From: Alkalibacillus aidingensis
GTDB taxonomy: Bacteria > Bacillota > Bacilli > Bacillales > Alkalibacillaceae
Direction of reading: 5' to 3'
Assembly (NCBI RefSeq): GCF_014595945.1
Contig: NZ_JABXWU010000006.1
Location: forward strand, 1-64,000
Length of the DNA stretch: 64,000 nt
Position 1 is the first letter of the stretch. Each line of letters begins with the position of its first letter. The notes beneath the pieces were generated by a model. The model did no database searches. It worked only from the letters and a program-made list of their open reading frames with translations, and was not told the origin of the DNA. This document shows positions 1 through 64,000 of the stretch, piece after piece. Position numbers and translations under genes: made by a program.

Positions 1-35
1 TTCGGATGATCATTTTTTGATCATCCGAACCTTTT
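1..35. terminator. Perfect 12-bp stem-loop at window edge
   Basis: Bases 1-12 and 18-29 are perfect reverse complements around a T5 loop, followed by CC and five T. It reads as an intrinsic terminator for a plus-strand gene lying off the left edge. It may also stop ptsI transcription coming from the right, but the bases beyond position 1 are not visible. Confidence 0.7.
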
Positions 36-71
36 TATTCGTAGAAACTAGTTTTGTCCCAGCCTCTTTTT

Positions 72-1790
72 TTAATCTAATAAGAAATGTTGTCTAACAT
101 ATTGCTCGACTTCTTGGTTAGTTTGTTTATTTAAAATTACATCACTTACTTCTGAAGTGGTCTGATAGTTCAATTGATGAATTTGTTGACGTGCTCGAAG
201 TATGGTTGAGGCACTCATGCTAAACTCATCTAAACCTAGGCCTAAGAGAATTGGGATCGCGACCTCATCTCCAGCCATCTCACCACACATACCAGCCCAT
301 TTGCCTTCTGCATGTGCAGCATCAATGACGCGTTTGATTAAACGTAATACGCCAGGGTGGTAAGGCTGATATAAATGACTAACATTCTCATTCATCCGAT
401 CAGCTGCTATTGTGTATTGAATTAAATCATTTGTCCCAATACTGAAAAAGTCCACTTCTTTTGCAAATTGATCTGCTAGTACAGCTGTTGATGGGATTTC
501 AACCATAATACCAACTTCGATATCATCACTAACTGTATGCCCTTCTTTAAGAAGCTTATCACGTTCTTCATCTAAAATATGTTTTGCATCCCGATATTCT
601 TCAAGGGTTGCGACCATCGGGAACATAATCTTTAGGTTACCATAAGCGCTGGCACGAAGTAATGCTCGTAATTGAACGCGAAAAATGTCGTCACGCTCTA
701 AACATAAGCGAATTGCACGGAAGCCTAAAAATGGATTCAATTCATTAGGTAAGTCTAGGTAGGGTAAATCTTTATCGCCACCAATATCAAGTGTGCGAAT
801 AACAACAGGTTGTCCGTTAAGCGTTTCTAGAACGGTTTTGTAAGACTCGAATTGTTCATCCTCAGACGGTAGTCGATCACGGTCCATATATAAAAATTCA
901 GTACGAAATAAGCCAACACCTTCAGCACCATTTTCAATCACTGTTTCCAAATCTTTAGGTGAACCAATGTTAGCAGCTAATTCGACTTGTTTACCATCGG
1001 AAGATACGCTCGGTTCGTGAATGAGCGTTTGTAACTCCTGAGCTCGTTCTTGTTCTTCTTTTAATTGACGTTCGTAAAACTCTAGCTGTTCATCATTTGG
1101 GTCGGTAATCACTGTTCCGTTTTCACCATCGATAATGACTGTTGTATCTTTAGTAATCTCTGAAGTTGCAGTTGTTGTACCCACTACAGCTGGAATGCCC
1201 ATAGAACGGGACATAATAGCAGAGTGAGAGGTGCGTCCACCAATATCAGTCACAATGCCTTTGACATACTTACGGTTTAATTGTGCCGTATCAGAAGGTA
1301 ATAAATCATGGGCAATTAAGATGACTTCCTCAGTAATATCACTAGTTGTTACTAAGGGTTCACCCAATAAATATGATAAGACACGTTTAGAAACATCACG
1401 GATATCTGCAGCACGTTCTTTCATATAGTCATTGTCCATACTCTCGAAAATGGAGATAAACTGATTAGCTGCATCGTTCAGAGCTTTTTCAGCATTAATT
1501 TGCTCACTTTCAATCTTGCCTTTAACGGTATTTAATAATTCAGGATCTTGAAGAACAAGTAAGTGTGCGCCAAAAATCTTAGCGTGGTCCTCTCCTAATT
1601 CCTCTTTAACGTGTGCTTGTATCTTTTCTAAATCATGGTTTGCCTGCTGTATAGCTTGTTCAAAACGACTAATTTCTACAGATACATCATTAATTGCTTT
1701 TTCGACAATATCTAATTCGGGATTTTGAAGAACAAAAGCCTTTCCAATAGATATACCATTTGAAGCTCCAATGCCTGTTAATTCTGTCAT
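72..1790 (-). CDS. ptsI: PTS enzyme I (phosphoenolpyruvate-protein phosphotransferase)
   Basis: This cytoplasmic enzyme takes phosphate from phosphoenolpyruvate onto a histidine and passes it to HPr, the first step of all PTS sugar uptake. The 572-residue length is normal. The N-terminal HPr-binding and phosphohistidine domain carries [12 protein letters not shown] near residue 190 with the active His. The C-terminal TIM-barrel PEP domain has the metal/PEP signatures ([27 protein letters not shown]) and the proton-donor Cys in [10 protein letters not shown]. The ATG follows AAGGAG at good spacing. In most Bacillaceae ptsI follows ptsH; here it stands alone, divergent from the fructose operon whose last gene is HPr, so the general PTS proteins seem tied to fructose control. 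Confidence 0.97.
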
Positions 1791-1816
1791 GTTATTTCAG
1801 CTCCTTAAAAGTAAGA

Positions 1817-1850
1817 CTAACCTAAAATAATCATAAATAATCAAGGTTAG
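1817..1850. promoter_or_regulatory. Inverted repeat with internal TAATCA repeats upstream of ptsI
   Basis: CTAACCT (1817-1823) and AGGTTAG (1844-1850) are perfect inverted repeats enclosing two TAATCA motifs (1828-1833, 1838-1843). Further TAATCA motifs occur at 1900-1935, by the fruR promoter. Repeats shared by both divergent promoters fit operators for the neighbouring DeoR-family regulator. That assignment is inference. Confidence 0.5.
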
Positions 1851-1874
1851 GCAAAAATATATTTAAAATTAGTT

Positions 1875-1903
1875 TTGACACCGTTTTCACTATCTATTAT
1901 AAT
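1875..1903 (+). promoter_or_regulatory. Consensus sigma-A promoter of the fru operon with overlapping cre
   Basis: TTGACA (1875-1880), a 17-bp spacer and TATAAT (1898-1903) form a perfect consensus promoter reading into fruR. Bases 1875-1889 match the CcpA cre consensus WTGNNARCGNWWWCA at 14 of 15 defined positions (C instead of R at position 7), covering the -35 box, so CcpA binding should block polymerase. ATTATAAT at 1896-1903 is palindromic, so a minus-strand -10 for ptsI may overlap it. Confidence 0.8.
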
Positions 1904-1969
1904 CATAATTAATCACATTCAGTCAATAATAATCACTGAAATGAGCAAAAGTGATGGTGGTGATCAACG

Positions 1970-2749
1970 GTGTTATATAGTGAGGAAAGAAAGAAGAAGA
2001 TATTATCATATATAGATCAACATGGTCGTGCTTCTGTTCAGGAATTAGGTGAAGCGTTTGCAGTTTCTGAATCGACTATAAGACGCGATTTAAGTGAGCT
2101 TGAAAATGAAAAAATGCTAAAACGGACTCACGGTGGTGCGATTTCAAAACAAAGTGTTAATTTTGAACCGAGTGTGATTGAAAAAGCAGACCGACTGCTT
2201 ATTGAGAAGCAAGCTATTGCTCGGAAAGCTGCGTCATTTATACAAGATAATGATACCGTTCTCATTGATTCAGGGACGACAACATTAGCATTGATACAAG
2301 AGATAAAACTAAAGAATTCATTAACCGTTGTGACGAATTCTGTTGTCCATGCTGAGCTTTTAAAAGAGTCGAACCATATTGAGGTGATTGTTTTAGGAGG
2401 GCGCTTAAGGCATGAGACGCAAGCATTAGTCGGTCCATTGACTGACCAAGGATTAAATCTCATTCATGTTGATAAAGCATTTATAGGTACAAATGGAGTT
2501 GATCTACATGATGGTTTAACAACTCCGAACCTTACTGAGGCTGCTACTAAGCGTAAAATGATTGAACAATCATCAGAAGTTTTCTTGCTAGCAGACTCCA
2601 GCAAATTCGAGAAAGTATCCTTTGCCAATTTTGGTGAAATAGAAAGCTTAGATTATTGTATTACTGATGAACAAGTGAATGAGCAGTATCAAATTGAATT
2701 TGAACAACGGGGTGTCAAGTTAGAGATCGTACCACTTCAGGAGGATTAA
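1970..2749 (+). CDS. fruR: DeoR-family regulator of the fructose operon
   Basis: A 259-residue DNA-binding protein that probably represses the fructose genes and senses a phosphorylated fructose intermediate. The N-terminal DeoR winged helix-turn-helix (residues about 1-55) contains the typical STIRRDLSELE recognition segment and THGGA linker. The C-terminal effector domain (about 75-235) has the DSGTTT and NSV segments of the DeoR sugar-phosphate fold. GTG is chosen as start because GGTGGTGAT lies just upstream. It is the first gene of the operon, four bases before fruK, and its own promoter carries repeated TAATCA motifs, suggesting autoregulation. The name rests on context plus family. Confidence 0.9.
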   Translation: MLYSEERKKKILSYIDQHGRASVQELGEAFAVSESTIRRDLSELENEKMLKRTHGGAISKQSVNFEPSVIEKADRLLIEKQAIARKAASFIQDNDTVLIDSGTTTLALIQEIKLKNSLTVVTNSVVHAELLKESNHIEVIVLGGRLRHETQALVGPLTDQGLNLIHVDKAFIGTNGVDLHDGLTTPNLTEAATKRKMIEQSSEVFLLADSSKFEKVSFANFGEIESLDYCITDEQVNEQYQIEFEQRGVKLEIVPLQED

Positions 2750-2753
2750 CATA

Positions 2754-3692
2754 ATGACAAAAGTACTAACAATGACATTGAACCCGGCAATTGATAAGAC
2801 GTTAACCTTATCAACTTTCGAAGTTGGTGGATTAAACAGGCTAACAACTCAGCCACATATAGATCCGGGTGGAAAAGGAATTAATGTAGCAAAAGTATTG
2901 AATCATTTAAATACTCCGGTGACGACAACAGGGTTTATGGCTGGTCAAACGGGAAAAAAGATGATGAACGAACTACAATCCTTAGGCATAAAAACGAGTT
3001 TTCAAGACGTAGATGGTGAAGTGAGGACCAATCTTAAAATTGTCGATCAAGAAACGCAACAAACAACAGAGATTAATGAACCTGGTTTTGTTGTTGGTGA
3101 AGAGGATTTAGAGGGGCTTAACTTAATTCTTGATCAATTGCTAGACCAAACGGAGGTTATGATTCTTGCTGGAAGTACTCCAAAAGGTGTTAGCGATCAT
3201 ATTTACAAAGAGTACATCGAGAAGGCTAAAGCTAAAGGGGTACGCACCATTCTTGATGTAAGTGGTAACGCTTTAAAAGAAGGTTTAAAAGCTAAGCCGT
3301 TTGCTATTAAACCAAATATACACGAGTTAGAAGATTTGTTTAGTAGACAGTTTAATAATCGCGATGAGATAGTTGAAGCTTGTGAACAATTAGTAAAAGA
3401 AGGAATTGAGCTAGTTGTGGTCTCTTTAGGAGGAGATGGCGCTTTGTTTGTATCTGAAGATGAGGTATATCAAGTGGCGCCTTTCGATATTACTCCTAAA
3501 AGTACAGTTGGTGCGGGTGATTCTATGGTTGGGGCCATGGTTTATTCGCTACTTAATTCTTACTCGTTAGAGGATCTAGCTAAGTGGTCAACAACTGCAG
3601 GCACAATCACAGCGTCAAAGGCTGGAACTAGTGTCTGTACCTTATCAGAAATAGAGGAATATGTTGATCAGGTTAAAGTGCGCAAAATTTAG
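2754..3692 (+). CDS. fruK: 1-phosphofructokinase
   Basis: PfkB-family kinase that phosphorylates fructose-1-phosphate, the FruA product, to fructose-1,6-bisphosphate. The 312-residue protein starts with the substrate-binding signature TLNPAIDKT and has the GGKGINVAKVL glycine motif near residue 40. The C-terminal PfkB motif STVGAGDSMVGAM holds the catalytic Asp near residue 253. AGGAGGATTAAC precedes the ATG, four bases after the fruR stop. Tagatose-6-phosphate kinase is a related alternative, but the neighbours make fructose-1-phosphate kinase the better call. Confidence 0.95.
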   Translation: MTKVLTMTLNPAIDKTLTLSTFEVGGLNRLTTQPHIDPGGKGINVAKVLNHLNTPVTTTGFMAGQTGKKMMNELQSLGIKTSFQDVDGEVRTNLKIVDQETQQTTEINEPGFVVGEEDLEGLNLILDQLLDQTEVMILAGSTPKGVSDHIYKEYIEKAKAKGVRTILDVSGNALKEGLKAKPFAIKPNIHELEDLFSRQFNNRDEIVEACEQLVKEGIELVVVSLGGDGALFVSEDEVYQVAPFDITPKSTVGAGDSMVGAMVYSLLNSYSLEDLAKWSTTAGTITASKAGTSVCTLSEIEEYVDQVKVRKI

Positions 3693-3734
3693 TAACATAA
3701 ATAATTTATCATTAATATTTGGGAGGTTAGGAGT

Positions 3735-5129
3735 ATGAAGAAGTTATTAGCTGTTACGGCTTGTCCTACAGGAATTGCCCATACGTTTATGGCTGCAGAA
3801 GCCTTGGATAAGGCCGCGAAAGAGAAAGGCATTGACATGAAAGTTGAAACGCGAGGAAGTGTCGGTGTTGAAAATGAGCTTACGGAAGAAGATATTCGTG
3901 AGGCTCATGCGATTATTTTGGCAGTTGATACGAATGTTGATGAAGAACGGTTCTCAGGAAAGTCAGTAATCCGTGTTGGTGTAGGTGATGCCATTAAAGA
4001 CCCGAACGGACTAATCGATCAAGCTTTAGAAATGGAAGACACAACACCAGATGATTATGTAGAACAAGTTAAAGAAAGGAAGAAAGCTAAGGGTGAGGAA
4101 CGTAAAGGGTTTTATAAACACCTAATGAATGGTGTATCCTTTATGATTCCACTCGTAGTTGCCGGTGGTTTACTTATTGCACTTTCATTTGTCTTTGGTT
4201 TAGAAGCGGCAGATCAAGAAGGGACATTAGCAAACCATCTTAATCAAATTGGTGGTGTGGCATTTGGCTTAATGGTCCCAATCCTTGCAGGGTTTATTGC
4301 TTACTCCATTGCTGATAAGCCAGGTCTAGCACCAGGGTTAGTCGGTGGTATGTTAGCTGATGAAGTTGGAGCCGGTTTCCTTGGTGGTATTATTGCAGGT
4401 TTCTTAGCAGGTTATCTAGCTCAGTTAGTGAAGAAGGTCGTTAAGCTACCGAAGAATTTAGAAGGAATTATGCCTGTTTTAGTTATTCCACTGTTAGCAA
4501 CATTAGCGACTGGACTATTAATGTATTACGTGATTGGAGGACCTGTGAGTGGAATTATGGGTGCCCTTGAAGACTTTTTACAATCGATGACAGGCGCTAA
4601 TGCGGTTATCCTTGGACTACTTTTAGGTGGAATGATGGCAGTTGATATGGGTGGTCCAGTCAACAAAACAGCTTATGCCTTTGCAGCAGGACTGCTTGCG
4701 AGTGAGATTTATGGTCCAATGGCAGCGGTTATGGCAGCAGGTATGACGCCACCATTAGGTATTTGGATTGCCACATTAATTGCGAAGAAGCGTTTCACAA
4801 AAGAAGAACAAGAAGCAGGTAAAGCAGCAAGTGTCTTAGGGATCTCGTTTATCACAGAGGGTGCCATTCCTTTCGCAGCAGCTGACCCATTACGTGTTAT
4901 TCCAGCTTTGATTGCAGGTTCGGCAACAGCTGGTGCATTGTCAATGATATTTAATGCGGCATTACGCGTCCCGCATGGTGGTGTATTTGTACTCTTTATT
5001 CCCAATGCCGTCACTCACGTTCTTCTATATGCTTTAGCGATAGCAATTGGTACGGTTGTAACAGCTTTACTTGTAATTTTCTTCAAGAAGAGGTCACCAC
5101 AAGCCCAAGCAGCAGATTTAACAGAATAA
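3735..5129 (+). CDS. fruA: PTS fructose transporter, EIIBC subunit
   Basis: Membrane permease that imports fructose and phosphorylates it on C1. Residues 1-100 are the fructose-type EIIB domain with the phosphorylated Cys10 in VTACPTGIAHTFMAAE. Residues about 120-455 are the EIIC domain, with roughly nine or ten hydrophobic segments and the conserved GGPVNKTAYAFA and ITEGAIPFAAADP motifs. B. subtilis FruA is a single EIIABC chain of about 635 residues; this one, at 464, lacks EIIA, which is encoded 98 bases downstream. RBS is GGGAGGTTAGGAGT. Confidence 0.94.
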   Translation: MKKLLAVTACPTGIAHTFMAAEALDKAAKEKGIDMKVETRGSVGVENELTEEDIREAHAIILAVDTNVDEERFSGKSVIRVGVGDAIKDPNGLIDQALEMEDTTPDDYVEQVKERKKAKGEERKGFYKHLMNGVSFMIPLVVAGGLLIALSFVFGLEAADQEGTLANHLNQIGGVAFGLMVPILAGFIAYSIADKPGLAPGLVGGMLADEVGAGFLGGIIAGFLAGYLAQLVKKVVKLPKNLEGIMPVLVIPLLATLATGLLMYYVIGGPVSGIMGALEDFLQSMTGANAVILGLLLGGMMAVDMGGPVNKTAYAFAAGLLASEIYGPMAAVMAAGMTPPLGIWIATLIAKKRFTKEEQEAGKAASVLGISFITEGAIPFAAADPLRVIPALIAGSATAGALSMIFNAALRVPHGGVFVLFIPNAVTHVLLYALAIAIGTVVTALLVIFFKKRSPQAQAADLTE

Positions 5130-5227
5130 GTAACATAATCAATATCGTTGAAAAATGGAACCGGATGTTATGATATTTTGTTTTAGGGGAAAATATAGAC
5201 ATCATGAATTTAAAGGAGAATTAACAC

Positions 5228-5677
5228 ATGCAGTTATCAGAAATTCTAAAAAAAGACCACGTATTACTTGATATAGAAGCCGACTCACGTGAAGCAGTAA
5301 TTGATGAGTTAACTAAAACGATGGAAGGTACAGGGGTTATTGCAGATGCTGCGACTTATAAGGCAGCTGTTTTGAAACGTGAAGAGGAAGGTTCTACTGG
5401 AATTGGCTTTAGTGTGGCTATTCCACACGGTAAGTCAGCCGGTGTTAATGAACCAGGATTAGCTTATGCTCGTTTATCTCAAGAAGTCGATTGGCAGTCA
5501 CTAGATGGTAATCCGGTCAAGTCAGTGTTCTTAATCGCAATCCCTGAGGAGCAAGCAGGTAATGAACACTTACAAATTTTATCTCAGCTTTCACGTAAAT
5601 TAATGCATGAAGATTTCCGTGAAAAGCTTAATACGGCGAGTAACAGCGAAGAATTAATTGCGGCTTTAGAAGGATAG
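5228..5677 (+). CDS. PTS fructose EIIA subunit
   Basis: A 149-residue EIIA of the fructose/mannitol family (PTS_EIIA_2) that accepts phosphate from HPr and passes it to the Cys of EIIB. The phosphorylated residue is His67 in the family motif FSVAIPHGKS. The conserved EHLQILSQLSRKLM helix follows near residue 120. It has AAAGGAG upstream. A 98-bp gap after fruA contains no clear terminator, so it is probably in the same transcript. It supplies the domain missing from FruA. Confidence 0.93.
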   Translation: MQLSEILKKDHVLLDIEADSREAVIDELTKTMEGTGVIADAATYKAAVLKREEEGSTGIGFSVAIPHGKSAGVNEPGLAYARLSQEVDWQSLDGNPVKSVFLIAIPEEQAGNEHLQILSQLSRKLMHEDFREKLNTASNSEELIAALEG

Positions 5678-5688
5678 GAGGCATAAAT

Positions 5689-5952
5689 GTGAAGCAAGTT
5701 GAAGTAACCATAACCAATGAAACGGGGCTACACGCACGTCCAGCTCAACAACTTGTCCAAGAAGCCAATAAATATTCATCTGATATTAAAATTGTAACAG
5801 GTGATAAAGAAACAGAAGCTAAAAGCATTCTTGGAATTATGACGTTAGGTATTGAAAAAGGAAGAACCATTGGAATTAAAGCAGACGGCCCTGACGAAGA
5901 AGAGGCTGTAAATGCTTTAGTAGACTTAATTGAAAATAATTTTAATGAGTAA
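5689..5952 (+). CDS. ptsH: HPr phosphocarrier protein
   Basis: An 87-residue HPr. His15 in GLHARPA is the site phosphorylated by EI. Ser46 in AKSILGIMTLG is the HPr-kinase site that lets HPr act with CcpA, so both transport and catabolite-repression roles are intact and this is not the Gln15 paralogue Crh. It is last in the fru operon, 11 bases after EIIA. The start is GTG with AGGAGG at good spacing; an ATG two bases upstream is out of frame. Whether the genome holds another HPr beside another EI cannot be seen here; if not, this is the housekeeping ptsH. Confidence 0.9.
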   Translation: MKQVEVTITNETGLHARPAQQLVQEANKYSSDIKIVTGDKETEAKSILGIMTLGIEKGRTIGIKADGPDEEEAVNALVDLIENNFNE

Positions 5953-5958
5953 ATAATT

Positions 5959-5995
5959 ATCCCTCTGCTCGTCAGTGAGTAGAGGGATTTATTAT
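5959..5995 (+). terminator. Terminator of the fru operon
   Basis: ATCCCTCT (5959-5966) pairs with AGAGGGAT (5981-5988), followed by TTATTAT, directly after the HPr stop codon. Confidence 0.8.
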
Positions 5996-6063
5996 GTCGT
6001 GATCATAAGTTGTTCAGCTGCTGAATTAAGTATAATAATGGTGGAGTTTTGTATGGCTATAGT

Positions 6064-6384
6064 CTAAGAGTATTGATCTTTAGCAGGTATAGCAGGTTTT
6101 TGTGTAGGCATGATCCAAGTAATCTCTTGTAAACGAATAAAATACAGTTGATCACTAACATCTAAGACGATATGGTCAGGCTTAACGTCAGTAAGTAAAC
6201 CACGGATGGTTCCCTTATTTGTCTCGACTGTTACAGAACTGTAGTTCATCGCAAGAAGAGCGTGATATATAAAAGGCTCAATTAAAGTAGTTGTATGGGG
6301 TTCTAGTTGAACAATCTGTTGGTCTGGTACCTGTGGCTGTTCCCTGTAATAATTAATGCCAGGATTACCATAATACGGCATCAT
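6064..6384 (-). CDS. DUF2642 / YuzF-like small protein
   Basis: A 106-residue protein of unknown function. The N-terminal part is low in charge and rich in Tyr, Gln and Pro (MMPYYGNPGINYYREQPQ), like spore coat-associated proteins. Residues about 28-100 form an Lsm-like beta-rich domain (TNKGTIRGLLTDVKPDHIVLDVSDQLYFIRLQEITWI) typical of DUF2642. There is no signal peptide or membrane segment. GAGGAGG precedes the ATG. A sporulation role is inference from composition only. Confidence 0.75.
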   Translation of the reverse strand: MMPYYGNPGINYYREQPQVPDQQIVQLEPHTTTLIEPFIYHALLAMNYSSVTVETNKGTIRGLLTDVKPDHIVLDVSDQLYFIRLQEITWIMPTQKPAIPAKDQYS

Positions 6385-6401
6385 AAAAAATCCTCCTCAA
6401 T

Positions 6402-6432
6402 CGTTTGCTTCTATAATTTATGAAGGCAAACG
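6402..6432. other. Stem-loop upstream of the DUF2642 gene
   Basis: CGTTTGCTTC (6402-6411) can pair with GAAGGCAAACG (6422-6432) with one bulged base. There is no T tract on either side. It lies just before the ribosome binding site of the minus-strand gene and may be an operator or an mRNA leader hairpin. Confidence 0.4.
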
Positions 6433-6465
6433 ACTAGGAGTGATTCTTAATCTTCTACATGCTAC

Positions 6466-6493
6466 TTATCAATAAGGAACACCTTATTGATAA
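6466..6493. other. Perfect 12-bp inverted repeat without T tract
   Basis: TTATCAATAAGG (6466-6477) and CCTTATTGATAA (6482-6493) are perfect complements around a 4-base loop. Neither flank has a run of T, so it is not a standard intrinsic terminator. It sits between two minus-strand genes and is either a protein-binding site or an atypical terminator. Confidence 0.5.
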
Positions 6494-6528
6494 GGACAGT
6501 CCATTTAGTTAAGGTTTAAAAAATAAAG

Positions 6529-6927
6529 TTATTCAAAATCGATTTCAGGATTCATCGAAACGACCTGTTTCATAAACAAGTCCTTATTAGCTGGCGAAAT
6601 CCTAATCACTCGATGATCAAACCCATATGTAATTTCTAAACGGTTTACGGATAAGGCTGGAGATAGTTTTAGGTTTCGGATTAGTCGAATTTTTTCGATA
6701 TCTTGTATATCAACGCTTTTAGTAAAGGGGCCATATTTAATAATGACTTTCCCTTCATCAACACGATAGTGTACCGTAAACCAGAGCCATATAACAGCTA
6801 AAGTGAACGCAAGGCTTAAGCCCATTAGGAACCATTCAGAATTTAAGAAGGTCCACACTAATGCGAATCCAGCGAATCCAAATAATAATATAGCAATCCA
6901 TATATCTTTCTTTGTTGGATAGTCCAT
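6529..6927 (-). CDS. Membrane-anchored PH-like domain protein
   Basis: A 132-residue protein with two hydrophobic segments (residues about 10-28 and 32-52, the second ending IWLWFTVHY) followed by a small bacterial PH-like domain (VDEGKVIIKYGPFTKSVDIQDIEKIRLIRNL...LEITYGFDHRVIRISP). The layout matches the bPH_4/SunI-like family of Gram-positive membrane proteins. SunI gives immunity to sublancin, but no lantibiotic genes lie nearby, so no immunity role is claimed. AGGAGGAATTAAG precedes the ATG. Confidence 0.75.
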   Translation of the reverse strand: MDYPTKKDIWIAILLFGFAGFALVWTFLNSEWFLMGLSLAFTLAVIWLWFTVHYRVDEGKVIIKYGPFTKSVDIQDIEKIRLIRNLKLSPALSVNRLEITYGFDHRVIRISPANKDLFMKQVVSMNPEIDFE

Positions 6928-7118
6928 CTTAATTCCTCCTTAGTACATAGAATATCGTAAATGTTTAATCGTTTCATTAAAAAAGTTTGATTCGAATACA
7001 TATATAAATTGAGGTGGTTAGCCCTCTTAATTGCCTCTATGACGTATCGACACAAGTTTACAAAGATCTACAAGTATTGATAAAATGAAAGTGTATAGAT
7101 TCTATTGAGGTGAAGGCT

Positions 7119-7493
7119 ATGAAATGTGAAAATTGTGGAAATCAATTATTTATCGATGATCGTTTCTGCTCACGTTGTGGTGCGAAAGTTAAGCAGAGTT
7201 CGACATATAATCACGATCAACATCAGCAAACGGTGGTTGACCAAAATCCTCCACGAGAAAAGAAAAGCGTTGCATTGGCAGTGATTTTATCACTAATTAT
7301 TGTTGGGGTTGGCCAGATTTATTTAGGTCAGGTTTTAAAAGGATTGGTTTTATTAATCAGCTCCTTATTAATTGGCTTTGTCACGGTCGGCCTTGGAGCG
7401 TTTGTGTTATGGATATTAGTCGCTATTGATGCTTATAAAATCGCCAATAAAATTAATGAAGGAAGAACAGTGGACGAGTGGGAGTTTTTCTAA
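7119..7493 (+). CDS. Zinc-ribbon membrane protein
   Basis: A protein of about 124 residues. The N-terminus is a zinc ribbon with CENCG and CSRCG pairs, followed by a polar Gln-rich linker. Two hydrophobic segments near residues 53-75 and 82-105 then resemble a TM2-type hairpin (SLIIVGVGQIYLGQVLKG). The start is placed at ATG 7119 rather than GTG 7110 because TTGAGGTGA lies at correct spacing and the GTG overlaps that site. Function unknown. Confidence 0.75.
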   Translation: MKCENCGNQLFIDDRFCSRCGAKVKQSSTYNHDQHQQTVVDQNPPREKKSVALAVILSLIIVGVGQIYLGQVLKGLVLLISSLLIGFVTVGLGAFVLWILVAIDAYKIANKINEGRTVDEWEFF

Positions 7494-7507
7494 ACTTCAT
7501 GTCTATC

Positions 7508-7540
7508 AATCCCTAGCTGTAATAAGTTAGGGATTTTTTA
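7508..7540 (+). terminator. Terminator after the zinc-ribbon gene
   Basis: AATCCCTA (7508-7515) pairs with TAGGGATT (7528-7535) followed by T5. Confidence 0.8.
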
Positions 7541-7637
7541 TGTGATCACAACTTCTCCCTAATGTTAATATATGGTACGATATATTTATCTGAAAATTCA
7601 TGCGTATATAAAACTATGATTTAAGGGAGTGCTTTGT

Positions 7638-7910
7638 TTGAAGAATGCGATATTGACTGTTTTATTACTAATCAATATGATCTTTATCGTCAATCACTTA
7701 ATATATTTTGACTTTCGTTATAATCAGTTATGGATGGTTATTTTAGGTTTGTTTTTTATTTCGAGTATGGTGATTTCAGTTATTTTCCTCTATCAATCAA
7801 GAAAACGAATCAATGCCCAATTTTACTTTTCAGCAACCGTTCTTTCACTTAGTATTGGTGCATTCGGTTGGTATTTGTTTTTAAACTATTTATTTATTGT
7901 GATGGGGTAG
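7638..7910 (+). CDS. Small integral membrane protein, unknown
   Basis: About 90 residues with three hydrophobic segments (residues about 4-24, 31-51 and 63-85), no cysteines and a short basic loop (YQSRKRINAQ). I do not recognise the family. TTG 7638 is preferred because AAGGGAG lies eight bases upstream; an in-frame GTG at 7629 overlaps that site. It sits 80 bases before another small membrane protein in the same direction and may be cotranscribed. Confidence 0.6.
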   Translation: MKNAILTVLLLINMIFIVNHLIYFDFRYNQLWMVILGLFFISSMVISVIFLYQSRKRINAQFYFSATVLSLSIGAFGWYLFLNYLFIVMG

Positions 7911-7992
7911 ACAGAGATGGTTAACAAAACGATGTTACAGAAGTTAAAAGGTTTTTACTACTTATCTGGGGAATGACAAGAGGTGAAGTATA

Positions 7993-8310
7993 ATGACTCA
8001 ATCAAAATCACAAGTTGAGTGGAAGCAACCAACATGGTTTTGGGTGTCGATTGTTTTATTCGTGATAGCTGAATATGTGGTTATTTATTTACTAGCTGAA
8101 AGTGGAATGGGGCCTTATGACTTATTGGTTCATAGTGTTATATATATGACGGTGCTTGCTTACCCCATTTACGTTTTTGTTGTTATGTTTTTGTTGCCAA
8201 AAGAATTAAGGTTAGATGTTAATACAATCTTTTATATCTTAATGCCAGTGATATTATTTGCGCCAAACTGGGCGTTGATCTATGAATATGTGAATCGGTG
8301 GTTTATATAA
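7993..8310 (+). CDS. Small membrane protein, unknown
   Basis: A 105-residue protein with three hydrophobic segments (residues about 14-35, 44-67 and 78-98) separated by short loops. GAGGTGAAGTA precedes the ATG, making translation convincing. No family recognised. It is followed at once by a strong bidirectional terminator. Confidence 0.6.
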   Translation: MTQSKSQVEWKQPTWFWVSIVLFVIAEYVVIYLLAESGMGPYDLLVHSVIYMTVLAYPIYVFVVMFLLPKELRLDVNTIFYILMPVILFAPNWALIYEYVNRWFI

Positions 8311-8312
8311 AA

Positions 8313-8352
8313 AATCTCACTTATAGGTGGGGGAACTCCTACAAGTGAGATT
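8313..8352. terminator. Bidirectional terminator between convergent genes
   Basis: AATCTCACTT (8313-8322) pairs with AAGTGAGATT (8343-8352), extended inward by TAGG/CCTA across one mismatch. A4 precedes and TCTATTT follows. Confidence 0.8.
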
Positions 8353-8356
8353 CTAT

Positions 8357-8821
8357 TTAATCGCGATTTGTTTCTTCACGTTTTAATTTTTTGAGTCGTT
8401 CTTCGTGAATTAAAAATTGATAAAAAGTATGAAAGGCGTCTGTTTGGTTCATATGAATGGCTTTTAAGTATCTTTTTTTCGCATGCTCCGGTAGTTGGTC
8501 ACTTTTAGTGATTCTTTCTTGGATATATTTCATTCGTTTCGCGTGTATTTGATTGTTTTGGTGAGCCAACTCACTGAAAAGTGCCATTCCGATTGATCCC
8601 GCCAAAGCTAATCCTCCAACAATAAACAAATTCTCTCGATTCACTGACACGGTTGTAAGAATAAGAATTAAGTTAAAGAAGGAGAATGCGGTTAGAGGGA
8701 TAGCTAGACCTCCACAAATAATTCTCTTCTTTAAAAATGGCGTTACCATGTCCTGTAACTGATCAAATTCTTGCCTGATCGGCATAGAAGCATTTTTTGG
8801 ATAAAAAAGATTCAAACCCAA
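8357..8821 (-). CDS. DUF5392 (YwnF-like) membrane protein, paralogue 2
   Basis: A 154-residue protein with two adjacent membrane segments (residues about 36-56 and 64-84) between a polar N-terminus and a basic, helical C-terminus ending in charged residues (EERLKKLKREETNRD). It is a clear paralogue of the 147-residue gene at 9855-10298: both share NLF-PK-ASM, the FxNL membrane segment, SDQLP-AK-RYLK-I-MN and F-TFY-FL-HEER. The family resembles B. subtilis YwnF; function is unknown. A terminator separates it from the TetR gene, so it may have its own promoter. Confidence 0.75.
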   Translation of the reverse strand: MGLNLFYPKNASMPIRQEFDQLQDMVTPFLKKRIICGGLAIPLTAFSFFNLILILTTVSVNRENLFIVGGLALAGSIGMALFSELAHQNNQIHAKRMKYIQERITKSDQLPEHAKKRYLKAIHMNQTDAFHTFYQFLIHEERLKKLKREETNRD

Positions 8822-8924
8822 TCACTCCTCATCTTTTGTCGTTTAAATCTATTAAACTACTTATGTCAGTTCTAGTTACAGGTTAGACAAAAGATGTACA
8901 GTTCATACGCTAATTTGAAAAAAA

Positions 8925-8956
8925 CCTCACTCTAGATCAATCCCTAAGGAGTGAGG
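8925..8956 (-). terminator. Terminator of the TetR gene
   Basis: CCTCACTC (8925-8932) pairs with GAGTGAGG (8949-8956). Read on the minus strand the stem is followed by a T7 run. Confidence 0.8.
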
Positions 8957-8964
8957 TGAAAGTG

Positions 8965-9843
8965 CTATATTTGTCGTTGTCCCTTTATAACCATTTCGAT
9001 TTCATTTACATAATTTTGCACTTGTTTTAGGTTACTAAAGTTTGAGAGCATCCCTTGAATGACAGGGTATCTTGGATTTTTTTTAGTCATTTCTTCTTCA
9101 ATTACTTCTAATGATATTTGATAATCTCTTTGATTAGGCAATCCTTGTAGCGTCTTAGCAATTTTTAATAAATTATTTTGTATGACTTCATGTTTCGTCA
9201 TCTTTTGAGAGTCTGCTTTTTTCAGTAAATGTCGGATTTGGATTTCTGATAATAGAGGGTTCTCGTCTCCTTGGATAAATCCTGTTACAAGATGATCAAC
9301 CCGATTCATAATAAATGTCATGAGCTGCTGTAGGCTATATTGTTCTTGATCGATAAGTACTAGCCTAATATATGAGCGAATTAACCCTTCCATCATAATC
9401 GACAAGTCATATAAATAAGGGTTGGCTTTTTCGCCATAGATGTCTTTTAGCCCATTAATGTAAAATTGGTAAATCTCACTGTATTTCTCCTTAATAAGTT
9501 CTTTGATCGACTCACTTAGATAACTCCCGTGTTCATAGGTTTGTAGATCCATAAACTCTCTATGAGTTACTACATTTTCGAAAAATAGGGTAAGCTGTTT
9601 AATAAACCTGTCTCTTGGCGCTAACCCTTCTTGATCAACGGCATAAACTTGTTCAAGCGTTTGATTAATATAAAAGTCTAAAGAAGCAATTAACAAGGCA
9701 TCTTTTGAGGGGAAATGGGAGTAGAGAGACCCTTTTGCAATCCCACATGAATCAGCGATTTCCTGAATAGAGGTCGCTGAAAATCCCTTTGTTGAGAATA
9801 GATCAATTGCCTTTTCAAGTATAAGTCTTTCTTTTTCAATCAT
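8965..9843 (-). CDS. TetR/AcrR-family regulator with long C-terminal domain
   Basis: A 292-residue repressor. Residues 1-50 are a standard TetR helix-turn-helix (KAIDLFSTKGFSATSIQEIADSCGIAKGSLYSHFPSKDALL). The remainder is a helical ligand domain about 90 residues longer than the usual 190-200-residue TetR. B. subtilis YerO, regulator of the swrC efflux pump, is of similar size, but no pump gene is adjacent. It starts 11 bases after the stop of the upstream DUF5392 gene, so the two are cotranscribed and probably governed by the palindrome at 10414-10446. Confidence 0.85.
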   Translation of the reverse strand: MIEKERLILEKAIDLFSTKGFSATSIQEIADSCGIAKGSLYSHFPSKDALLIASLDFYINQTLEQVYAVDQEGLAPRDRFIKQLTLFFENVVTHREFMDLQTYEHGSYLSESIKELIKEKYSEIYQFYINGLKDIYGEKANPYLYDLSIMMEGLIRSYIRLVLIDQEQYSLQQLMTFIMNRVDHLVTGFIQGDENPLLSEIQIRHLLKKADSQKMTKHEVIQNNLLKIAKTLQGLPNQRDYQISLEVIEEEMTKKNPRYPVIQGMLSNFSNLKQVQNYVNEIEMVIKGQRQI

Positions 9844-9854
9844 GGTTTCATCTC

Positions 9855-10298
9855 CTAGCTTCGGTCTAAGTTTTTGATCCGTTCTTCATGCTTTAAGAAG
9901 TCGTAGAAGGTTTGAAATACGTTTGCTGGGTTCATCCGTATTTCTTTTAAATAACGATCTTTAGCATAATCGGGTAACTGGTCACTTTGAGCAATGCGTT
10001 CCTTGATATAATGGACACTAGTCTCATGCATCCGTCTATTTTGGTGGGTTAACTCTTTGAAAAATGCCATTCCAAGAGCACCAGCTAGTGCAAGTAACCC
10101 GAAAATAACGATCGTATCTTTATTAATGGAGACGCTTGATAGTAGGAAAAATAGGTTGAATATTGAGATGGTGATTAGTGGAAAGGCAAGACCACCATAG
10201 ATCATACTCTTTTTCATAAACGGAGAAACTTTTGACTGCATTTGATCAAATTCCTCTTTTATATACATCGAAGCATCTTTGGGGTGAAATAGGTTCAT
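9855..10298 (-). CDS. DUF5392 (YwnF-like) membrane protein, paralogue 1
   Basis: A 147-residue protein with two membrane segments (residues about 33-54 and 62-82) flanked by cytoplasmic-looking charged regions. It is a paralogue of the gene at 8357-8821. It heads an operon with the TetR gene, preceded by AGGAGTGATGA and, about 115 bases upstream, by a TetR-type palindrome. Regulator and membrane protein cotranscribed in this way suggest the regulator controls it, perhaps in response to a membrane stress or lipid. That is inference. Confidence 0.75.
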   Translation of the reverse strand: MNLFHPKDASMYIKEEFDQMQSKVSPFMKKSMIYGGLAFPLITISIFNLFFLLSSVSINKDTIVIFGLLALAGALGMAFFKELTHQNRRMHETSVHYIKERIAQSDQLPDYAKDRYLKEIRMNPANVFQTFYDFLKHEERIKNLDRS

Positions 10299-10413
10299 TA
10301 TTCATCACTCCTATCCGTTAAAAAGCTAAACCTAAAGCTAAAAATATAAGAATATCCATTGGATGGAATAACATGACTTGTCTTCCTCTCTATATAGAAA
10401 ATTGGTAAACCTT

Positions 10414-10446
10414 TGACTGGATAGTCATTAAATGACCAATTAGTCA
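10414..10446. promoter_or_regulatory. 33-bp palindromic operator, probably for the TetR regulator
   Basis: The 33 bases are symmetric about 10430 with 13 of 16 pairs matching: outer TGACT/AGTCA and inner GTCATT/AATGAC. This size and form suits two TetR dimers. It is the main feature of the 310-bp gap 10299-10608, upstream of the DUF5392-TetR operon. The plus-strand helicase gene starts about 160 bases beyond it. Confidence 0.7.
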
Positions 10447-10608
10447 CAATGATATTTTATATCTTTTCCATCCTGTTTTCAATTCATACCTACTGGTGAA
10501 GGTGTTGCTTTTTGGGAAATAGACAAGCTTTTCGCCAACCATTCCCACACCCATTTTCATGTATTTTATTGTAAAATAGAAAGGTATTTTTAGAGAGGTG
10601 GGTTGGTT

Positions 10609-12333
10609 TTGTCAGTATTTTTATCAAGTAAGGAAATAAATCAAGCTGTGAAGTTATTAGTAGATACATATAAAGTGCCGAGTCGGTTGATTCAAGGACT
10701 GCTGGGCCAGGAGAATATTAAGGGTGTTAACCGTCATTACCGAACATTTCAAGGTGGTTCCATGTCAGATGAACAGCTAGCGCGAATGATTGTTATGGAG
10801 AAGGGGGCTGAGCTTTTTAAAGGAAGTGGTAAATCTGTTCGTCAACTTCGCGAACATTTACTAAGGCAACTACCTGAAGCGAACTTAGTGGCTTTATATG
10901 ACCGTAATCCGAGGAGTGGGAAGAAGATTACATCGCCATCTTATATGTATAAGGCGTTAGCTGAGAAAAGGTGGACGGATGGAAGGGTTTGGCCACGTGA
11001 CTTTGTAACGACTCTCGGTTTTCCACTTGTATTTTCAGGTATTAAAGTACCACAAGCTTCAAAGCCTTCAGCAGTTATGGATATCGAAGCTCGAAAGACT
11101 GTTCCACCCCTAGTCGATTTTCAAGAGCAGTTAAAGGAGGACATGCTAGATGTATTGGAGCTTAATAAAGACCAAACACGTTGCATTGTTACTTTGCCAA
11201 CAGGTGGTGGCAAGACGCGTGTTGCAGTTGAGAGTTTCATAGAGTGGATGCATGCCCATTTTAATGAGCAGAAATATATGATCTGGATTGCTCAAAGTTC
11301 GGAGTTGTGTGAACAAGCAATTGCGTGTATAGCGGAGATGTGGCAAGAGAAGGAGTATCCTGAGTCACTTAGGATCTACCGATATTTTAATGGAAATGAC
11401 ATTGGGATAGAAGATTTAACGGGTGGTGCGGTTGTTGCTAGTATTCAACAGATTGTTTCAAGGTTGAACGCCGATGATGTTGCGTTAAAAGAGATCTTAC
11501 AAAACTGTGGAGCGATGATTATTGATGAGGCCCATCATGCAGCAGCGCCAAGTTACCGAAAGCTGATTAATCATGCCAAAGAATTATGTGGGGAGGAGCT
11601 TTTCCCTGTATGTGGATTAACGGCGACACCTGGACGAAGTAATGGGGAAACTCAGGATTTGGTCGGTGAATTTGAAGCTCATTTAATAAAGCCCAAACTT
11701 CCGGAACGTACTGAGTATGAAGAAAATCCCATTAGATATTTTAGAGATGAGGGTTACCTAGCAACACCTATCCATATTATTCATGAATCGGGCAAAGATT
11801 ATCAGGTGGATGAAGATTCAGTAGATGATCGTAGCGATTTAAATAAAGAATTTTTAAAAGAGTTGGCCGGGGATGAGGAGCGTAATGAAATGATTATCGA
11901 GCGCTTATTGCAAATTCCTGATGTGAAGCCGACACTTATTTATGCTTGTACGGTTGAGCATGCCGAGTATTTATCGACCGTGATGAATTCACTTGGTCGA
12001 AAGTCAGCTTCGATTTCTGCTAATACGTCAAAAGGATTAAGAAGAATTTATATTGACGCGTTCAAGAACGGTGAGATCGACTTTTTATTTAATTACGGAG
12101 TATTAACGACGGGATTTGATGCACCAAACACAGAGTATATTGTCATTACTCGGCCAACGACGAGTGATATTTTGTATGAACAGATTATTGGTCGTGGTTT
12201 AAGAGGTCCTAAATTTGGGGGAACTGAGCAATGTACCATTATTGATTTTGCTGATAATCTATTACGACTAGGAAAGCCATTGGCATATACTCGTTTCGAA
12301 GGTTTCTGGGGAGCAGAAAAGGTTGAAAAATAG
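10609..12333 (+). CDS. DEAH-box superfamily 2 helicase
   Basis: A protein of about 574 residues. The N-terminal 170 residues are a helical, basic region I do not recognise, possibly nucleic-acid binding. RecA-like domain 1 has motif I LPTGGGKTR near residue 198, the DEAH motif IIDEAHHAAAP near 304 and motif III GLTATPGR. Domain 2 has TGFDAPNTEYIVITRPT and motif VI QIIGRGLRG. The arrangement is that of the type III restriction/Ssl2-like helicases, but no methylase or nuclease gene is adjacent. TTG 10609 is preferred over TTG 10603 because GAGAGGTGG sits right before the latter. Substrate unknown. Confidence 0.85.
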   Translation: MSVFLSSKEINQAVKLLVDTYKVPSRLIQGLLGQENIKGVNRHYRTFQGGSMSDEQLARMIVMEKGAELFKGSGKSVRQLREHLLRQLPEANLVALYDRNPRSGKKITSPSYMYKALAEKRWTDGRVWPRDFVTTLGFPLVFSGIKVPQASKPSAVMDIEARKTVPPLVDFQEQLKEDMLDVLELNKDQTRCIVTLPTGGGKTRVAVESFIEWMHAHFNEQKYMIWIAQSSELCEQAIACIAEMWQEKEYPESLRIYRYFNGNDIGIEDLTGGAVVASIQQIVSRLNADDVALKEILQNCGAMIIDEAHHAAAPSYRKLINHAKELCGEELFPVCGLTATPGRSNGETQDLVGEFEAHLIKPKLPERTEYEENPIRYFRDEGYLATPIHIIHESGKDYQVDEDSVDDRSDLNKEFLKELAGDEERNEMIIERLLQIPDVKPTLIYACTVEHAEYLSTVMNSLGRKSASISANTSKGLRRIYIDAFKNGEIDFLFNYGVLTTGFDAPNTEYIVITRPTTSDILYEQIIGRGLRGPKFGGTEQCTIIDFADNLLRLGKPLAYTRFEGFWGAEKVEK

Positions 12334-12342
12334 TAACCCAAT

Positions 12343-12371
12343 CTGAAAGTTACCAGAAAACATGGTATAAT
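12343..12371 (+). promoter_or_regulatory. Extended -10 promoter for the betaine-binding lipoprotein
   Basis: CTGAAA (12343-12348), a 17-bp spacer and TATAAT (12366-12371) preceded by TGG, which makes an extended -10 element. The ribosome binding site of the next gene follows about 70 bases on. Confidence 0.6.
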
Positions 12372-12452
12372 TATTGATTGTGGCTTCGATTTTGCAACTA
12401 TCACATACTTTTCAGTTGCAACAGGAATGTATACAACATAGGAGGATTTTAC

Positions 12453-13337
12453 ATGAAATACTTATCTAAATGGTTAGCTGTTTCATTATTGGGGCTGTTA
12501 CTATTGCTTGCAGCTTGTGGCGATGAGCAGACTGATGACAGCAATATTGGAGAGGACAAAGGCGAAATCTCAATTGGAATGAACAATTGGGCTGAAAATG
12601 TAGCTGTCTCAAACATGTGGAAGCTTGTTTTAGAGGAAGAGGGCTATGATGTCACTTTAGAGAATGTCGAGAAAGCCATTCTTTATGAAGGATTAGCTAA
12701 TGATGATATTGATATTGGAATGGAGATTTGGTTACCAAACACAGATGGTCATTTCTATGATGAATTTGAAGAGGAAATTGACTGGCGTGAATATTGGTAC
12801 AATGGAACAGATTTAGCATTAGTGGTACCTTCCTATATGGAAGACATTAATAGTGTCGAAGACCTTAACGAGCATGCTGAACGATTTGATAACGAAATTA
12901 TCGGAATTGACCCAGGTTCTAGTATTATGGGGCTAACGGAAGACGTGATTTCCGATTACGAACTAGACTTAGAGTTAGTCAGTTCTTCAGAGCCAACGAT
13001 GTTAGTCGAGTTACAACAGCGTATTGATAACGAAGAGCCAGTTGTGGTCACACTTTGGAAGCCACATTGGACGTTTGCTGAGATGGATTTAAAAATCTTA
13101 GAGGAACCTAAAAACATCTATGGTGATTCTGAAAACATTCTTTATGCAACACGTCTTGGTTTAGAAGAAGAGCAGCCTGAAGTCGTTGAGTGGTTTGATA
13201 ATTTTATGCTTGATGATGAGCAGTTAGGTAGTTTAATGGCAGAAATTAATGAGTCTGACTCAGAAGAAGAAGGTGCTCAGAGCTGGATTGATGATAACCG
13301 AGATCTAATTGAAGAATGGATCGACGGTTCTGAATAG
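12453..13337 (+). CDS. Glycine betaine/proline-type ABC substrate-binding lipoprotein (OpuAC family)
   Basis: A 294-residue surface lipoprotein. Residues 1-23 are a signal peptide ending in lipobox LLAAC, with lipidated Cys near residue 23. The mature part is an OpuAC-type binding domain (ISIGMNNWAENVAVSNMWKLVLEE, IWLPNTDGHFYDEF, VVVTLWKPHWTFAEMDL) with the Trp-rich segments that form the betaine cage in this family. It is strikingly acidic. No ATPase or permease is adjacent, so it must partner with genes elsewhere. ATG 12453 follows GGAGGATTTTAC; the reading frame open further upstream lacks an RBS and would precede the signal peptide. Confidence 0.88.
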   Translation: MKYLSKWLAVSLLGLLLLLAACGDEQTDDSNIGEDKGEISIGMNNWAENVAVSNMWKLVLEEEGYDVTLENVEKAILYEGLANDDIDIGMEIWLPNTDGHFYDEFEEEIDWREYWYNGTDLALVVPSYMEDINSVEDLNEHAERFDNEIIGIDPGSSIMGLTEDVISDYELDLELVSSSEPTMLVELQQRIDNEEPVVVTLWKPHWTFAEMDLKILEEPKNIYGDSENILYATRLGLEEEQPEVVEWFDNFMLDDEQLGSLMAEINESDSEEEGAQSWIDDNRDLIEEWIDGSE

Positions 13338-13345
13338 TGTTGAGA

Positions 13346-13376
13346 AGAGTAAGTGCTAGCTCACTTGCTCTTTTTT
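13346..13376 (+). terminator. Terminator of the binding-lipoprotein gene
   Basis: GAGTAAGTG pairs with CACTTGCTC (one G-U pair) around CTAGCT, followed by T6. Confidence 0.8.
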
Positions 13377-13400
13377 CATGAATTAAAAAGGGGTTCACCA

Positions 13401-15569
13401 ATGATGACGCAAACTAACTTTTTTACTAGAAAACAACAGGAGATCGGCGTCGCGCTTAATGACGCCCAACAAGAGGCTGTCATAACGACAGAAGGTCCTT
13501 TGTTACTACTAGCCTCACCGGGTTCAGGAAAAACAACAACAGTGATTATGCGAATCGGCTATTTGATTGAGGAGCAAGGTGTCGATCCGTCAAGGATTAA
13601 GGCGGTGACATTTAGTCGGGCTTCTGCTGTGGATATGAAGGAACGCTATCAAAAATTCTTCCCATCACTTCAGCCAGTTGATTTTTCTACGATCCATAGC
13701 TTGGCCTATAAAGTTGTCCGTGATTATTTTAGGTTAACTGGAACTGCATATGAGTTTATTGAAGGAGAAGTAAGTGATCCAAAGCTTCATAAACGGGTGA
13801 TTTTACGTCGATTATTTGAATCTATCAATGAGGAGAGAATCACGGAGGATCAGTTGGATGAACTATCGACTTATATTAGTTTGGTTAAGAATAAATTAAT
13901 TTCTAAAGAATCATGGGAGTCGATTACATGTAATGTTCCTGGTGCGCTAGAGATTCTTAAAGAATACGAGTGCTTCAAAAAGCATGGTAAACACGTTATG
14001 TTGCTAGATTATGATGATATGCTCACCGTCGCCAATGAGGCTTTGGAATTAGAAGAGTCATTGTTAGCAAAGTATCAAAATCAATATGATTATGTGTTAA
14101 CGGATGAGAGTCAGGATACGTCACTTGTGCAGCATGCGATCATTGAGAAGTTGGTGAGGAAGCATAAAAACCTATGTGTCGTAGCGGATGATGATCAGTC
14201 CATTTATACGTGGCGTGGTGCTGATCCACAATATTTATTAAATTTTAAAAACCAATATCCTAATGCTTTTGTCCTTTATATGGAACAAAACTATCGCTCG
14301 ACAAAGGACATAGTAGAAGTAGCCAATCAGTTCATTAGGCAAAATAAACATCGTTATCCTAAGAACATGTTTACTCACAATGGTGCTCATCAGCCAATTC
14401 GATTACAAACTCTCTCTCATTATGAAGATCAGTGTGCTTATTTAGTTAAGCAGGTTTCACTGGCAGCAAGCTATCGTGATGTGGCCATTTTGTATCGAAA
14501 TAATGGATCTTCCATTATGTTAATGGATGCCTTTGAACGGGCGGGTATCCCTTTTTATATCAAGGACTCCGATCAGCGCTTTTTCAATCATTGGATTGTT
14601 AAGGATATTTTGAACTTTATGAGGTTGTCTTATGATCTGGGGCGAGTTGATATTTTTGAGCGAATCTATTCGAAGACCCCCACCTATCTATCTAAGTATG
14701 ATGTTGAGCAGCTGAAGCGATTTTCGTCTAAAAAACCAGTGTTTGACAACTTGCAGTCACTCGATTTAAAGGATTGGCAGAAAAGGAAGCTTAATGCCTT
14801 TAAAGATGTGTTTATAAAGTTTCATCAGTCATCACCAAGTGAGGTCATTCGCTTAATTCGAAGAGAATTAGAGTATGAAAAGGTCATCCGTGAGATGAGT
14901 AAGCGCTTAGGTTTTAAACTAGATGTCTTATTAGAAAATCTAGATATCCTAGAATCGATTGCTGAACATACATCCGATATGGTGTCGTTTGCTAATCGAT
15001 TGAAACATTTAGACAGGATTGGTAAAGAGTCTAAGTTTAGCAAGAATCAAGATGCGGTAACGTTATCAACGTTGCATAGCTCTAAGGGACTCGAGTTTCC
15101 AACTGTGTATTTGATTGACTTAGTTAACGGAGTCATACCGTCTACCTCAGATTTAGAAGCTTTAAGAGACGGACAGGTAGACAACATAGAAGAAGCTGTA
15201 AGATTATTTTATGTAGGGATGACGCGAGCAGAACTCTATTTGGAGCTGATCACATATGAAAGAAAGTTTAATAAAAAAGTGGTTACGTCAAAGTTTTATC
15301 GTGATATTAATCAGATTATTAACCCTTCAAGCAGCAATGACTCATCTAAAAGCTTAAAAGTAAAACACTCCACGAAGCAAGTTAACCCCAACGCGATTAG
15401 CTCACGTGAGCAAATTGATGTTGGCTTACAGGTGAATCATCGTGTATTTGGTGAAGGAGAAGTTCGTGATGTGACAGATGATTTGATGACCATTCAATTT
15501 GAACAAGTCGAAAAAGAGCTGTCTATTGCAACATGTTTGAAAATGGGGTTGATTGAAAAGGTGAAATAG
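13401..15569 (+). CDS. UvrD/Rep-like superfamily 1 helicase (YjcD-like)
   Basis: A protein of about 722 residues. The Q-motif LNDAQQEAV and Walker A ASPGSGKTTT lie within the first 50 residues. TDESQDTS (motif II), DDDQSIYTWRGADP (motif III) and EQNYRST (motif IV) follow, and TLHSSKGLEF and RLFYVGMTRAE (motifs V and VI) lie near 560-620. The last 60 residues form a small beta domain (VGLQVNHRVFGEGEVRDV), as in PcrA and YjcD. The order and length fit YjcD rather than PcrA. ATG 13401 is chosen because AAAAGGGG lies seven bases upstream; the extension from 13353 runs through the preceding terminator. Likely a 3'-5' DNA helicase for repair or conflict resolution. Confidence 0.88.
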   Translation: MMTQTNFFTRKQQEIGVALNDAQQEAVITTEGPLLLLASPGSGKTTTVIMRIGYLIEEQGVDPSRIKAVTFSRASAVDMKERYQKFFPSLQPVDFSTIHSLAYKVVRDYFRLTGTAYEFIEGEVSDPKLHKRVILRRLFESINEERITEDQLDELSTYISLVKNKLISKESWESITCNVPGALEILKEYECFKKHGKHVMLLDYDDMLTVANEALELEESLLAKYQNQYDYVLTDESQDTSLVQHAIIEKLVRKHKNLCVVADDDQSIYTWRGADPQYLLNFKNQYPNAFVLYMEQNYRSTKDIVEVANQFIRQNKHRYPKNMFTHNGAHQPIRLQTLSHYEDQCAYLVKQVSLAASYRDVAILYRNNGSSIMLMDAFERAGIPFYIKDSDQRFFNHWIVKDILNFMRLSYDLGRVDIFERIYSKTPTYLSKYDVEQLKRFSSKKPVFDNLQSLDLKDWQKRKLNAFKDVFIKFHQSSPSEVIRLIRRELEYEKVIREMSKRLGFKLDVLLENLDILESIAEHTSDMVSFANRLKHLDRIGKESKFSKNQDAVTLSTLHSSKGLEFPTVYLIDLVNGVIPSTSDLEALRDGQVDNIEEAVRLFYVGMTRAELYLELITYERKFNKKVVTSKFYRDINQIINPSSSNDSSKSLKVKHSTKQVNPNAISSREQIDVGLQVNHRVFGEGEVRDVTDDLMTIQFEQVEKELSIATCLKMGLIEKVK

Positions 15570-15654
15570 CTTAAGTTATAGGAGGCGCATGGCAGAATTG
15601 ATCGATCGAGCTTCTTTTTCATTCTATTAATCTGACAAAGTGGGGGGTGACATC

Positions 15655-16554
15655 ATGAAAATAAAAGGCATGATCTTCGTGCTAATTGGTGCAGCTAGTT
15701 TTGGATTCACTCCGATTTTTGTCAAAACAGGCTTTGACTTTGGCTATTCATTGGGTCAAATCACGTTAACTCAAATGATCGTCGCCCTAGCTTTTCTTTG
15801 GGGGTTAAGTTTAATTAAAGGGTTTCGTGTGCAGGGAATCGGAAAAGGTGAGTTAATTAAAATATTAGCTTCTGGGACATTTGTCGGTTTGACCGGTATA
15901 TTGTATTACGGTGCCATGATCTATTTACCGGCTTCATTAGCGATCATACTATTATTCCAATTCGTGTGGGTGGGGATGATTTTTGAATGGTTCTTTACAA
16001 AAGTGAAACCTTCACGAATTAACTTAGTATCGATGGTGATCATCCTATTAGGGGTTTTCTTCGCTTCTGAGTTGTTGGAAGGTGGCGTTTTTGATTTTCC
16101 GACGATTGGCCTAGTGTTAGGATTTTTATCAGCATTCAGCTATGCTGGTTTTATCTTCTTTAGTGGGCATGTTGGTGTTCATACGCATCCGATTATGCGA
16201 AGTACATTGATGATCTCGGGCTCAACTGTCTTGATTTTAATCGTCTTCTTTCAGGACATTCCAACCTTGCCGTTAAGTGAAGGGAGATTGTGGTTGGTTG
16301 CAGCTGGTATAGCTTTAGTAGGGGCTGTGCTTCCACCTTTATTTTTTGCTGGAGGGGCTCCATTAATTTCAGGACGTTTGGCTAATGTTTTGAGCTCAAT
16401 TGAGTTACCTGTTGCCATTGTGTCGGCCATGATCATATTGACGGAAACGGTATCAGGGTTACAATGGTTAGGCATTGCGTTAATTATAGTTGCTATTTTT
16501 GTCAATGAGCTTGGTGAACCATTAATAAGAAAAGCAAGTGTTAAGAATATGTAG
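15655..16554 (+). CDS. EamA-family (DMT) permease
   Basis: A 299-residue inner-membrane protein with about ten hydrophobic segments arranged as two EamA repeats of five. The first starts ILIGAASFGFTPIFVKTGF and the second ILGFLSAFSYAGFIFFSG. Such proteins usually export amino acids or metabolites; the substrate cannot be told. ATG 15655 follows GGGGGTGA; the in-frame GTG at 15640 lies before that site. Confidence 0.85.
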   Translation: MKIKGMIFVLIGAASFGFTPIFVKTGFDFGYSLGQITLTQMIVALAFLWGLSLIKGFRVQGIGKGELIKILASGTFVGLTGILYYGAMIYLPASLAIILLFQFVWVGMIFEWFFTKVKPSRINLVSMVIILLGVFFASELLEGGVFDFPTIGLVLGFLSAFSYAGFIFFSGHVGVHTHPIMRSTLMISGSTVLILIVFFQDIPTLPLSEGRLWLVAAGIALVGAVLPPLFFAGGAPLISGRLANVLSSIELPVAIVSAMIILTETVSGLQWLGIALIIVAIFVNELGEPLIRKASVKNM

Positions 16555-16586
16555 GGGGACTCATGAAATGTGAGTTCCTCTTTTTT
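16553..16586 (+). terminator. Terminator of the EamA gene
   Basis: AGGGGGACTCA (16553-16563) pairs with TGAGTTCCTCT (16571-16581) with two G-U pairs, followed by T5. It overlaps the stop codon. Confidence 0.8.
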
Positions 16587-16666
16587 GTAATTTTAAGGAT
16601 TTCTCATGATGTAAGAGCACGACCCATAAAATTGAATAAGGCAGATATGGAAATGAGGACTCTTTG

Positions 16667-17641
16667 ATGAAAAAGCAGAAACAGCTAGTGCATAAATTAA
16701 ATCAAGGTGAAGGTGAGACAAAAGGTGGTTTCATACGGGCAAGGTCAGGTCCTTTTAATGCCTCGCTAAAAGAGGTAGATACGGCTGATTTAGATCTTAC
16801 CAAGTGCTATATTGGACGTCATCACTGGTATTACCTTAAAGAGTTTATCAAAATTAAGGCGAATGGAACAAAAGAGTCATGGAATTTTTCTGCTTTCTTG
16901 TTTGATGTCTTTTGGTTAATCTACCGGAAGATGTACGGTCATGCTATTGCTTTTATGTTAGCGATCACAACAGCGATGACAGCTTGGACTTACCAGTGGT
17001 TGGAGTTTGGTTCGAACGCGTTTTATACCGTGTTAGCTTGCCTAGTGATCCTGGCAAAGGTGTTGCTTGGAATTTATGGTAATTACTTTTATAAAGAGCG
17101 TGTAGAAAAGCATGTCATTTTGATTACTTATGTCACTGAAGATTTTGATGAACAGATGAATGCAGCCAACGAGACAGGTGGCCAGTCATGGATTAGTGTT
17201 GTTATATCGGTGGTCGTCCTTGTGTTGATTGTCACTTCGGTTTTCTTTTTTAATAGTGACACGATGAATGAGCATCGACAAGCTCAACCTGTTGAGGGTT
17301 ATCAAAACAACGACATGTCAGATGAATTGGATTGGACAGCGATCGAGATGGTGAAGAAGGCAACCGTCTCTAACGCAGACGATCGAACGGTTGAAGAAGT
17401 ATTTTCGACAAACTTTATGGATGGAGAATGGCATTCATATTACTTAGATGCCGAATGGGAGGAAGTGATTTATAAAGGACTTCTGATCGGTGGCGAAGAT
17501 GATTATGATGTGAGTATTGTCTTTGATGTTAATACAGAGCGATACACGATAGAGCTTTATGAAGTGCGGGTCAATGGCCATTTGTTAAGGCAAGAAGAAG
17601 CAGAAGATTTATTACAAGATATTTTTGGTTGGGATCATTAG
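16667..17641 (+). CDS. DUF2628-domain membrane protein
   Basis: A 324-residue protein. After about 60 polar residues, residues about 60-155 form a DUF2628-type region with hydrophobic segments (YLKEFIKIKANGTKESWNFSAFLFDVFWLIYRKMYGHAIAFML). A further membrane segment follows near 180-198 (WISVVISVVVLVLIVTSVFFF). The last 120 residues are acidic and probably external, ending in a compact alpha/beta region. The extracellular domain is not recognised. GAGGACTCTTTG precedes ATG 16667. Confidence 0.7.
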   Translation: MKKQKQLVHKLNQGEGETKGGFIRARSGPFNASLKEVDTADLDLTKCYIGRHHWYYLKEFIKIKANGTKESWNFSAFLFDVFWLIYRKMYGHAIAFMLAITTAMTAWTYQWLEFGSNAFYTVLACLVILAKVLLGIYGNYFYKERVEKHVILITYVTEDFDEQMNAANETGGQSWISVVISVVVLVLIVTSVFFFNSDTMNEHRQAQPVEGYQNNDMSDELDWTAIEMVKKATVSNADDRTVEEVFSTNFMDGEWHSYYLDAEWEEVIYKGLLIGGEDDYDVSIVFDVNTERYTIELYEVRVNGHLLRQEEAEDLLQDIFGWDH

Positions 17642-17837
17642 TTATTTAAAAGAAGGGGATTTGTTTAAGCTTATAGAATTAATAATCAGGCTTTAATGTG
17701 GAAGATTTTCTACTTCTATTATACTTCCTTTTAAAAAATTAACTAGGTGATGTGGAATTTTTAGATGATTGTTGAAATATGATTAAATAAGCTTATGTAG
17801 GCAATTAAATTTATTATATAAGAAAGGTGAGATTAGT

Positions 17838-18908
17838 ATGATTGAAAATGCATACTACACCGAAGAGTTTCACGGACCTTTTGAGCTTTACACGATTGGG
17901 GATTTTGAATTGGAGGATGGGGGTGTGATTCCCGATTGTCAGTTAGCCTACACGACTTATGGTGAGCTGAATGAGTCAAAGGATAATGTCATCGTTATTC
18001 CGACCTGGTTTTCAGGAACAAGCATCGCCTATGAACCTTATATTGGGGAAGGACGAGCTTTAGACCCTGAAAAGTACTTTATAGTGATTATCAATCAAAT
18101 TGGTAATGGCCTTTCTAGTTCCCCTCATAACAGTCCCGCACCAATTGATATGGCTAATTTCCCGAATGTCAGAATTAGTGATGATGTACGCGCGCAGCAT
18201 CAATTATTAACAGAGAAATACGGTATTGAAGAGGTTGCGTTAGTAGTTGGTGGCTCAATGGGGGCTCAGCAAACCTATGAATGGGCAGTAAGGTACCCTG
18301 ATATGGTTAAACGTGCTGCACCAATTGCAGGGACGGCTAAGAATACCGACCATGACTTTTTATTTACCCATACGCTAATGGAAGCCATTACATCTGACCC
18401 TGGGTTTAATAGTGGAAACTATCAATCATGTCAAGATGTAGCTGATGGATTAAGGAGACATGCTGATATTTGGGCAGTTATGGGTTTAAGCACGGAATTC
18501 TACAAGCAAGAGAAATGGCGATTATTTGAAGTGGATTCGTTAGAGGAATTTACAACCGGATTCCTTCATCCATTATTCCAAGCGATGGACCCTAATGCTT
18601 TGTTGACGATGGCTTGGAAGTGGCAGCGTGGTGATGTTAGTCGAATGACTGGTGGTAATTTAAAAGAAGCCTTAGGACGAATAAAAGCAAAAGTATTTGT
18701 GATGCCTATTGATGAGGATATGTTTTTTCCACCGAGGGATTGTGAAGCTGAGCAAAAGCTAATCCCAAATAGCGAATTAAGAGTGATTGATAGTGTTTGT
18801 GGCCACTTCGGTTTATTTGGTGGTGAGGGCGAAGCATATTTTAACCAAATCGATGAGCATCTAGGTGAGCTACTAAGTATTCCTGTAGAAGATTCTGTTG
18901 TTAAATAA
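17838..18908 (+). CDS. MetX-like alpha/beta hydrolase (homoserine acetyltransferase family)
   Basis: A 356-residue cytoplasmic protein of the homoserine O-acetyltransferase fold. The nucleophile Ser is in VVGGSMGAQQ (GxSMG as in MetX), the acid Asp in PIDEDMFFPP and the His in CGHFGLFGGEG near the C-terminus. Family residues near the N-terminus are also present (YTTYGEL; NQIGNGLSSSP). Bona fide MetX usually has NVLGGCxGSTGP instead, so this may be a paralogue with another acyl acceptor. Its final Lys-stop codons lie in the target duplication of the adjacent mobile element, so the coding sequence stayed intact. Confidence 0.8.
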   Translation: MIENAYYTEEFHGPFELYTIGDFELEDGGVIPDCQLAYTTYGELNESKDNVIVIPTWFSGTSIAYEPYIGEGRALDPEKYFIVIINQIGNGLSSSPHNSPAPIDMANFPNVRISDDVRAQHQLLTEKYGIEEVALVVGGSMGAQQTYEWAVRYPDMVKRAAPIAGTAKNTDHDFLFTHTLMEAITSDPGFNSGNYQSCQDVADGLRRHADIWAVMGLSTEFYKQEKWRLFEVDSLEEFTTGFLHPLFQAMDPNALLTMAWKWQRGDVSRMTGGNLKEALGRIKAKVFVMPIDEDMFFPPRDCEAEQKLIPNSELRVIDSVCGHFGLFGGEGEAYFNQIDEHLGELLSIPVEDSVVK

Positions 18909-18910
18909 TA
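18903..18910. repeat. Left 8-bp target site duplication
   Basis: AAATAATA at 18903-18910 is repeated exactly at 19120-19127, immediately outside both ends of the foldback element. It includes the last Lys and stop codons of the MetX-like gene. Confidence 0.85.
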
Positions 18911-19119
18911 CGCTCTGTTAAAGTCCGTTGTTGTTATGGTGATCCGCTTTCGGTGGACGCTTTCCACGGGGCACGGCTTCAGCTAACTTGGGAAGAAAAG
19001 CGTTTCCCAAGTGGATCTTCAGCTCGTGCTATTCCCGCTGGAGTCGCCACCTTCGCTTTTCACCATACAACAACTAAGAGTAAACCATTTAATTATCAAC
19101 ACTAGACTTTAACAGAGCC
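18911..19119. mobile_element. 209-bp foldback MITE-like element
   Basis: The ends CGCTCTGTTAAAGT (18911-18924) and ACTTTAACAGAGCC (19106-19119) are inverted repeats matching at 13 of 14 positions. Inside, GTTGTTGTTATGGTGA (18927-18942) pairs with TCACCATACAACAAC (19060-19074) with one gap. Long imperfect arms follow, and a central stem ACTTGGGAA/TTCCCAAGT (18986-19012) completes a cruciform-like fold. There is no reading frame for a transposase, so it would need one in trans. Its core is more GC-rich than the surroundings. Similar GC-rich palindromic repeats are, to my knowledge, scattered in Bacillaceae genomes. The 8-bp duplication and GGCTCTGTT-like ends suggest ISL3- or IS6-type transposition, which is inference. 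Confidence 0.85.
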
Positions 19120-19127
19120 AAATAATA
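19120..19127. repeat. Right 8-bp target site duplication
   Basis: AAATAATA, identical to 18903-18910. Confidence 0.85.
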
Positions 19128-19131
19128 AAAA

Positions 19132-19157
19132 GGCGGGTCCTTAATTGGGTCCGCCTT
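19132..19157 (-). terminator. Terminator between the element and the RDD genes
   Basis: GGCGGGTCC (19132-19140) pairs with GGGTCCGCC (19147-19155) with two G-U pairs, around TTAATT. On the minus strand it is followed by a T5 run, so it ends the RDD transcript. It probably also served the MetX-like gene before the element inserted. Confidence 0.75.
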
Positions 19158-19175
19158 AATTTTATGGAAAAACTC

Positions 19176-19637
19176 CTAATGATACTGTGGTCGGTCGTAG
19201 GTCACATAAGTAGAGGTTAGTAGGTCATGAATAGTGTGATGATCTCCTCTAACAATAGCGAGAACGACACTAGCTATAAATAAAGGAAATATTAATGAGT
19301 ACAGGCTAGCAAGGATTACCCCTCTAATAAGCATCGTTTGGAAACTTAATTTCTCATCCAATACCGGTGTGATTCGTAGCCCTATGATTCTTTTACCAAT
19401 TGTCCTACCACGCCAAATAAACGGCACCAGGATAAAGTAGGCATTAGTAAATAGAAAATGTAACAAGAAATAAATGAATATAAGTTGGATGCCATCAAGT
19501 GATGTGGTTTCCAAAAGACTCCATAATAAAGCCATACTAACTATAACTATGAGTACTTCATCAATTAGTAAAGCAATACCACGCTCCATTAACCCTATTG
19601 CTATAGGTTGATCCTTTGAAAAATCCATTAGCGTCAC
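19176..19637 (-). CDS. RDD-family membrane protein
   Basis: A 153-residue protein with about four hydrophobic segments. RDD-family marks are the early Arg in GLMERGIALLIDEVLI, the GRTIGKRIIGLRI loop and the closing HDLLTSTYV segment. The family has unclear transport or membrane roles; one member from a halophilic bacillus has been described as a Na+(K+)/H+ antiporter. It follows a second RDD gene in the same direction, 85 bases away. Confidence 0.75.
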   Translation of the reverse strand: MTLMDFSKDQPIAIGLMERGIALLIDEVLIVIVSMALLWSLLETTSLDGIQLIFIYFLLHFLFTNAYFILVPFIWRGRTIGKRIIGLRITPVLDEKLSFQTMLIRGVILASLYSLIFPLFIASVVLAIVRGDHHTIHDLLTSTYVTYDRPQYH

Positions 19638-19722
19638 CCTATTAGTTTATTGATGGTTAAGGTTTTATGGGGTTCGTGAAATAAATGATAGATTACTGGT
19701 CTTTCATTTGTTCTGGTGAGCC

Positions 19723-20133
19723 CTATGTCACATAAGTGCCTGCAATGTAGTCATGAATGGCCCATTTATTTTCGGTGAATCCGACCATACATGCGCTGAC
19801 GATGACACCTATTCCAAATGTAACAGCATAGATTAATCCACCGACGATCTCTCTCATAATCATTGCACCAATACCGACATCTTCTCCATTTAATTTAACG
19901 ATTCTAATCCCTAAAGCTTTTTTTCCTAATGTATAACCGACCCAGAAGACTGGGAGTAAAACATAATATAGTGGGCTTAACAGGTCCACAAATGAAAAAG
20001 GTTCAATCACAAAACTTCCGTAAATAGCTAATGACAAGAAGCCGAATCCCAAAAAGAGAATAATTCCATCTACAATTAAAGCAGCAAGTCTAATCCAAAA
20101 ACCAGCCGGGTCAAAGACTTCATCCATGTTCAA
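19723..20133 (-). CDS. RDD-family membrane protein
   Basis: A 136-residue RDD protein with three or four membrane segments. GFWIRLAALIVDGIIL carries the R and D of the name, YTLGKKALGIRIVKLNGEDVG is the central loop and KWAIHDYIAGTYVT the C-terminal signature. It is upstream of and parallel to another RDD gene; the two are related but not close copies, and may form a hetero-oligomer. Confidence 0.8.
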   Translation of the reverse strand: MNMDEVFDPAGFWIRLAALIVDGIILFLGFGFLSLAIYGSFVIEPFSFVDLLSPLYYVLLPVFWVGYTLGKKALGIRIVKLNGEDVGIGAMIMREIVGGLIYAVTFGIGVIVSACMVGFTENKWAIHDYIAGTYVT

Positions 20134-20254
20134 ACACCTCGAGTTTTTAATTATAAGTTATTCTACCATAACACTAAACATTCATAAAATTCAATATAAT
20201 TATTTGAAAATATTTACACATGGCAAAAAACATAAATAGATAGATTGATTGATA

Positions 20255-20665
20255 TTATTTTCCCATCCCTTTAATCGTTTTAAATATCCCAGGTAACTGT
20301 CGCCATGTGCCGATGGCTAAGATTACCTCGTCACTGACTTCATCTTCGTCATGAAAGGTAAGAGCTTTTTCAAGTTCAAAACTATAATGTGTTAGGTCTG
20401 AGAAACTAGCAAATTGGTTGAGGAGTTCCATCTCTTCTTCGTTAAGGTGGCCTTTTTCGTCTATCGTTCCAACATGCAGTTTGGCGTAGCAGCCGATCAT
20501 TTCCATTTCTATTAGGATGCGGGTGATTTCTTTAAAAGCTGATTGTGAACGTCTGGCTTGTTGCAGAAGTTCAAGTGAGTCGGTTTCACGCTCACTTCCA
20601 TACACTTTACTTTCATGAATCTGTTCTTTAATAAATGATTGAACGTCTAGCCGTTTAGTACTCAA
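20255..20665 (-). CDS. Hypothetical helical protein
   Basis: A 136-residue acidic, mainly helical soluble protein (SLELLQQARRSQSAFKEITRILIEMEMIGCYAKLHVG; NEEEMELLNQFASFSDLTHYSFELEKALTFHDEDE). No signal peptide, membrane segment or recognised domain. GGAGGGATTGACTTG precedes the ATG, supporting translation. It is divergent from the WYL regulator gene. Confidence 0.6.
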   Translation of the reverse strand: MSTKRLDVQSFIKEQIHESKVYGSERETDSLELLQQARRSQSAFKEITRILIEMEMIGCYAKLHVGTIDEKGHLNEEEMELLNQFASFSDLTHYSFELEKALTFHDEDEVSDEVILAIGTWRQLPGIFKTIKGMGK

Positions 20666-20791
20666 GTCAATCCCTCCACAAACATTGGTAGCTACAGTCT
20701 AGCAAAAGAGGTGAGTAAAAAATGACTCATTTAAAGATTGCAAATAATTCCCAACTTATGTATGTTATGTTTATAAAGTTGTGGAGGTGTT

Positions 20792-21799
20792 ATGATGCCT
20801 AAGTCGACTGAGTGGTTGTGGCGAACTTATCAAATCTTACGAAGAACCGATTATGACCACCCCATTCAAAACCATGAGATCTGTCAAAAATTAGAGTTAT
20901 ATGGAGAACCTCCAGGGAGGAAAACAATTGGAAATTATATCAAGGATTTAATAGACCTATCCGAAAAAGGGTTAATTATTGAGGAGGTTGAAGAGCATGA
21001 TGAAAAGCCACATGCTTACTACGTTAACCACAGTCTGATTGATTCTGAAATTAAGATGTTATCTGATGCGATAGCTTCTTCAAGTTTTATTTATCCAGGA
21101 CATCGACAGCAATTATTACGGAAACTTGGGGAGCTATATAATGGTGATGAGAATTCAATTAAACGCTTTATAGAAAATATTCATTTCTATAAAGAAGAGC
21201 ACAAAGATTATAACTTTCAAACGTTTACCAATATTGAGCAACTAACTGAAGCGATTGAGCAAAAGAAGAAGGTGCAGTTTACATATTTAGCCTATAATAC
21301 GGATAAAAAACTAGTTCCGTATCGAGATGAAGATGAAGGGCGAAAAGTGGTTAACCCCTATAAAATTGTTTGGCGCCTTAGTTATTACTACTTATTCTGT
21401 ACAAATCTAGAAGGAGAACATCCAGAACGATTTTTACGAATAGACCGAATGAAAGATATTCAGATCCTAGATGAACCATGTGATCCGATTGAAGGTGTAG
21501 AATCTACAGAAGAGTATATAGAGAATCAGGTTTTCATGTTTGGTGGAGAGAATGAAACAGTTGAATTCCGCTGTGATAATTCAATTGTTAATCAAGTGGT
21601 TGATTTCTTTGGTGACCGAGCAACGTTTCGAAAGGTAGATGAAGATCATTTTGATGTGAAAGTTCGAACATCACAGAGTAACATCCGTTATTGGATACTA
21701 CAATACATTACATCCATTAATAATATAAGACCTGAATCGTTGAGGAATCAAGTATTAACAGACTTACGAGATGCTTTGAAGCGGAATGAGGAGTCTTAA
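20792..21799 (+). CDS. WYL-domain transcriptional regulator
   Basis: A 335-residue protein. Residues 1-75 form a winged-helix-like DNA-binding region (TEWLWRTYQILRRTDYDHPIQNHEICQKLELYGEPPGRKTIGNYIKDL). Residues about 150-230 are a WYL domain with its hallmark features (KVVNPYKIVWRLSYYYLFCTN...RFLRIDRMKDIQIL). The last 80 residues are the WCX extension. WYL proteins sense nucleotide or nucleic-acid ligands and often control DNA damage or defence genes; no target is evident here. Two consecutive ATGs follow GGAGGTG; either could be used. A 20-bp repeat array begins 12 bases after its stop. Confidence 0.85.
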   Translation: MMPKSTEWLWRTYQILRRTDYDHPIQNHEICQKLELYGEPPGRKTIGNYIKDLIDLSEKGLIIEEVEEHDEKPHAYYVNHSLIDSEIKMLSDAIASSSFIYPGHRQQLLRKLGELYNGDENSIKRFIENIHFYKEEHKDYNFQTFTNIEQLTEAIEQKKKVQFTYLAYNTDKKLVPYRDEDEGRKVVNPYKIVWRLSYYYLFCTNLEGEHPERFLRIDRMKDIQILDEPCDPIEGVESTEEYIENQVFMFGGENETVEFRCDNSIVNQVVDFFGDRATFRKVDEDHFDVKVRTSQSNIRYWILQYITSINNIRPESLRNQVLTDLRDALKRNEES

Positions 21800-21810
21800 G
21801 TAGGCGTGGG

Positions 21811-21930
21811 CGAATACGGTTAATTTTAATGAAATACGGTTAAAATTTCAGAAATACGGTTAATTCAGCAGAAATACAGTTAAAATTTCAAATTTACGGT
21901 TAAAATCTCAAAAATACGGTTAATTGAGGA
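21811..21930 (+). repeat. 20-bp-period repeat array A (six units)
   Basis: Cores TAC[G/A]GTTAA start at 21815, 21835, 21855, 21875, 21895 and 21915, exactly 20 bases apart. The linkers are A/T-rich and drift around AAATTTCAGAA. The last unit ends TTAATTGAGGAATTC. It lies in the 457-bp gap 21800-22256 between the WYL regulator and an aldolase gene. The rest of that gap has one isolated unit and weak core-like traces near 22187 and 22204. Confidence 0.9.
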
Positions 21931-22116
21931 ATTCCTTCCACACCCACAATCAAGAATTCTTTCAATTACTCTTAAATATCGGAAAATTATGTCGGATTAT
22001 TGCAATGACCATAAATGCAAGAGAAATACTCCTACTTTATTCAATTTTCCTCTGAATTGTGTAAGAAACCAGGTTTGTGATTCAACCTTCAATCCTCTAA
22101 CATTAATAATGTTTTG

Positions 22117-22136
22117 TAAATACAGTTAATTTTCTG
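22117..22136 (+). repeat. Isolated unit of the 20-bp repeat
   Basis: AAATACAGTTAATTTTCTG is a full match to the array unit, with its core at 22121, about 200 bases downstream of array A and 135 bases before the aldolase start. Confidence 0.65.
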
Positions 22137-22256
22137 CAAGATCTCGTAGACGTGTAGTTTGAATGAGTTTCAGATAGTGTAGCTGAGACAGTTAAAGTGG
22201 AAATACAATAGTAGCACGACTTATTAGACTTACAATGATTAGAGGGAGGATTTTTG

Positions 22257-23048
22257 ATGAGTAATCAAACGGAACGTGTTGTTGGTAAGGGTGTAGAGGA
22301 TTATTTGAAGAAGCCAACTTTTAAAACGGTAGATGAGGAGCGTCAGCATAATAAACAGAAATTAGCTGCAGCATTTCGCTTATTTGGACGCTTCGGATTT
22401 TCAGAAGGTGCTGCGGGACATGTGACTTACCGTGACCCGGAGTTAACGGATCACTTATGGGTAAATCCATATGGGATGCATTTTAGTAAAATAAAAGCAT
22501 CTGATTTAGTGCTTGTTAATAGTCAAGGGGAAGTCGTTGAAGGGAAATATTCTGTTCATAAATCAGCTTTTTCGATTCACTCTGCTGTCCATGAAGCACG
22601 TCCGGATGTGGTTGCTTCAGCACATACGCATTCTGTATACGGTAAGACTTGGTCTGTCAGTGGTCGGTTACTAGATCCACTTACCCAGGATGCATGCGCA
22701 TTCTACAATGATCATTCAGTCTTTGATGAATATAAAGGTGTTGCCTATGATGAGGAAGAAGGGGTGCGAATCGGTAAAGCACTAGGTGATAACAAAGCGG
22801 TGATTCTACGTAGCCATGGTTTGTTAACAGTCGGCCAGTCAGTCGATTCTGCAGCCTTTTGGTTTATTACGATGGAGCGTTCTTGCCAGTCTCAGCTATT
22901 AGCAGAGTCTGCTGGAATTGTGAATCCAATTGCCCCGGAAGATGCTGAACATACGGCCGGACAAGTTGGTCGAGAAATCGATGGTTGGGAAAGCTTTCAG
23001 CCAATGTTTGAGCGTATCGTAAATGAAGAACCAGACTTACTAGAGTAA
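22257..23048 (+). CDS. Class II aldolase/adducin-family protein
   Basis: A 263-residue metal-dependent protein of the class II aldolase/adducin superfamily. The family motifs are GFSEGAAGHVTYRDPE near residue 45, the zinc-binding His pair in ASAHTHSVYGK near 122 and the third His in LRSHGLLTVG near 188. Such proteins cleave sugar phosphates, but an adducin-like or decarboxylase role is equally possible. No kinase or isomerase is adjacent, so the substrate is unknown. ATG 22257 has AGAGGGAGGA upstream. It is flanked on both sides by 20-bp repeat arrays in the same orientation. Confidence 0.85.
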   Translation: MSNQTERVVGKGVEDYLKKPTFKTVDEERQHNKQKLAAAFRLFGRFGFSEGAAGHVTYRDPELTDHLWVNPYGMHFSKIKASDLVLVNSQGEVVEGKYSVHKSAFSIHSAVHEARPDVVASAHTHSVYGKTWSVSGRLLDPLTQDACAFYNDHSVFDEYKGVAYDEEEGVRIGKALGDNKAVILRSHGLLTVGQSVDSAAFWFITMERSCQSQLLAESAGIVNPIAPEDAEHTAGQVGREIDGWESFQPMFERIVNEEPDLLE

Positions 23049-23060
23049 TAGGAAGTGTTG

Positions 23061-23107
23061 AAGCTGCTCGTTAGGGTGAAAGAACCTTACTCGAGCAGCT
23101 TTTTTTA
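23061..23107 (+). terminator. Terminator of the aldolase gene
   Basis: AAGCTGCTCG (23061-23070) and CGAGCAGCTT (23092-23101) are perfect complements, followed by further T. Array B begins directly after the T run. Confidence 0.85.
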
Positions 23108-23207
23108 TGGATACGGTTAATTTTATAGAAATACAGTTAATTTAAATAAAATACGGTTAAAATCTCGGAAATACAGTTAAATTTTAAAAAATACGGTTAA
23201 TTGAACA
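23108..23207 (+). repeat. 20-bp-period repeat array B (five units)
   Basis: Cores TAC[G/A]GTTAA start at 23112, 23132, 23152, 23172 and 23192, again exactly 20 bases apart and in the same orientation as array A. The last unit reads TTAATTGAACAATTC, nearly the same ending as array A. It fills the space between the aldolase terminator and the S9 peptidase promoter region. Confidence 0.9.
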
Positions 23208-23272
23208 ATTCTATAAAAAGAAGTATAATAGTAAGAAATATTTCAATTATCGAAATAATTAGGAGGGGAAAT

Positions 23273-25060
23273 ATGATAGAATTTCCAAAGCCAACGGTTG
23301 AGCAGTTCTTTCGTTCGTATGTTATTTCCAATTTTACAGTAAGCCCTGATGAGGACAAGTTGTTATTTAGTTCAAATCTTAATGGAAAGATGAATGTGTG
23401 GGCGATGAATCTACCAGAGACTTTTCCATATTTATTTGCTCATCAAGATGAATCTAGTAATTTCTTGAAATTTGACCCTAAAGGTCGCTATGTCCTTGCT
23501 GGTTTTGATCGTGATGGGGATGAAAACTATCAAATTTATTCTGTTGCTCCAGAGGGTGGATTGCCTCAGGAGTTGATTACTGGAGAATCTAATGAGAAAT
23601 ATTTCTATGCTCATTTAACTGAAGACGGAAAGCGTCTATATTACATGACGTCTAAAGATAATCCTAACTTCCTAAATGCTAGAGTAAGGGATTTGGAAAG
23701 TGGTCAAGATAAGTTGGTTAATGAAGGTGAACAGGGTCCTACTTATCTAGCAGCTGTATCTGAAGATGAACAATCATTAGTTTTTACCCAAACATTTGCT
23801 AATACATATTCTGTTGCTTTTGTGACAATCAATGGGGAGAAGCATTATTTAACACCAGACCCTAAGCAAGTGCATGTTTGTGGTGGTGCTACTTTTGTAG
23901 GTGAAGAAGCCATCTATTTTGTGACAGACTTTGATAGCAACTATCGTTATGTAGCGAAGTTTGACCTTAATACGAAGTCGTTTAAGAAGGTATTAGAGAT
24001 TGAAAACGAAAGTGTTGGCGATTTGAAATACGATAAAGACCGTCAGCAATTTTTCATTGTCACGGAAAAAGGAGTGACTGACAAGCTTTATCGCTATGAC
24101 TTAGTTAACGGAACGCTTGAGTCAATTGAAGCGCCGGTCGATGTTATTGAAAAAGTGCAAGTCGCAAAATCAGGAAATGTTTATGTGCTCGGGCGTAGTG
24201 CAGTGATTCCACATAATATTTTTAAATATAACGAAGCCAACGTTTGGAAGCAGCTAACGGCCAATCGAGTGTTAGGGGTTAGCCCAGATGATATGGTTGA
24301 CCCGGAAGTTGTGTCGTATCAATCTTATGATGGGATGGAAATTGAATCGTTGTTATTCCGTGCTAAGCCGGAAAATGATAATGGCTACACAATTTTCTGG
24401 CCACACGGAGGTCCACAATCAGCTGAGCGTAAATTCTTCCGCGCGATGTTCCAATGCTTCTTAAATCGTGGGTATTCTATTTTCTGCCCGAACTTTAGAG
24501 GAAGTTCAGGATACGGGTCAGAATATGTCAAACTCGTTGAACAAGATTGGGGAGAAGGTCCACGATTAGATTGTGTTCACGGGGTCCAGTGGTTATTTGA
24601 CCAAGGAATCTCCAATCCAGAAAAACTATTTTTAGTCGGTGGAAGCTATGGAGGTTATATGGCCCTACTACTACATGGTCGCCACGCCGAATACTTTAAA
24701 GCGGTCGTCGATATTTTTGGGGTATCCAATTTATTTACCTTTGTTAATTCAGTTCCTGATCATTGGAAGCCAATTATGGAGCGTTGGTTAGGTGATCCTG
24801 AACGTGACAAAGAGCGTTTTGAAAAAGACTCTCCAGTCACTTACTTAGATGGTATGGAAAAACCAATGCTCGTCATTCAAGGAGCTAAGGATCCTCGTGT
24901 TGTTAAAGAGGAGTCCGATCAAATTGTTGAGAAATTACGCAATCAAGGTCGCGACGTTGATTATCTTGTTTTAGATGATGAGGGGCATGGCTTCTCCAAA
25001 AAAGAAAACGAAATCAAAGTCTACCAAACGATGCTCGATTTTTTAGAAAAGCATCAATAG
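23273..25060 (+). CDS. S9 (prolyl oligopeptidase-family) serine peptidase
   Basis: A 595-residue cytoplasmic peptidase. Residues about 1-345 form a beta-propeller-like region of short WD/PD40-type repeats. Residues about 350-595 are the alpha/beta hydrolase domain with FWPHGGPQ (oxyanion region), Ser in VGGSYGGYMA near residue 457, Asp in GAKDPRV and His in DDEGHGFSKKEN. It is likely an acylaminoacyl or oligopeptide hydrolase. ATG 23273 follows AGGAGGGG; an upstream in-frame extension to 23201 would overlap array B and has no RBS. Confidence 0.9.
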   Translation: MIEFPKPTVEQFFRSYVISNFTVSPDEDKLLFSSNLNGKMNVWAMNLPETFPYLFAHQDESSNFLKFDPKGRYVLAGFDRDGDENYQIYSVAPEGGLPQELITGESNEKYFYAHLTEDGKRLYYMTSKDNPNFLNARVRDLESGQDKLVNEGEQGPTYLAAVSEDEQSLVFTQTFANTYSVAFVTINGEKHYLTPDPKQVHVCGGATFVGEEAIYFVTDFDSNYRYVAKFDLNTKSFKKVLEIENESVGDLKYDKDRQQFFIVTEKGVTDKLYRYDLVNGTLESIEAPVDVIEKVQVAKSGNVYVLGRSAVIPHNIFKYNEANVWKQLTANRVLGVSPDDMVDPEVVSYQSYDGMEIESLLFRAKPENDNGYTIFWPHGGPQSAERKFFRAMFQCFLNRGYSIFCPNFRGSSGYGSEYVKLVEQDWGEGPRLDCVHGVQWLFDQGISNPEKLFLVGGSYGGYMALLLHGRHAEYFKAVVDIFGVSNLFTFVNSVPDHWKPIMERWLGDPERDKERFEKDSPVTYLDGMEKPMLVIQGAKDPRVVKEESDQIVEKLRNQGRDVDYLVLDDEGHGFSKKENEIKVYQTMLDFLEKHQ

Positions 25061-25115
25061 AACGGTTCTCGACTTTTGTCGGTGGAACCCATGTCAATTT
25101 ACGCAAAACAATAAA

Positions 25116-25147
25116 AAGGGCCACAAGTTGGGGTTGGCTCTTTTTTT
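25116..25147 (+). terminator. Terminator of the S9 peptidase gene
   Basis: AGGGCCA pairs with TGGCTCT (one G-U) followed by T7. Confidence 0.75.
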
Positions 25148-25167
25148 CTATATAAGGAGCGAGTCCA

Positions 25168-25887
25168 ATGTGGGGATTAATCGGATTTAATCGAGGTGAG
25201 TATCCTTTTGAGCTATTTAGCCTTTCGCATCTCACTATGTTATTCCTAACGTTTTTATTAGCATTTGCTTTATATAACTATCGTAAAACAATTGCTAAAA
25301 GATACAAGAAGGACTTCACTGTCGTGTTGGTAACTGTTTTAGTTTTAAGTGAATTAACTTTTCATTTGTGGTTTTGGATTCATGGTGAGTGGAGTGTGAC
25401 TGTGAACTTACCACTTCAATTAAGTTCGATCTCCTTATATCTCTGCGCTTTTATGTTATTAACGAAAAACTACCGAATATTTGAAGTTACTTTTTTTATT
25501 AGTATGACTGGTGGTATTATGGCGATGATTACACCTGAATTATATTTTGGGTTCCCACACATGAGATTTTTCCAGTTTTTCATCGCACACTTTGTGATTA
25601 TATTAGCGTGCTTGTATATGTTTTGGGTGGAAAAATACCATCCAACGCTTAAGTCTGTGCTTCGTGCATTTGTCGCACTCAATGTCATCGCTCTGTTAGT
25701 GTATGGGGTGAATCAATTAATTGGATCAAATTACATGTTTCTAAATGGAAAGCCAAGTAGCACAACTTTACTTGATTACCTCGGCCCTTATCCATGGTAT
25801 ATATTATCCTTAGAAGGGATTACTATTATATTATTTTTGGTGATTTATGGAATGGTAGTAATAACGAGTCGTGGTAAGAGGGGGTAA
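25168..25887 (+). CDS. YwaF-like integral membrane protein (TIGR02206 type)
   Basis: A 239-residue protein with about six or seven hydrophobic segments. The features LPLQLSSISLYLCAFML, PELYFGFPHMRFFQFFIAHFVIILACLYMFW and YMFLNGKPSSTTLLDYLGPYPWYILSLE are those of the TIGR02206/YwaF family. Function unknown. It starts 20 bases after the previous terminator with AAGGAGCGAGTCC upstream. Confidence 0.8.
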   Translation: MWGLIGFNRGEYPFELFSLSHLTMLFLTFLLAFALYNYRKTIAKRYKKDFTVVLVTVLVLSELTFHLWFWIHGEWSVTVNLPLQLSSISLYLCAFMLLTKNYRIFEVTFFISMTGGIMAMITPELYFGFPHMRFFQFFIAHFVIILACLYMFWVEKYHPTLKSVLRAFVALNVIALLVYGVNQLIGSNYMFLNGKPSSTTLLDYLGPYPWYILSLEGITIILFLVIYGMVVITSRGKRG

Positions 25888-25995
25888 TATTAAACTATTC
25901 AACAATCATTCCACCTCTATCCATTAAACAATCATAGTCCAAGCCACCTCCTCATAAATAGATATGTAAGTCTAATTTGAAAGGTGGTATCTTAA

Positions 25996-26673
25996 GTGTA
26001 TTATTCCCCATATTCGCCACTTCCTTACCATGTTACCAGTCAGGTTCAACCAGATGAGAAGCGGGTAATGACTGTAGTTGGAGAAGGCATCGTGACAGTT
26101 GAGCCTAATGTAGCTGAAGTGCGATTAGGAGTTGTCAGTCAAGATGAATCACTTACCCATGCACAAAGTGAAAATTCGGAGTTAATTAACCAAGTAATGG
26201 TGTCGATACAAGGTCTTGGAATTCCTCGCGAGAAGATCCAAACGGTAGATTACTCGATCCGTCCACGATATGACTATGTTGACGGGGTACAGCAGTTTAG
26301 AGGGTATGAGGTGAGCCATAGTTTACAAGTCACGATTGACGAGATCTCTCAAGCTGGTCGGGTAATTGATGTGGCAGTGCAAAGTGGAGCAAATCGCGTT
26401 TGGAGTGTTGAGTTGGTATATCGCAATCAACAAAACGTTTATCAAAGTGCGTTAAGAAAAGCTCTTGAAAGTGCAGTTGCTAAAGCAGTAACCTTAGCTA
26501 ATGCGATGGGTGCATCGCTTGATTCAACTCCAATAAAGATTGATGAACAGGTCGATGAACAACCGATTACTTATCAAGCATTCACAGAAGTGGAGTCGCC
26601 TGGTACAACAATTGAACCGGGGCAGTTAGTGATTAGTGCGCGTGTGGAAGCACAATTCCAGTATATCTCGTAA
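25996..26673 (+). CDS. SIMPL-domain protein
   Basis: A 225-residue protein whose residues about 22-222 form a SIMPL domain (MTVVGEGIVTVEPNVAEVRLGVVSQDESLTHAQSEN...IQTVDYSIRPRYDYVDGVQQFRGYEVSHSLQVTI). Many SIMPL proteins are exported, but this one has only a Tyr/Pro-rich N-terminus (MYYSPYSPLPYH) and no signal peptide, a composition seen in spore coat-associated proteins. A GTG start is chosen because AAGGTGG sits eight bases upstream. Function unknown. Confidence 0.8.
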   Translation: MYYSPYSPLPYHVTSQVQPDEKRVMTVVGEGIVTVEPNVAEVRLGVVSQDESLTHAQSENSELINQVMVSIQGLGIPREKIQTVDYSIRPRYDYVDGVQQFRGYEVSHSLQVTIDEISQAGRVIDVAVQSGANRVWSVELVYRNQQNVYQSALRKALESAVAKAVTLANAMGASLDSTPIKIDEQVDEQPITYQAFTEVESPGTTIEPGQLVISARVEAQFQYIS

Positions 26674-26837
26674 TGATCTTCTTCCTAAACTCTCCTTTCT
26701 TTCTTTTCGACCCTCTCTGGAATATCATTTCGGTGTCACTCACTTTGACGGTGGTTAAATCCAATTCCTTGAAACTCATTTCCTCTTATGAGTACATTAT
26801 AGTAGAAGGGAATAAATAGAGATGAGGGGGCACCGAG

Positions 26838-27476
26838 ATGAAGGCAGTCTTAATTCATGGATTCTTTAGAAAAGATAAAGATATGATTCCATTAGCAGAA
26901 TACTTACAGAAGAAAGGGTATGATTGTTTTACCCCCGACCTACCATTGACATTTAATGAGTTTGACTTAACCGTTTCTTTAGTTGAAGACGTCTTAGAAG
27001 GGATTGTAAAGTCGGGCATAGCCCCTGGGGAGAAGATTCATTTTATTGGGCATAGTACAGGTGGATTAGTGATCCGTAAACTTATTGCTGATACGAAGTA
27101 TAAAGATCATATTGGTAGATGTGTATTAATTGGTACACCTAACCGTGGCAGCCAGATAGCAGACCTTGCTAGTAAAGTTCGTGGCTATGTTACAGTGTTT
27201 AAAACAGTTCGCTCACTAAGTACAGATTACTTAGAGAATGTAGACTTTTCTCATGATACTGGAATTGAAATCGGGGCGATTGCAGGTAATCGGAGTAATA
27301 TTGCTGCTGATAAACTGATCAAAGGAGAGAATGATGGATATGTCGAGGTGGATTCTGTTTATTACCCCGGGTTAAAAGATTTTAAGGTGCTTCATTTAGG
27401 GCATAAAGAGCTCCACCATAGTGAGGTGACAGCTGGGTGCGTTGATCGATTCTTACGTTCAGGAAAATTTGATTAA
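26838..27476 (+). CDS. Lipase/esterase-like alpha/beta hydrolase
   Basis: A 212-residue protein. VLIHGFFRKDKDM is the oxyanion-hole region, Ser is in FIGHSTGGLVIRKL near residue 77 (GHSxGG), and CVLIGTPNRGSQIADL resembles the DUF676/PGAP1-like lipases that include acyltransferase-like proteins. A likely acid is in KGENDGYVEVDS and the His in LGHKELHHS. No signal peptide, so it acts in the cytoplasm. GAGGGGGCACCGAG precedes the ATG. Confidence 0.8.
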   Translation: MKAVLIHGFFRKDKDMIPLAEYLQKKGYDCFTPDLPLTFNEFDLTVSLVEDVLEGIVKSGIAPGEKIHFIGHSTGGLVIRKLIADTKYKDHIGRCVLIGTPNRGSQIADLASKVRGYVTVFKTVRSLSTDYLENVDFSHDTGIEIGAIAGNRSNIAADKLIKGENDGYVEVDSVYYPGLKDFKVLHLGHKELHHSEVTAGCVDRFLRSGKFD

Positions 27477-27487
27477 AGATAAAAGAA

Positions 27488-27525
27488 GGCCATCAACCGT
27501 ATTCTCGGCTGATGGCCCATTTATT
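27488..27525 (+). terminator. Terminator of the lipase-like gene
   Basis: GGCCATCA (27488-27495) pairs with TGATGGCC (27510-27517) followed by CATTTATTT. Confidence 0.7.
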
Positions 27526-27570
27526 TCTAGGAATCTAATATTCTATGATGTGTTAAAATTAACCGTTGAA

Positions 27571-27693
27571 TTAAAATACTTTTAATACTTGAAAAATTGA
27601 CTTATGTGATCTCTCAACTTTTTTGCTAGGAGTAGTGTATTGTTTTCTCTTATCTGTCACAATTGCTTCACGTAGTAAGTGATGATCAAACAT
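27571..27693 (-). CDS. Small basic protein (40 aa), unknown
   Basis: A 40-residue, strongly basic peptide (MFDHHLLREAIVTDKRKQYT... ending FQVLKVF), without membrane segment or cysteines. It is supported by an excellent AAGGAGGCGATTT ribosome binding site. The reading frame continues upstream to 27786, but that part has no RBS. It is divergent from sbcD. A second small gene on the far side of sbcC has almost the same leader. Function unknown. Confidence 0.5.
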   Translation of the reverse strand: MFDHHLLREAIVTDKRKQYTTPSKKVERSHKSIFQVLKVF

Positions 27694-27995
27694 GTAAATC
27701 GCCTCCTTGTAGCGAATCATTGTTTCCATACTATAGTATACCCAGGTTTTGGTTTTGTGTAAACAAATTGGCATTAAATTAACCAAAAAAGTTTCACATT
27801 GTATTAGAAGTCTAATTATATAAAACTTTCTGAAAATAGTACACCCTAAACACCCTCCAACATGTTCAAATATTCAGAATAAAATCAATATTGATAAAAA
27901 GAGGTAAATTGTCGATTGCACAACTAATTGTAAATCTATGTTTGAAGAAGTGGAATTATGTTGGAGTTCGTGATAAAATTAAGAAACACAAAACA

Positions 27996-28009
27996 CGAAC
28001 ATACGTTTC
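27996..28009. promoter_or_regulatory. SOS (LexA/DinR) box upstream of sbcDC
   Basis: CGAACATACGTTTC matches the Bacillus LexA box CGAACRNRYGTTYC at every defined position. It lies 40 bases before the sbcD start, just downstream of a possible -10 (TAAAAT, 27974-27979). It is the only clear element in the 356-bp gap 27694-28049. The implication is LexA repression of sbcDC released on DNA damage. Confidence 0.8.
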
Positions 28010-28049
28010 TTTTCTGGATGATTAAACGATTTTGTAAAGGATGATGTCG

Positions 28050-29204
28050 ATGAAAATCTTTCACACTGCTGATTGGCACCTAGGTAAACTTGTACAAGGG
28101 GTATACATGACGGAAGATCAGCGCTTTATTTTGGATCAATTTGTCAAAGAAATTGAGCAGGAAAGACCAGATGTGGTCGTAATTGCCGGTGATTTGTATG
28201 ACCGAGGAGTCCCACCAACGGAAGCTGTTCACTTATTAGATGACGTTTTAGGTAAGGTTGTATTAGAACTTCAAATACCTGTTGTTGCCATTGCCGGAAA
28301 CCATGATAGCCCAGGACGTCTAAACTTCGGAAGTAATATAATGAGAAATAAAGGGCTACATATTGTTGGGGAGCTATCACCAGAGCTAGAGCCTGTCGTA
28401 TTAAATGATGATCATGGAGAGGTTCATTTCCATTTAGTTCCCTATTGTGACCCAAGTGTCGTCCGTCAACTGTTTAATGATGATCAGATTCGTACCCATC
28501 AAGATGCCACTGAGAAACTAACTTCTGAAATTAAGACAAATATGGATAAGCAAGCGAGGCATGTATTGGTCGGTCATTTATTCGCGACACCCCAAGGTAA
28601 GGAAAAAGAGAATACAAGCGATTCAGAACGACCATTATCAATTGGTGGAGCAGAACATGTGGATGCTAATTTATTTAAAGACTTCAATTATACGGCGTTA
28701 GGGCATTTACACCAAGCGCACCATGTAGGTAATGAAACCATTCGCTATTCGGGCTCACCATTGAAATACTCAATCTCAGAAGAAAACCACAAAAAAGGGT
28801 ATCTAATTGTGGACCTAGACGAAAATGGTTCAGTTGATGTGGAGAAACGATTATTAGAACCACGGTTAGATTTAAGAACCGTAGAAGCTACTATGGAAGA
28901 ATTGTTACAGCATGAAGTAAATGAAGATTATGTGTTTGTTAGATTACTAGATGAAACCCCGGTTTTATACCCTATGGAAAAAATCCGCTCAGTCTATCCA
29001 AATGCCATGCACGTAGAACGCCAAATTAATAAAGGTAAGCAAACTGAATCAGGTCAAACCGAAAAGATTCAACGACATAAGATGACTGATCAGCAATTGT
29101 TCAGAGCTTTTTATGAAGAAGTTAAAGGTGAAGCGCCAAGTGAGGAAACAGAGAAAATTATGCAAGAAGTATTTGAAGATCTATTAAATGAAGAGCGTCA
29201 TTAA
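28050..29204 (+). CDS. sbcD: Exonuclease SbcCD, subunit D
   Basis: A 384-residue Mre11-type nuclease that with SbcC cuts hairpins and protein-blocked DNA ends. The phosphoesterase motifs are in order: DWHLGK, AGDLYDRG, GNHDSPGR, VGHLFATP and LGHLHQAH, holding the two metal ions. The C-terminal capping region follows (about 280-384). ATG 28050 gives the standard MKIFHTADWHLG start with AAAGGATGAT at good spacing; two earlier in-frame ATG/ATG codons are closer to that site. It forms an operon with sbcC, 22 bases apart. Confidence 0.95.
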   Translation: MKIFHTADWHLGKLVQGVYMTEDQRFILDQFVKEIEQERPDVVVIAGDLYDRGVPPTEAVHLLDDVLGKVVLELQIPVVAIAGNHDSPGRLNFGSNIMRNKGLHIVGELSPELEPVVLNDDHGEVHFHLVPYCDPSVVRQLFNDDQIRTHQDATEKLTSEIKTNMDKQARHVLVGHLFATPQGKEKENTSDSERPLSIGGAEHVDANLFKDFNYTALGHLHQAHHVGNETIRYSGSPLKYSISEENHKKGYLIVDLDENGSVDVEKRLLEPRLDLRTVEATMEELLQHEVNEDYVFVRLLDETPVLYPMEKIRSVYPNAMHVERQINKGKQTESGQTEKIQRHKMTDQQLFRAFYEEVKGEAPSEETEKIMQEVFEDLLNEERH

Positions 29205-29226
29205 ATTATGAAAGGAAGCGATGTTA

Positions 29227-32200
29227 ATGAAGCCGATGAAATTAACTCTAACCGCATTTGGCCCTTACAAGGACTATGAAGTGATCGAATTTGATAAATT
29301 ACAAAACCATCGTTTATTCGTTGTCTCCGGTAAGACTGGAGCAGGGAAAACGACCATATTTGATGGGATTAGCTTTGCTTTATACGGTTCAGCTAGTGGT
29401 GAAGACCGTGAAAATAAACAGATGCTACGGAGTGATTTTGCGAAGGACGAGGTTCATACAAGTGTCGATTTAATCTTTGAATTACACGGTGAGACTTACC
29501 GTATTTTCCGGCAATTAGGGCATGTTAAACAAGGAAATAAAACTCCCACAGGGGATAAAGTAGAATTTATGAAGGTTGTTGGCGAGCGTGAAGAGCCGTG
29601 TGTTGATCGACAAATGCGGACTGTGGTTGATGATAAGGTGAAGGAACTTGTCGGTTTAACCCATAGTCAATTCAGTCAGATTGTTATGCTGCCACAAGGG
29701 GAATTTCGTAAATTACTAACGTCTAACACTGAAAATAAAGAAGCTATCCTTAGAAAAATATTTAAAACAGAACCCTATCAGCAAATTAACGAGAAATTAA
29801 AAGAAAAACGAGAAGAAGCAAGGAGTAATAGCCAAAAACTAATTCAAAAACGTGATCACTTAATCAATGAAGTTAGTGCTAAGCTTCCTAGACGTGAAGG
29901 TTCAAATTTATTTGAAGTACTTGATCAAGACAATTTTAACGTGAATCAATTAATGAATGGTATAACTAATGAGCAAAGCTATTATAAGCAGTATATCACC
30001 GACGTCAGTGCGAAGAAGGAAGAGCTGAATCAGCGCCAAAAAAAGTTAACAGATTACTATCATCAAGCTAAAGTTGTTCATGATAAGTTTAAGGAACTTG
30101 AGGGAAAAGAAAATCATTTAGAAATGTTAGCTAAACGTGAGGCCGAGTTTCAGGAAAAAGAAAAAGTGCTTAAACTGGCCGAACTTGCGAGTCATTTGAT
30201 TCCACATGAAAGACAGTTGATTGAGATTAAAGAAGAGCTGCAGAGCAAAGAAGAACACGTAAAGAATTTAAGTAATCAATTAAATGATCGAAAAAACATA
30301 CTAGAAAAAGCTGAAGCGTTATATCAGGAAGAAAAAGGCCGTGAAGAATCACGTCAAGAGGTACGTGATTATATCTATAAACTTAACGAACTATTACCTA
30401 GAGTAAAAGAGTTAACGATCAAAGAGAATGAAGTCAAAGAATTAAGAGAAAAGACACAGCAATTACAAGCTACAGTTAACCAATTCAAGGAGTCATGCCA
30501 ACACATAGAAGAGAAGAAGGAAAAACAAAAGAAAGAGATTAACCAGTTAGAACAAGTGGTTGCAACCTATCAGACAAAGTACCAACAATTAATGACTGAG
30601 CGAGATAAGGCAAAAGCGATTAAGGACTACATTGATCAATTAAAAAAACAAACAAAACTTATGAACCAGTTACAGGAACAAAAGAAAGAGTTTTTAGAAG
30701 CTCAGCAACTCTATGAAAACTTAGAAGAAAGCTGGGTTCACAGTCAGGCAGGAGTGTTAGCACAACACCTTCATGACGGTCACCCTTGTCCAGTTTGTGG
30801 CAGCAAGGAACACCCAGATAAGCAATCAACCATTTCACAGGCTCCAAGTAAAGAGTTGATGGAAGAGAAGAAAAGTCAAATGAACACTCTTCAAGAAACC
30901 TATTTGAAGACGGAGAGTCAATTAGAGACAGTGCAGCAGGAGATTAATCAGTCAAAAGAGGCTGTACAAGTTGACCATGATTCGTTAGAAGATCTTGAAG
31001 CACAGTACGAAGAGATTTGTGAAAAGGGTAAGAAGTTACGCCAAGAAGTAACTGATTTAGAACAAAAACAACAAAAACTACTACAACTTAAAGAAGAAAG
31101 TCACAAACTTGAAGAACAGTTGAAGAAGCAACAACAACATAAAGACCAAGCCGAACAAGAATATCAACAACAACAAAGTAATTATCAAAAGAGTGAAGGT
31201 GCTTATCAAGAGTTGCTTAATTCAATTCCAGAAAATGCCCGTTCGTTAGAGTTCATCGAGCAAAAATCTAAAGAAATGCATGAACGTAAACAAGCGCTTG
31301 AAAGAAAGTGGGAACAAGCACAAAAGAATTATGAAGAAGCTAAACAAAGGGTAATTGAGTCAGAGTCTAATTATAAAAATACGGTTCATTTAGTCAACGA
31401 GTTGAAAGCCAAACGCGAAAAGCATGAGAAATACTTTAATGAAGAGCTTAAAAAAGCTACTTTTGAGACAGAGGAATCCTATCAACAAGCTAAGCGATCT
31501 GAAGAAGAAATAAATAAATTAAAAGCAGAGATTGATGATTACCATCAAACAGTTAAGGCCTTGCAAAATCGAATTGGTGAGCTGAACGAAGAATTAAAAG
31601 ACAAAGAAAAAGTAGACTTAACCACTTTAGAGACGCAAATCAATGAAGTGATGAAAAAATATGAAGAAGTATTAAACGAATATAATGTTATTAAAAGAAG
31701 GATTGAAGATATAGATCAACTAAAAGGTCAAATATCAGAAGCACATAAGGCAGCAGAAGAAGTAGAGAAACAACTTAGTCGAATTAATGATCTGTATGAT
31801 ATCGTACGAGGCCAGAATAGCCGGAAAATTTCATTTGAACGTTATTTACAAATCGAATATTTGGAACAGATTATTGAAGCAGCTAATGAAAGATTAAGAG
31901 TATTATCGAATGGACAGTTTTATTTAGAACGAAGTGACCGTCAAGAATCTCAAGGAAAACAAAGTGGTCTTGGCTTGGACGTTTACGATGCTTATACTGG
32001 ACAAGCACGGGATGTTAAGTCGTTATCAGGAGGAGAGAAGTTTAATGCTTCATTGTGTCTTGCTTTAGGAATGTCTGATGTGATTCAAAGCTTTCAAGGT
32101 GGTGTGTCTATTGAAACGATGTTTATTGATGAAGGGTTTGGTTCATTAGATGAAGAATCACTTAATAAAGCAATTGACACACTTATTGATTTACAGAAGT

Positions 32201-32319
32201 CGGGTCGAATGATTGGTGTGATTTCTCACGTACAGGAATTAAAGTCAGCCATACCAGCGATCTTAGAAGTACGAAAGAATAAAGACGGATATAGTGAAAC
32301 GGAATTTATCATTTCCTAA
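29227..32319 (+). CDS. sbcC: Exonuclease SbcCD, subunit C
   Basis: A Rad50-like SMC-family ATPase of about 1030 residues. Walker A GKTGAGKTTIFDG is near residue 37 and the Q-loop FSQIVMLPQGEFRKLL near 155. Two long coiled coils (about 175-500 and 550-880) are joined by a zinc hook HPCPVCGSKEHP near 520. The C-terminal lobe has the ABC signature SLSGGEKFNASL and Walker B MFIDEGFGSLDEE. It drives SbcD on DNA ends. ATG 29227 is favoured because AAGGAAG lies too close to ATG 29221. Confidence 0.95.
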   Translation: MKPMKLTLTAFGPYKDYEVIEFDKLQNHRLFVVSGKTGAGKTTIFDGISFALYGSASGEDRENKQMLRSDFAKDEVHTSVDLIFELHGETYRIFRQLGHVKQGNKTPTGDKVEFMKVVGEREEPCVDRQMRTVVDDKVKELVGLTHSQFSQIVMLPQGEFRKLLTSNTENKEAILRKIFKTEPYQQINEKLKEKREEARSNSQKLIQKRDHLINEVSAKLPRREGSNLFEVLDQDNFNVNQLMNGITNEQSYYKQYITDVSAKKEELNQRQKKLTDYYHQAKVVHDKFKELEGKENHLEMLAKREAEFQEKEKVLKLAELASHLIPHERQLIEIKEELQSKEEHVKNLSNQLNDRKNILEKAEALYQEEKGREESRQEVRDYIYKLNELLPRVKELTIKENEVKELREKTQQLQATVNQFKESCQHIEEKKEKQKKEINQLEQVVATYQTKYQQLMTERDKAKAIKDYIDQLKKQTKLMNQLQEQKKEFLEAQQLYENLEESWVHSQAGVLAQHLHDGHPCPVCGSKEHPDKQSTISQAPSKELMEEKKSQMNTLQETYLKTESQLETVQQEINQSKEAVQVDHDSLEDLEAQYEEICEKGKKLRQEVTDLEQKQQKLLQLKEESHKLEEQLKKQQQHKDQAEQEYQQQQSNYQKSEGAYQELLNSIPENARSLEFIEQKSKEMHERKQALERKWEQAQKNYEEAKQRVIESESNYKNTVHLVNELKAKREKHEKYFNEELKKATFETEESYQQAKRSEEEINKLKAEIDDYHQTVKALQNRIGELNEELKDKEKVDLTTLETQINEVMKKYEEVLNEYNVIKRRIEDIDQLKGQISEAHKAAEEVEKQLSRINDLYDIVRGQNSRKISFERYLQIEYLEQIIEAANERLRVLSNGQFYLERSDRQESQGKQSGLGLDVYDAYTGQARDVKSLSGGEKFNASLCLALGMSDVIQSFQGGVSIETMFIDEGFGSLDEESLNKAIDTLIDLQKSGRMIGVISHVQELKSAIPAILEVRKNKDGYSETEFIIS

Positions 32320-32323
32320 AATA

Positions 32324-32362
32324 AAAGCTCCAAGCCATTATTTTAATTTGGCTAGGAGCTTT
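32324..32362. terminator. Bidirectional terminator after sbcC
   Basis: AAAGCTCC (32324-32331) pairs with GGAGCTTT (32355-32362), extended inward by AGCCA/TGGCT. It separates sbcC from the convergent small gene. Confidence 0.8.
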
Positions 32363-32381
32363 ATACATGGATTATACAGCA

Positions 32382-32549
32382 TTATGCAAGTTTCTGCTTG
32401 TGCTTTGGTGATTCATTTTTTACCAAACGACGCTTATTAAACAAACGTTTGATTGAAAGTAACCTATCTGGTTGATAGGCATGCTCAGAGATGTATTTTG
32501 TTTGTAAATCCTTGAGCATTACTTCTTTCACCATAGTATCTATAGACAT
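32382..32549 (-). CDS. Small basic protein (55 aa), unknown
   Basis: A 55-residue peptide (MSIDTMVKEVMLKDLQTKYI...), basic in its C-terminal half (LFNKRRLVKNESPKHKQKLA). The start is set by ACGGAGGCGATTTTT directly upstream; the frame is open to 32615 but without another RBS. Its leader resembles that of the small gene at 27571-27693, the two flanking sbcDC. No recognised domain. Confidence 0.5.
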   Translation of the reverse strand: MSIDTMVKEVMLKDLQTKYISEHAYQPDRLLSIKRLFNKRRLVKNESPKHKQKLA

Positions 32550-32716
32550 AAAAATCGCCTCCGTTTCACTTACTATATAAAGTTTACCGTGTTCATTAAT
32601 GGTTCTAAACGGCATGGAGGTCGATTTTACTTCATTCTATGGACTGAACAAATATCAGTCTGAGATATTGAAGGGGGAAGAGACTTTGAGTTATGAAGAA
32701 GGGCAAATTAGATGGG

Positions 32717-33226
32717 TTATAGGAAGTCAATCATTATGGGTCTGAGCTTTTTCTTTACTTCCTTTCCCCAGCCTTTAACAGCATCCACAGTCACTTGTTC
32801 TTCATGAGCTATTTCTTTAATAGCTTTCCCTTCAACGATCCTTTTGACGACGTAAATCCATTGTTTTTCAGTCAGGTGTGATCGAACGGTGTTCCAAAAC
32901 GATGGGTCGAAGTTTTCAATTTGTTGGTTAAGTTCGGGTTGGTCGTGTATATATTCATAAATTGTTTCTCGGTCTTGTACGCGATTGCTTTTTCGGATCA
33001 AGTCAATCAGTCTACTACGAATATACATAGTTGCTAGTCTAGGGAAGGTTGGATGGTCACCATACTTTCGGTAAGATTCCCAAAGTGCTGTTAACCCCTC
33101 CTGATAAAATTCACCGTGCTGATCATAGATACCAAGTTTATGAATATTATAATAAATCATATTTTGGTATTGATTTAGTATAGAAGTGAAGTCTTCTGAG
33201 TAAGGTTGTCCATGATTATAAGTCAA
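32717..33226 (-). CDS. Orphan sigma-70-family RNA polymerase sigma factor
   Basis: A 169-residue protein. Residues about 12-75 resemble sigma region 2 (ILNQYQNMIYYNIHKLGIYDQHGEFYQEGLTALWESYRKY...YIRSRLIDLIRKSNR). Residues about 108-160 form a region 4-like helix-turn-helix (LTEKQWIYVVKRIVEGKAIKEIAHEEQVTVDAVKGWGKEVKKKL). It is short, like ECF, ComX or SigO-type sigmas. No anti-sigma gene is adjacent. The start is TTG, with GGAGGAGAAAGC upstream. It lies downstream of, and parallel to, the cwlJ-gerQ operon, beyond that operon's terminator. Regulon unknown. Confidence 0.75.
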   Translation of the reverse strand: MTYNHGQPYSEDFTSILNQYQNMIYYNIHKLGIYDQHGEFYQEGLTALWESYRKYGDHPTFPRLATMYIRSRLIDLIRKSNRVQDRETIYEYIHDQPELNQQIENFDPSFWNTVRSHLTEKQWIYVVKRIVEGKAIKEIAHEEQVTVDAVKGWGKEVKKKLRPIMIDFL

Positions 33227-33417
33227 TATGCTTTCTCCTCCATCATTAAAGGCCGGCCATGTACAGGGTAGGTTGGTGTTGGGTTATAAATCTATGTTAT
33301 AAAAAAAGCTTTTTTTGGGGGTATGATTCATCGGTATTGATACGTTTTTGCTATTTTAATAGGTACCTTATACCTATATAATCGATAAGTATCTTGATAG
33401 AGTGGGAAACAAATAAA

Positions 33418-33455
33418 AAAATCGACCAACCTACAAATGTAAGTCAGTCGATTTT
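33418..33455 (-). terminator. Terminator of cwlJ-gerQ
   Basis: AAAATCGAC (33418-33426) and GTCGATTTT (33447-33455) are perfect complements. On the minus strand the stem is followed by further T. Confidence 0.8.
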
Positions 33456-33466
33456 GATTAACATGG

Positions 33467-34270
33467 TTATGCGAATGGATACTCATACTCGAGTTCTTCT
33501 TGGAAAACAACGTAATCTAAATAAATCATTAATAGTAAGTACCATTCACCAGTTTCAGGATTTTGAACAACTATGTGGTCTCTACCAGCTTCCTCCACGA
33601 TTCCCTCAAAGACCATAGCATTCCATTCATCATTGTTTTCAAATGTGAAGTAGAAAGTCGCTTGCTTACCACGATTTAAACGCAGGATGTTTTCAATATA
33701 AGAGCGTTCACGTGGAATCTGTCCGGTACCAGGTGTTCCCGGCATCCCTGGCATACCCGGCATTCCTGGCATTGGTTGTTGCATGCCAGGTGGTTGCTGC
33801 ATTCCAGGGAACTGTGCACCAGGTCCCATGCCACTAGGTGGCTGTTGCATACCAGGTGGTTGCTGCATACCTGGTTGTTGTGTTCCACCGAACCCAGGTC
33901 CCATGCCACCAGGTGGTTGCTGTGTCCCACCAGGTGATTGCGGTCCATTAAATCCAGGCCCCATGCCGTTAGGTGGTTGTTGCATACCTCCATAACCTGT
34001 TCCGCCCCAAGGTTGTGTGCCACCTGGAGGACTACTGTAACCCTGCTGTGCTCCAGCTCCTGATCCACCTGGTCCTTTAATCGGCTTTCCACCAGGTTTT
34101 AAACCTTTTTTCCCCGGCTGTTGCCCACCTGGGTACCATCCTTGTTGTTGCCCTGGTTGGTAAGGCTTTTGTGCAGGTTGCTTGAATGCACTCCCCTTAC
34201 GTTCTTGAGGGTTGGATCTGTTTTCCCCTGTGCGCTTTCTTTCCTGATTGTCATTTTTTGACTGATCCAA
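33467..34270 (-). CDS. gerQ: Spore coat protein GerQ with extended Pro/Gly/Gln-rich region
   Basis: A 267-residue protein. The last 85 residues match GerQ (RSYIENILRLNRGKQATFYFTFENNDEWNAMVFEGIVEEAGRDHIVVQNPETGEWYLLLMIYLDYVVFQEELEYEYP). B. subtilis GerQ (about 181 residues) is cross-linked by transglutaminase in the coat and holds CwlJ. Here residues about 40-180 are much longer and repetitive: GMQQPPGMQQP-type repeats, then a collagen-like (PGM)n run. The first 70 residues are rich in Lys and Gln, the substrates of cross-linking. The start is TTG after GGGAGGTTGATTTT. It is cotranscribed with cwlJ, 46 bases upstream. Confidence 0.9.
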   Translation of the reverse strand: MDQSKNDNQERKRTGENRSNPQERKGSAFKQPAQKPYQPGQQQGWYPGGQQPGKKGLKPGGKPIKGPGGSGAGAQQGYSSPPGGTQPWGGTGYGGMQQPPNGMGPGFNGPQSPGGTQQPPGGMGPGFGGTQQPGMQQPPGMQQPPSGMGPGAQFPGMQQPPGMQQPMPGMPGMPGMPGTPGTGQIPRERSYIENILRLNRGKQATFYFTFENNDEWNAMVFEGIVEEAGRDHIVVQNPETGEWYLLLMIYLDYVVFQEELEYEYPFA

Positions 34271-34316
34271 AAAATCAACCTCCCTAAGAGTTATATACTG
34301 AAATAGAACTAACTAA

Positions 34317-34739
34317 CTAAAAAATATTCGGACAATCCGCCTGAGTCGGATTATAAAAACAGTGAGCCTTGTATCGGCCAACGTTCCACTGCCCAAACCA
34401 TTGAGGGGGACAGGGTCCGTCAGGTCTAAAGAACCATAACGAATATTCCGCTGGGTCAAACCTTTCACCTTGAACATTTCGTCTAGCTAAGCGAATGTCC
34501 ATTTCACGTGCCCCTTGGTAAAAATAAGACATCTGAGTTGCCTCAAAACCACCAGGGGACTGATAAATCATATCCTCCAAATTGCGAATGTCTTCAAAGT
34601 CTAAGCAATCAGCTCGAACGCGGTTAACACCGACATTTCCTACCATTAGCATTCCGAGTTCTCCGTCTTCTTCAGCTTCGGCGCGCATAAGGCGAGCTAG
34701 TTCTCTCAGTTGTGCGTCTGTGTATGCTATGACTGCCAA
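34317..34739 (-). CDS. cwlJ: Spore cortex-lytic enzyme CwlJ
   Basis: A 140-residue cell-wall hydrolase of the SleB/CwlJ family, without signal peptide, as for CwlJ, which sits in the spore coat and degrades cortex on germination with Ca-dipicolinate. The sequence has the family landmarks: LARLMRAEAEEDGELGMLMVGNVGVNRV (catalytic Glu), the QSPGGFEATQM segment and the LWFFRPDGPCPPQWFGQW-VGRYKAHCFY ending. TTG start with GAGGTGGTGG. It is upstream of gerQ, as in B. subtilis, whose product is needed for CwlJ localisation. Confidence 0.94.
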   Translation of the reverse strand: MAVIAYTDAQLRELARLMRAEAEEDGELGMLMVGNVGVNRVRADCLDFEDIRNLEDMIYQSPGGFEATQMSYFYQGAREMDIRLARRNVQGERFDPAEYSLWFFRPDGPCPPQWFGQWNVGRYKAHCFYNPTQADCPNIF

Positions 34740-34951
34740 CTAACCACCACCTCTTCTATTTAGTCCATCACTATTTCATATATATGACCTAATTTAGAAA
34801 TGATGATTAATTTTTGTTGTGAAATTTCAGGAAATGTTATGACTATTAAAATCTTATGGGAATGATCAACCGTTTATGAATTAAGAAGGTGTTTGAGGTA
34901 GGAGCAATCATTAGGGTGGGTTTATGAATGATATACTTAGGTCAAAAAATA

Positions 34952-34998
34952 CGCTCTGTTAAAACTTAATATTATCAACACTAAACTTTAACAGAGCC
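34952..34998. mobile_element. 47-bp internally deleted relative of the foldback element
   Basis: CGCTCTGTTAAA (34952-34963) and TTTAACAGAGCC (34987-34998) are the same inverted ends as in the 209-bp element at 18911-19119. The right 29 bases match that element's right end at 27 positions (TATCAACACTA shared), but the GC-rich foldback core is absent. Flanks are A-rich without an exact duplication. It lies in the 306-bp gap 34740-35045 downstream of hemQ, whose rest holds only the hemQ terminator and A/T-rich sequence. Confidence 0.75.
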
Positions 34999-35006
34999 AA
35001 AATAAA

Positions 35007-35035
35007 GAGCTTAATCAGTTGGTCTGATTAAGCTC
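35007..35035. terminator. Strong stem-loop downstream of hemQ
   Basis: GAGCTTAATCAG (35007-35018) and CTGATTAAGCTC (35024-35035) are perfect complements with a 5-base loop. On the minus strand it is followed by TTTATTTT, so it ends hemQ. Confidence 0.8.
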
Positions 35036-35045
35036 AATAACTTAG

Positions 35046-35789
35046 TTAGACATACATAATTTTTTCTAATTCAGAACGTTCTTTTCGATGTCCGATGTAG
35101 AATGAACCGAATTCTGCAAAGCGCGCGCTGACTTCATCAAAGCGCATTTCATAAATTAATTTTTTGAATTGTAACGTATCATGTGCGAATAGAGTAACGC
35201 CCCATTCCCAATCATCTAAGCCTTGGCTACCAGTAATGATCTGGCGGACTTTACCTGCATATTTGCGTCCAGTCATACCATGAGCATACATCAATTTTCC
35301 ACGGTCTTCTTTAGACATCATGTACCAATTATCTTCTCCATCACGACGCTTGTCCATTGGGTAGAAACAAACGTGGTTCCATTTAGGTAAAATTGGTTTT
35401 AAACGAGCCTGGATTTCTGGATCTGTGTCAGGATCCTTGCCTTGAGCCATATAGGTTGATAGCTCAACAACAGAAATGTATGAATATGGCTTAGTGAAGA
35501 ATTCAGCCATTTTCGTTTTATCAAGCGCCATTTCTAATTCTGTCAGTTCCTCCATAGTTGGACGAACATTTAAGAATAATAGATCAGCTTTGTGGCCAAC
35601 CACAGTGTAATAGCCAAAGCTTCCTTGTTTATCAGCCTCAACATCTTCCCATGAAGCCATTAAATGATTAAGTTCACTGATTGCTTGTTCTCTTTCTTCA
35701 GTTGTGGCATTCTTCCATGCTGTCCAGTCAACTGTACGAAAGTCATGAAGCATATACCAGCCATCAAGTGTTTCAACTGCTTCTGCCAT
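35046..35789 (-). CDS. hemQ: Coproheme decarboxylase (HemQ/ChdC)
   Basis: A 247-residue chlorite-dismutase-fold enzyme that decarboxylates coproheme to haem b in the coproporphyrin-dependent pathway of Gram-positive bacteria. Characteristic segments are GWYMLHDFR at the N-terminus, WNHVCFYPMDKRR with the catalytic Tyr, WYMMSKEDRGKLMYAHGMTGRKYAGKVRQIITGSQGLDDWEWGVTLF with the proximal His, and the C-terminal FGSFYIGHR. The length is normal. It is the YwfI orthologue; lipL (YwfL) next to it matches the B. subtilis neighbourhood. Confidence 0.95.
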   Translation of the reverse strand: MAEAVETLDGWYMLHDFRTVDWTAWKNATTEEREQAISELNHLMASWEDVEADKQGSFGYYTVVGHKADLLFLNVRPTMEELTELEMALDKTKMAEFFTKPYSYISVVELSTYMAQGKDPDTDPEIQARLKPILPKWNHVCFYPMDKRRDGEDNWYMMSKEDRGKLMYAHGMTGRKYAGKVRQIITGSQGLDDWEWGVTLFAHDTLQFKKLIYEMRFDEVSARFAEFGSFYIGHRKERSELEKIMYV

Positions 35790-35897
35790 ATATAGTCACT
35801 CCTTTGGGATCATTTCAACATCTATTTTTAATATACCATAAGCTTGTCATGAGGTTAAAAGATATGGTCATGAACGTTTTGTTAACTTTTAACGGGA

Positions 35898-36713
35898 TTA
35901 TAAGTGTTCGTTTCTTTTATTCATAAGTTGAAGCCTAGACTGTAACCAAACATGTTCTCGTTCATTTAAATCATGAGTTAATACATGGACGCCATAATCT
36001 TTAAATTTATTAATCAGTTTCTCCATCACTTGCTTAATTGTTATTTTTTTACCTAATAACTGTTCAAGAGATGCCATTACTGTAGGATCAATATGGGGAT
36101 ACTTAAATTTAGTCGTCTCACCTTTTAAAGATAGTTGGTAAAAATGCTGCAATAGCTGTGCACGCTTTTCCCCATCACCTTCAACGCAGAGATAAATTTG
36201 GACGGCAGAACCACTTTTTACACGTCTTTGAGAGATTCCGGCAAATTTCTTCCCATCAATACTTAAATCATACGTGCCAGGACAATATGACTGTTCAATT
36301 TCATACGCTTCAATGGTTTGACCTTCGTCTTCAAAGAGCCACTGAATCAACTTGACCATTGCTTCATATCCGTCATGAATATCAAAACTTTTAGCATCAG
36401 GGAAGATCAGGGAAATGTTTAAGATTCCTTCATCTAATGTTACAGCCAATCCACCTGAGTTTCGAATAATCACATCGTACCCTTGTTGTTTTAAATATTG
36501 GACACCTTGAGATAAATGAGGTAATCGACTGTCAGGAATCCCTAGTACAACTGTTGGTTGATGAACCCAGAAGCGCATAGCTGTCTCACCAGTCTCACTA
36601 ACTGATAGACAAAGGGTGTCATCAACGGCAAATGATTCAATAATGCTCGATGTATGGGGGTTACTATTGTTGATCAATCTAATATGATTAAAATTTAATA
36701 AATCGTGATTCAT
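35898..36713 (-). CDS. lipL: Octanoyl-[GcvH]:protein N-octanoyltransferase (LipL)
   Basis: A 271-residue member of the lipoate ligase/transferase fold that moves octanoyl groups from GcvH to E2 subunits. RNSGGLAVTLDEGILNISLI is the family's RRxSGGGxV-type motif, and EQSYCPGTYDLSIDGKKFAGISQRR carries the Cys and Lys of LipL. LplA ligases lack this Cys and have an extra C-terminal domain, and LipM is placed elsewhere, so LipL is favoured. It lies next to hemQ as in B. subtilis ywfL/ywfI. No ATP-binding extension is present. Confidence 0.88.
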   Translation of the reverse strand: MNHDLLNFNHIRLINNSNPHTSSIIESFAVDDTLCLSVSETGETAMRFWVHQPTVVLGIPDSRLPHLSQGVQYLKQQGYDVIIRNSGGLAVTLDEGILNISLIFPDAKSFDIHDGYEAMVKLIQWLFEDEGQTIEAYEIEQSYCPGTYDLSIDGKKFAGISQRRVKSGSAVQIYLCVEGDGEKRAQLLQHFYQLSLKGETTKFKYPHIDPTVMASLEQLLGKKITIKQVMEKLINKFKDYGVHVLTHDLNEREHVWLQSRLQLMNKRNEHL

Positions 36714-36842
36714 ATATAATCGTTCCTCTTTTATAAGCTGTTCTTATTATAGCAGATTGTGGCTTTGAAATAATCTGTTAATCATGGGTCTAGTAATGTT
36801 AAAATAGTAATAATAGTTTGACAAAGTTAGAGGTGGATGTTG

Positions 36843-37442
36843 ATGAAGAAGTTATTGTTAACAGGCTTTGAGCCATTTTTAAATTTTCCTGTCAATCCAA
36901 CCATGAAGGTTGTTGAAGAATTGAGTGGGGAGAGTATTGGAGAATATGAAGTTATTGGAAAGATTCTGTCGGTCGATTTTGCGAAAAGTGGAAAGGAATT
37001 GATCGATATAATTGAGTCAGTTAAGCCTGATGCAGTGGTTTCTCTAGGGTTAGCTGGAGGACGTCATAAAATAACTCCCGAGAGAATAGCGGTAAATAGT
37101 AATGATGGAGAAGCCGACAATTCTGGGAGAAAGCCTAATGGTGAGGCGATATTTACCGATGGAGAGGATGGTATTTTTAGCACGTTGCCGATTCGTAAGA
37201 TGGTAGAACAACTGAAAGAAGCTGGCTATCCTGCCGCGATTTCAGACACGGCAGGGACCTATTTATGTAATAACGTGATGTACCATGGACTATATCATTT
37301 TAAAAGAAAAGGTATTAACGTTCCTTCTGGTTTTATCCATATCCCAGCTTCACACGAGCTAGCGATTAAACACGGGAAGGTACCAAGCTGGTCACAAAAG
37401 GATTTAAATGAGGCAGTTAAACTCTGTTTACAATGTTTGTAG
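36843..37442 (+). CDS. pcp: Pyrrolidone-carboxylate peptidase
   Basis: A 199-residue cysteine peptidase that removes N-terminal pyroglutamate from peptides. LLLTGFEPFLNFPVNPT is the family N-terminus. The catalytic Glu is in GGRHKITPERIAVN, the Cys in SDTAGTYLCNNVMYHGLYH and the His in SGFIHIPASHE. ATG 36843 has AGAGGTGG at six bases; an in-frame ATG at 36837 is too close to it. It is first in an operon with pxpB, pxpA and pxpC, which consume the 5-oxoproline it releases. Confidence 0.95.
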   Translation: MKKLLLTGFEPFLNFPVNPTMKVVEELSGESIGEYEVIGKILSVDFAKSGKELIDIIESVKPDAVVSLGLAGGRHKITPERIAVNSNDGEADNSGRKPNGEAIFTDGEDGIFSTLPIRKMVEQLKEAGYPAAISDTAGTYLCNNVMYHGLYHFKRKGINVPSGFIHIPASHELAIKHGKVPSWSQKDLNEAVKLCLQCL

Positions 37443-37455
37443 AGGATGATGAAGT

Positions 37456-38184
37456 GTGAACGGTCCTACTATTTATCCAGTCGGTGACCAGGTTGCTGTT
37501 GTCCAGTTTGGTGAAGATATTTCAAAGGATACCCACGAGCAGGTCATGCTGTTTGAAAAATTAATACGAAATAGTAGTATTAAAGGGTTAGTCGATATTA
37601 TACCGACTTATCACTCCGTTGCTGTTTATTATAATTGGCGAGTCTTACAATTCGATCATGTAAGAGCATTACTTGAGGAAATGTTAGCTGAAACAGAAAA
37701 TTCGAAGACCTCAATGAGTAAGCGGACAGTGACAATACCGGTATGTTATGACGAGCAATATGGACCTGATCTCGACCATTTGCAACAATATCACCAGATC
37801 AGTAAAAAAGATATTATTCGATTACATACTGAACAGATATACCTTGTTTACATGATTGGGTTTTTGCCTGGTTTCCCGTATTTAGGAGGTTTAAATAAGC
37901 GTTTGGACACACCTAGATTAGAAACACCACGTGCTACAGTTCCTAGTGGCAGTGTTGGTATTGCTGGAAACCAAACAGGTATTTACCCATTAGAGTCACC
38001 AGGTGGTTGGAATTTGATCGGAAGAACTCCGGTTTCACTCTTTGATCCTGAGCAAGATGAACCAACCTTGTTGAAAATGGGTGATCTATTGAGGTTTCAA
38101 TCTATTAGTGGAGAAGAGTATAGGGAAATTGAACAAGGTCAATTAGGTAATCAAGTCATCCAAATAGAATGGGAGGATGAGTGA
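37456..38184 (+). CDS. pxpB: 5-oxoprolinase subunit B (KipI-like)
   Basis: A 242-residue protein of the carboxyltransferase-domain subdomain C/D family, with YMIGFLPGFPYLGGLNKRLDTPR, TVPSGSVGIAGNQTGIYPLESPGGWNLIGRTP and FDPEQDEPTLLKMGDLLRF. With PxpA and PxpC it forms the ATP-dependent 5-oxoprolinase. The B. subtilis homologue KipI also inhibits sporulation kinase KinA, so a second regulatory role is possible. GTG start after AGAGGATGATGAA, 13 bases after pcp; its stop overlaps the pxpA start. Confidence 0.92.
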   Translation: MNGPTIYPVGDQVAVVQFGEDISKDTHEQVMLFEKLIRNSSIKGLVDIIPTYHSVAVYYNWRVLQFDHVRALLEEMLAETENSKTSMSKRTVTIPVCYDEQYGPDLDHLQQYHQISKKDIIRLHTEQIYLVYMIGFLPGFPYLGGLNKRLDTPRLETPRATVPSGSVGIAGNQTGIYPLESPGGWNLIGRTPVSLFDPEQDEPTLLKMGDLLRFQSISGEEYREIEQGQLGNQVIQIEWEDE

Positions 38185-38942
38185 TGCAAGTAGATTTGAA
38201 TGCAGATTTAGGTGAGAGCTACGGTCAATTTGTTGTAGGAGACGATGAAAAGTTAATGCAGGTGGTAACCTCAGCCAACGTTGCTTGTGGTTTTCATGCT
38301 GGAGACTATATGACCATACCGAAGTCCATTCAGCTAGCAAAGGAAGCTGGTGTGGCTATAGGAGCACACCCTGGGTATCCTGATTTACAAGGTTTTGGAC
38401 GAAGGTTGGTTAGTATGTCTGATGAAGAAATCTATCAAATGGTGGTCTATCAGATTGGGGTCTTGCAAACGTTTTGTCACGTCGAGGGAGTGCAATTAAA
38501 TCATGTTAAACCTCATGGAGCATTATATAATCTTGCTGCAAAAGACCGGAAAGTAGCAGATGCAATCGTTAAAGCTATTGTTAATGTGGATGAACGTCTT
38601 GTGTTGTATGGGTTAGCTAATGGAGAACTGATTCGTGCTGGTAGAGACGTTGGTTTGCAAGTAGCTTCAGAAGTTTTTGCCGATCGAACCTATACATCTG
38701 AGGGACATTTAACTCCTCGGTCAGAGAGGGATGCCATCCTGAAGGACCGTAATGCGATTCGTAATCAAGTTTTTGAGATGGTACTTGAAGGTAAGGTGAC
38801 AACTTCTAATGGAAATCAAATCGATATTGAAGCGGACACAGTTTGTTTTCATGGTGATGGTGAGTCGGCTTATGAACATGTCAAGCATATTCGAGAGTCG
38901 CTAGAGTATAAAGGAATTCAAGTTATAGCTTTAAGTAGGTGA
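38184..38942 (+). CDS. pxpA: 5-oxoprolinase subunit A (LamB/YcsF)
   Basis: A 252-residue LamB/YcsF-family protein. VDLNADLGESYG and TSANVACGFHAGDYMTIPKSIQLAKEAGVAIGAHPGYPDLQGFGRR are the N-terminal signatures, followed by LNHVKPHGALYNLA, EVFADRTYTSEGHLTPRSE and VCFHGDGESAYEHV. ATG 38184 is chosen because GGGAGGATGAG precedes it; the ATG shares a base with the TGA of pxpB, implying translational coupling. Confidence 0.94.
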   Translation: MQVDLNADLGESYGQFVVGDDEKLMQVVTSANVACGFHAGDYMTIPKSIQLAKEAGVAIGAHPGYPDLQGFGRRLVSMSDEEIYQMVVYQIGVLQTFCHVEGVQLNHVKPHGALYNLAAKDRKVADAIVKAIVNVDERLVLYGLANGELIRAGRDVGLQVASEVFADRTYTSEGHLTPRSERDAILKDRNAIRNQVFEMVLEGKVTTSNGNQIDIEADTVCFHGDGESAYEHVKHIRESLEYKGIQVIALSR

Positions 38943-38948
38943 TTGGAT

Positions 38949-39860
38949 TTGGCAGAAGCATTCGTTAAAGTGGTTGAGCCGGGGTTATATATGAGCATTC
39001 AAGATTTGGGAAGGCCTGGTTATCAGCATATGGGGGTGCCAGTGTCAGGGGCTATGGATCGCTACGCGTTGGTGATGGGAAATCGCCTTTTAAACAATCG
39101 CGAGGATTCAGCAGCTATCGAAGTAACTTTTGGTGGGGCAGAGTTTAAGTTTTTACGTGATGGTCTGATTTGCGTGACGGGTGCAAACTTAAACGGTTAT
39201 CTAGGTGGTGAGCCAATTCCGATGTGGGAGACTGTTTCGGTAACTAAGGGTCAAAAGTTAGTCTTCGAACGACCAAAAACAGGCGTACGTGCTTACGTAT
39301 GTGTACTCGGTGGGATTCAGTCTTCAGTTTACCTCGGGAGTCAGTCGTGCTATGAGAAAGCTGGATTAGGAAGACGATTAGAAGCAGGTGATCAGCTCTT
39401 ATCAGAGTATGAGGGAGTTCATATGACGCCTGGTAATCGGTTAAGTCCGGAATTATTACCGACTTACACACAAGAAGTTACATTAAGAGTGGTCCCTAGC
39501 CATTTGGAGGACCGTTTTACAGAAGAATCAGTGAGGTATTTTTATCGAACCAATTATACGATGAAACAAGGGGACCGAATGGGGTGTAGGTTGGAGAGTG
39601 ATCAGCCATTAAACCACCATACCAGTGCAGATATTATCTCGAGTGTAACCCCATTTGGAACGATTCAAGTCGCATCGAACGGACAGCCCATGATTCTTTT
39701 AGCTGATCGACAAACAACAGGGGGCTATACGACGCTAGGAACTATCGTAACGATTGATCACTGGAAAATAGCCCAACTTCCTCCAGGTGGAAAGGTTAAT
39801 TTTAAGCGTGTGGACTTAAAAGAGGCAGAGGAATGGTTAAGACACTGGCGAGAGGCGTGA
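38949..39860 (+). CDS. pxpC: 5-oxoprolinase subunit C (KipA-like)
   Basis: A protein of about 303 residues of the biotin-dependent carboxyltransferase-like family, with VVEPGLYMSIQDLGRPGYQHMGVPVSGAMDRYALVMGNRLLNNREDSAAIEVTFGG at the N-terminus and GDRMGCRLE, GTIQVASNGQPMILLADRQTTGGYTTLGTI near the C-terminus. TTG 38949 is preferred because AGGTGA ends at 38942, leaving TTG 38943 no spacing. Last gene of pcp-pxpBAC. Confidence 0.92.
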   Translation: MAEAFVKVVEPGLYMSIQDLGRPGYQHMGVPVSGAMDRYALVMGNRLLNNREDSAAIEVTFGGAEFKFLRDGLICVTGANLNGYLGGEPIPMWETVSVTKGQKLVFERPKTGVRAYVCVLGGIQSSVYLGSQSCYEKAGLGRRLEAGDQLLSEYEGVHMTPGNRLSPELLPTYTQEVTLRVVPSHLEDRFTEESVRYFYRTNYTMKQGDRMGCRLESDQPLNHHTSADIISSVTPFGTIQVASNGQPMILLADRQTTGGYTTLGTIVTIDHWKIAQLPPGGKVNFKRVDLKEAEEWLRHWREA

Positions 39861-39965
39861 TTTTTTCTAACTGTTTTCTTTGATAAGCTCGCCCTGTTTT
39901 ATTCATGATTGAAAAAAGTTATAATATGATTAAGAATGCACAGTTTGATAGAAAGGTCGGAAAAA

Positions 39966-41264
39966 ATGGCATATCGTGATGAAAAATTAAATGAAGAAAA
40001 GGTCTTTAAAGATCCTGTCCATAGATACATACATGTGCGTGATCGCGTCATTTGGGATTTAATTAGTACACCTGAGTTTCAAAGATTGCGACGGATTAAA
40101 CAATTGGGGACGACGTTTTTAACTTTTCACGGAGCTGAACATAGTCGTTTTAATCATTCATTAGGTGTTTATGAAATTGTTCGTCGTATTATTGAGAATT
40201 TCCGTGACCAACCGTTTTGGGACGATGATGAGAGATTATTATGCTTATCTGCTGCCTTGTTGCACGACCTTGGACATGGCCCTTTTTCACATTCATTTGA
40301 AAAAGTGTTTGATTTAGATCATGAGGATTTTACAAGAGCCATCATTTTAGGGAATACCAAAGTAAATCAAATACTTCGTCAAGTGGACGAAAACTTTCCA
40401 CAGGACGTAGCTGATGTGATTCATAAAACTTATTCCAACAAGCTTGTGGTTAGTTTGATTTCGAGTCAAATTGATGCGGATCGTATGGATTACTTGCAAC
40501 GCGATGCCTATTTTACGGGTGTAAGTTATGGCCATTTTGATATGGAGAGAATTCTACGTGTCATGCGCCCGGTGGAAGATCAGATGGTGATTAAGGAAAG
40601 TGGCATGCACGCGGTAGAAGACTATATTATGAGTCGTTATCAAATGTATTGGCAGGTCTATTTTCATCCGGTGACGAGAAGTGCGGAAGTGATTTTATCA
40701 AAAATCTTGCATCGCGCAAAAGATTTATATTTGTCGGATGAGTATGCTTTTAAGTTACATCCAACACACTTTGAGAGCTTTTTCAACAAAGACGTAAGCC
40801 TTGAGGACTATTTAAAATTAGACGAGAATGTGGTATTTTATTATTTCCACATATGGCAGGAAGAAGATGATGAGATTTTAGCCGATCTATGTCGTCGTTT
40901 TGTCGACCGAGATTTATATAAATATGTAGAATTTGACCCGGGTCATCAATACCGGGAGTTAATGGATTTAAAAGAGTGCTTTAAAGAAGCGGGAATTGAT
41001 CCGAATTATTATTTAGAAGTCGATTCTTCATCTGACCTACCGTACGATTTTTACCGACCTGGTGAAGAAGAGGAGCGCCTTCCGATTCATTTACAGTTTC
41101 CAAATGGGGAATTACGGGAACTATCACGGCAGTCAGATATAGTTGAATCTATTTCAGGGAAGAAACGAACAGATCATAAGTTATATTTCGCTAGGGATTT
41201 AATTGATAAACTACCAGATGAGGATACAACTAAGAAGCGGATATTAGAAATCTTGAAGGGATAA
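39966..41264 (+). CDS. ywfO: HD-domain phosphohydrolase (YwfO-like)
   Basis: A 432-residue cytoplasmic protein. The HD domain carries H-HD-D metal ligands (HSRFNHSLGVYEIVRRI; LLHDLGHGPFSHSFEKVF; SSQIDADRMDYLQRD), the arrangement of dNTPase/SAMHD1-like enzymes. B. subtilis YwfO has the same length. The C-terminal 150 residues include an acidic, mixed region. ATG 39966 follows GAAAGGTCGG; an earlier in-frame ATG at 39936 has no RBS. It forms a two-gene unit with ywgA, as in B. subtilis. Confidence 0.88.
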   Translation: MAYRDEKLNEEKVFKDPVHRYIHVRDRVIWDLISTPEFQRLRRIKQLGTTFLTFHGAEHSRFNHSLGVYEIVRRIIENFRDQPFWDDDERLLCLSAALLHDLGHGPFSHSFEKVFDLDHEDFTRAIILGNTKVNQILRQVDENFPQDVADVIHKTYSNKLVVSLISSQIDADRMDYLQRDAYFTGVSYGHFDMERILRVMRPVEDQMVIKESGMHAVEDYIMSRYQMYWQVYFHPVTRSAEVILSKILHRAKDLYLSDEYAFKLHPTHFESFFNKDVSLEDYLKLDENVVFYYFHIWQEEDDEILADLCRRFVDRDLYKYVEFDPGHQYRELMDLKECFKEAGIDPNYYLEVDSSSDLPYDFYRPGEEEERLPIHLQFPNGELRELSRQSDIVESISGKKRTDHKLYFARDLIDKLPDEDTTKKRILEILKG

Positions 41265-41276
41265 GGAGTTGTGCTC

Positions 41277-41774
41277 ATGTTAGAAGATCACGCAAAATTG
41301 ATGACGTTTTTTAAACAAGCGCAAGAGGTTGTTGGACGGAAACGATTGCAGAAAATGGTATACATATTGAAAAAGTGTGGATATGATTTTTCTGAACGTT
41401 ATTCATTTCATTTTTATGGCCCTTATTCTGAGGAACTATCAACTAGAATTGAAGAGTTGTGTAATCTAGGATTCTTAGATGAAGAGCGCGAAAAGGAAAA
41501 AGGCTACTACCAATATCGTTATCATTTAACGGATCGTGGTGCAGGTTTTTTGGAACAAGCTGAGGTCGAGACTCCAGATATGATTGATGTGATTGATCAG
41601 ATGAATAATCAAAGTTCTAAGTTTTTAGAGCTAGTTTCAACGATGCTTTTCTTTGATGAGTTTTCCAAAGACGATGTCGAGGAAAAAGTGAGAACGGTAA
41701 AAAGTAAACAAAATTACACTGAGCAAGATTTTGAGGAAGCTTGGAAGTTTATAGAAGAGTTGACGGTACACTAA
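41277..41774 (+). CDS. ywgA: YwgA-family protein
   Basis: A 165-residue protein with YwgA-family sequence (LMTFFKQAQEVVGRKRLQKMVYILKKCGYDFSERYSFHFYGPYSEELSTRIEEL), which includes a winged-helix-like region, and a helical acidic C-terminus. Function unknown. ATG 41277 has AAGGAGTTG upstream; an in-frame GTG at 41271 overlaps that site. It follows ywfO by 12 bases and ends in a strong terminator. Confidence 0.85.
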   Translation: MLEDHAKLMTFFKQAQEVVGRKRLQKMVYILKKCGYDFSERYSFHFYGPYSEELSTRIEELCNLGFLDEEREKEKGYYQYRYHLTDRGAGFLEQAEVETPDMIDVIDQMNNQSSKFLELVSTMLFFDEFSKDDVEEKVRTVKSKQNYTEQDFEEAWKFIEELTVH

Positions 41775-41802
41775 GAAGAAGCAGGGTTGCTTCTTCTTTT
41801 TT
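41774..41802 (+). terminator. Terminator of ywfO-ywgA
   Basis: AGAAGAAGCA and TGCTTCTTCT are perfect complements around GGGT, followed by T5. It overlaps the ywgA stop. Confidence 0.85.
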
Positions 41803-41947
41803 ATATTATATGGGGCTCAATCAGTGGAAATGTGGATCCAATCCGTATAACAGTGGTCAAATTAAGTGATTTGTGCAAATGACTTGCTTTAAAGGGTGAA
41901 AGTCTCTTACGATAAATGTTATTAGATAGACAAATAGGAGTGAGAAC

Positions 41948-42502
41948 ATGAGTCGAAACTTAAAATTAGTAGGAATTAGTGGTAGTCTTCGAGAAGATTC
42001 TGTTAACAAAAAATTATTAGATGTGTGTCAATCGTTGTTACCAGACAATGTGGAATATGAGTATGCTGACTATACAGATGTTCCAGTTTTTAATCAGGAC
42101 AAAGAGAACCCTCTTCCTGAAAGTGTAGCTCGTTTTAAAAAACAGGTTGAGAGTGCAGATATGTTATTGATTGCAACACCTCAATATAATGGGTCCTTCC
42201 CGGGTGTTTTAAAAAATGCTATTGACTGGTTAACACGTCCAGAAGGTGATAATTCACTGTCAGGGAAGGTTGCTGGGGTTGTTGGAGCAACACCAGGCCA
42301 AAGTGGAACCATCCAAGCTCAGCTTCATTTACGTGAAGTGCTTGGGCATATGGGGATTCAAGTCCCAGCACATCCTCGTATTATGGTAAGTGGCGCTTAT
42401 GATCTAGTTGATGATCAGGGGAAGTTGAATCTACCTGAAAGAGATGCGAAAAGCTATGAGAAGATGCTACAAGAATTGGTTAAGCTTGCGGGGGTTAGAT
42501 AG
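41948..42502 (+). CDS. NADPH-dependent FMN reductase
   Basis: A 184-residue flavodoxin-fold protein of the NADPH-dependent FMN reductase family. GISGSLREDSVNKKLL is the phosphate-binding loop, ATPQYNGSFPGVLKNAIDWLTRP the second flavin contact region and GVVGATPGQSGTIQAQLHLREVLGHMG the third. B. subtilis relatives act as azo/quinone reductases. It is monocistronic between the ywgA terminator and the HU remnant. Confidence 0.9.
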   Translation: MSRNLKLVGISGSLREDSVNKKLLDVCQSLLPDNVEYEYADYTDVPVFNQDKENPLPESVARFKKQVESADMLLIATPQYNGSFPGVLKNAIDWLTRPEGDNSLSGKVAGVVGATPGQSGTIQAQLHLREVLGHMGIQVPAHPRIMVSGAYDLVDDQGKLNLPERDAKSYEKMLQELVKLAGVR

Positions 42503-42521
42503 TGTATTTGGAACCATTCCC

Positions 42522-42640
42522 GATTCACTAAAAAAGAGGAAAGAATTCAATTGATTGGTTTTGGAAACTTTGCGGTACGTGAACGCTCAGCGAGAAAAGG
42601 ACGTAACCCTCAGACTGGTCAGGAATTTGATATTATTTAA
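42522..42640 (+). pseudogene. hup: Remnant of an HU DNA-binding protein gene
   Basis: From 42536 the frame encodes [34 protein letters not shown] and then stops at 42638-42640. This is the central beta-arm region of HU (normally about 90 residues), so the first 40 and last 15 residues are missing. Just upstream, 42522-42530 encodes DSL in another frame, consistent with a frameshift inside the dimerisation helices. There is no start codon or RBS. A functional HU gene must exist elsewhere, since HU is essential in Bacillus. Bases 42503-42798 otherwise contain only a terminator. Confidence 0.85.
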
Positions 42641-42656
42641 ATACATGTCACATAGT

Positions 42657-42697
42657 AAAAGGAGAGACCTAGATATATTTCTGGATTTCTCCTTTTT
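42657..42697 (+). terminator. Terminator downstream of the HU remnant
   Basis: AAAAGGAGA (42657-42665) pairs with TCTCCTTTT (42688-42696), with a 6-T run at the end. It is probably the original terminator of the lost HU gene. Confidence 0.7.
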
Positions 42698-42798
42698 TAA
42701 GGCAGGGATGGCCACCTTATAATAAAAGTAAAATAGTATAGCTTAATTGTAATTATCAAAATGGATAATCAACCTTCTGACTTTTCTTTCATACTGCA

Positions 42799-43314
42799 TT
42801 ATTTCAAAGGATTTGTTGAATCTATAATTTCATTAGCAATAGTTAAAGCTTCATCCTTATTATTAGCTGGAGCTGCTATTATAGTACCATCTTCTACATT
42901 CCAACTACCGTCTTCAGGGAATTTAGTAATAAGTATCTCCTTGAATTCATCATGTTGATGTAACTCCCCATATTGCAAAATACTTTCTCCACGTTCATTT
43001 TGAATAGTATAAATAAGTAGTCCTCCTAGTTGTTCCTCTAGATCAAGAATTACGGTATCTTGTAACGCATGATTAGGGGGGATTTTTTCTCCATTAGTAC
43101 TTATGAAACCTTCAAATTGATTTTTAGCAAAAATGGCGTTTTTTAATTCACCATTCACTTCAATTTTAACTTTTTTTCCTTCTGTATCACTCCCTAATTG
43201 ATATATGAACCCTTCGTATTCTTTGTTAATGTCTGTAGGTGATTGTAATGAAAAAAACAAGTAAATAACACCTACTATAAGTATGAATAGAATTATTTTA
43301 TTAAGCTTTCTCAA
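42799..43314 (-). CDS. Membrane-anchored extracellular protein, unknown
   Basis: A 171-residue protein. Residues 7-24 are a single N-terminal membrane anchor (IILFILIVGVIYLFFSLQ), leaving about 145 acidic residues outside the cell. The external part is mainly beta-like (YEGFIYQLGSDTEGKKVKIEVNGELKNAIFAKNQFEGFISTNGEKI). No known domain seen. The frame is long and has an AAGGTGAAG site. It lies alone between the HU remnant and a permease gene, and its local base composition is A/T-richer than neighbours. Confidence 0.65.
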   Translation of the reverse strand: MRKLNKIILFILIVGVIYLFFSLQSPTDINKEYEGFIYQLGSDTEGKKVKIEVNGELKNAIFAKNQFEGFISTNGEKIPPNHALQDTVILDLEEQLGGLLIYTIQNERGESILQYGELHQHDEFKEILITKFPEDGSWNVEDGTIIAAPANNKDEALTIANEIIDSTNPLK

Positions 43315-43553
43315 CTTTTCTTCACCTTCTTTACATGTTCAACTATGTATTATGAATATTTACTAAGTATTATGACTTTAATTACTTTAGTATATATGTT
43401 CTGGTAAGAATAGACAATAAACGAAAATAAAGGGTTTATCATCAAAAAGTACCGTACAATCAACAAAAATGGAGAATCTATCAACAAAATCATGGTTCCA
43501 ATCAACATCTTGAGTTTATTTTAACCTTGAAATCAGTGTCTCGAACTAAAGTC

Positions 43554-43595
43554 ACCTCCTTAGGCGTCTGTGCATAAGATGCTGCAAAAGGAGGT
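43554..43595 (+). promoter_or_regulatory. Leader hairpin that can hide the Shine-Dalgarno sequence
   Basis: ACCTCCTT (43554-43561) is perfectly complementary to AAGGAGGT (43588-43595), the ribosome binding site of the permease gene starting at 43602. A small GCAT-AAG-ATGC hairpin lies within the loop. If transcription starts upstream of 43554, the site would be sequestered until something opens the helix. The 287-bp gap 43315-43601 has no other feature I can support. Confidence 0.5.
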
Positions 43596-43601
43596 AGCAA
43601 C

Positions 43602-45023
43602 ATGGAATTAACCATTTCGCATTGGCTGTATGCGTTGGTCACGGTTGTTGTTATTCTAACCATGGTGTTTAGAAGAGGTGTCGTGTTACCAACTCTAATT
43701 GGCACATTCTTAGTTGCCTGGATTTACACTGGAAACTTAGTGACCGGGTTTACATCCGTATTTCACGCCAATTTAACAGCTGCTAAAGAGCTGTTTAGTA
43801 TATTTTTGATCATAACTTTTATGGTTGCGTTATTGCATTCACTTAAAGATTTAGGTGCCGATCAACAAATGATTGCTCCCGTTCAAAAAATCATGACAAA
43901 TGGGCATATTGCATATCTAGTACTAATTGTGGTCACGTTTATCATTTCATTATTCTTCTGGCCAACACCTGCTGTCCCATTGATTTGTGCTTTACTCGTG
44001 CCGGCTGCAGTTAGAGCTGGCTTACCTGTGATGGGAGCGGCTATGGTTGTGGCTTTGGCTGGTCAAGGTATGGCATTGTCATCAGACTATATCATGCAAG
44101 TGGCTCCGTCTTTAAGCGCATCGTCATCAGGATTGGATTCAAGTGTAATCGCTGATAAAGCACTTGTTCTATCACTGGTTGCAGGTGCTTTTGCTATTGG
44201 TTTAGCTTATCTGATGATTCGTAGACAGATTAGAAAGCCTAATGATCCATTAAATAAGGAAGCGTTGAAGAAACTTCCTGGGCAAGAGGAGACGTCAAAA
44301 CCATACCAATTTGAAAACGAAAAATGGCGAAAATTATTTGCTGTTTTAGTGCCACTTGCTATGTTAGCGATTATGATCTTTATGATCATAACTAAAGCCA
44401 CTGGTGGTAGAGAAGGTGGTTTTGAAGGAGATGACGGGGCTGCTTTAATTGGTGGTGTTGCCGTTCTGTTACTTGCTTTAGCATCGCTCGCCTTTGGAAA
44501 GGTTCAGGCATTGGACCGAATTAGTGAGCACATTACAAACGGCTTCGTGTTCGCCTTTAAAGCGATGGGGCCAGTCATTCCGATTGCAGGTTTCTTCTTC
44601 TTAGGAAGTGGGGATTTTGCAGGTGAGATTATGTCTTTAGGCGATGCAGCAACCCCAGCGTTTTTATTCGAGTTGGTTGAGGCAGGTCAGGCTGCGATTC
44701 CTGAAAGTGCATTCTTAACGGCATTTGGTATTTTGATTATAGGGATCATTACGGGGCTTGATGGTTCTGGCTTTTCGGGGCTCCCATTAACAGGTGCCTT
44801 ATCTAGTGCATTAGCCACTGGTTCAGTCGAGCCAACGACACTTGCTGCACTTGGGCAACTCGGTTCGATCTGGACTGGAGGTGGCGCTTTAGTCGCCTGG
44901 TCATCACTTGTTGCCGTAGCTGGTTTCTGTGGGGTGTCCGTGATGGAGCTTGCACGCAAAAATTTCCTCCCCGTAATTGGTGGGTTAGTGTTAGCAACCT
45001 TATTCGCCTTGTGGATTTGGTAA
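43602..45023 (+). CDS. Polytopic permease of unknown substrate
   Basis: A 473-residue membrane protein with about 11-12 hydrophobic segments and a cytoplasmic loop near residues 205-240 (RRQIRKPNDPLNKEALKKLPGQEE). The second half has two small re-entrant-like segments rich in Gly and Ser (GLDGSGFSGLPLTGALSSALA; LGQLGSIWTGGGALVAWSSLVA), as in ion-transporter (IT) superfamily carriers for anions. I cannot assign a family. Translation may be controlled by the leader hairpin at 43554-43595. Monocistronic with its own terminator. Confidence 0.75.
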   Translation: MELTISHWLYALVTVVVILTMVFRRGVVLPTLIGTFLVAWIYTGNLVTGFTSVFHANLTAAKELFSIFLIITFMVALLHSLKDLGADQQMIAPVQKIMTNGHIAYLVLIVVTFIISLFFWPTPAVPLICALLVPAAVRAGLPVMGAAMVVALAGQGMALSSDYIMQVAPSLSASSSGLDSSVIADKALVLSLVAGAFAIGLAYLMIRRQIRKPNDPLNKEALKKLPGQEETSKPYQFENEKWRKLFAVLVPLAMLAIMIFMIITKATGGREGGFEGDDGAALIGGVAVLLLALASLAFGKVQALDRISEHITNGFVFAFKAMGPVIPIAGFFFLGSGDFAGEIMSLGDAATPAFLFELVEAGQAAIPESAFLTAFGILIIGIITGLDGSGFSGLPLTGALSSALATGSVEPTTLAALGQLGSIWTGGGALVAWSSLVAVAGFCGVSVMELARKNFLPVIGGLVLATLFALWIW

Positions 45024-45035
45024 GGTTTATCCAAC

Positions 45036-45082
45036 AAACTACCTTGCTTGACTATTTAAAAGTTGAGCGAGGTAGTTTTTTT
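45036..45082 (+). terminator. Terminator of the permease gene
   Basis: AAACTACCT (45036-45044) pairs with AGGTAGTTT (45070-45078), extended by TGCT/AGCG, and ends in seven T. Confidence 0.8.
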
Positions 45083-45148
45083 GATTCATGGGCAATTACT
45101 TGTAGTCTTTAATGTTATGATAAGAATAAAAGCATTTAGGTGAATATA

Positions 45149-46303
45149 ATGGAGCGACATTTGGTGTGGATTTGGTTAACTATTTTAGGGGTAACTTGGG
45201 GTATAGGCTTAATATCAATGAATCATGGCCTAGCAATGATTTCTCATTCCCAATGGTTTGGTGCAGCACTCTTTTTTGCTTTAATTTTTACCATTCCCCT
45301 ATTTACGAGTAGCTTAATAATGACTACTATTGTGCTTACAAGTGCTGGTTTAGTAACAGCAGTGTTATTTCAAGGTGGACAAGGTGTTGGTTCGAACCCT
45401 TATTCACTCATTATTTTTACATACTTAATGGGTGAAGTGATTTTCAGGCTAAAGAGGTGGTATGCTGTAATTGCTGGCACTACCTTGGCTGTGTCACTGT
45501 TAATATCATCTCCTATTTCCGTTACATTTTCGGTTATATACATCGTTTTTTACGCAATAGTTGGGGTGCTAGCCTATTTTTATATTCAAAGATGGCGTGC
45601 TTTCGATGCTCGTTATGAGGCGCTATTGCACGAGTACCGCCAGCTGAAGCGTAAATCTGCTAATGACGAACAACTGGCCCGTCAAGAAGAGCGAGCGCAG
45701 ATTGGAAGAGAGATTCATGATCGAGTTGGTCATAAGTTGACTAACCTTTTGATGCAGTTGGAGGTTGCTCGAATGGAAGCAGGAACTGAAGCAGTCGAGC
45801 GATTGGATATGCTTAAAGGACTTGCGAAAGAAAGTCTAGATGAGACAAGAAGCGCGGTTAAAGTGATGAAACAGGATGAAGTCGGTGGGTTACCTGCCAT
45901 CATGCGGTTAATTCGTAAGCTTGAAGCAGAGAACTTAATTAAGGTTTATTTCTCTGTTAAAAATCGGGCGTTTACGGCAGAACTGGATGTGGATCAGACG
46001 GTAACTGTCTACCGAGCTGTACAAGAAGCACTGACCAATGTGATGCGTCATAGTCCAGAACGTGAAGCTTCTGTTATTTTTGAGTCGCCTGGAGAAAGTG
46101 TTTTTAGGTTTGAAATTTCGAATCCGATTGATGCAGATTATCAGTATCGAGAAGGGTATGGGTTACAGTCGATGCGAGAACGTGTAGAAAAAGTGGGTGG
46201 TCAACTAGAAGTTTCTGGCTATCAAAAACGATTCATCGTGCGTGGAACCTTACCAATTTTAAAGACTAGGAGTGCTGTCAATGACACGGATTTTACTGGC
46301 TGA
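45149..46303 (+). CDS. lnrJ: Sensor histidine kinase, LnrJ-like
   Basis: A 384-residue kinase. About six membrane segments occupy residues 5-148 with very short loops, so signals are probably sensed within the membrane. A short coiled linker leads to the HisKA_3 domain with phosphorylated His190 in IGREIHDRVGHKLTNLLMQLE. The ATPase domain follows (about 270-380), with VYRAVQEALTNVMRHS and GYGLQSMRERVEKVGG. ATG 45149 follows TTTAGGTGAA. With the next four genes it matches the order of B. subtilis lnrJKLMN (formerly yfiJKLMN), which senses and expels linearmycin-type polyenes. The symbol is by synteny and family. Confidence 0.75.
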   Translation: MERHLVWIWLTILGVTWGIGLISMNHGLAMISHSQWFGAALFFALIFTIPLFTSSLIMTTIVLTSAGLVTAVLFQGGQGVGSNPYSLIIFTYLMGEVIFRLKRWYAVIAGTTLAVSLLISSPISVTFSVIYIVFYAIVGVLAYFYIQRWRAFDARYEALLHEYRQLKRKSANDEQLARQEERAQIGREIHDRVGHKLTNLLMQLEVARMEAGTEAVERLDMLKGLAKESLDETRSAVKVMKQDEVGGLPAIMRLIRKLEAENLIKVYFSVKNRAFTAELDVDQTVTVYRAVQEALTNVMRHSPEREASVIFESPGESVFRFEISNPIDADYQYREGYGLQSMRERVEKVGGQLEVSGYQKRFIVRGTLPILKTRSAVNDTDFTG

Positions 46304-46919
46304 AGATCAATCACTTGTCATGCAAGGGCTTAAGATGATGATCGAAACGGATGATGATTTGCGCGTGACGGGAGAAGCAAGTGATGGTGAAATAGCGATA
46401 AAGTTATGCGAAGAACAGTGGTTTGACGTGGCGATATTAGATATTCGCATGCCTAAGATCGATGGATTAGAAGTCGCTAAGATCATACGAGAGCGTTGGC
46501 CAGAGATGAAAGTATTAATGTTAACGACCTTTAATGATGATGAATATGCACTTGAGGCGCTTCGTATTGGTGCACATGGTTATATGCTTAAAGATGCAGA
46601 TGCTGAGTGGTTAATTAAGTCGATTAAAAGCTGTTTAGCAGGTGGACTTCAAATTCAAGGAGAAGTAGCCGCAAAGGTCGTCCCACGTCTGTTACATAAA
46701 CAGAAGCGTGAAACATCAGGTCTAAATGATTTATTAACACCACGTGAAATTGATATATTAAGGCGTATAGGTGAAGGAAAGAGCAATAAAGAAATTGCGC
46801 AAGATTTAGCATTATCAGTAGGAACGGTAAAAAATCATATTAGCGGATTACTCGATAAACTAGAGCTTCGTGATCGAACGCAATTGGCAATCTATGCAAT
46901 TAGAAATCAGATTGTTTAA
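46281..46919 (+). CDS. lnrK: NarL/LuxR-type response regulator, LnrK-like
   Basis: A 212-residue regulator with a receiver domain (phosphorylated Asp54 in VAILDIRMPK, Thr in LMLTTFND, Lys in YMLKDAD) and a C-terminal LuxR helix-turn-helix (LLTPREIDILRRIGEGKSNKEIAQDLALSVGTVKNHISGLLDKL). It overlaps the kinase gene by 23 bases with AGGAG inside it, implying coupled translation. It likely activates the downstream ABC genes. Confidence 0.85.
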   Translation: MTRILLAEDQSLVMQGLKMMIETDDDLRVTGEASDGEIAIKLCEEQWFDVAILDIRMPKIDGLEVAKIIRERWPEMKVLMLTTFNDDEYALEALRIGAHGYMLKDADAEWLIKSIKSCLAGGLQIQGEVAAKVVPRLLHKQKRETSGLNDLLTPREIDILRRIGEGKSNKEIAQDLALSVGTVKNHISGLLDKLELRDRTQLAIYAIRNQIV

Positions 46920-46961
46920 TTTAAATGACTTAAGTCATGGTTTATCTTCCATTTAGTGACT

Positions 46962-46991
46962 GAGGGCAGTGTTGAATCTGCCTTCTTTTTT
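46962..46991 (+). terminator. Terminator between lnrK and the ABC genes
   Basis: GAGGGCAG (46962-46969) pairs with CTGCCTTC (46978-46985, one G-U) followed by T5. It separates the two-component genes from the transporter genes, so the latter must be transcribed through it or have their own promoter. Confidence 0.8.
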
Positions 46992-47035
46992 ATATACTTG
47001 AAGAAATTAGACGAAAAGTGTTTGGAGGAGAGCGC

Positions 47036-47968
47036 ATGTTAGAAACGACCGATTTGAGAAAAGTGTTTAAGAGTACGGTAGCCGTTGATGAAGTTAATCT
47101 TTATTTAAATAAGGGTGAATCTGTAGGCTTGCTAGGACCTAACGGAGCAGGGAAGTCAACGACAATTTCCATGATTTCCTCGTTATCAATGCCGACTTCA
47201 GGTGATGTGAAGTGGAATGGAGAAAGTGTTGTGAAGAATCCCAATGTCATTCGTAACGTGTTGGGGGTTGTCCCACAAGAAATTGCTGTTTATGAGGAGT
47301 TAACAGCACTCGAGAATCTAAAATTCTTCGGAAAGATTTATGGATTAAAGGGAGAAACGTTAGATCAGAAGGTTGAGGATGCTTTAAAAATAGTTGGGTT
47401 AGAAGAAAAGCAAAAAGAATTAGTCAAAAATTACTCTGGTGGAATGAAGCGAAGAATTAATATTGCTGTAGCTTTGTTACACGAACCAGAAATCATTATT
47501 ATGGATGAACCGACAGTTGGAATTGACCCACAATCACGCAACTATATCTTGGAGATGGTACGTCAATTAAATGAAGAAAAGGGGATGACCGTTCTTTATA
47601 CAAGCCACTACATGGAGGAGGTTGAGCGATTATGCGATCGGATTTATATTATGGACCACGGGAAAGTGATTGCAACAGGGACTCAAGAAGAATTAACAAG
47701 TATTCTATCAAGTGAAGAATCGATTTTAATTGAATTAGATCGACCTTACCCAAACTTAGTCAAAGCATTATCGGGCTTAGAAGAAGTCTTACAAGTAGTA
47801 GAGCATGATAAAGGGATAAAACTGATTGTCACAAAAGGTAGTCGGCTGTTGGGGAAAGTCTTTCAGATCGCTGAACAAGAAGATGCACAAATTGCAGGAA
47901 TTAATGTGCAGGTGCCAACATTAGAAGATGTGTTTCTACATTTAACAGGCCGTAAGTTAAGAGACTAG
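47036..47968 (+). CDS. lnrL: ABC transporter ATPase, LnrL-like
   Basis: A 310-residue ATPase with Walker A LLGPNGAGKSTT near residue 39, the Q-loop VPQEIAVYEEL, the signature NYSGGMKRRINIA, Walker B EIIIMDEPTVGIDP and the H-loop SHYMEEVERL. A C-terminal 80-residue extension follows, as in ABC-2 drug exporters. ATG 47036 follows TGGAGGAGA. It powers the two permeases encoded next. Confidence 0.85.
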   Translation: MLETTDLRKVFKSTVAVDEVNLYLNKGESVGLLGPNGAGKSTTISMISSLSMPTSGDVKWNGESVVKNPNVIRNVLGVVPQEIAVYEELTALENLKFFGKIYGLKGETLDQKVEDALKIVGLEEKQKELVKNYSGGMKRRINIAVALLHEPEIIIMDEPTVGIDPQSRNYILEMVRQLNEEKGMTVLYTSHYMEEVERLCDRIYIMDHGKVIATGTQEELTSILSSEESILIELDRPYPNLVKALSGLEEVLQVVEHDKGIKLIVTKGSRLLGKVFQIAEQEDAQIAGINVQVPTLEDVFLHLTGRKLRD

Positions 47969-47981
47969 GGGGGTGTGAGTG

Positions 47982-49259
47982 ATGGTAAACTTTTTGAAAA
48001 AAGATGTCTTAATTCTAATCAGGGATAGGACAGAATTACTTGTGTTGCTGCTCATGCCCTTTGTACTAACTGCTATTTTAGGTTTTGCCCTAGGTGGTGT
48101 GATGTCGGAGGAAGGATTTTCTGAGTTAAAGGTGGCTATTGTACAGGAAGATGATACAGAGGCTGGGGTGCAACAATTCATTGATGACGTCAATTCTGCT
48201 GCTTTCCCAGATGAGGCAAAAGTAGGTATGACCGAAGCAGCTGAATCGTTTCAACCTTTTTCTATTATCGAAGAGGCTTTATTCAGTGATGATTTAGAAG
48301 GGGTTGTAAAAGTATCTTACTTAGCTGAGGATGAGGCTTTAGAAGCAGTTCAAGATGAGGAAATCCTAGCTATTATTAAGGTCCCAGAAGATTTTACTTA
48401 TCAAGCCTTACAAAAGATGATCCTTGATGAGGGTGAGGGAAGTGAATTAATTATTCAATCCAGTGATCACAGTGCCTTAGCTGTCGATATTGTTGATGAC
48501 ATCATCAGTACGTTGGTTGATCAAATCAACTTGGAGACTGCCATTGCTCAAGTCGGTGGCGAGGAGGCAATAACTTCAACTGAAGAGGAGTTATCTATTC
48601 ATGATCTTGGGGGAGTTGAATCAGTTACGGATCAAGAACCCCTTTCGATGCTTCAGTATTATACGTTTGGAATGGCTGTTATGTTTGCATTATATGTAGC
48701 TTCCACGATGGGGTCTAAGGCTTATATCGAGAATTACCAACATGTTTTTGATCGTATTTTACTGTCAGGAAGAAGTCGAAATCTATATTTATCCGGAAAA
48801 TGGGTTTCTACTATAGTATTGGTCGTTATGCAGATCTTCATATTATTGGTAGCTTCTAGTCTTGTCTTCCAAGCGTTCCAACTGAATAATTGGGCCTATT
48901 GGGGTGGTATTGGTTTAATTTCTTTAGTTTACGCGCTAACCATTGGCTCATTGGGGACTTTACTAGTAGCTATGGCAATGAGGACAAAAAGTAATGCAAT
49001 TCCTAATGTGTTCGCTTTTGGTATCGTAAGTGTGTTTGCCTTTTTAGGGGGTAGCTTTGCTCCAATGTTCCAATTACCTGATGTGATTAATCAAATGGGA
49101 TTATGGGTGCCGAATGGGGTTGCCATGAACGCTTATTTACAGTGGACTCAAGGCTTAGGTTTAAGCGCCATTGGTCCATTATTAGTTCGGTTACTAGTGA
49201 TGGCAATAGTCATATTCAGCATGAGTTTATTTATCTTTCCAAAAAGGAGGGTGGCTTAG
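47982..49259 (+). CDS. lnrM: ABC-2 type permease, LnrM-like
   Basis: A 425-residue permease. One N-terminal membrane segment (residues about 20-42) is followed by a large acidic extracellular domain (about 45-215) and five C-terminal membrane segments, the standard ABC2_membrane_3 layout. It has FALGGVMSEEGF, then GLWVPNGVAMNAYLQWTQG near the C-terminus. Its stop directly precedes the ATG of the second permease, so the two are coupled and probably form a heterodimer. Confidence 0.82.
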   Translation: MVNFLKKDVLILIRDRTELLVLLLMPFVLTAILGFALGGVMSEEGFSELKVAIVQEDDTEAGVQQFIDDVNSAAFPDEAKVGMTEAAESFQPFSIIEEALFSDDLEGVVKVSYLAEDEALEAVQDEEILAIIKVPEDFTYQALQKMILDEGEGSELIIQSSDHSALAVDIVDDIISTLVDQINLETAIAQVGGEEAITSTEEELSIHDLGGVESVTDQEPLSMLQYYTFGMAVMFALYVASTMGSKAYIENYQHVFDRILLSGRSRNLYLSGKWVSTIVLVVMQIFILLVASSLVFQAFQLNNWAYWGGIGLISLVYALTIGSLGTLLVAMAMRTKSNAIPNVFAFGIVSVFAFLGGSFAPMFQLPDVINQMGLWVPNGVAMNAYLQWTQGLGLSAIGPLLVRLLVMAIVIFSMSLFIFPKRRVA

Positions 49260-50363
49260 ATGAAGGCATTATTCTTATTACAGTGGCAGCGATTACGGAG
49301 AGAGCCGGTATTGTTTTTTGCTATGGTTCTTATGACGATTTTGTTCGTAGCTGTTGTTGGTGGCTTTGGTTCGATCTCATCGATTAAGGTTCCAACAGTC
49401 ATCGATGATTCAGTGAGTGAGTCTAAGAAGGAATTTTGGCTGGAACGGCTTAATGAAACAGATGGCTACTCTTTTGAAGAAATGGAAGAGCTTGAGGCAA
49501 GGGAAAAGATTGCTATGGGTAATAAGCCCTTTGCTTTACTGGTTATGGAAAATAACTATCAGATCTGGATGTTATCAGAAAGTCCCGAGTTAACCATGTT
49601 AGAGCAAGTGGTGAGGCAGGTTTATATGAATGAAAACCGTTTAGCTACTGTCGAATCAGTGGTGGACGATGACCAATTTCGTAGTCAGGTGGAAAATCGA
49701 TTATCTGAGCCAGCCCTATCTGTAACAACTGAGATGGTAGACAACGACAATGCTGCACCAACTTATAACCATCAGATACAGACCTTGTTTGGAATGACCC
49801 TGTTTTTTTCAATCTATACGATCATATTTAGTTTAAGCAAGATCGCTGAAGAAAAACGGACGGGAACGATGAATCGAATTATATTGTCACCCGTTAAGAA
49901 GTGGCAGGTATATTTTGGGCATGTGAGTTATTCGTTTGTTCTAGGAATTTTACAGATTATATTGATCGTCTTATTGTTTAAATATCTGTTTAATTTTGAT
50001 GTTGGGGAAAGTACTGGTGCTTTATTGGTAATAATAGCAAGCTTCACATTTTCAGTTGTTGCGATTGGAATGCTCTTATTAGGCTTTACGAAAACTCAAG
50101 AGCAGTTAAATTCTGTTGTGCCGATTGTATCGGTAAGTATGGCGATGATCGGTGGCGCGTTTTGGCCGATTGAAGCGGTGAGTAACCAATTTATTCTAGC
50201 TGCATCTAAGGTTAACCCGATCACTTATGCAATGGATGCTTTAAAAGGGGTATCAATGTACGAACAAGGGTTAGGTGAGTTGCTAGAGCCCATAGCGATT
50301 ATCGTGTTAATTGGTGTGTTATGTATGGGAGTAGGAGTTAATTTAATCGAAAGAAGAAGTTAG
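49260..50363 (+). CDS. lnrN: ABC-2 type permease, LnrN-like
   Basis: A 367-residue permease with the same design as the preceding one: an N-terminal segment, an extracellular domain (about 45-165) and five or six C-terminal membrane segments, with KIAEEKRTGTMNRIILSPVKKWQVYFGHV and VNPITYAMDALKGVSMYEQG. GGAGGGTGGC precedes the ATG. Last gene of the set, before a bidirectional terminator. Confidence 0.82.
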   Translation: MKALFLLQWQRLRREPVLFFAMVLMTILFVAVVGGFGSISSIKVPTVIDDSVSESKKEFWLERLNETDGYSFEEMEELEAREKIAMGNKPFALLVMENNYQIWMLSESPELTMLEQVVRQVYMNENRLATVESVVDDDQFRSQVENRLSEPALSVTTEMVDNDNAAPTYNHQIQTLFGMTLFFSIYTIIFSLSKIAEEKRTGTMNRIILSPVKKWQVYFGHVSYSFVLGILQIILIVLLFKYLFNFDVGESTGALLVIIASFTFSVVAIGMLLLGFTKTQEQLNSVVPIVSVSMAMIGGAFWPIEAVSNQFILAASKVNPITYAMDALKGVSMYEQGLGELLEPIAIIVLIGVLCMGVGVNLIERRS

Positions 50364-50370
50364 AAGTGAA

Positions 50371-50401
50371 AAAACCTGACGTAGTGTCTACGTCAGGTTT
50401 T
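50371..50401. terminator. Bidirectional terminator between lnrN and htpX
   Basis: AAAACCTGACGTAG (50371-50384) and CTACGTCAGGTTTT (50388-50401) are perfect 14-bp complements with a 3-base loop, flanked by further A and T. Confidence 0.9.
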
Positions 50402-50406
50402 TAGGA

Positions 50407-51312
50407 TTATTTTTGTTCTAAACGTGCAATACGCTCATCTAAATCAGGGTGAGAAGAAAATAATCTTGCTGCTCCACCCTTGTTATTGATTTTCATCGTT
50501 TGAATGGCTGTATCATCACTGTGGTCATTAGCATTACTTAAAGTGTTCTTAAGCGAACGTAGTGCATGAGCCATTTTATCTTTACCTGCTAAGTCAGCAC
50601 CACCACGGTCAGCATGGAATTCACGATGACGTGAGTATGCCATAACAACCAGGCTTCCTAGAATTGAGAATAGGATTTGGAACACGATGATCGCAATGAA
50701 GTGAACAATCATTCTCATTTCCTCACGTACGAAGTTGGAAACCACTGCAGCAACAATACGTGATAAGAATACAACGAATGTGTTAATGACACCTTGTAGT
50801 AATGTCATTGTCACCATATCACCATTTGAGACGTGTGCCACCTCATGTGCAAGTACACCTTCAACAGCGTCATCGTCCATAGATTGTAATAGACCTGTTG
50901 ATACAGCAACTAGCGAACGTTTTTTGGTTGGACCGGTTGCGAAAGCATTAACTTCTTGAGAACGGTAAATTCCTACTTCAGGCATATGCATTAAACCAGC
51001 TGCACGAGATAGGCGATGGACGCGCTCTACTAATTGGCGCTCAGCTGTTGTTAAATTATCATTAGGATCTAGTACACGGACTTTCATCATTTTCTTAGCC
51101 ATCCAACGGGACATTGCTAAGGAGATAAAAGCACCTGAAAAACCGACTAATAAACTAAACACAGCTAGTGATGTATAATTAATACCTAAGGCACCACTAC
51201 CATCATATGTTGGTCCGATATCTGTAAAAGAGACAATCGCTGACCAAACAATCATAATTGTGGTTAACACAAGAATGTTTGTTAATAAGAAAAATAAAAT
51301 TCTTTTACCCAC
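50407..51312 (-). CDS. htpX: HtpX membrane metalloprotease
   Basis: A 301-residue M48 zinc protease for quality control of membrane proteins. Two N-terminal membrane segments (about 5-27 and 45-67) precede the catalytic site [13 protein letters not shown] (HExxH) near residue 162. Two more membrane segments follow, then the third ligand region [17 protein letters not shown]. The C-terminus [12 protein letters not shown] is typical of HtpX. Confidence 0.94.
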
Positions 51313-51350
51313 TGCGTTTCCCCCTATAGATTTCTTGTTTGTCCTTTATT

Positions 51351-51379
51351 ATTATACCACGAAAAAATAAACCTTAAAA
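51351..51379 (-). promoter_or_regulatory. Extended -10 promoter of htpX
   Basis: On the minus strand TGGTATAAT (51359-51351) gives an extended -10. The -35 (TTTTAA, 51379-51374, 17-bp spacing) is weak. It lies 39 bases before the htpX start. Confidence 0.5.
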
Positions 51380-51491
51380 TAAATTTACATTTGAATTGTA
51401 TTGTATAAACAATTTTAGGAACTGAAAGGTAACAGTCAAGCTTAGTAGGCATATGTTAAATAATGAGAAAAATAAATATAGGAGGAAGAAT

Positions 51492-52124
51492 ATGTATCCA
51501 TATTTTTACTATCCGAATAACGTTGATCACTTCCACCGAGCCCCCGACACGGAACAGCCTCTTTTTCATATGCCGTTCTTTTATCGGCGCCAATCCATTC
51601 AAGGACAGGCGACATGGACAGAAGGAGGGGCAGTAACAAAATGTGATATTCCTTGGTCCGATAATCAATTTATGACTGTTGCAGTGAGTCCACAAAGTGA
51701 GTTTAGATGTGGTCAAATGTTAAAAGTACGTAACCCAGCAACTCAACGGGAAATATTAGTTGAAGTTGTTGATACAGTAGATGAATTTCCGGGAAATCAT
51801 ATCAATCTCCACCGTCGTGCATTTGAAGCACTAGGTGCAAATCCAGGAGTTGGGATTGTTGATGTCGTCATATCACCTGCACCAGATTTAGAGGAAGAAG
51901 AGTTTGGTAAGTATTTAATGGAAATTGTGCGCGTAGCTTACCCTGGTTATAACATTGTTGATTATGAATTCGTTGGATCTGAAGAAGTAGCTGAAAATCG
52001 TGTGAGTGAGACGTACAATTATGTCGTTGAATCACCTCAGGAACGAGTAACTGTTCAAGGTCATGTCGTTTATAATCCACGAACAGATCGAGTGATTTCA
52101 TTCGATTTGGAGGAGTTAGAATAG
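51492..52124 (+). CDS. DPBB (RlpA/expansin-like) plus DUF3889 protein
   Basis: A 210-residue protein. The Tyr/Pro-rich N-terminus (MYPYFYYPNNVDHF) is not a signal peptide and resembles coat-associated proteins. Residues about 33-125 form a double-psi beta-barrel (QATWTEGGAVTKCDIPW...FRCGQMLKVRNPATQREILVEVVDTVDEFPGNHINLHRRAFEALG) with the conserved Asp and hydrophobic positions of RlpA/expansin folds. Residues about 135-205 resemble DUF3889 (EIVRVAYPGYNIVDYEFVGSEE). ATG 51492 follows AGGAGGAAGAAT. A role at the spore or cell surface is inferred. Confidence 0.75.
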   Translation: MYPYFYYPNNVDHFHRAPDTEQPLFHMPFFYRRQSIQGQATWTEGGAVTKCDIPWSDNQFMTVAVSPQSEFRCGQMLKVRNPATQREILVEVVDTVDEFPGNHINLHRRAFEALGANPGVGIVDVVISPAPDLEEEEFGKYLMEIVRVAYPGYNIVDYEFVGSEEVAENRVSETYNYVVESPQERVTVQGHVVYNPRTDRVISFDLEELE

Positions 52125-52129
52125 TGTGA

Positions 52130-52160
52130 ATGTGCGCTTCGGGTGAGGCGCACATTTTAG
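52130..52160 (+). terminator. Terminator of the DPBB gene
   Basis: ATGTGCGC (52130-52137) pairs with GCGCACAT (52148-52155) followed by TTTAGTTT. Confidence 0.75.
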
Positions 52161-52201
52161 TTTACCCTATAAGTTAATAAAGGCTATAATAAACAGTAAG
52201 T

Positions 52202-52321
52202 CTAATTAACCGTATTTTCCTGAAATTAACCGTATTTCTGAAAAATTAACTGTATTCTGCTCAAATTAACTGTATTTCAGAAACTTTAACTGTATTTTCT
52301 CGAAATTAACCGTATTTCTTA
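52202..52321 (-). repeat. 20-bp-period repeat array C (six units, inverted)
   Basis: The complement of the core, TTAAC[C/T]GTA, occurs at 52206, 52226, 52246, 52266, 52286 and 52306, exactly 20 bases apart. The units therefore read on the minus strand, opposite to arrays A and B. It lies between the DPBB gene terminator and the DUF456 gene. Confidence 0.9.
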
Positions 52322-52349
52322 AAATCTAAATGATTGAGAGTGATCGTTT

Positions 52350-52841
52350 ATGGAACTTACAGAAATCATCATGTGGGTGTTGGTGGCTGGTTTGTTCTTG
52401 TTGAGTTACATAGGGATTATTTTCCCAATAGTACCTGCCCCATTAGTAGTCTGGGGTGGATTTTTTGTCTATCATTTTGGAATCAATCGTGAGGAACTAA
52501 CATGGGTGTTTTGGACGTCGATGATTATTCTAACTATAATCGTTGTCGTGGCTGATGTTATTGCAAATAGTTATTTCGTCAAAAAGTATGGAGGTACTAA
52601 GCGTGGTGAATGGGCAGCAGCAATTGGTGTCATCATTGGTGCGTTTATTATGCCACCGTTAGGGATTTTAGTTGTACCTGTTATTGCAGTGTTCGTCGTT
52701 GAGTTATTACAAAAACGAACGGCAGAAGAGGCAGCGAAGGCTTCAGTTGGGTCACTTCTAGGGTTCTTAAGTGGTGCGTTTGCCAAATTTGTCACCTTAA
52801 CGATTATGATCATTTGGTTTCTCATTGTGGTTATGACGTAG
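52350..52841 (+). CDS. DUF456 membrane protein
   Basis: A 163-residue protein with four or five hydrophobic segments and Gly-rich turns (YIGIIFPIVPAPLVVWGGFFVYHFG; VVADVIANSYFVKKYGGTKRGEWAAAIGVIIGAFIMPPLGILV), the hallmark of DUF456 (YqgC-like). Function unknown. The start follows GAGAGTGATCGTTT. It begins 29 bases after array C, so that array overlaps its promoter region. Confidence 0.8.
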   Translation: MELTEIIMWVLVAGLFLLSYIGIIFPIVPAPLVVWGGFFVYHFGINREELTWVFWTSMIILTIIVVVADVIANSYFVKKYGGTKRGEWAAAIGVIIGAFIMPPLGILVVPVIAVFVVELLQKRTAEEAAKASVGSLLGFLSGAFAKFVTLTIMIIWFLIVVMT

Positions 52842-52935
52842 CTTGATCTAGTTCAGACTAAATAAAGAAGTGCTTTTTAGAGTTCGGACAAAGGATTAAT
52901 CATCATAAATACTACGTTTAAGTGAGGTAATTTAA

Positions 52936-54243
52936 TTGCAAAAGATTTGGCTCTCATTAATGGTTGGATTCGTTTTTTTATTAGTAAGTTGTTCGAACGA
53001 AGAAGTAATGGATGATAACAATATAAAAAACACCTTAATAGGTAACTGGCAAGGTATGATTGAAACACCCGACATGCCTTTGAATGTTTTGGTAACTTTT
53101 GAAGAAGTTGATGAAGATGACTTAGCCGGGAAGATCAGTATTCCTATGCAAGGGTTGACGGATTTCCCATTGTCCGACTTGAAGGTATCTGATGATGATA
53201 TCCGATTTGATATGGACTTGCCTGGTCAGTTTATTCGCTTTGTTGGTGACTTAGAGCATGAAGAGCGTATAGAAGGCACGTTCACGCAACAAGGACAATC
53301 CTTTCCGTTTCATTTACAAAAAGGTGAGTTGTCAAGTGAAGAAGATGAAGAGGCTAATCTCGTTTCAGTTGAAACAGATGACGGCACTTTACAAGGTGAG
53401 TTATTGGAGCCAAATAAAGATGGGCCATCACCTGTCGTATTAATCATTCCTGGTTCAGGCCCGACTGATCGGCACGGGAACTCACCAGGGGTAGGTCAGA
53501 ATAATAGCTTGAAGTTATTAGCTGAAGCTTTAGCAGATAAGGGAATAGCTAGTGTGCGCTATAGTAAGCGTGGAGCTTTAGAAAATTCGGATGCTATTGT
53601 TCCTGAAGAAGACATGCGCTTTGATGACTTTATACAAGATGCAGTCTACTGGTTAGAAATGCTTAAAGAAGATGACCGTTTTAATGAAGTAGGTATCATT
53701 GGCCATAGTCAAGGAGCATTAGTGGGTAAGTTGGCATCACTCGATGTCGAGGTTGATGCGATCATTTCAATCGCTGGAGCAGGACGTACAATTGATGATG
53801 TATTAAGGGAACAGTTGGCCGTCCAACTACCGGAACATTTAATGATAGAGGCGGATAAGATTCTTAATCAAATAGCTGAAGGAAATGTCGTAGAAGATGT
53901 CTCAACTGAATTACAAAGTACATTTCGGCCAGGAGTACAACCATTTTTAGGGTCTTGGATGGCATATGATCCAAGTGAGATCATGACTAAGGTAGATGCT
54001 AACACTTTAATTGTCCAAGGTGAACACGATCTACAGGTAACTAAAGAAGATGCTGAACAATTAGCAAAAGCAAAACCAGAAGCTGAATGGGTTGTGATAG
54101 ATGGAATGAACCACGTGTTAAAAGATTCTCCGGAAGATCGTATGGGGAATTTAGCAACTTATCAGGATCCAACATCACCTCTTGCTGAGGGGTTAGTTGA
54201 AGAAATTATTTTATTTTTACAAGAGCCATTCAATCTTGAATAA
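52936..54243 (+). CDS. Lipoprotein with C-terminal alpha/beta hydrolase domain
   Basis: A 435-residue protein. MQKIWLSLMVGFVFLLVSC is a signal peptide with lipobox LVSC (Cys19). Residues about 30-130 form a beta-rich N-terminal domain (GNWQGMIETPDMPLNVLVTFEEV) and residues 140-435 an alpha/beta hydrolase, with IIPGSGPTDRHGNS at the oxyanion region, Ser in IIGHSQGALVG near residue 260, Asp in VQGEHDLQV and His in GMNHVLKD. Related lipoproteins are putative esterases. TTG start after GTGAGGTAATTTAA. Confidence 0.82.
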   Translation: MQKIWLSLMVGFVFLLVSCSNEEVMDDNNIKNTLIGNWQGMIETPDMPLNVLVTFEEVDEDDLAGKISIPMQGLTDFPLSDLKVSDDDIRFDMDLPGQFIRFVGDLEHEERIEGTFTQQGQSFPFHLQKGELSSEEDEEANLVSVETDDGTLQGELLEPNKDGPSPVVLIIPGSGPTDRHGNSPGVGQNNSLKLLAEALADKGIASVRYSKRGALENSDAIVPEEDMRFDDFIQDAVYWLEMLKEDDRFNEVGIIGHSQGALVGKLASLDVEVDAIISIAGAGRTIDDVLREQLAVQLPEHLMIEADKILNQIAEGNVVEDVSTELQSTFRPGVQPFLGSWMAYDPSEIMTKVDANTLIVQGEHDLQVTKEDAEQLAKAKPEAEWVVIDGMNHVLKDSPEDRMGNLATYQDPTSPLAEGLVEEIILFLQEPFNLE

Positions 54244-54284
54244 TAAGTAGGCTTAATGAACCATAATTGAAGAAACTAACCAAA

Positions 54285-54321
54285 AATCCCTGCAACAGTT
54301 CGAATACTGTTAGCAGGGATT
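54285..54321. terminator. Bidirectional terminator between convergent genes
   Basis: AATCCCTGC (54285-54293) pairs with GCAGGGATT (54313-54321), extended by AACAGT/ACTGTT. Confidence 0.85.
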
Positions 54322-54326
54322 CATTT

Positions 54327-55256
54327 TTAGTCAAGCTTTTGAAGGTAATTATTTAATACTTTGGCGATTTGTTTCATCCCATATTGACCAACTTTAAGCT
54401 CGGCATCAGAGTTATAGTTGGTGTTGGTATTAACATCATAGGTGAAAATCTCATCATTATTATTTTGAATGAATTCAATGCCGGCAAAATCGATCCCATT
54501 ATCCTTTAAGAATTTCTCATATTTATGGATGATCGGATCAGCAAAGTTCTCAATAATTTGGAACTTTTCACGTGTGTTTTCCGTGGTCACACAAAACTGA
54601 TCCTCAATGGAGCAGGCATCAGCAGGGCAAAGTTCAAAGCCTTCTGATGTGTCGACTTTGACCGCGTAGAAAAACTTACCGTCGATAAATTCACAACGTG
54701 TAATGGTCGAGTCAGGTGATTCAACATACTGCTGTAATAAGGTTATACCGTCAATTGGCTCTTCGAATTCATTACTATTAACATAGCTTTCAAGCGCCTC
54801 AACACTCTGGAATAGTTGAACACCTAAACCTTTCCCTGCTCGATTATGCTTGGTGATAAATGGTTTTTCCATTTGATGAGCACCTTCAATCATTTGTTCT
54901 TTACCGACAGTGACCATTGTTTGAGGCGTTCGGATTCCAGCTTTTTGTAATGCTGTATATTGTCTTGCTTTATTAATCTCTAAGTCTAGAGCATGACTTC
55001 CATTTAATACAAGACGCTCGTGTTCTTCTAACCATGCGAGTATGGTTGAAGTTAATTCTGGTGCATAGCGATGTCCCCGTGAATGAGAGGATGCACTCAT
55101 TCGGTTATAAAATACCCCATTGGGAGGAGTTTCGGTTAAATCGATATGTCCCTCATGAATGAACCAGCTTTCATAAGGAGCACCCAGCTCTTCTAATGCT
55201 TCGATAAGTGGTTGAGTCCATTCGTCATTTTCGTGAATGATGTATATTTTTTTCAT
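54327..55256 (-). CDS. ATP-grasp (RimK-like) ligase
   Basis: A 309-residue protein of the RimK/ATP-grasp group that joins a carboxylate to an amine with ATP. The N-terminal region (about 1-95) binds substrate. The ATP-grasp core has the Lys in KPFITKHNRAGKGLGVQLF near residue 138, LLQQYVES, and the metal-binding acidic residues in DFAGIEFI and YDVNTNTNYNSDAE. It may make a glutamyl-modified or peptide product, but no partner gene is adjacent. AAGGAGC precedes the ATG. Confidence 0.82.
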   Translation of the reverse strand: MKKIYIIHENDEWTQPLIEALEELGAPYESWFIHEGHIDLTETPPNGVFYNRMSASSHSRGHRYAPELTSTILAWLEEHERLVLNGSHALDLEINKARQYTALQKAGIRTPQTMVTVGKEQMIEGAHQMEKPFITKHNRAGKGLGVQLFQSVEALESYVNSNEFEEPIDGITLLQQYVESPDSTITRCEFIDGKFFYAVKVDTSEGFELCPADACSIEDQFCVTTENTREKFQIIENFADPIIHKYEKFLKDNGIDFAGIEFIQNNNDEIFTYDVNTNTNYNSDAELKVGQYGMKQIAKVLNNYLQKLD

Positions 55257-55357
55257 AAAAAAGCTCCTTTTAAAACTAAAATTATTCCGATTTGTTTACT
55301 AGTATATTTAAAATGACAGTAAAATGAAACTTATAAGCATTTTCTAGGAGTTTTGTC

Positions 55358-55386
55358 TTGGTTTATTGGAAATGTAGTGGTATAGT
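55358..55386 (+). promoter_or_regulatory. Promoter of the diguanylate cyclase gene
   Basis: TTGGTT (55358-55363), a 17-bp spacer and TATAGT (55381-55386) preceded by TGG (extended -10). It lies 53 bases before the ATG. Confidence 0.6.
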
Positions 55387-55438
55387 ATGGATAATTCTTA
55401 AAAATTCGACATAAATTAATAGATTGGTGATGACAATC

Positions 55439-56872
55439 ATGAACAAGCATTTAAGTGCACAAGATATATTAATAGAGCAGAGTAAAGTGATTGAATTATT
55501 AGCGATGGAACAAATTCCATTGTGGGATACCTTAAAACATCTAATTAGCACTTTGGACCTATCTTTAGAGGGAATCTATTCATCAATTCTTCTTCTTGAT
55601 AAAGATTCCAATCAACTAGGGAATGCAATTGCTCCTAATTTGCCGAGTGATCTTGTGAAGATGTTTAAGGGAATTGAAATAGGACCTCAATCTGGTTCTT
55701 GTGGAACGGCTGCTTATCTTAACGAACCTGTGTTGGTAGAAGATATTCATGACAGTCTACTATGGGAAGGATTAAGTGACAAACTGGGATCGTTTGGTAT
55801 CCGTTCATCCTGGTCTAAACCCATTACCTCAACAAATGGTGAGTTATTTGGGACACTTGCCTTTTATTCCAAAGAAAAACGCTTACCAACTGAAAAGGAA
55901 ATGCAGGTATTTGATGCCTTTGCAAACCTAGCGGCTGTTATTATTGCCAAGAAGAAATCTGAGGAATCAGTTAGGTTAGCTGAGACGGTAATTGAAAGCA
56001 CACCGGCTGTTGTCCTACGCTGGAAAAATGAACCTGGTTGGCCGATTGAGTATATATCTAAAAACGTCGAACAGTTTGGTTATTCGTCTTGTGACTTTTT
56101 AGGTGAGAAAACCCCGTTTTCATCGATTATTCATGAAGATGACCTCGATCGTATCACTGATGAAGTAGAATATTACAAGCAAAACGGCATTAATGAATAT
56201 CAACAAGAGTATCGCATTAGAACTAAGGATGGTTCTATTAAATGGGTTGATGACCGGACGATCATTATTAGAGGATATGATAATCAAATAAAGTATATTG
56301 AAGGGGTTTTAATCGATATAACTGATCGCAAACGGGCTGAAAAGCAAGTTCAATTCTTTGCTAATAATGACCCTTTGACTGAATTGCCAAACCGTCGTTA
56401 TTTTAAAGAGAAGTTAGATCAAGTGTTAAAGGATGCACGTCATCAAAACCGACGTATAGCCCTGTTATACTTAGATTGTGATAACTTTAAGAAGATTAAT
56501 GATGATTTAGGACACGATGCTGGGGATGAGTTTTTAACTTATTTAGCTAGGAGATTGAAAAATGCGGTACGAGAAGAAGATTTGATTGCTCGGATCGGTG
56601 GAGATGAATTTAATGTATTGGTGAGGAATGTTTATTCTGATTTAGATGTTCAGCGAGTCGCAGAGCGTTTAATTGAGACAGTATCCAAGCCGTGGGAGGT
56701 CGATGGTAATATTTATCATGTCACCATGAGTGTTGGAGTTGCTGTTTATCCTAGTGATGGTGAGGCTGGAGATGAGTTAATTAAGCGTGCAGATCAGGCT
56801 TTATATCGCGCTAAACAAGGTGGTAAGAATCAAGTTGTATGGTACTTAAATGACCATCCTTCAGCAAAATAG
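55439..56872 (+). CDS. GAF-PAS-GGDEF diguanylate cyclase
   Basis: A 477-residue soluble protein. Residues about 20-170 are a GAF domain (SCGTAAYLNEPVLVEDIHDSLLW; SWSKPITSTNGELFGTLAFYS). Residues about 180-295 are a PAS domain plus PAC (YQQEYRIRTKDGSIKWVDDRTII). Residues about 305-477 are a GGDEF domain with intact RIGGDEFNVL and an RxxD allosteric site (REED) five residues before it. It should therefore make cyclic di-GMP and be product-inhibited. No EAL domain. ATG 55439 follows TTGGTGAT; earlier in-frame ATG 55430 is too close to this site. Confidence 0.9.
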   Translation: MNKHLSAQDILIEQSKVIELLAMEQIPLWDTLKHLISTLDLSLEGIYSSILLLDKDSNQLGNAIAPNLPSDLVKMFKGIEIGPQSGSCGTAAYLNEPVLVEDIHDSLLWEGLSDKLGSFGIRSSWSKPITSTNGELFGTLAFYSKEKRLPTEKEMQVFDAFANLAAVIIAKKKSEESVRLAETVIESTPAVVLRWKNEPGWPIEYISKNVEQFGYSSCDFLGEKTPFSSIIHEDDLDRITDEVEYYKQNGINEYQQEYRIRTKDGSIKWVDDRTIIIRGYDNQIKYIEGVLIDITDRKRAEKQVQFFANNDPLTELPNRRYFKEKLDQVLKDARHQNRRIALLYLDCDNFKKINDDLGHDAGDEFLTYLARRLKNAVREEDLIARIGGDEFNVLVRNVYSDLDVQRVAERLIETVSKPWEVDGNIYHVTMSVGVAVYPSDGEAGDELIKRADQALYRAKQGGKNQVVWYLNDHPSAK

Positions 56873-57027
56873 TTGAAAGTTCTATAATAATTTCCCTCTA
56901 AGTCCTTTTTAAATTAATGATTTGTGCTAAAATAGTATAAAAGTTTGAATTTTCGATTAATATAAACTAAATGGTTGATTGAAAAAGAGTGCTAATAGAC
57001 TTTTCTTGCTTAATGGGGGAATCGAGG

Positions 57028-57261
57028 GTGAAGCTATTCTCACGTATTTTTATAGGGCTAGGTGTTATATCTATAGTAGTAGGAGTATTTCCCATTGTTT
57101 TTGTTTACCCAACGGAACCGTGGGATGGTGTATTAGATTTTTTAACTTATATATTGCTTGATGCCCCGGACCGAGGCTTTTGGCAAATTGGCATCGTGCT
57201 GTTGCTCGTTGGCATTTGGCTACTTAAGAAACAGAGGAAAAAAGGACGGATATTCTATTAA
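57028..57261 (+). CDS. Small two-pass membrane protein, unknown
   Basis: A protein of about 77 residues with two hydrophobic segments (residues about 4-26 and 52-68) and a basic tail (KKQRKKGRIF). GTG 57028 is preferred because GGGGGA lies eight bases upstream and the frame before it is unlike protein. No family recognised. A terminator follows. Confidence 0.55.
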   Translation: MKLFSRIFIGLGVISIVVGVFPIVFVYPTEPWDGVLDFLTYILLDAPDRGFWQIGIVLLLVGIWLLKKQRKKGRIFY

Positions 57262-57285
57262 TTTTAAGCTTATACCAAAGTAACG

Positions 57286-57330
57286 CTTCCATGAAAGAGG
57301 GACATGTTCTCCCTCGTGGAAGTTTTTTAT
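57286..57330 (+). terminator. Terminator after the small membrane gene
   Basis: CTTCCA (57286-57291) pairs with TGGAAG (57317-57322), enclosing GAGGGA/TCCCTC, followed by T6. Confidence 0.85.
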
Positions 57331-57417
57331 TTTGATAAATCAATAGTATTATATGTTGTAATTATTTGAAAAATAGCTACTATATTAAGTATACCAATTT
57401 GAAGGGATTGTTGCTTA

Positions 57418-58386
57418 TTGATTCTAAAAGATCACGACAAACCAATAAAGCTCTGGAAGTATGAATCTATTAACAGCCGGATTGTTCATGGCCATACCAA
57501 TCAGCTGCCTATTCAAGATGCTGTTCGGATCATTCGTGCTGGTGATCGAGGAGAGAGGTCACTTGATTATTATGTGAATTTAATTGACCATGAGCGAACG
57601 TGCTGTATTCATGACTTACGATTACCATGGCGAGATTATTATTTTCAGATGGATACATTGCTTCTAAACCCTGCTTGGATGTTGATCGTCGAAGTTAAAA
57701 ATATGGTTGGTGATATTTATTTCAACCAAGATACTAAACAAATGCTCCGCACGATCGAAGACTACACAGAACCCTTTCCAGACCCACTCCTTCAAGTTCA
57801 AAAACACCAATTTTAATTAGAACAAGTTTTTCATCAAAACGGTTACCCTCCTATCCCGATTTACACGCTAGTCGTTTTTGCTAATCGGAAAAGTATTCTC
57901 CATATTAAACAAGACAACCATTTCCACCGTGGTCAAGTCATTCCAATTCATGCCTTTTTATATCATTATCGACAGTTTAACAAGCGAGATGAACCTAGTT
58001 TGATTGAATATAGTAGATTAGAAGAACTGGGTCAGGCTCTTGTTGCTGATCATGTTCCTTATTCTGAAGACGTGATTGAAAAATATCAGTTGAAAAGTGA
58101 TGATCTACGCTTTGGGGTGTTTTGTCCAGACTGTGGTGCTTTGCCAATGGTACGCCAATGGGGCACGTGGATGTGTACTCAGTGCGGGGGGAAGTCAAGC
58201 CACGCGCATATCCCTGCCTTACGAGATTATGCATTAATTTTTGGTGAGGAAATCACGAACGCACAAGCACGGGAGTTCCTCAAAGTCGATAACCCTCAAG
58301 TGATTAAATATTTATTGAAGAATATGAACTTACCTACTGCCGGAAGAGGGAAGGGGACTAGATATATCTTAGGTGGTTTAGTGTAA
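57418..58386 (+). pseudogene. NERD-domain gene interrupted by an in-frame stop
   Basis: One continuous frame of 323 codons is broken only by TAA at 57814-57816. Before it lie the NERD (nuclease-related) domain residues (GDRGERSLDYYVNLI; YFQMDTLLLNPAWMLIVEVKNMVGDIYF). After it the same frame continues as LEQVFHQNGYPPIPIYTLVVFANRKSI, then a zinc ribbon (CPDCG...CTQCG) and a helical C-terminus. The codon was probably CAA (Gln), one C-to-T change. No frameshift and no start with an RBS follows, so it is a recent pseudogene, a sequencing error or a read-through gene. TTG start after GAAGGGATTG. Confidence 0.85.
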
Positions 58387-58500
58387 TTAACTGTATTTTT
58401 AGGATTTTAACCGTATTTTCGTTAAATTAACTGTAAATCTCAGAAATTAACCGTAAATCCAAAATTTTAACCGTATTTCTGAAATTTTAACTGTATTTAA
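58383..58500 (-). repeat. 20-bp-period repeat array D (six units, inverted)
   Basis: TTAAC[C/T]GTA occurs at 58387, 58407, 58427, 58447, 58467 and 58487, exactly 20 bases apart, in the same orientation as array C. It begins at the stop codon of the NERD gene and lies between it and the convergent permease gene. Confidence 0.9.
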
Positions 58501-58580
58501 GTCATGATGGGCATTCATCAATCATATAAAACGCTTCTATTTTCCTATAACACTCAGTAACTAAACCTTTAGCGTGGCTG

Positions 58581-59330
58581 TTATATCACAAGATTATCAA
58601 ATAAAATATAAAGAATAAGTGCGGCTGTTACAGCTCTTAGAAGTATTTTTACATGATGTGGTTTGAGTTTTCCGGCTAGGCGAACACCTACTTGTGCGCC
58701 TAGTAATGAACCAACTATTAATGCAAACGTCAACGACCAAATAATATGACCTGCTGAGATGAAGCTAATGGCAGCGCCAAAACAGCTAGCAAAAGTCGCG
58801 ACACGCATAAGGCCAACAGCACGGTAATAAGAGATTTTTAAATAAGAAAAAACATAAAGCATTAACGTTCCTTGGCCAGGGCCAAACATACCGTCATAGA
58901 TCCCAATACCAAATAAAAAAGGTGTCCCACGTGTTTTAAAGTGAAAGGTACTTTTCCCTGAAAAGTCAGCTTTACTGATAAAAGAAAACAAAAAGGCGAA
59001 AATCAGTAGCCCAATAGCTATTTTGTACATTAAATCAGGTGGTAGGGAGGAGGCGATGATTCCTCCAGCAACGCCACCACCTAAGCTAATGGGTATGATT
59101 TTTAAGCCTTCTTTAATCGTGACACCTTTTTGCCGGTAAACCATAAGAAAGCTTGTAAATGAACTAATAGAATTCGTCACTTTATTTGCTCCAATAGCTG
59201 AATGGACGGGGATTCCAAGCGTTAACATGGCTGGTAAACTAATTAACCCACCTCCACCAGCTAAAGTGCCTAGTGTTGTTGCCGTTAATCCGACGAAAAA
59301 TAGGATGATTAAGTCTAGCATGTGATCCAC
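58581..59330 (-). CDS. TSUP-family (TauE/SafE) permease
   Basis: A 249-residue membrane protein with about eight hydrophobic segments in two repeats, both carrying the TSUP signature (LGTLAGGGGLISLPAML near residue 20; FGIGIYDGMFGPGQGTLML near residue 140). Family members export or import sulfite, sulfoacetate or other organosulfur anions. It is 18 bases downstream of trpA without a visible terminator, so it may be cotranscribed with the trp operon. No functional link is evident. Confidence 0.85.
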   Translation of the reverse strand: MDHMLDLIILFFVGLTATTLGTLAGGGGLISLPAMLTLGIPVHSAIGANKVTNSISSFTSFLMVYRQKGVTIKEGLKIIPISLGGGVAGGIIASSLPPDLMYKIAIGLLIFAFLFSFISKADFSGKSTFHFKTRGTPFLFGIGIYDGMFGPGQGTLMLYVFSYLKISYYRAVGLMRVATFASCFGAAISFISAGHIIWSLTFALIVGSLLGAQVGVRLAGKLKPHHVKILLRAVTAALILYILFDNLVI

Positions 59331-59348
59331 ATCTTTCTATTCTGTTAG

Positions 59349-60137
59349 TTAGTCTTTCGCTTCAATCATATCATTAATCGCTTGGTAATCTTCCTGTTGT
59401 AAGAGTTCGATGATTTTACTGCCTACAACGACCCCGTCACTAAAGCTAGCCATTTGTTTGACATGATCTGGTGTTGATATTCCAAACCCAGCTAAAACAG
59501 GGACGTTACTGACCTGTTTAAGATAGGAAAAATGATTTTCGAGGTGATCATTAAACTCGCTACGTGCCCCTGTGATCCCATTAACCGTAACGGCGTAAAG
59601 AAAGCCTTCAGAAGCGTTTGCGATTCTTTCCATTCGCTCTTTGGAACTGGTCAGCGACACAAGCTGAATAAGGGCAAGACCTGAATTGGTTAGAGCCGAA
59701 TCAATTAAAATCTTTTGTTCTAAAGGGAGATCAGGGATAATTAGACCATCAACGCCAGCCGCTTGAGCATCTTTCATGAATCGATCAATACCATATTTGA
59801 AGATCGGATTGATATAAGTCATAAAAATAATGGGCGCTTGAATCGAAGCACGTTCTTGCTTTAGTATATCAATAATAGAAGTAAGGGTCACTCCGGCTGC
59901 GCGAGCACGTTTTCCGGCTTCTTGTATTGTTGGCCCATCAGCAACAGGATCGGAGAAAGGAATGCCGACTTCAATGGCTGTGGCACCTGCTCGATCTAAT
60001 CGTTGTAAGGTAGGGATGAGTGTTTCCAGACCACCATCACCTGCCATCACATACGGAATAAATATTTTTTCCTTTTTGTCTAAGGTTTCCTTTAAATTGG
60101 ATTGTAAATATTTTTTACCATGAGTGATTGTTTGCAT
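59349..60137 (-). CDS. trpA: Tryptophan synthase alpha subunit
   Basis: A 262-residue TIM-barrel enzyme that splits indole-3-glycerol phosphate to indole and glyceraldehyde-3-phosphate. The catalytic Glu is in ATAIEVGIPFSDPVADGPTIQ and the Asp in GVDGLIIPDLPLEQ. The phosphate-binding GFGIST motif is near residue 210. ATG 60137 is preferred over ATG 60143 because AGGAGG is only two bases from the latter. Confidence 0.95.
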   Translation of the reverse strand: MQTITHGKKYLQSNLKETLDKKEKIFIPYVMAGDGGLETLIPTLQRLDRAGATAIEVGIPFSDPVADGPTIQEAGKRARAAGVTLTSIIDILKQERASIQAPIIFMTYINPIFKYGIDRFMKDAQAAGVDGLIIPDLPLEQKILIDSALTNSGLALIQLVSLTSSKERMERIANASEGFLYAVTVNGITGARSEFNDHLENHFSYLKQVSNVPVLAGFGISTPDHVKQMASFSDGVVVGSKIIELLQQEDYQAINDMIEAKD

Positions 60138-60154
60138 GAACATAACCTCCTAGA

Positions 60155-61345
60155 TTAATAGCCGAGATGTTGTTTAACGGCTTCAACGTCCTTGTCACCA
60201 CGACCGGATAAGCATATTACCACGGTTTCATCTGGTGACATTTGCTTAGCGAGTTTGATTGCCTCAGCAACTGCGTGTGAACTCTCGAGTGCAGGAATAA
60301 TCCCCTCTGTGCGTGATAATAGTTGGAAGGCTTCAAGTGCCTCATCATCTGTAACGGCACGGTACTCGACACGTTCGATATCTTTAAGGTGACTGTGCTC
60401 TGGGCCGACTCCAGGGTAGTCAAGACCGGCTGAAATAGAATGTGCTTCTTGAATCTGTCCGTGATCATCTTGTAGTAAATACATCATCGACCCATGTAAA
60501 ATTCCAACTGACCCTTTCGTTAAAGTTGCAGCGTGTTTATTAGTTTCGACACCACTACCTGCTGCTTCTACCCCATAGAGCTGGACATCGTTATTTTCGA
60601 CAAATGGGTAAAACATCCCCATCGCATTACTGCCACCACCTACACAGGCAACGACAGCATCAGGTAATTGGCCTTCTTTTTCGATGATTTGCTGTTTGGT
60701 TTCCTTACCAATGACACTTTGAAAATCGCGGACCATTTTTGGGAATGGGTGAGGGCCGAGGACAGATCCCATAATGTAATGAGTATCCTCAACATTGGAC
60801 ACCCAATATCTTAAGGCCTCGTTAACCGCATCTTTTAAAGTCGCACTTCCTTGCTCGACTGATTCCACTTTTGCGCCTAATAATTCCATTCTGAAAACGT
60901 TAAGTTTCTGTCTTTTAATATCTTCAGCTCCCATAAAAATGACGCAGTCTAAGTTAAGAAGAGCGCAGACGGTTGCTGTAGCTACACCATGTTGACCCGC
61001 ACCGGTTTCAGCAACGACTTTTCGCTTGCCCATTCGTTCTGCTAGTAGCGCCTGGCCGATCGTATTGTTAATTTTGTGCGCTCCGGTATGGTTAAGATCT
61101 TCTCGTTTTAAATATATTTTGGCTCCACCCATTTCGACGGTTAGGTTTTCGGCATAATAAAGTGGATTTTCTCTTCCTATATATTCTTTGAGTAATTGCT
61201 TTAAACGATCATTAAATGCTTCATCTTGAATGGCTTGATCGTATGCTTGCTCTAACTCTTGGACAGCTGCCATTAATGTTTCAGGGATGAAGCGTCCCCC
61301 GTAATCCCCGAATAATCCATTTAAATCTGGTTGTGCGTATGACAT
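60155..61345 (-). CDS. trpB: Tryptophan synthase beta subunit
   Basis: A 396-residue PLP enzyme that joins indole and serine. The PLP Lys is in [22 protein letters not shown] near residue 86. The GGGSNAMG phosphate loop and [11 protein letters not shown] loop are intact, and the C-terminus has CLSGRGDKD. The gene start overlaps the end of trpF by 25 bases, and trpA follows after 17 bases. Confidence 0.97.
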
Positions 61346-61959
61346 GTTGATCGCTCCTTTACAAGGTTAATAAATTGGTTGATTTTCGTTTCGTCTTTTT
61401 GCCCATCTGTTTCAACACCACTTGAAACATCAACCATCATTGGTTGTGTTTGTTTAATAGCTTGTTGAACATTGTCAGGGTTGAGGCCACCTGCAAGAAT
61501 GAACTTCTCATGGTTAAAGTCGTTGTTGTCTAATATCGACCAATCAAATTGAGTCCCATTTCCACCACGGTAAGGTCCACTAGCACTGTCTAAAAGGAAG
61601 TATGTCGCGCTATCATATTGATTCAATGCTTGAAGGTCCTCTTCAGATTGGATACGAAATGATTTTATATAAGGTAGATCGAGTTGTTCACAGAACTCGG
61701 GTGTTTCATCCCCGTGAAGTTGAACAAAATCAAGTCCAACCGCATGAGCCGTCGTTTCCAGCTCTTGTTTGGACGCGTTAACGAACACGCCGATTTTGTT
61801 AACGGTGGATGGAAGTTGTTTAGCAATCTCGGCTGCTTTGTTTACTGAGATTTGTCGTTTGCTAGGTGCAAAGACAAAACCGATTGCATCTGCCCCACCT
61901 TGAGCTGCTATTTGTGCGTGCTTAACCTCCTGAATGCCACAAATTTTCACTAAAGTCAT
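61321..61959 (-). CDS. trpF: Phosphoribosylanthranilate isomerase
   Basis: A 212-residue TIM-barrel isomerase. The catalytic Cys is in [13 protein letters not shown] and the Asp in [20 protein letters not shown]. The phosphate-binding segments [10 protein letters not shown] and [14 protein letters not shown] follow. It lies in the trp operon between trpC and trpB, overlapping the latter. Confidence 0.95.
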
Positions 61960-62007
61960 GTTAAATGCGCCTCCTTGTTAGTTAACTCCAGAAAAAATGA
62001 CGTACGT

Positions 62008-62787
62008 TTATTGAGAAACTTTCAATTGGTTTAAAACGCCCTTGACGTCCTTACTTCGCATCAACGTTTCACCAACTAAAATACCGTGTGCGCCTGCCCG
62101 TGCGACGCGGTCGGCATCCGACTGATGTTTAATGCCGCTTTCACTGATGATCGCCGTGTTAGGGTCAGTAATGTTGGCAGCTAACCGTTCGGTAACCGAT
62201 AAATCAACATTGAACGTTTTTAGGTCACGATTGTTAATGCCGATTATGTTAGCCCCAACATCAAAAGCAACATCCAACTCATCCTCGTTGTGTACCTCGA
62301 ATAAAACTTCTAGATTTAAATCAACTGCATACCGGTATAAATCTTTCAATCGTTGTACTGGCAAGGCAGCGGCGATTAGCAATATAATGTTCGCCCCGGC
62401 TTGCTTCGCTCGGTCAATTTGGACTTCATCAATGACAAAGTCCTTACAGAGGATGGGAATACTCACTTCTGCACGAACATCCCGTAAATCATCTATGGTA
62501 CCTTTGAAAAATGGCGTGTCGGTTAATACGGAAATAGCACTCGCCCCACTTGACTCATATAATGCTCCTTGTTCATTAGGTTCCATCCCTACGTTTATAT
62601 CACCTTTAGAAGGTGAAGCGCGTTTGATCTCAGCAATGACTGACAGGTGTTCTGTCGTTAATAGAGTTTGATGTAGTGATGGGGCCTTTTTGTTAATACT
62701 ATTATCCGTCACGCAAGCATCTTTTTTCATCTGTTCAACTTCATCACGTTTCTTTTGTAAAATTCGATCTAAAATCGTTTCCGTCAT
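62008..62787 (-). CDS. trpC: Indole-3-glycerol-phosphate synthase
   Basis: A 259-residue TIM-barrel enzyme with [65 protein letters not shown] and ISESGI, all conserved active-site segments. It overlaps trpD by four bases (ATGA), and a 48-base gap precedes trpF. Confidence 0.96.
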
Positions 62788-63815
62788 GATGACATCGCCT
62801 TCTTTCGATGAATGTCGCTGAATTCAATTAAATAATTTAATTTCTCTAATGCACGCCCTGATTCAATGCTTTCTCTAGCCTGATTAACTCCATCTTGTAT
62901 GGTAGTCGCAATCCCTGCTGAAAACAGTCCAATCCCTGCATTAAATAATGTTGTATCTAAATAAGCGCCAGGCTTACCGTTTAAGACATCTAGGAGGATC
63001 TTGGCATTTTCTTTTGCATCTCCACCTTTGATCTCCTCATTCGTATAGGTATTTAACCCGACATCCCCAGGACTTAAAGTGAATGGAATGAACTCGCCGC
63101 CTTCAAGAAGGACTAAGTGATTCTCACCAGCTAAAGAAGCTTCATCCATATGACCAGCCCCGTTAATGGTGATCGCCCTTTTACGACCTAACTTCTGAAG
63201 TACAGCCGCCATTTTCATTAACATATCACGCCTGTAGACACCTAAAAATTGTGTATCAAGCTGTACCGGGTTGGTAAGTGGACCGATTAAATTAAAAATA
63301 GTTGGTACGGCTAATTCCTTACGCACCTTCATAATACGTTTTAATTGGTGATGAACATGAGGGGCGAACAAAAAAGCAATTCCATTCGTTTCAAGCAGTT
63401 CCTCTACCTCATCACTAGAAAAATCGAGTGCTACACCGAGTTCTTCTAACACATCTGCACTACCGGTTTTACTCGACACACTGCGGTTTCCATGTTTAGC
63501 AATTTTTGCACCGGCCCCAGCTAATACAAAAGCGGATGTTGTACTAATGTTAAAGCTTTTGGCTCCGTCGCCACCGGTTCCACAGTTATCCATCACGCCA
63601 TGTATTTGTTTTTGGATGGGCATCGCTTTTTCCCGTAGGACCTCGACAATAGCGGTGATTTCTTCGACAGACTCACCACGAACCTTTAATGCTGTCAAAA
63701 CAGAAGCGACTTCACTGTCGGAAATGTCCTCGTTAAATAAACCACGTGCCACTACCGTCATTTCATCTTGTGTTAATTTGTTTCCGTCAACTAATTTTTG
63801 AAGAAGCTGTTTCAT
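62784..63815 (-). CDS. trpD: Anthranilate phosphoribosyltransferase
   Basis: A 343-residue enzyme transferring phosphoribosyl to anthranilate. [18 protein letters not shown] and [21 protein letters not shown] bind phosphoribosyl pyrophosphate and anthranilate. The start is placed at ATG 63815 because AAAGGAG is seven bases before it; ATG 63821 is too close. It overlaps the end of trpG by 29 bases and the start of trpC by four. Confidence 0.95.
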
Positions 63816-64000
63816 GTTCATTCTCCTTTCGAAATTCTTTTAAAAATTGATTTAAAATCGTCTTTCCATCAACAGTTCCAATCGATTCAGGATGAAACTG
63901 CAATCCATATACAGGGTAGTGATAATGTTTAATCGCCATTAACTCACCATCATCCATTGCTGTGGCTAATCGCTCAAAGTAGGGTGGTAAGGTCATTTCA
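63787..64000 (-). CDS. trpG: Anthranilate synthase glutamine amidotransferase (C-terminal part)
   Basis: Only the last 71 codons are in the window; the gene continues past 64000. The visible part has the class I amidotransferase His/Glu motif [10 protein letters not shown] of the catalytic triad and the GKTILNQFL helix. Its position next to trpD identifies it as trpG; in B. subtilis this subunit is encoded by pabA in the folate operon instead. It may also be an amphibolic TrpG/PabA. Confidence 0.85.

Follow-up and report, generated by a model that had tools for sequence, protein, structure and literature searches.

Four arrays of a short direct repeat lie between the genes of the window analyzed here, 64,000 nucleotides of one contig (C22) of the draft genome of Alkalibacillus aidingensis. 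The question raised by this locus is what holds the repeated units in a constant 20-bp register while the sequence between them varies, and what such arrays do behind genes. Our analysis indicates that the four arrays belong to a larger family in the same genome, that this family is one of several built to the same design, and that binding by a protein is the explanation that best accounts for their conserved register.

The arrays and their genomic positions

The motif TACRGTTAA occurs 26 times in the window, where 1.07 occurrences are expected and the maximum among 100 shuffles was 4. Twenty-three of these are units of the arrays A to D, with 6, 5, 6 and 6 units and with every unit step exactly 20 bp, as the initial annotation had described; the other three, at 22121, 30471 and 59581, are isolated cores. 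Array A (21811..21930, cores 21815-21923, + strand) contains six 20-bp units, the first core beginning 16 bp past the stop codon of a gene for a WYL-domain protein of 335 aa (20792..21799, + strand). Array B (23108..23207, cores 23112-23200, + strand) has five units and is flanked by an intrinsic-terminator-like hairpin with a T-run (23060..23106, + strand, identified by eye) and by the start region of a peptidase S9 gene; its last unit merges into TTGAAC, by eye a possible -35 box. The six units of array C (52202..52321, cores 52206-52314, - strand) are flanked by a DUF3889 gene and a DUF456 gene. Array D (58383..58500, cores 58387-58495, - strand), also of six units, has two converging frames around it, and its first core base abuts a frame end at 58386. 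The annotation had stated that no terminator or reading frame overlaps the arrays, which has to be qualified for two of them, B following directly on the terminator-like T-run and the first core of D directly on a frame end. By eye, two adjoining short frames ahead of array D (57418-58386) may be parts of one protein; a Pfam scan of the second gave no match.

The whole-genome scan proposed in the initial annotation was carried out on the draft genome (2.84 Mb in 25 contigs). The two-unit pattern gave 44 matches, the reversed-pattern control none. The family amounts to ten arrays with 59 units on six contigs: four on C22, two on C25 and one each on C5, C12, C19 and C24. Nine arrays have six units, if three altered units are counted, and B has five. 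The core is exact in 56 units, the altered ones being one in C19 and two in C25a, and 47 of the 49 steps are 20 bp, with two 21-bp exceptions that both occur in C5. A search tolerant of two mismatches recovered three further degenerate units, two of them in C25 and one in C19, besides two stray weak matches.

As to the position of the arrays relative to promoters and 3' ends, which had also been proposed as a check, all ten have the stop codon of a neighbouring open frame at a distance of at most 82 bp, the frames being called by length and verified as genes for some only. In the C12 array a frame of 322 codons has its stop codon inside the first core. A likely start codon is found within ~75 bp downstream of arrays B, C and C5. 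Ten flanking proteins, with the flanks of C5, C12 and C24 left out, were scanned for domains; they comprise WYL, class II aldolase, peptidase S9, DUF3889, DUF456, TauE, DUF2196, polysaccharide deacetylase, a globin with reductase domains and one protein without a match, and have no evident common function. The WYL-domain gene ahead of array A is the single match of its kind in the source genome, and none is found in five congeners. Of 397 genomes in the order, 89, the source genome included, contain matches to the WYL protein, those outside the source with at most 32% identity; since remote matches are so common across the order, the gene is no more than a lead, and its product a weak candidate for a partner of the arrays.

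The conserved site and a proposed bound protein

The core TAC[G/A]GTTAA given in the initial annotation is real, although the conserved site is longer. It can be written as A[AA/TT]TACRGTTAA[AA/AT/TT]T, ~15 bp, and leaves ~5 freely variable bases per unit. There are 33 exact matches to this site genome-wide, the sole one outside the arrays being AAATACAGTTAATTT at 22118..22132 (+ strand). Only the inner flanks were tabulated, and for the nine arrays other than C5. The left pair (n=44) is AA in 33 cases, TT in 10 and AT in 1, while the right pair (n=44) is TT in 21, AA in 16, AT in 5, and AC and AG in 1 each. AA and TT are thus exchanged as pairs, TpA occurs in none of the 88 flank dinucleotides, and the coupling between the flank bases is highly significant (p = 4e-9 and 2e-7, uncorrected for shared ancestry). 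This pattern is what the reading of narrow AT tracts through the minor groove would leave, and common descent of the units could contribute to it.

The linkers present a different picture. In nine arrays (C5 left out), linkers of the same index in different arrays agree at 5.94 of 11 positions, linkers of different index at 5.69, and linkers within an array at 5.29. They are therefore nearly unrelated both between and within arrays, which bears out the earlier observation that the register is better conserved than the sequence and argues against recent block copying of arrays; the copying of whole arrays as blocks was rejected on the near equality of the same-index and different-index values. 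There are nevertheless four identical linker pairs where 0.36 are expected (p = 0.0018). A wedge model of curvature, applied to the AT-rich TACRGTTAA family only, gave each of nine arrays a value exceeding at least 184 of 200 composition shuffles. RNA folds of A to D on both strands were unremarkable (z from -1.43 to +1.27), and an Rfam search of the window returned nothing at gathering score.

The combination of a retained register and core with divergent linkers is best explained by cooperative binding of a protein along one face of the helix. The initial annotation had already proposed a cooperatively binding protein. The near-invariant core, the strict register, the unremarkable RNA folds and the TpA-avoiding flanks all favour that proposal, and the binding itself stays predicted. 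We consider it somewhat better than an even chance that the arrays are directional ladders of sites for a cooperative, face-selective DNA-binding protein, situated close behind genes and possibly serving as boundaries. Each array would offer about six directional sites to one sequence-specific protein, which would read the ~9 bp of TACRGTTAA together with the narrow minor groove of the AT-only flanks on each side. With two helical turns from one site to the next, the bound copies would share one face and could touch, so that binding to the already curved DNA may be cooperative and may produce a compact nucleoprotein stretch of ~120 bp. Behind genes, such a complex might act as a boundary, either as a roadblock to read-through or as a chromosome anchor. 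The local clustering of arrays and the few shared linkers suggest that the arrays arose by copying within the genome, followed by change of the linkers. Against the binding of a protein, the several cores found in one genome (see below) would require several proteins or one that is changeable, and the register is broken twice, by 21-bp steps, in C5.

Sister families in the same genome and in relatives

The annotation had treated the repeat as a single unique family, a view that does not hold, as several families of phased arrays are present in the same genome and the class is found in other genomes of the family. These were identified by a period scan for a largely constant 12-base window that recurs at a fixed lag over at least four units. 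Contig C12 (419 kb) contains 28 such arrays, one of which has a period of 15 bp and lies inside a long frame. Among the other 27, the period is 20, 21, 41 or 42 bp in 12 and 51-53 bp in 15. Periods of 20-21 and 41-42 bp correspond to two and four turns of the helix, and 51-53 bp to five. Nine of the 27 arrays are spanned by an open frame of 100 codons or more, and the 18 unspanned arrays alone give the same periods. The frames on either side are converging for 10 of the 27, tandem for 12 and diverging for 5, two of the 27 sharing one gap; this contig has 201 intergenic gaps that measure 60 bp or more, and the corresponding numbers for these are 37, 114 and 50.

The 20/21-bp arrays of C12 consist of directly repeated units, whose cores include CACGGATTG, TGTTGATTG, CAGTCGGAC and AGTGTCGATAA. 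Exact pairs of CACGGATT were found on five contigs and of TGTTGATTG on three. Arrays of CACGGATTG and TGTTGATTG adjoin at three loci (C12:369810-370157, C4:51948-52061 and C23:14060-14248). Close imperfect palindromes around TCTATCGGACA, TCTAATTGACGG and TCTCTTTGACC make up those of the fifteen 51-53-bp arrays (C12:1-419000) that were inspected by eye, and the longest cluster of this kind extends over ~870 bp. The window itself contains a second, weaker family at 43403..43507 (- strand), with ~five degenerate 21-bp units and a core near TTTTGTTGATTG; it is absent from the exact matches of the genome-wide search for sister-core pairs.

In sampled sequence of the five congeners (626 kb) there are 10 noncoding arrays with four or more units, nine with a two- or four-turn period and one with a period of 61 bp. 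All noncoding arrays fall into the period classes in three other family members, G006 (6 of 6 in 140 kb), G008 (11 of 11 in 320 kb) and G020 (1 of 1 in 40 kb), as do two of the three found in 299 kb from 20 genomes of the order, the third having a period of 66 bp. The five congeners and these three other family members carry phased arrays in the sampled sequence, with cores other than TACRGTTAA. No noncoding array was seen in 480 kb from G007, G011 and G018, where one 51-bp array lies inside a frame, nor was one seen in 168 kb from ten other family members or in 150 kb from E. coli. In total, outside the window and with C12 included, 47 of the 49 noncoding arrays that reach four units have a two-, four- or five-turn period, the 49 being non-independent draws, as families recur within a genome, with at least a dozen different cores by eye. 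One congener array (L162:5) falls within a 285-codon frame once joined with the adjacent stretch and was thus not counted among the 49. Arrays inside frames have periods of 12, 15, 48 or 54 bp, or of 21, 51 and 53 bp, and three-unit matches of period 15 and 32 also occur in G008. The choice of period 20 versus 21 is not significantly related to GC content (p = 0.15, with one coding array in the count). Within ~11 kb of one G008 contig (L196, G008:C2) TTAACMCTGAAG or its complement forms three arrays with a 21-bp period.

The TACRGTTAA core has a much narrower distribution. Its exact two-unit pattern is found in none of 59 relatives, the five congeners included. By eye, the orthologous intergenic site of array B in two congeners and that of array D in four are without such an array, and at the site of array C the congeners have another frame between the flanking genes. 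A hairpin with a T-run also follows the gene preceding the array B site in the congeners G001 and G002 (by eye). The initial annotation had made its interpretation depend on related genomes having arrays, and at other than random spacing. This test had a mixed outcome: arrays of the same design and of equally strict spacing do occur in relatives with other cores, whereas this core at 20-bp spacing is confined to the source among 60 genomes.

The genomes G004 and G005, from two closely related species and ~91% identical over aligned stretches, permit two orthologous sister-family arrays to be compared. These differ in length by 42 and 20 bp, that is by two units and one unit. Their cores are identical at 67 of 72 and 46 of 55 positions and the downstream flanks at 116 of 130 and 194 of 219; for the linkers the values are 36 of 54 and 14 of 38, figures that depend on the alignment of units and may be lowered by misaligned units or unit turnover. 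Between these species the cores of sister arrays change less than the linkers, and the register and most of the core persist. More tentatively, and with the chances somewhat against it, we suggest that several lineages of one family, each with its own cores, have several intergenic array families with a period fixed at two or five turns, in which cores are retained and linkers vary freely, representing a general, fast-turnover system of paired proteins and phased sites that organises the chromosome or gene ends.

Alternative explanations and known repeats

The alternative that survives best, although we regard it as rather unlikely, is that the arrays are selfish, satellite-like repeats without host function, copied and expanded by recombination or transposition that requires the core, and surviving because they land behind genes. 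This would fit the absence of the TACRGTTAA pattern from congeners, including the two orthologous sites viewed directly, the identical linker pairs, the gain or loss of units between G004 and G005, and the clustering of four of the ten arrays inside 36.6 kb (p = 0.0018 for random placement on a circle). A copied array, however, ought to keep its linker order, which the index comparison does not bear out, and cores would not be held under free drift. Candidate enzymes were sought in 12 genomes. Copying by a reverse transcriptase was rejected, as RVT_1 has no match in the source genome, one each in G001, G005 and G020 and two in G011. A RAYT was likewise rejected: Y1 transposase matches number one in the source, one in G008 and two in G018, whose samples are array-free, with none in the five array-carrying congeners or in G006, G020, G007 and G011. 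REP/BIME elements, which are associated with RAYT transposases, are intergenic and often lie behind genes. The present arrays resemble them in this position, and the 52-bp sister arrays read by eye resemble them in their palindromes, but the 20-bp unit has no dyad and the RNA folds of A to D are no better than those of shuffles. CRISPR spacers are ~30 bp, whereas the linkers here are 11 bp.

A second alternative, which we consider improbable, is that the arrays mimic or descend from iterons or centromeres of plasmids or phages (Rep or ParR sites) and, as decoys or relics on the chromosome, titrate incoming replicons. Iterons are described as direct repeats of 17-22 bp, arranged in tandem at a constant phase and bound cooperatively in a phase-dependent manner (PMC4980987). 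The present arrays share this repeat length and constant phasing, and the repeats bound by ParR of pSK41 are also 20 bp long (PMC9426499). Here, however, ten loci are dispersed over six contigs, and no rep protein and no par protein such as parM or parR is among the ten flanking proteins scanned. Array A, the only array tried, had no match (E 0.01) in 72,556 plasmid and 50,697 phage records. Three TTAACNGTA cores with gaps of 9-13 bp occur in 62 stretches of a public genome collection and in 13 of a viral collection, none with variable linkers in an exact 20-bp register, the collections possibly omitting the source genome and its close kin. Slightly less probable still are ordinary regulator operators of one regulon: arrays B, C and C5 do lie upstream of likely start codons, but the scanned neighbours are functionally unrelated, a stop codon is close to every array, and the exact pattern is absent from congeners, as was directly seen at two sites.

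The closest known kind of repeat is the STAR elements of Staphylococcus, in which a short motif is also directly repeated at many intergenic loci that differ between species and vary in unit number (PMC3532100). Their consensus is GC-rich and 14 bp long, T(G/A/T)TGTTG(G/T)GGCCC(C/A), their loci carry a start signature, and their spacers of 40-44 bp are often near identical within a locus; function and spread are described as unknown (PMC3532100). The arrays described here are similarly interspersed at species-specific intergenic loci, with the exception of the C12 core that overlaps a stop codon. They differ in having a 9-bp AT-rich core, TACRGTTAA, in 56 of 59 units, linkers of 11 bp (12 at two places in C5) with a within-array identity of 5.29 of 11, a 20-bp register and mostly six units. 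Because motif, spacing and spacer uniformity all differ, the arrays were not filed as STAR elements.

Strict helical phasing, a near-fixed number of six units and the recurrence of the same two period classes in sister families seem to be new; a literature search yielded nothing recognisable on 20/21-bp and 52-bp phased arrays, which is no proof of absence from print. Intergenic repeats with short cores, such as STAR, have long been known without a function. The conservation of register above sequence, in several families per genome, points to binding by a protein and, if one is found, the arrays would represent a fast-evolving DNA-organising or boundary system. In Bacteroidota and unassigned bins (L052, L066, L076, L084 and L092, also L089) there are three- and four-unit arrays around GTTAACNGTA with 21-bp spacing and variable linkers, possibly the same design in another phylum, with a core that was fixed by the search pattern. 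Homogeneous 20-bp arrays of TTAACGGTA or TTAACAGTA occur in the uncultured Bacilli bins L053, L054, L080, L098 and L099, at or near the end of a contig piece.
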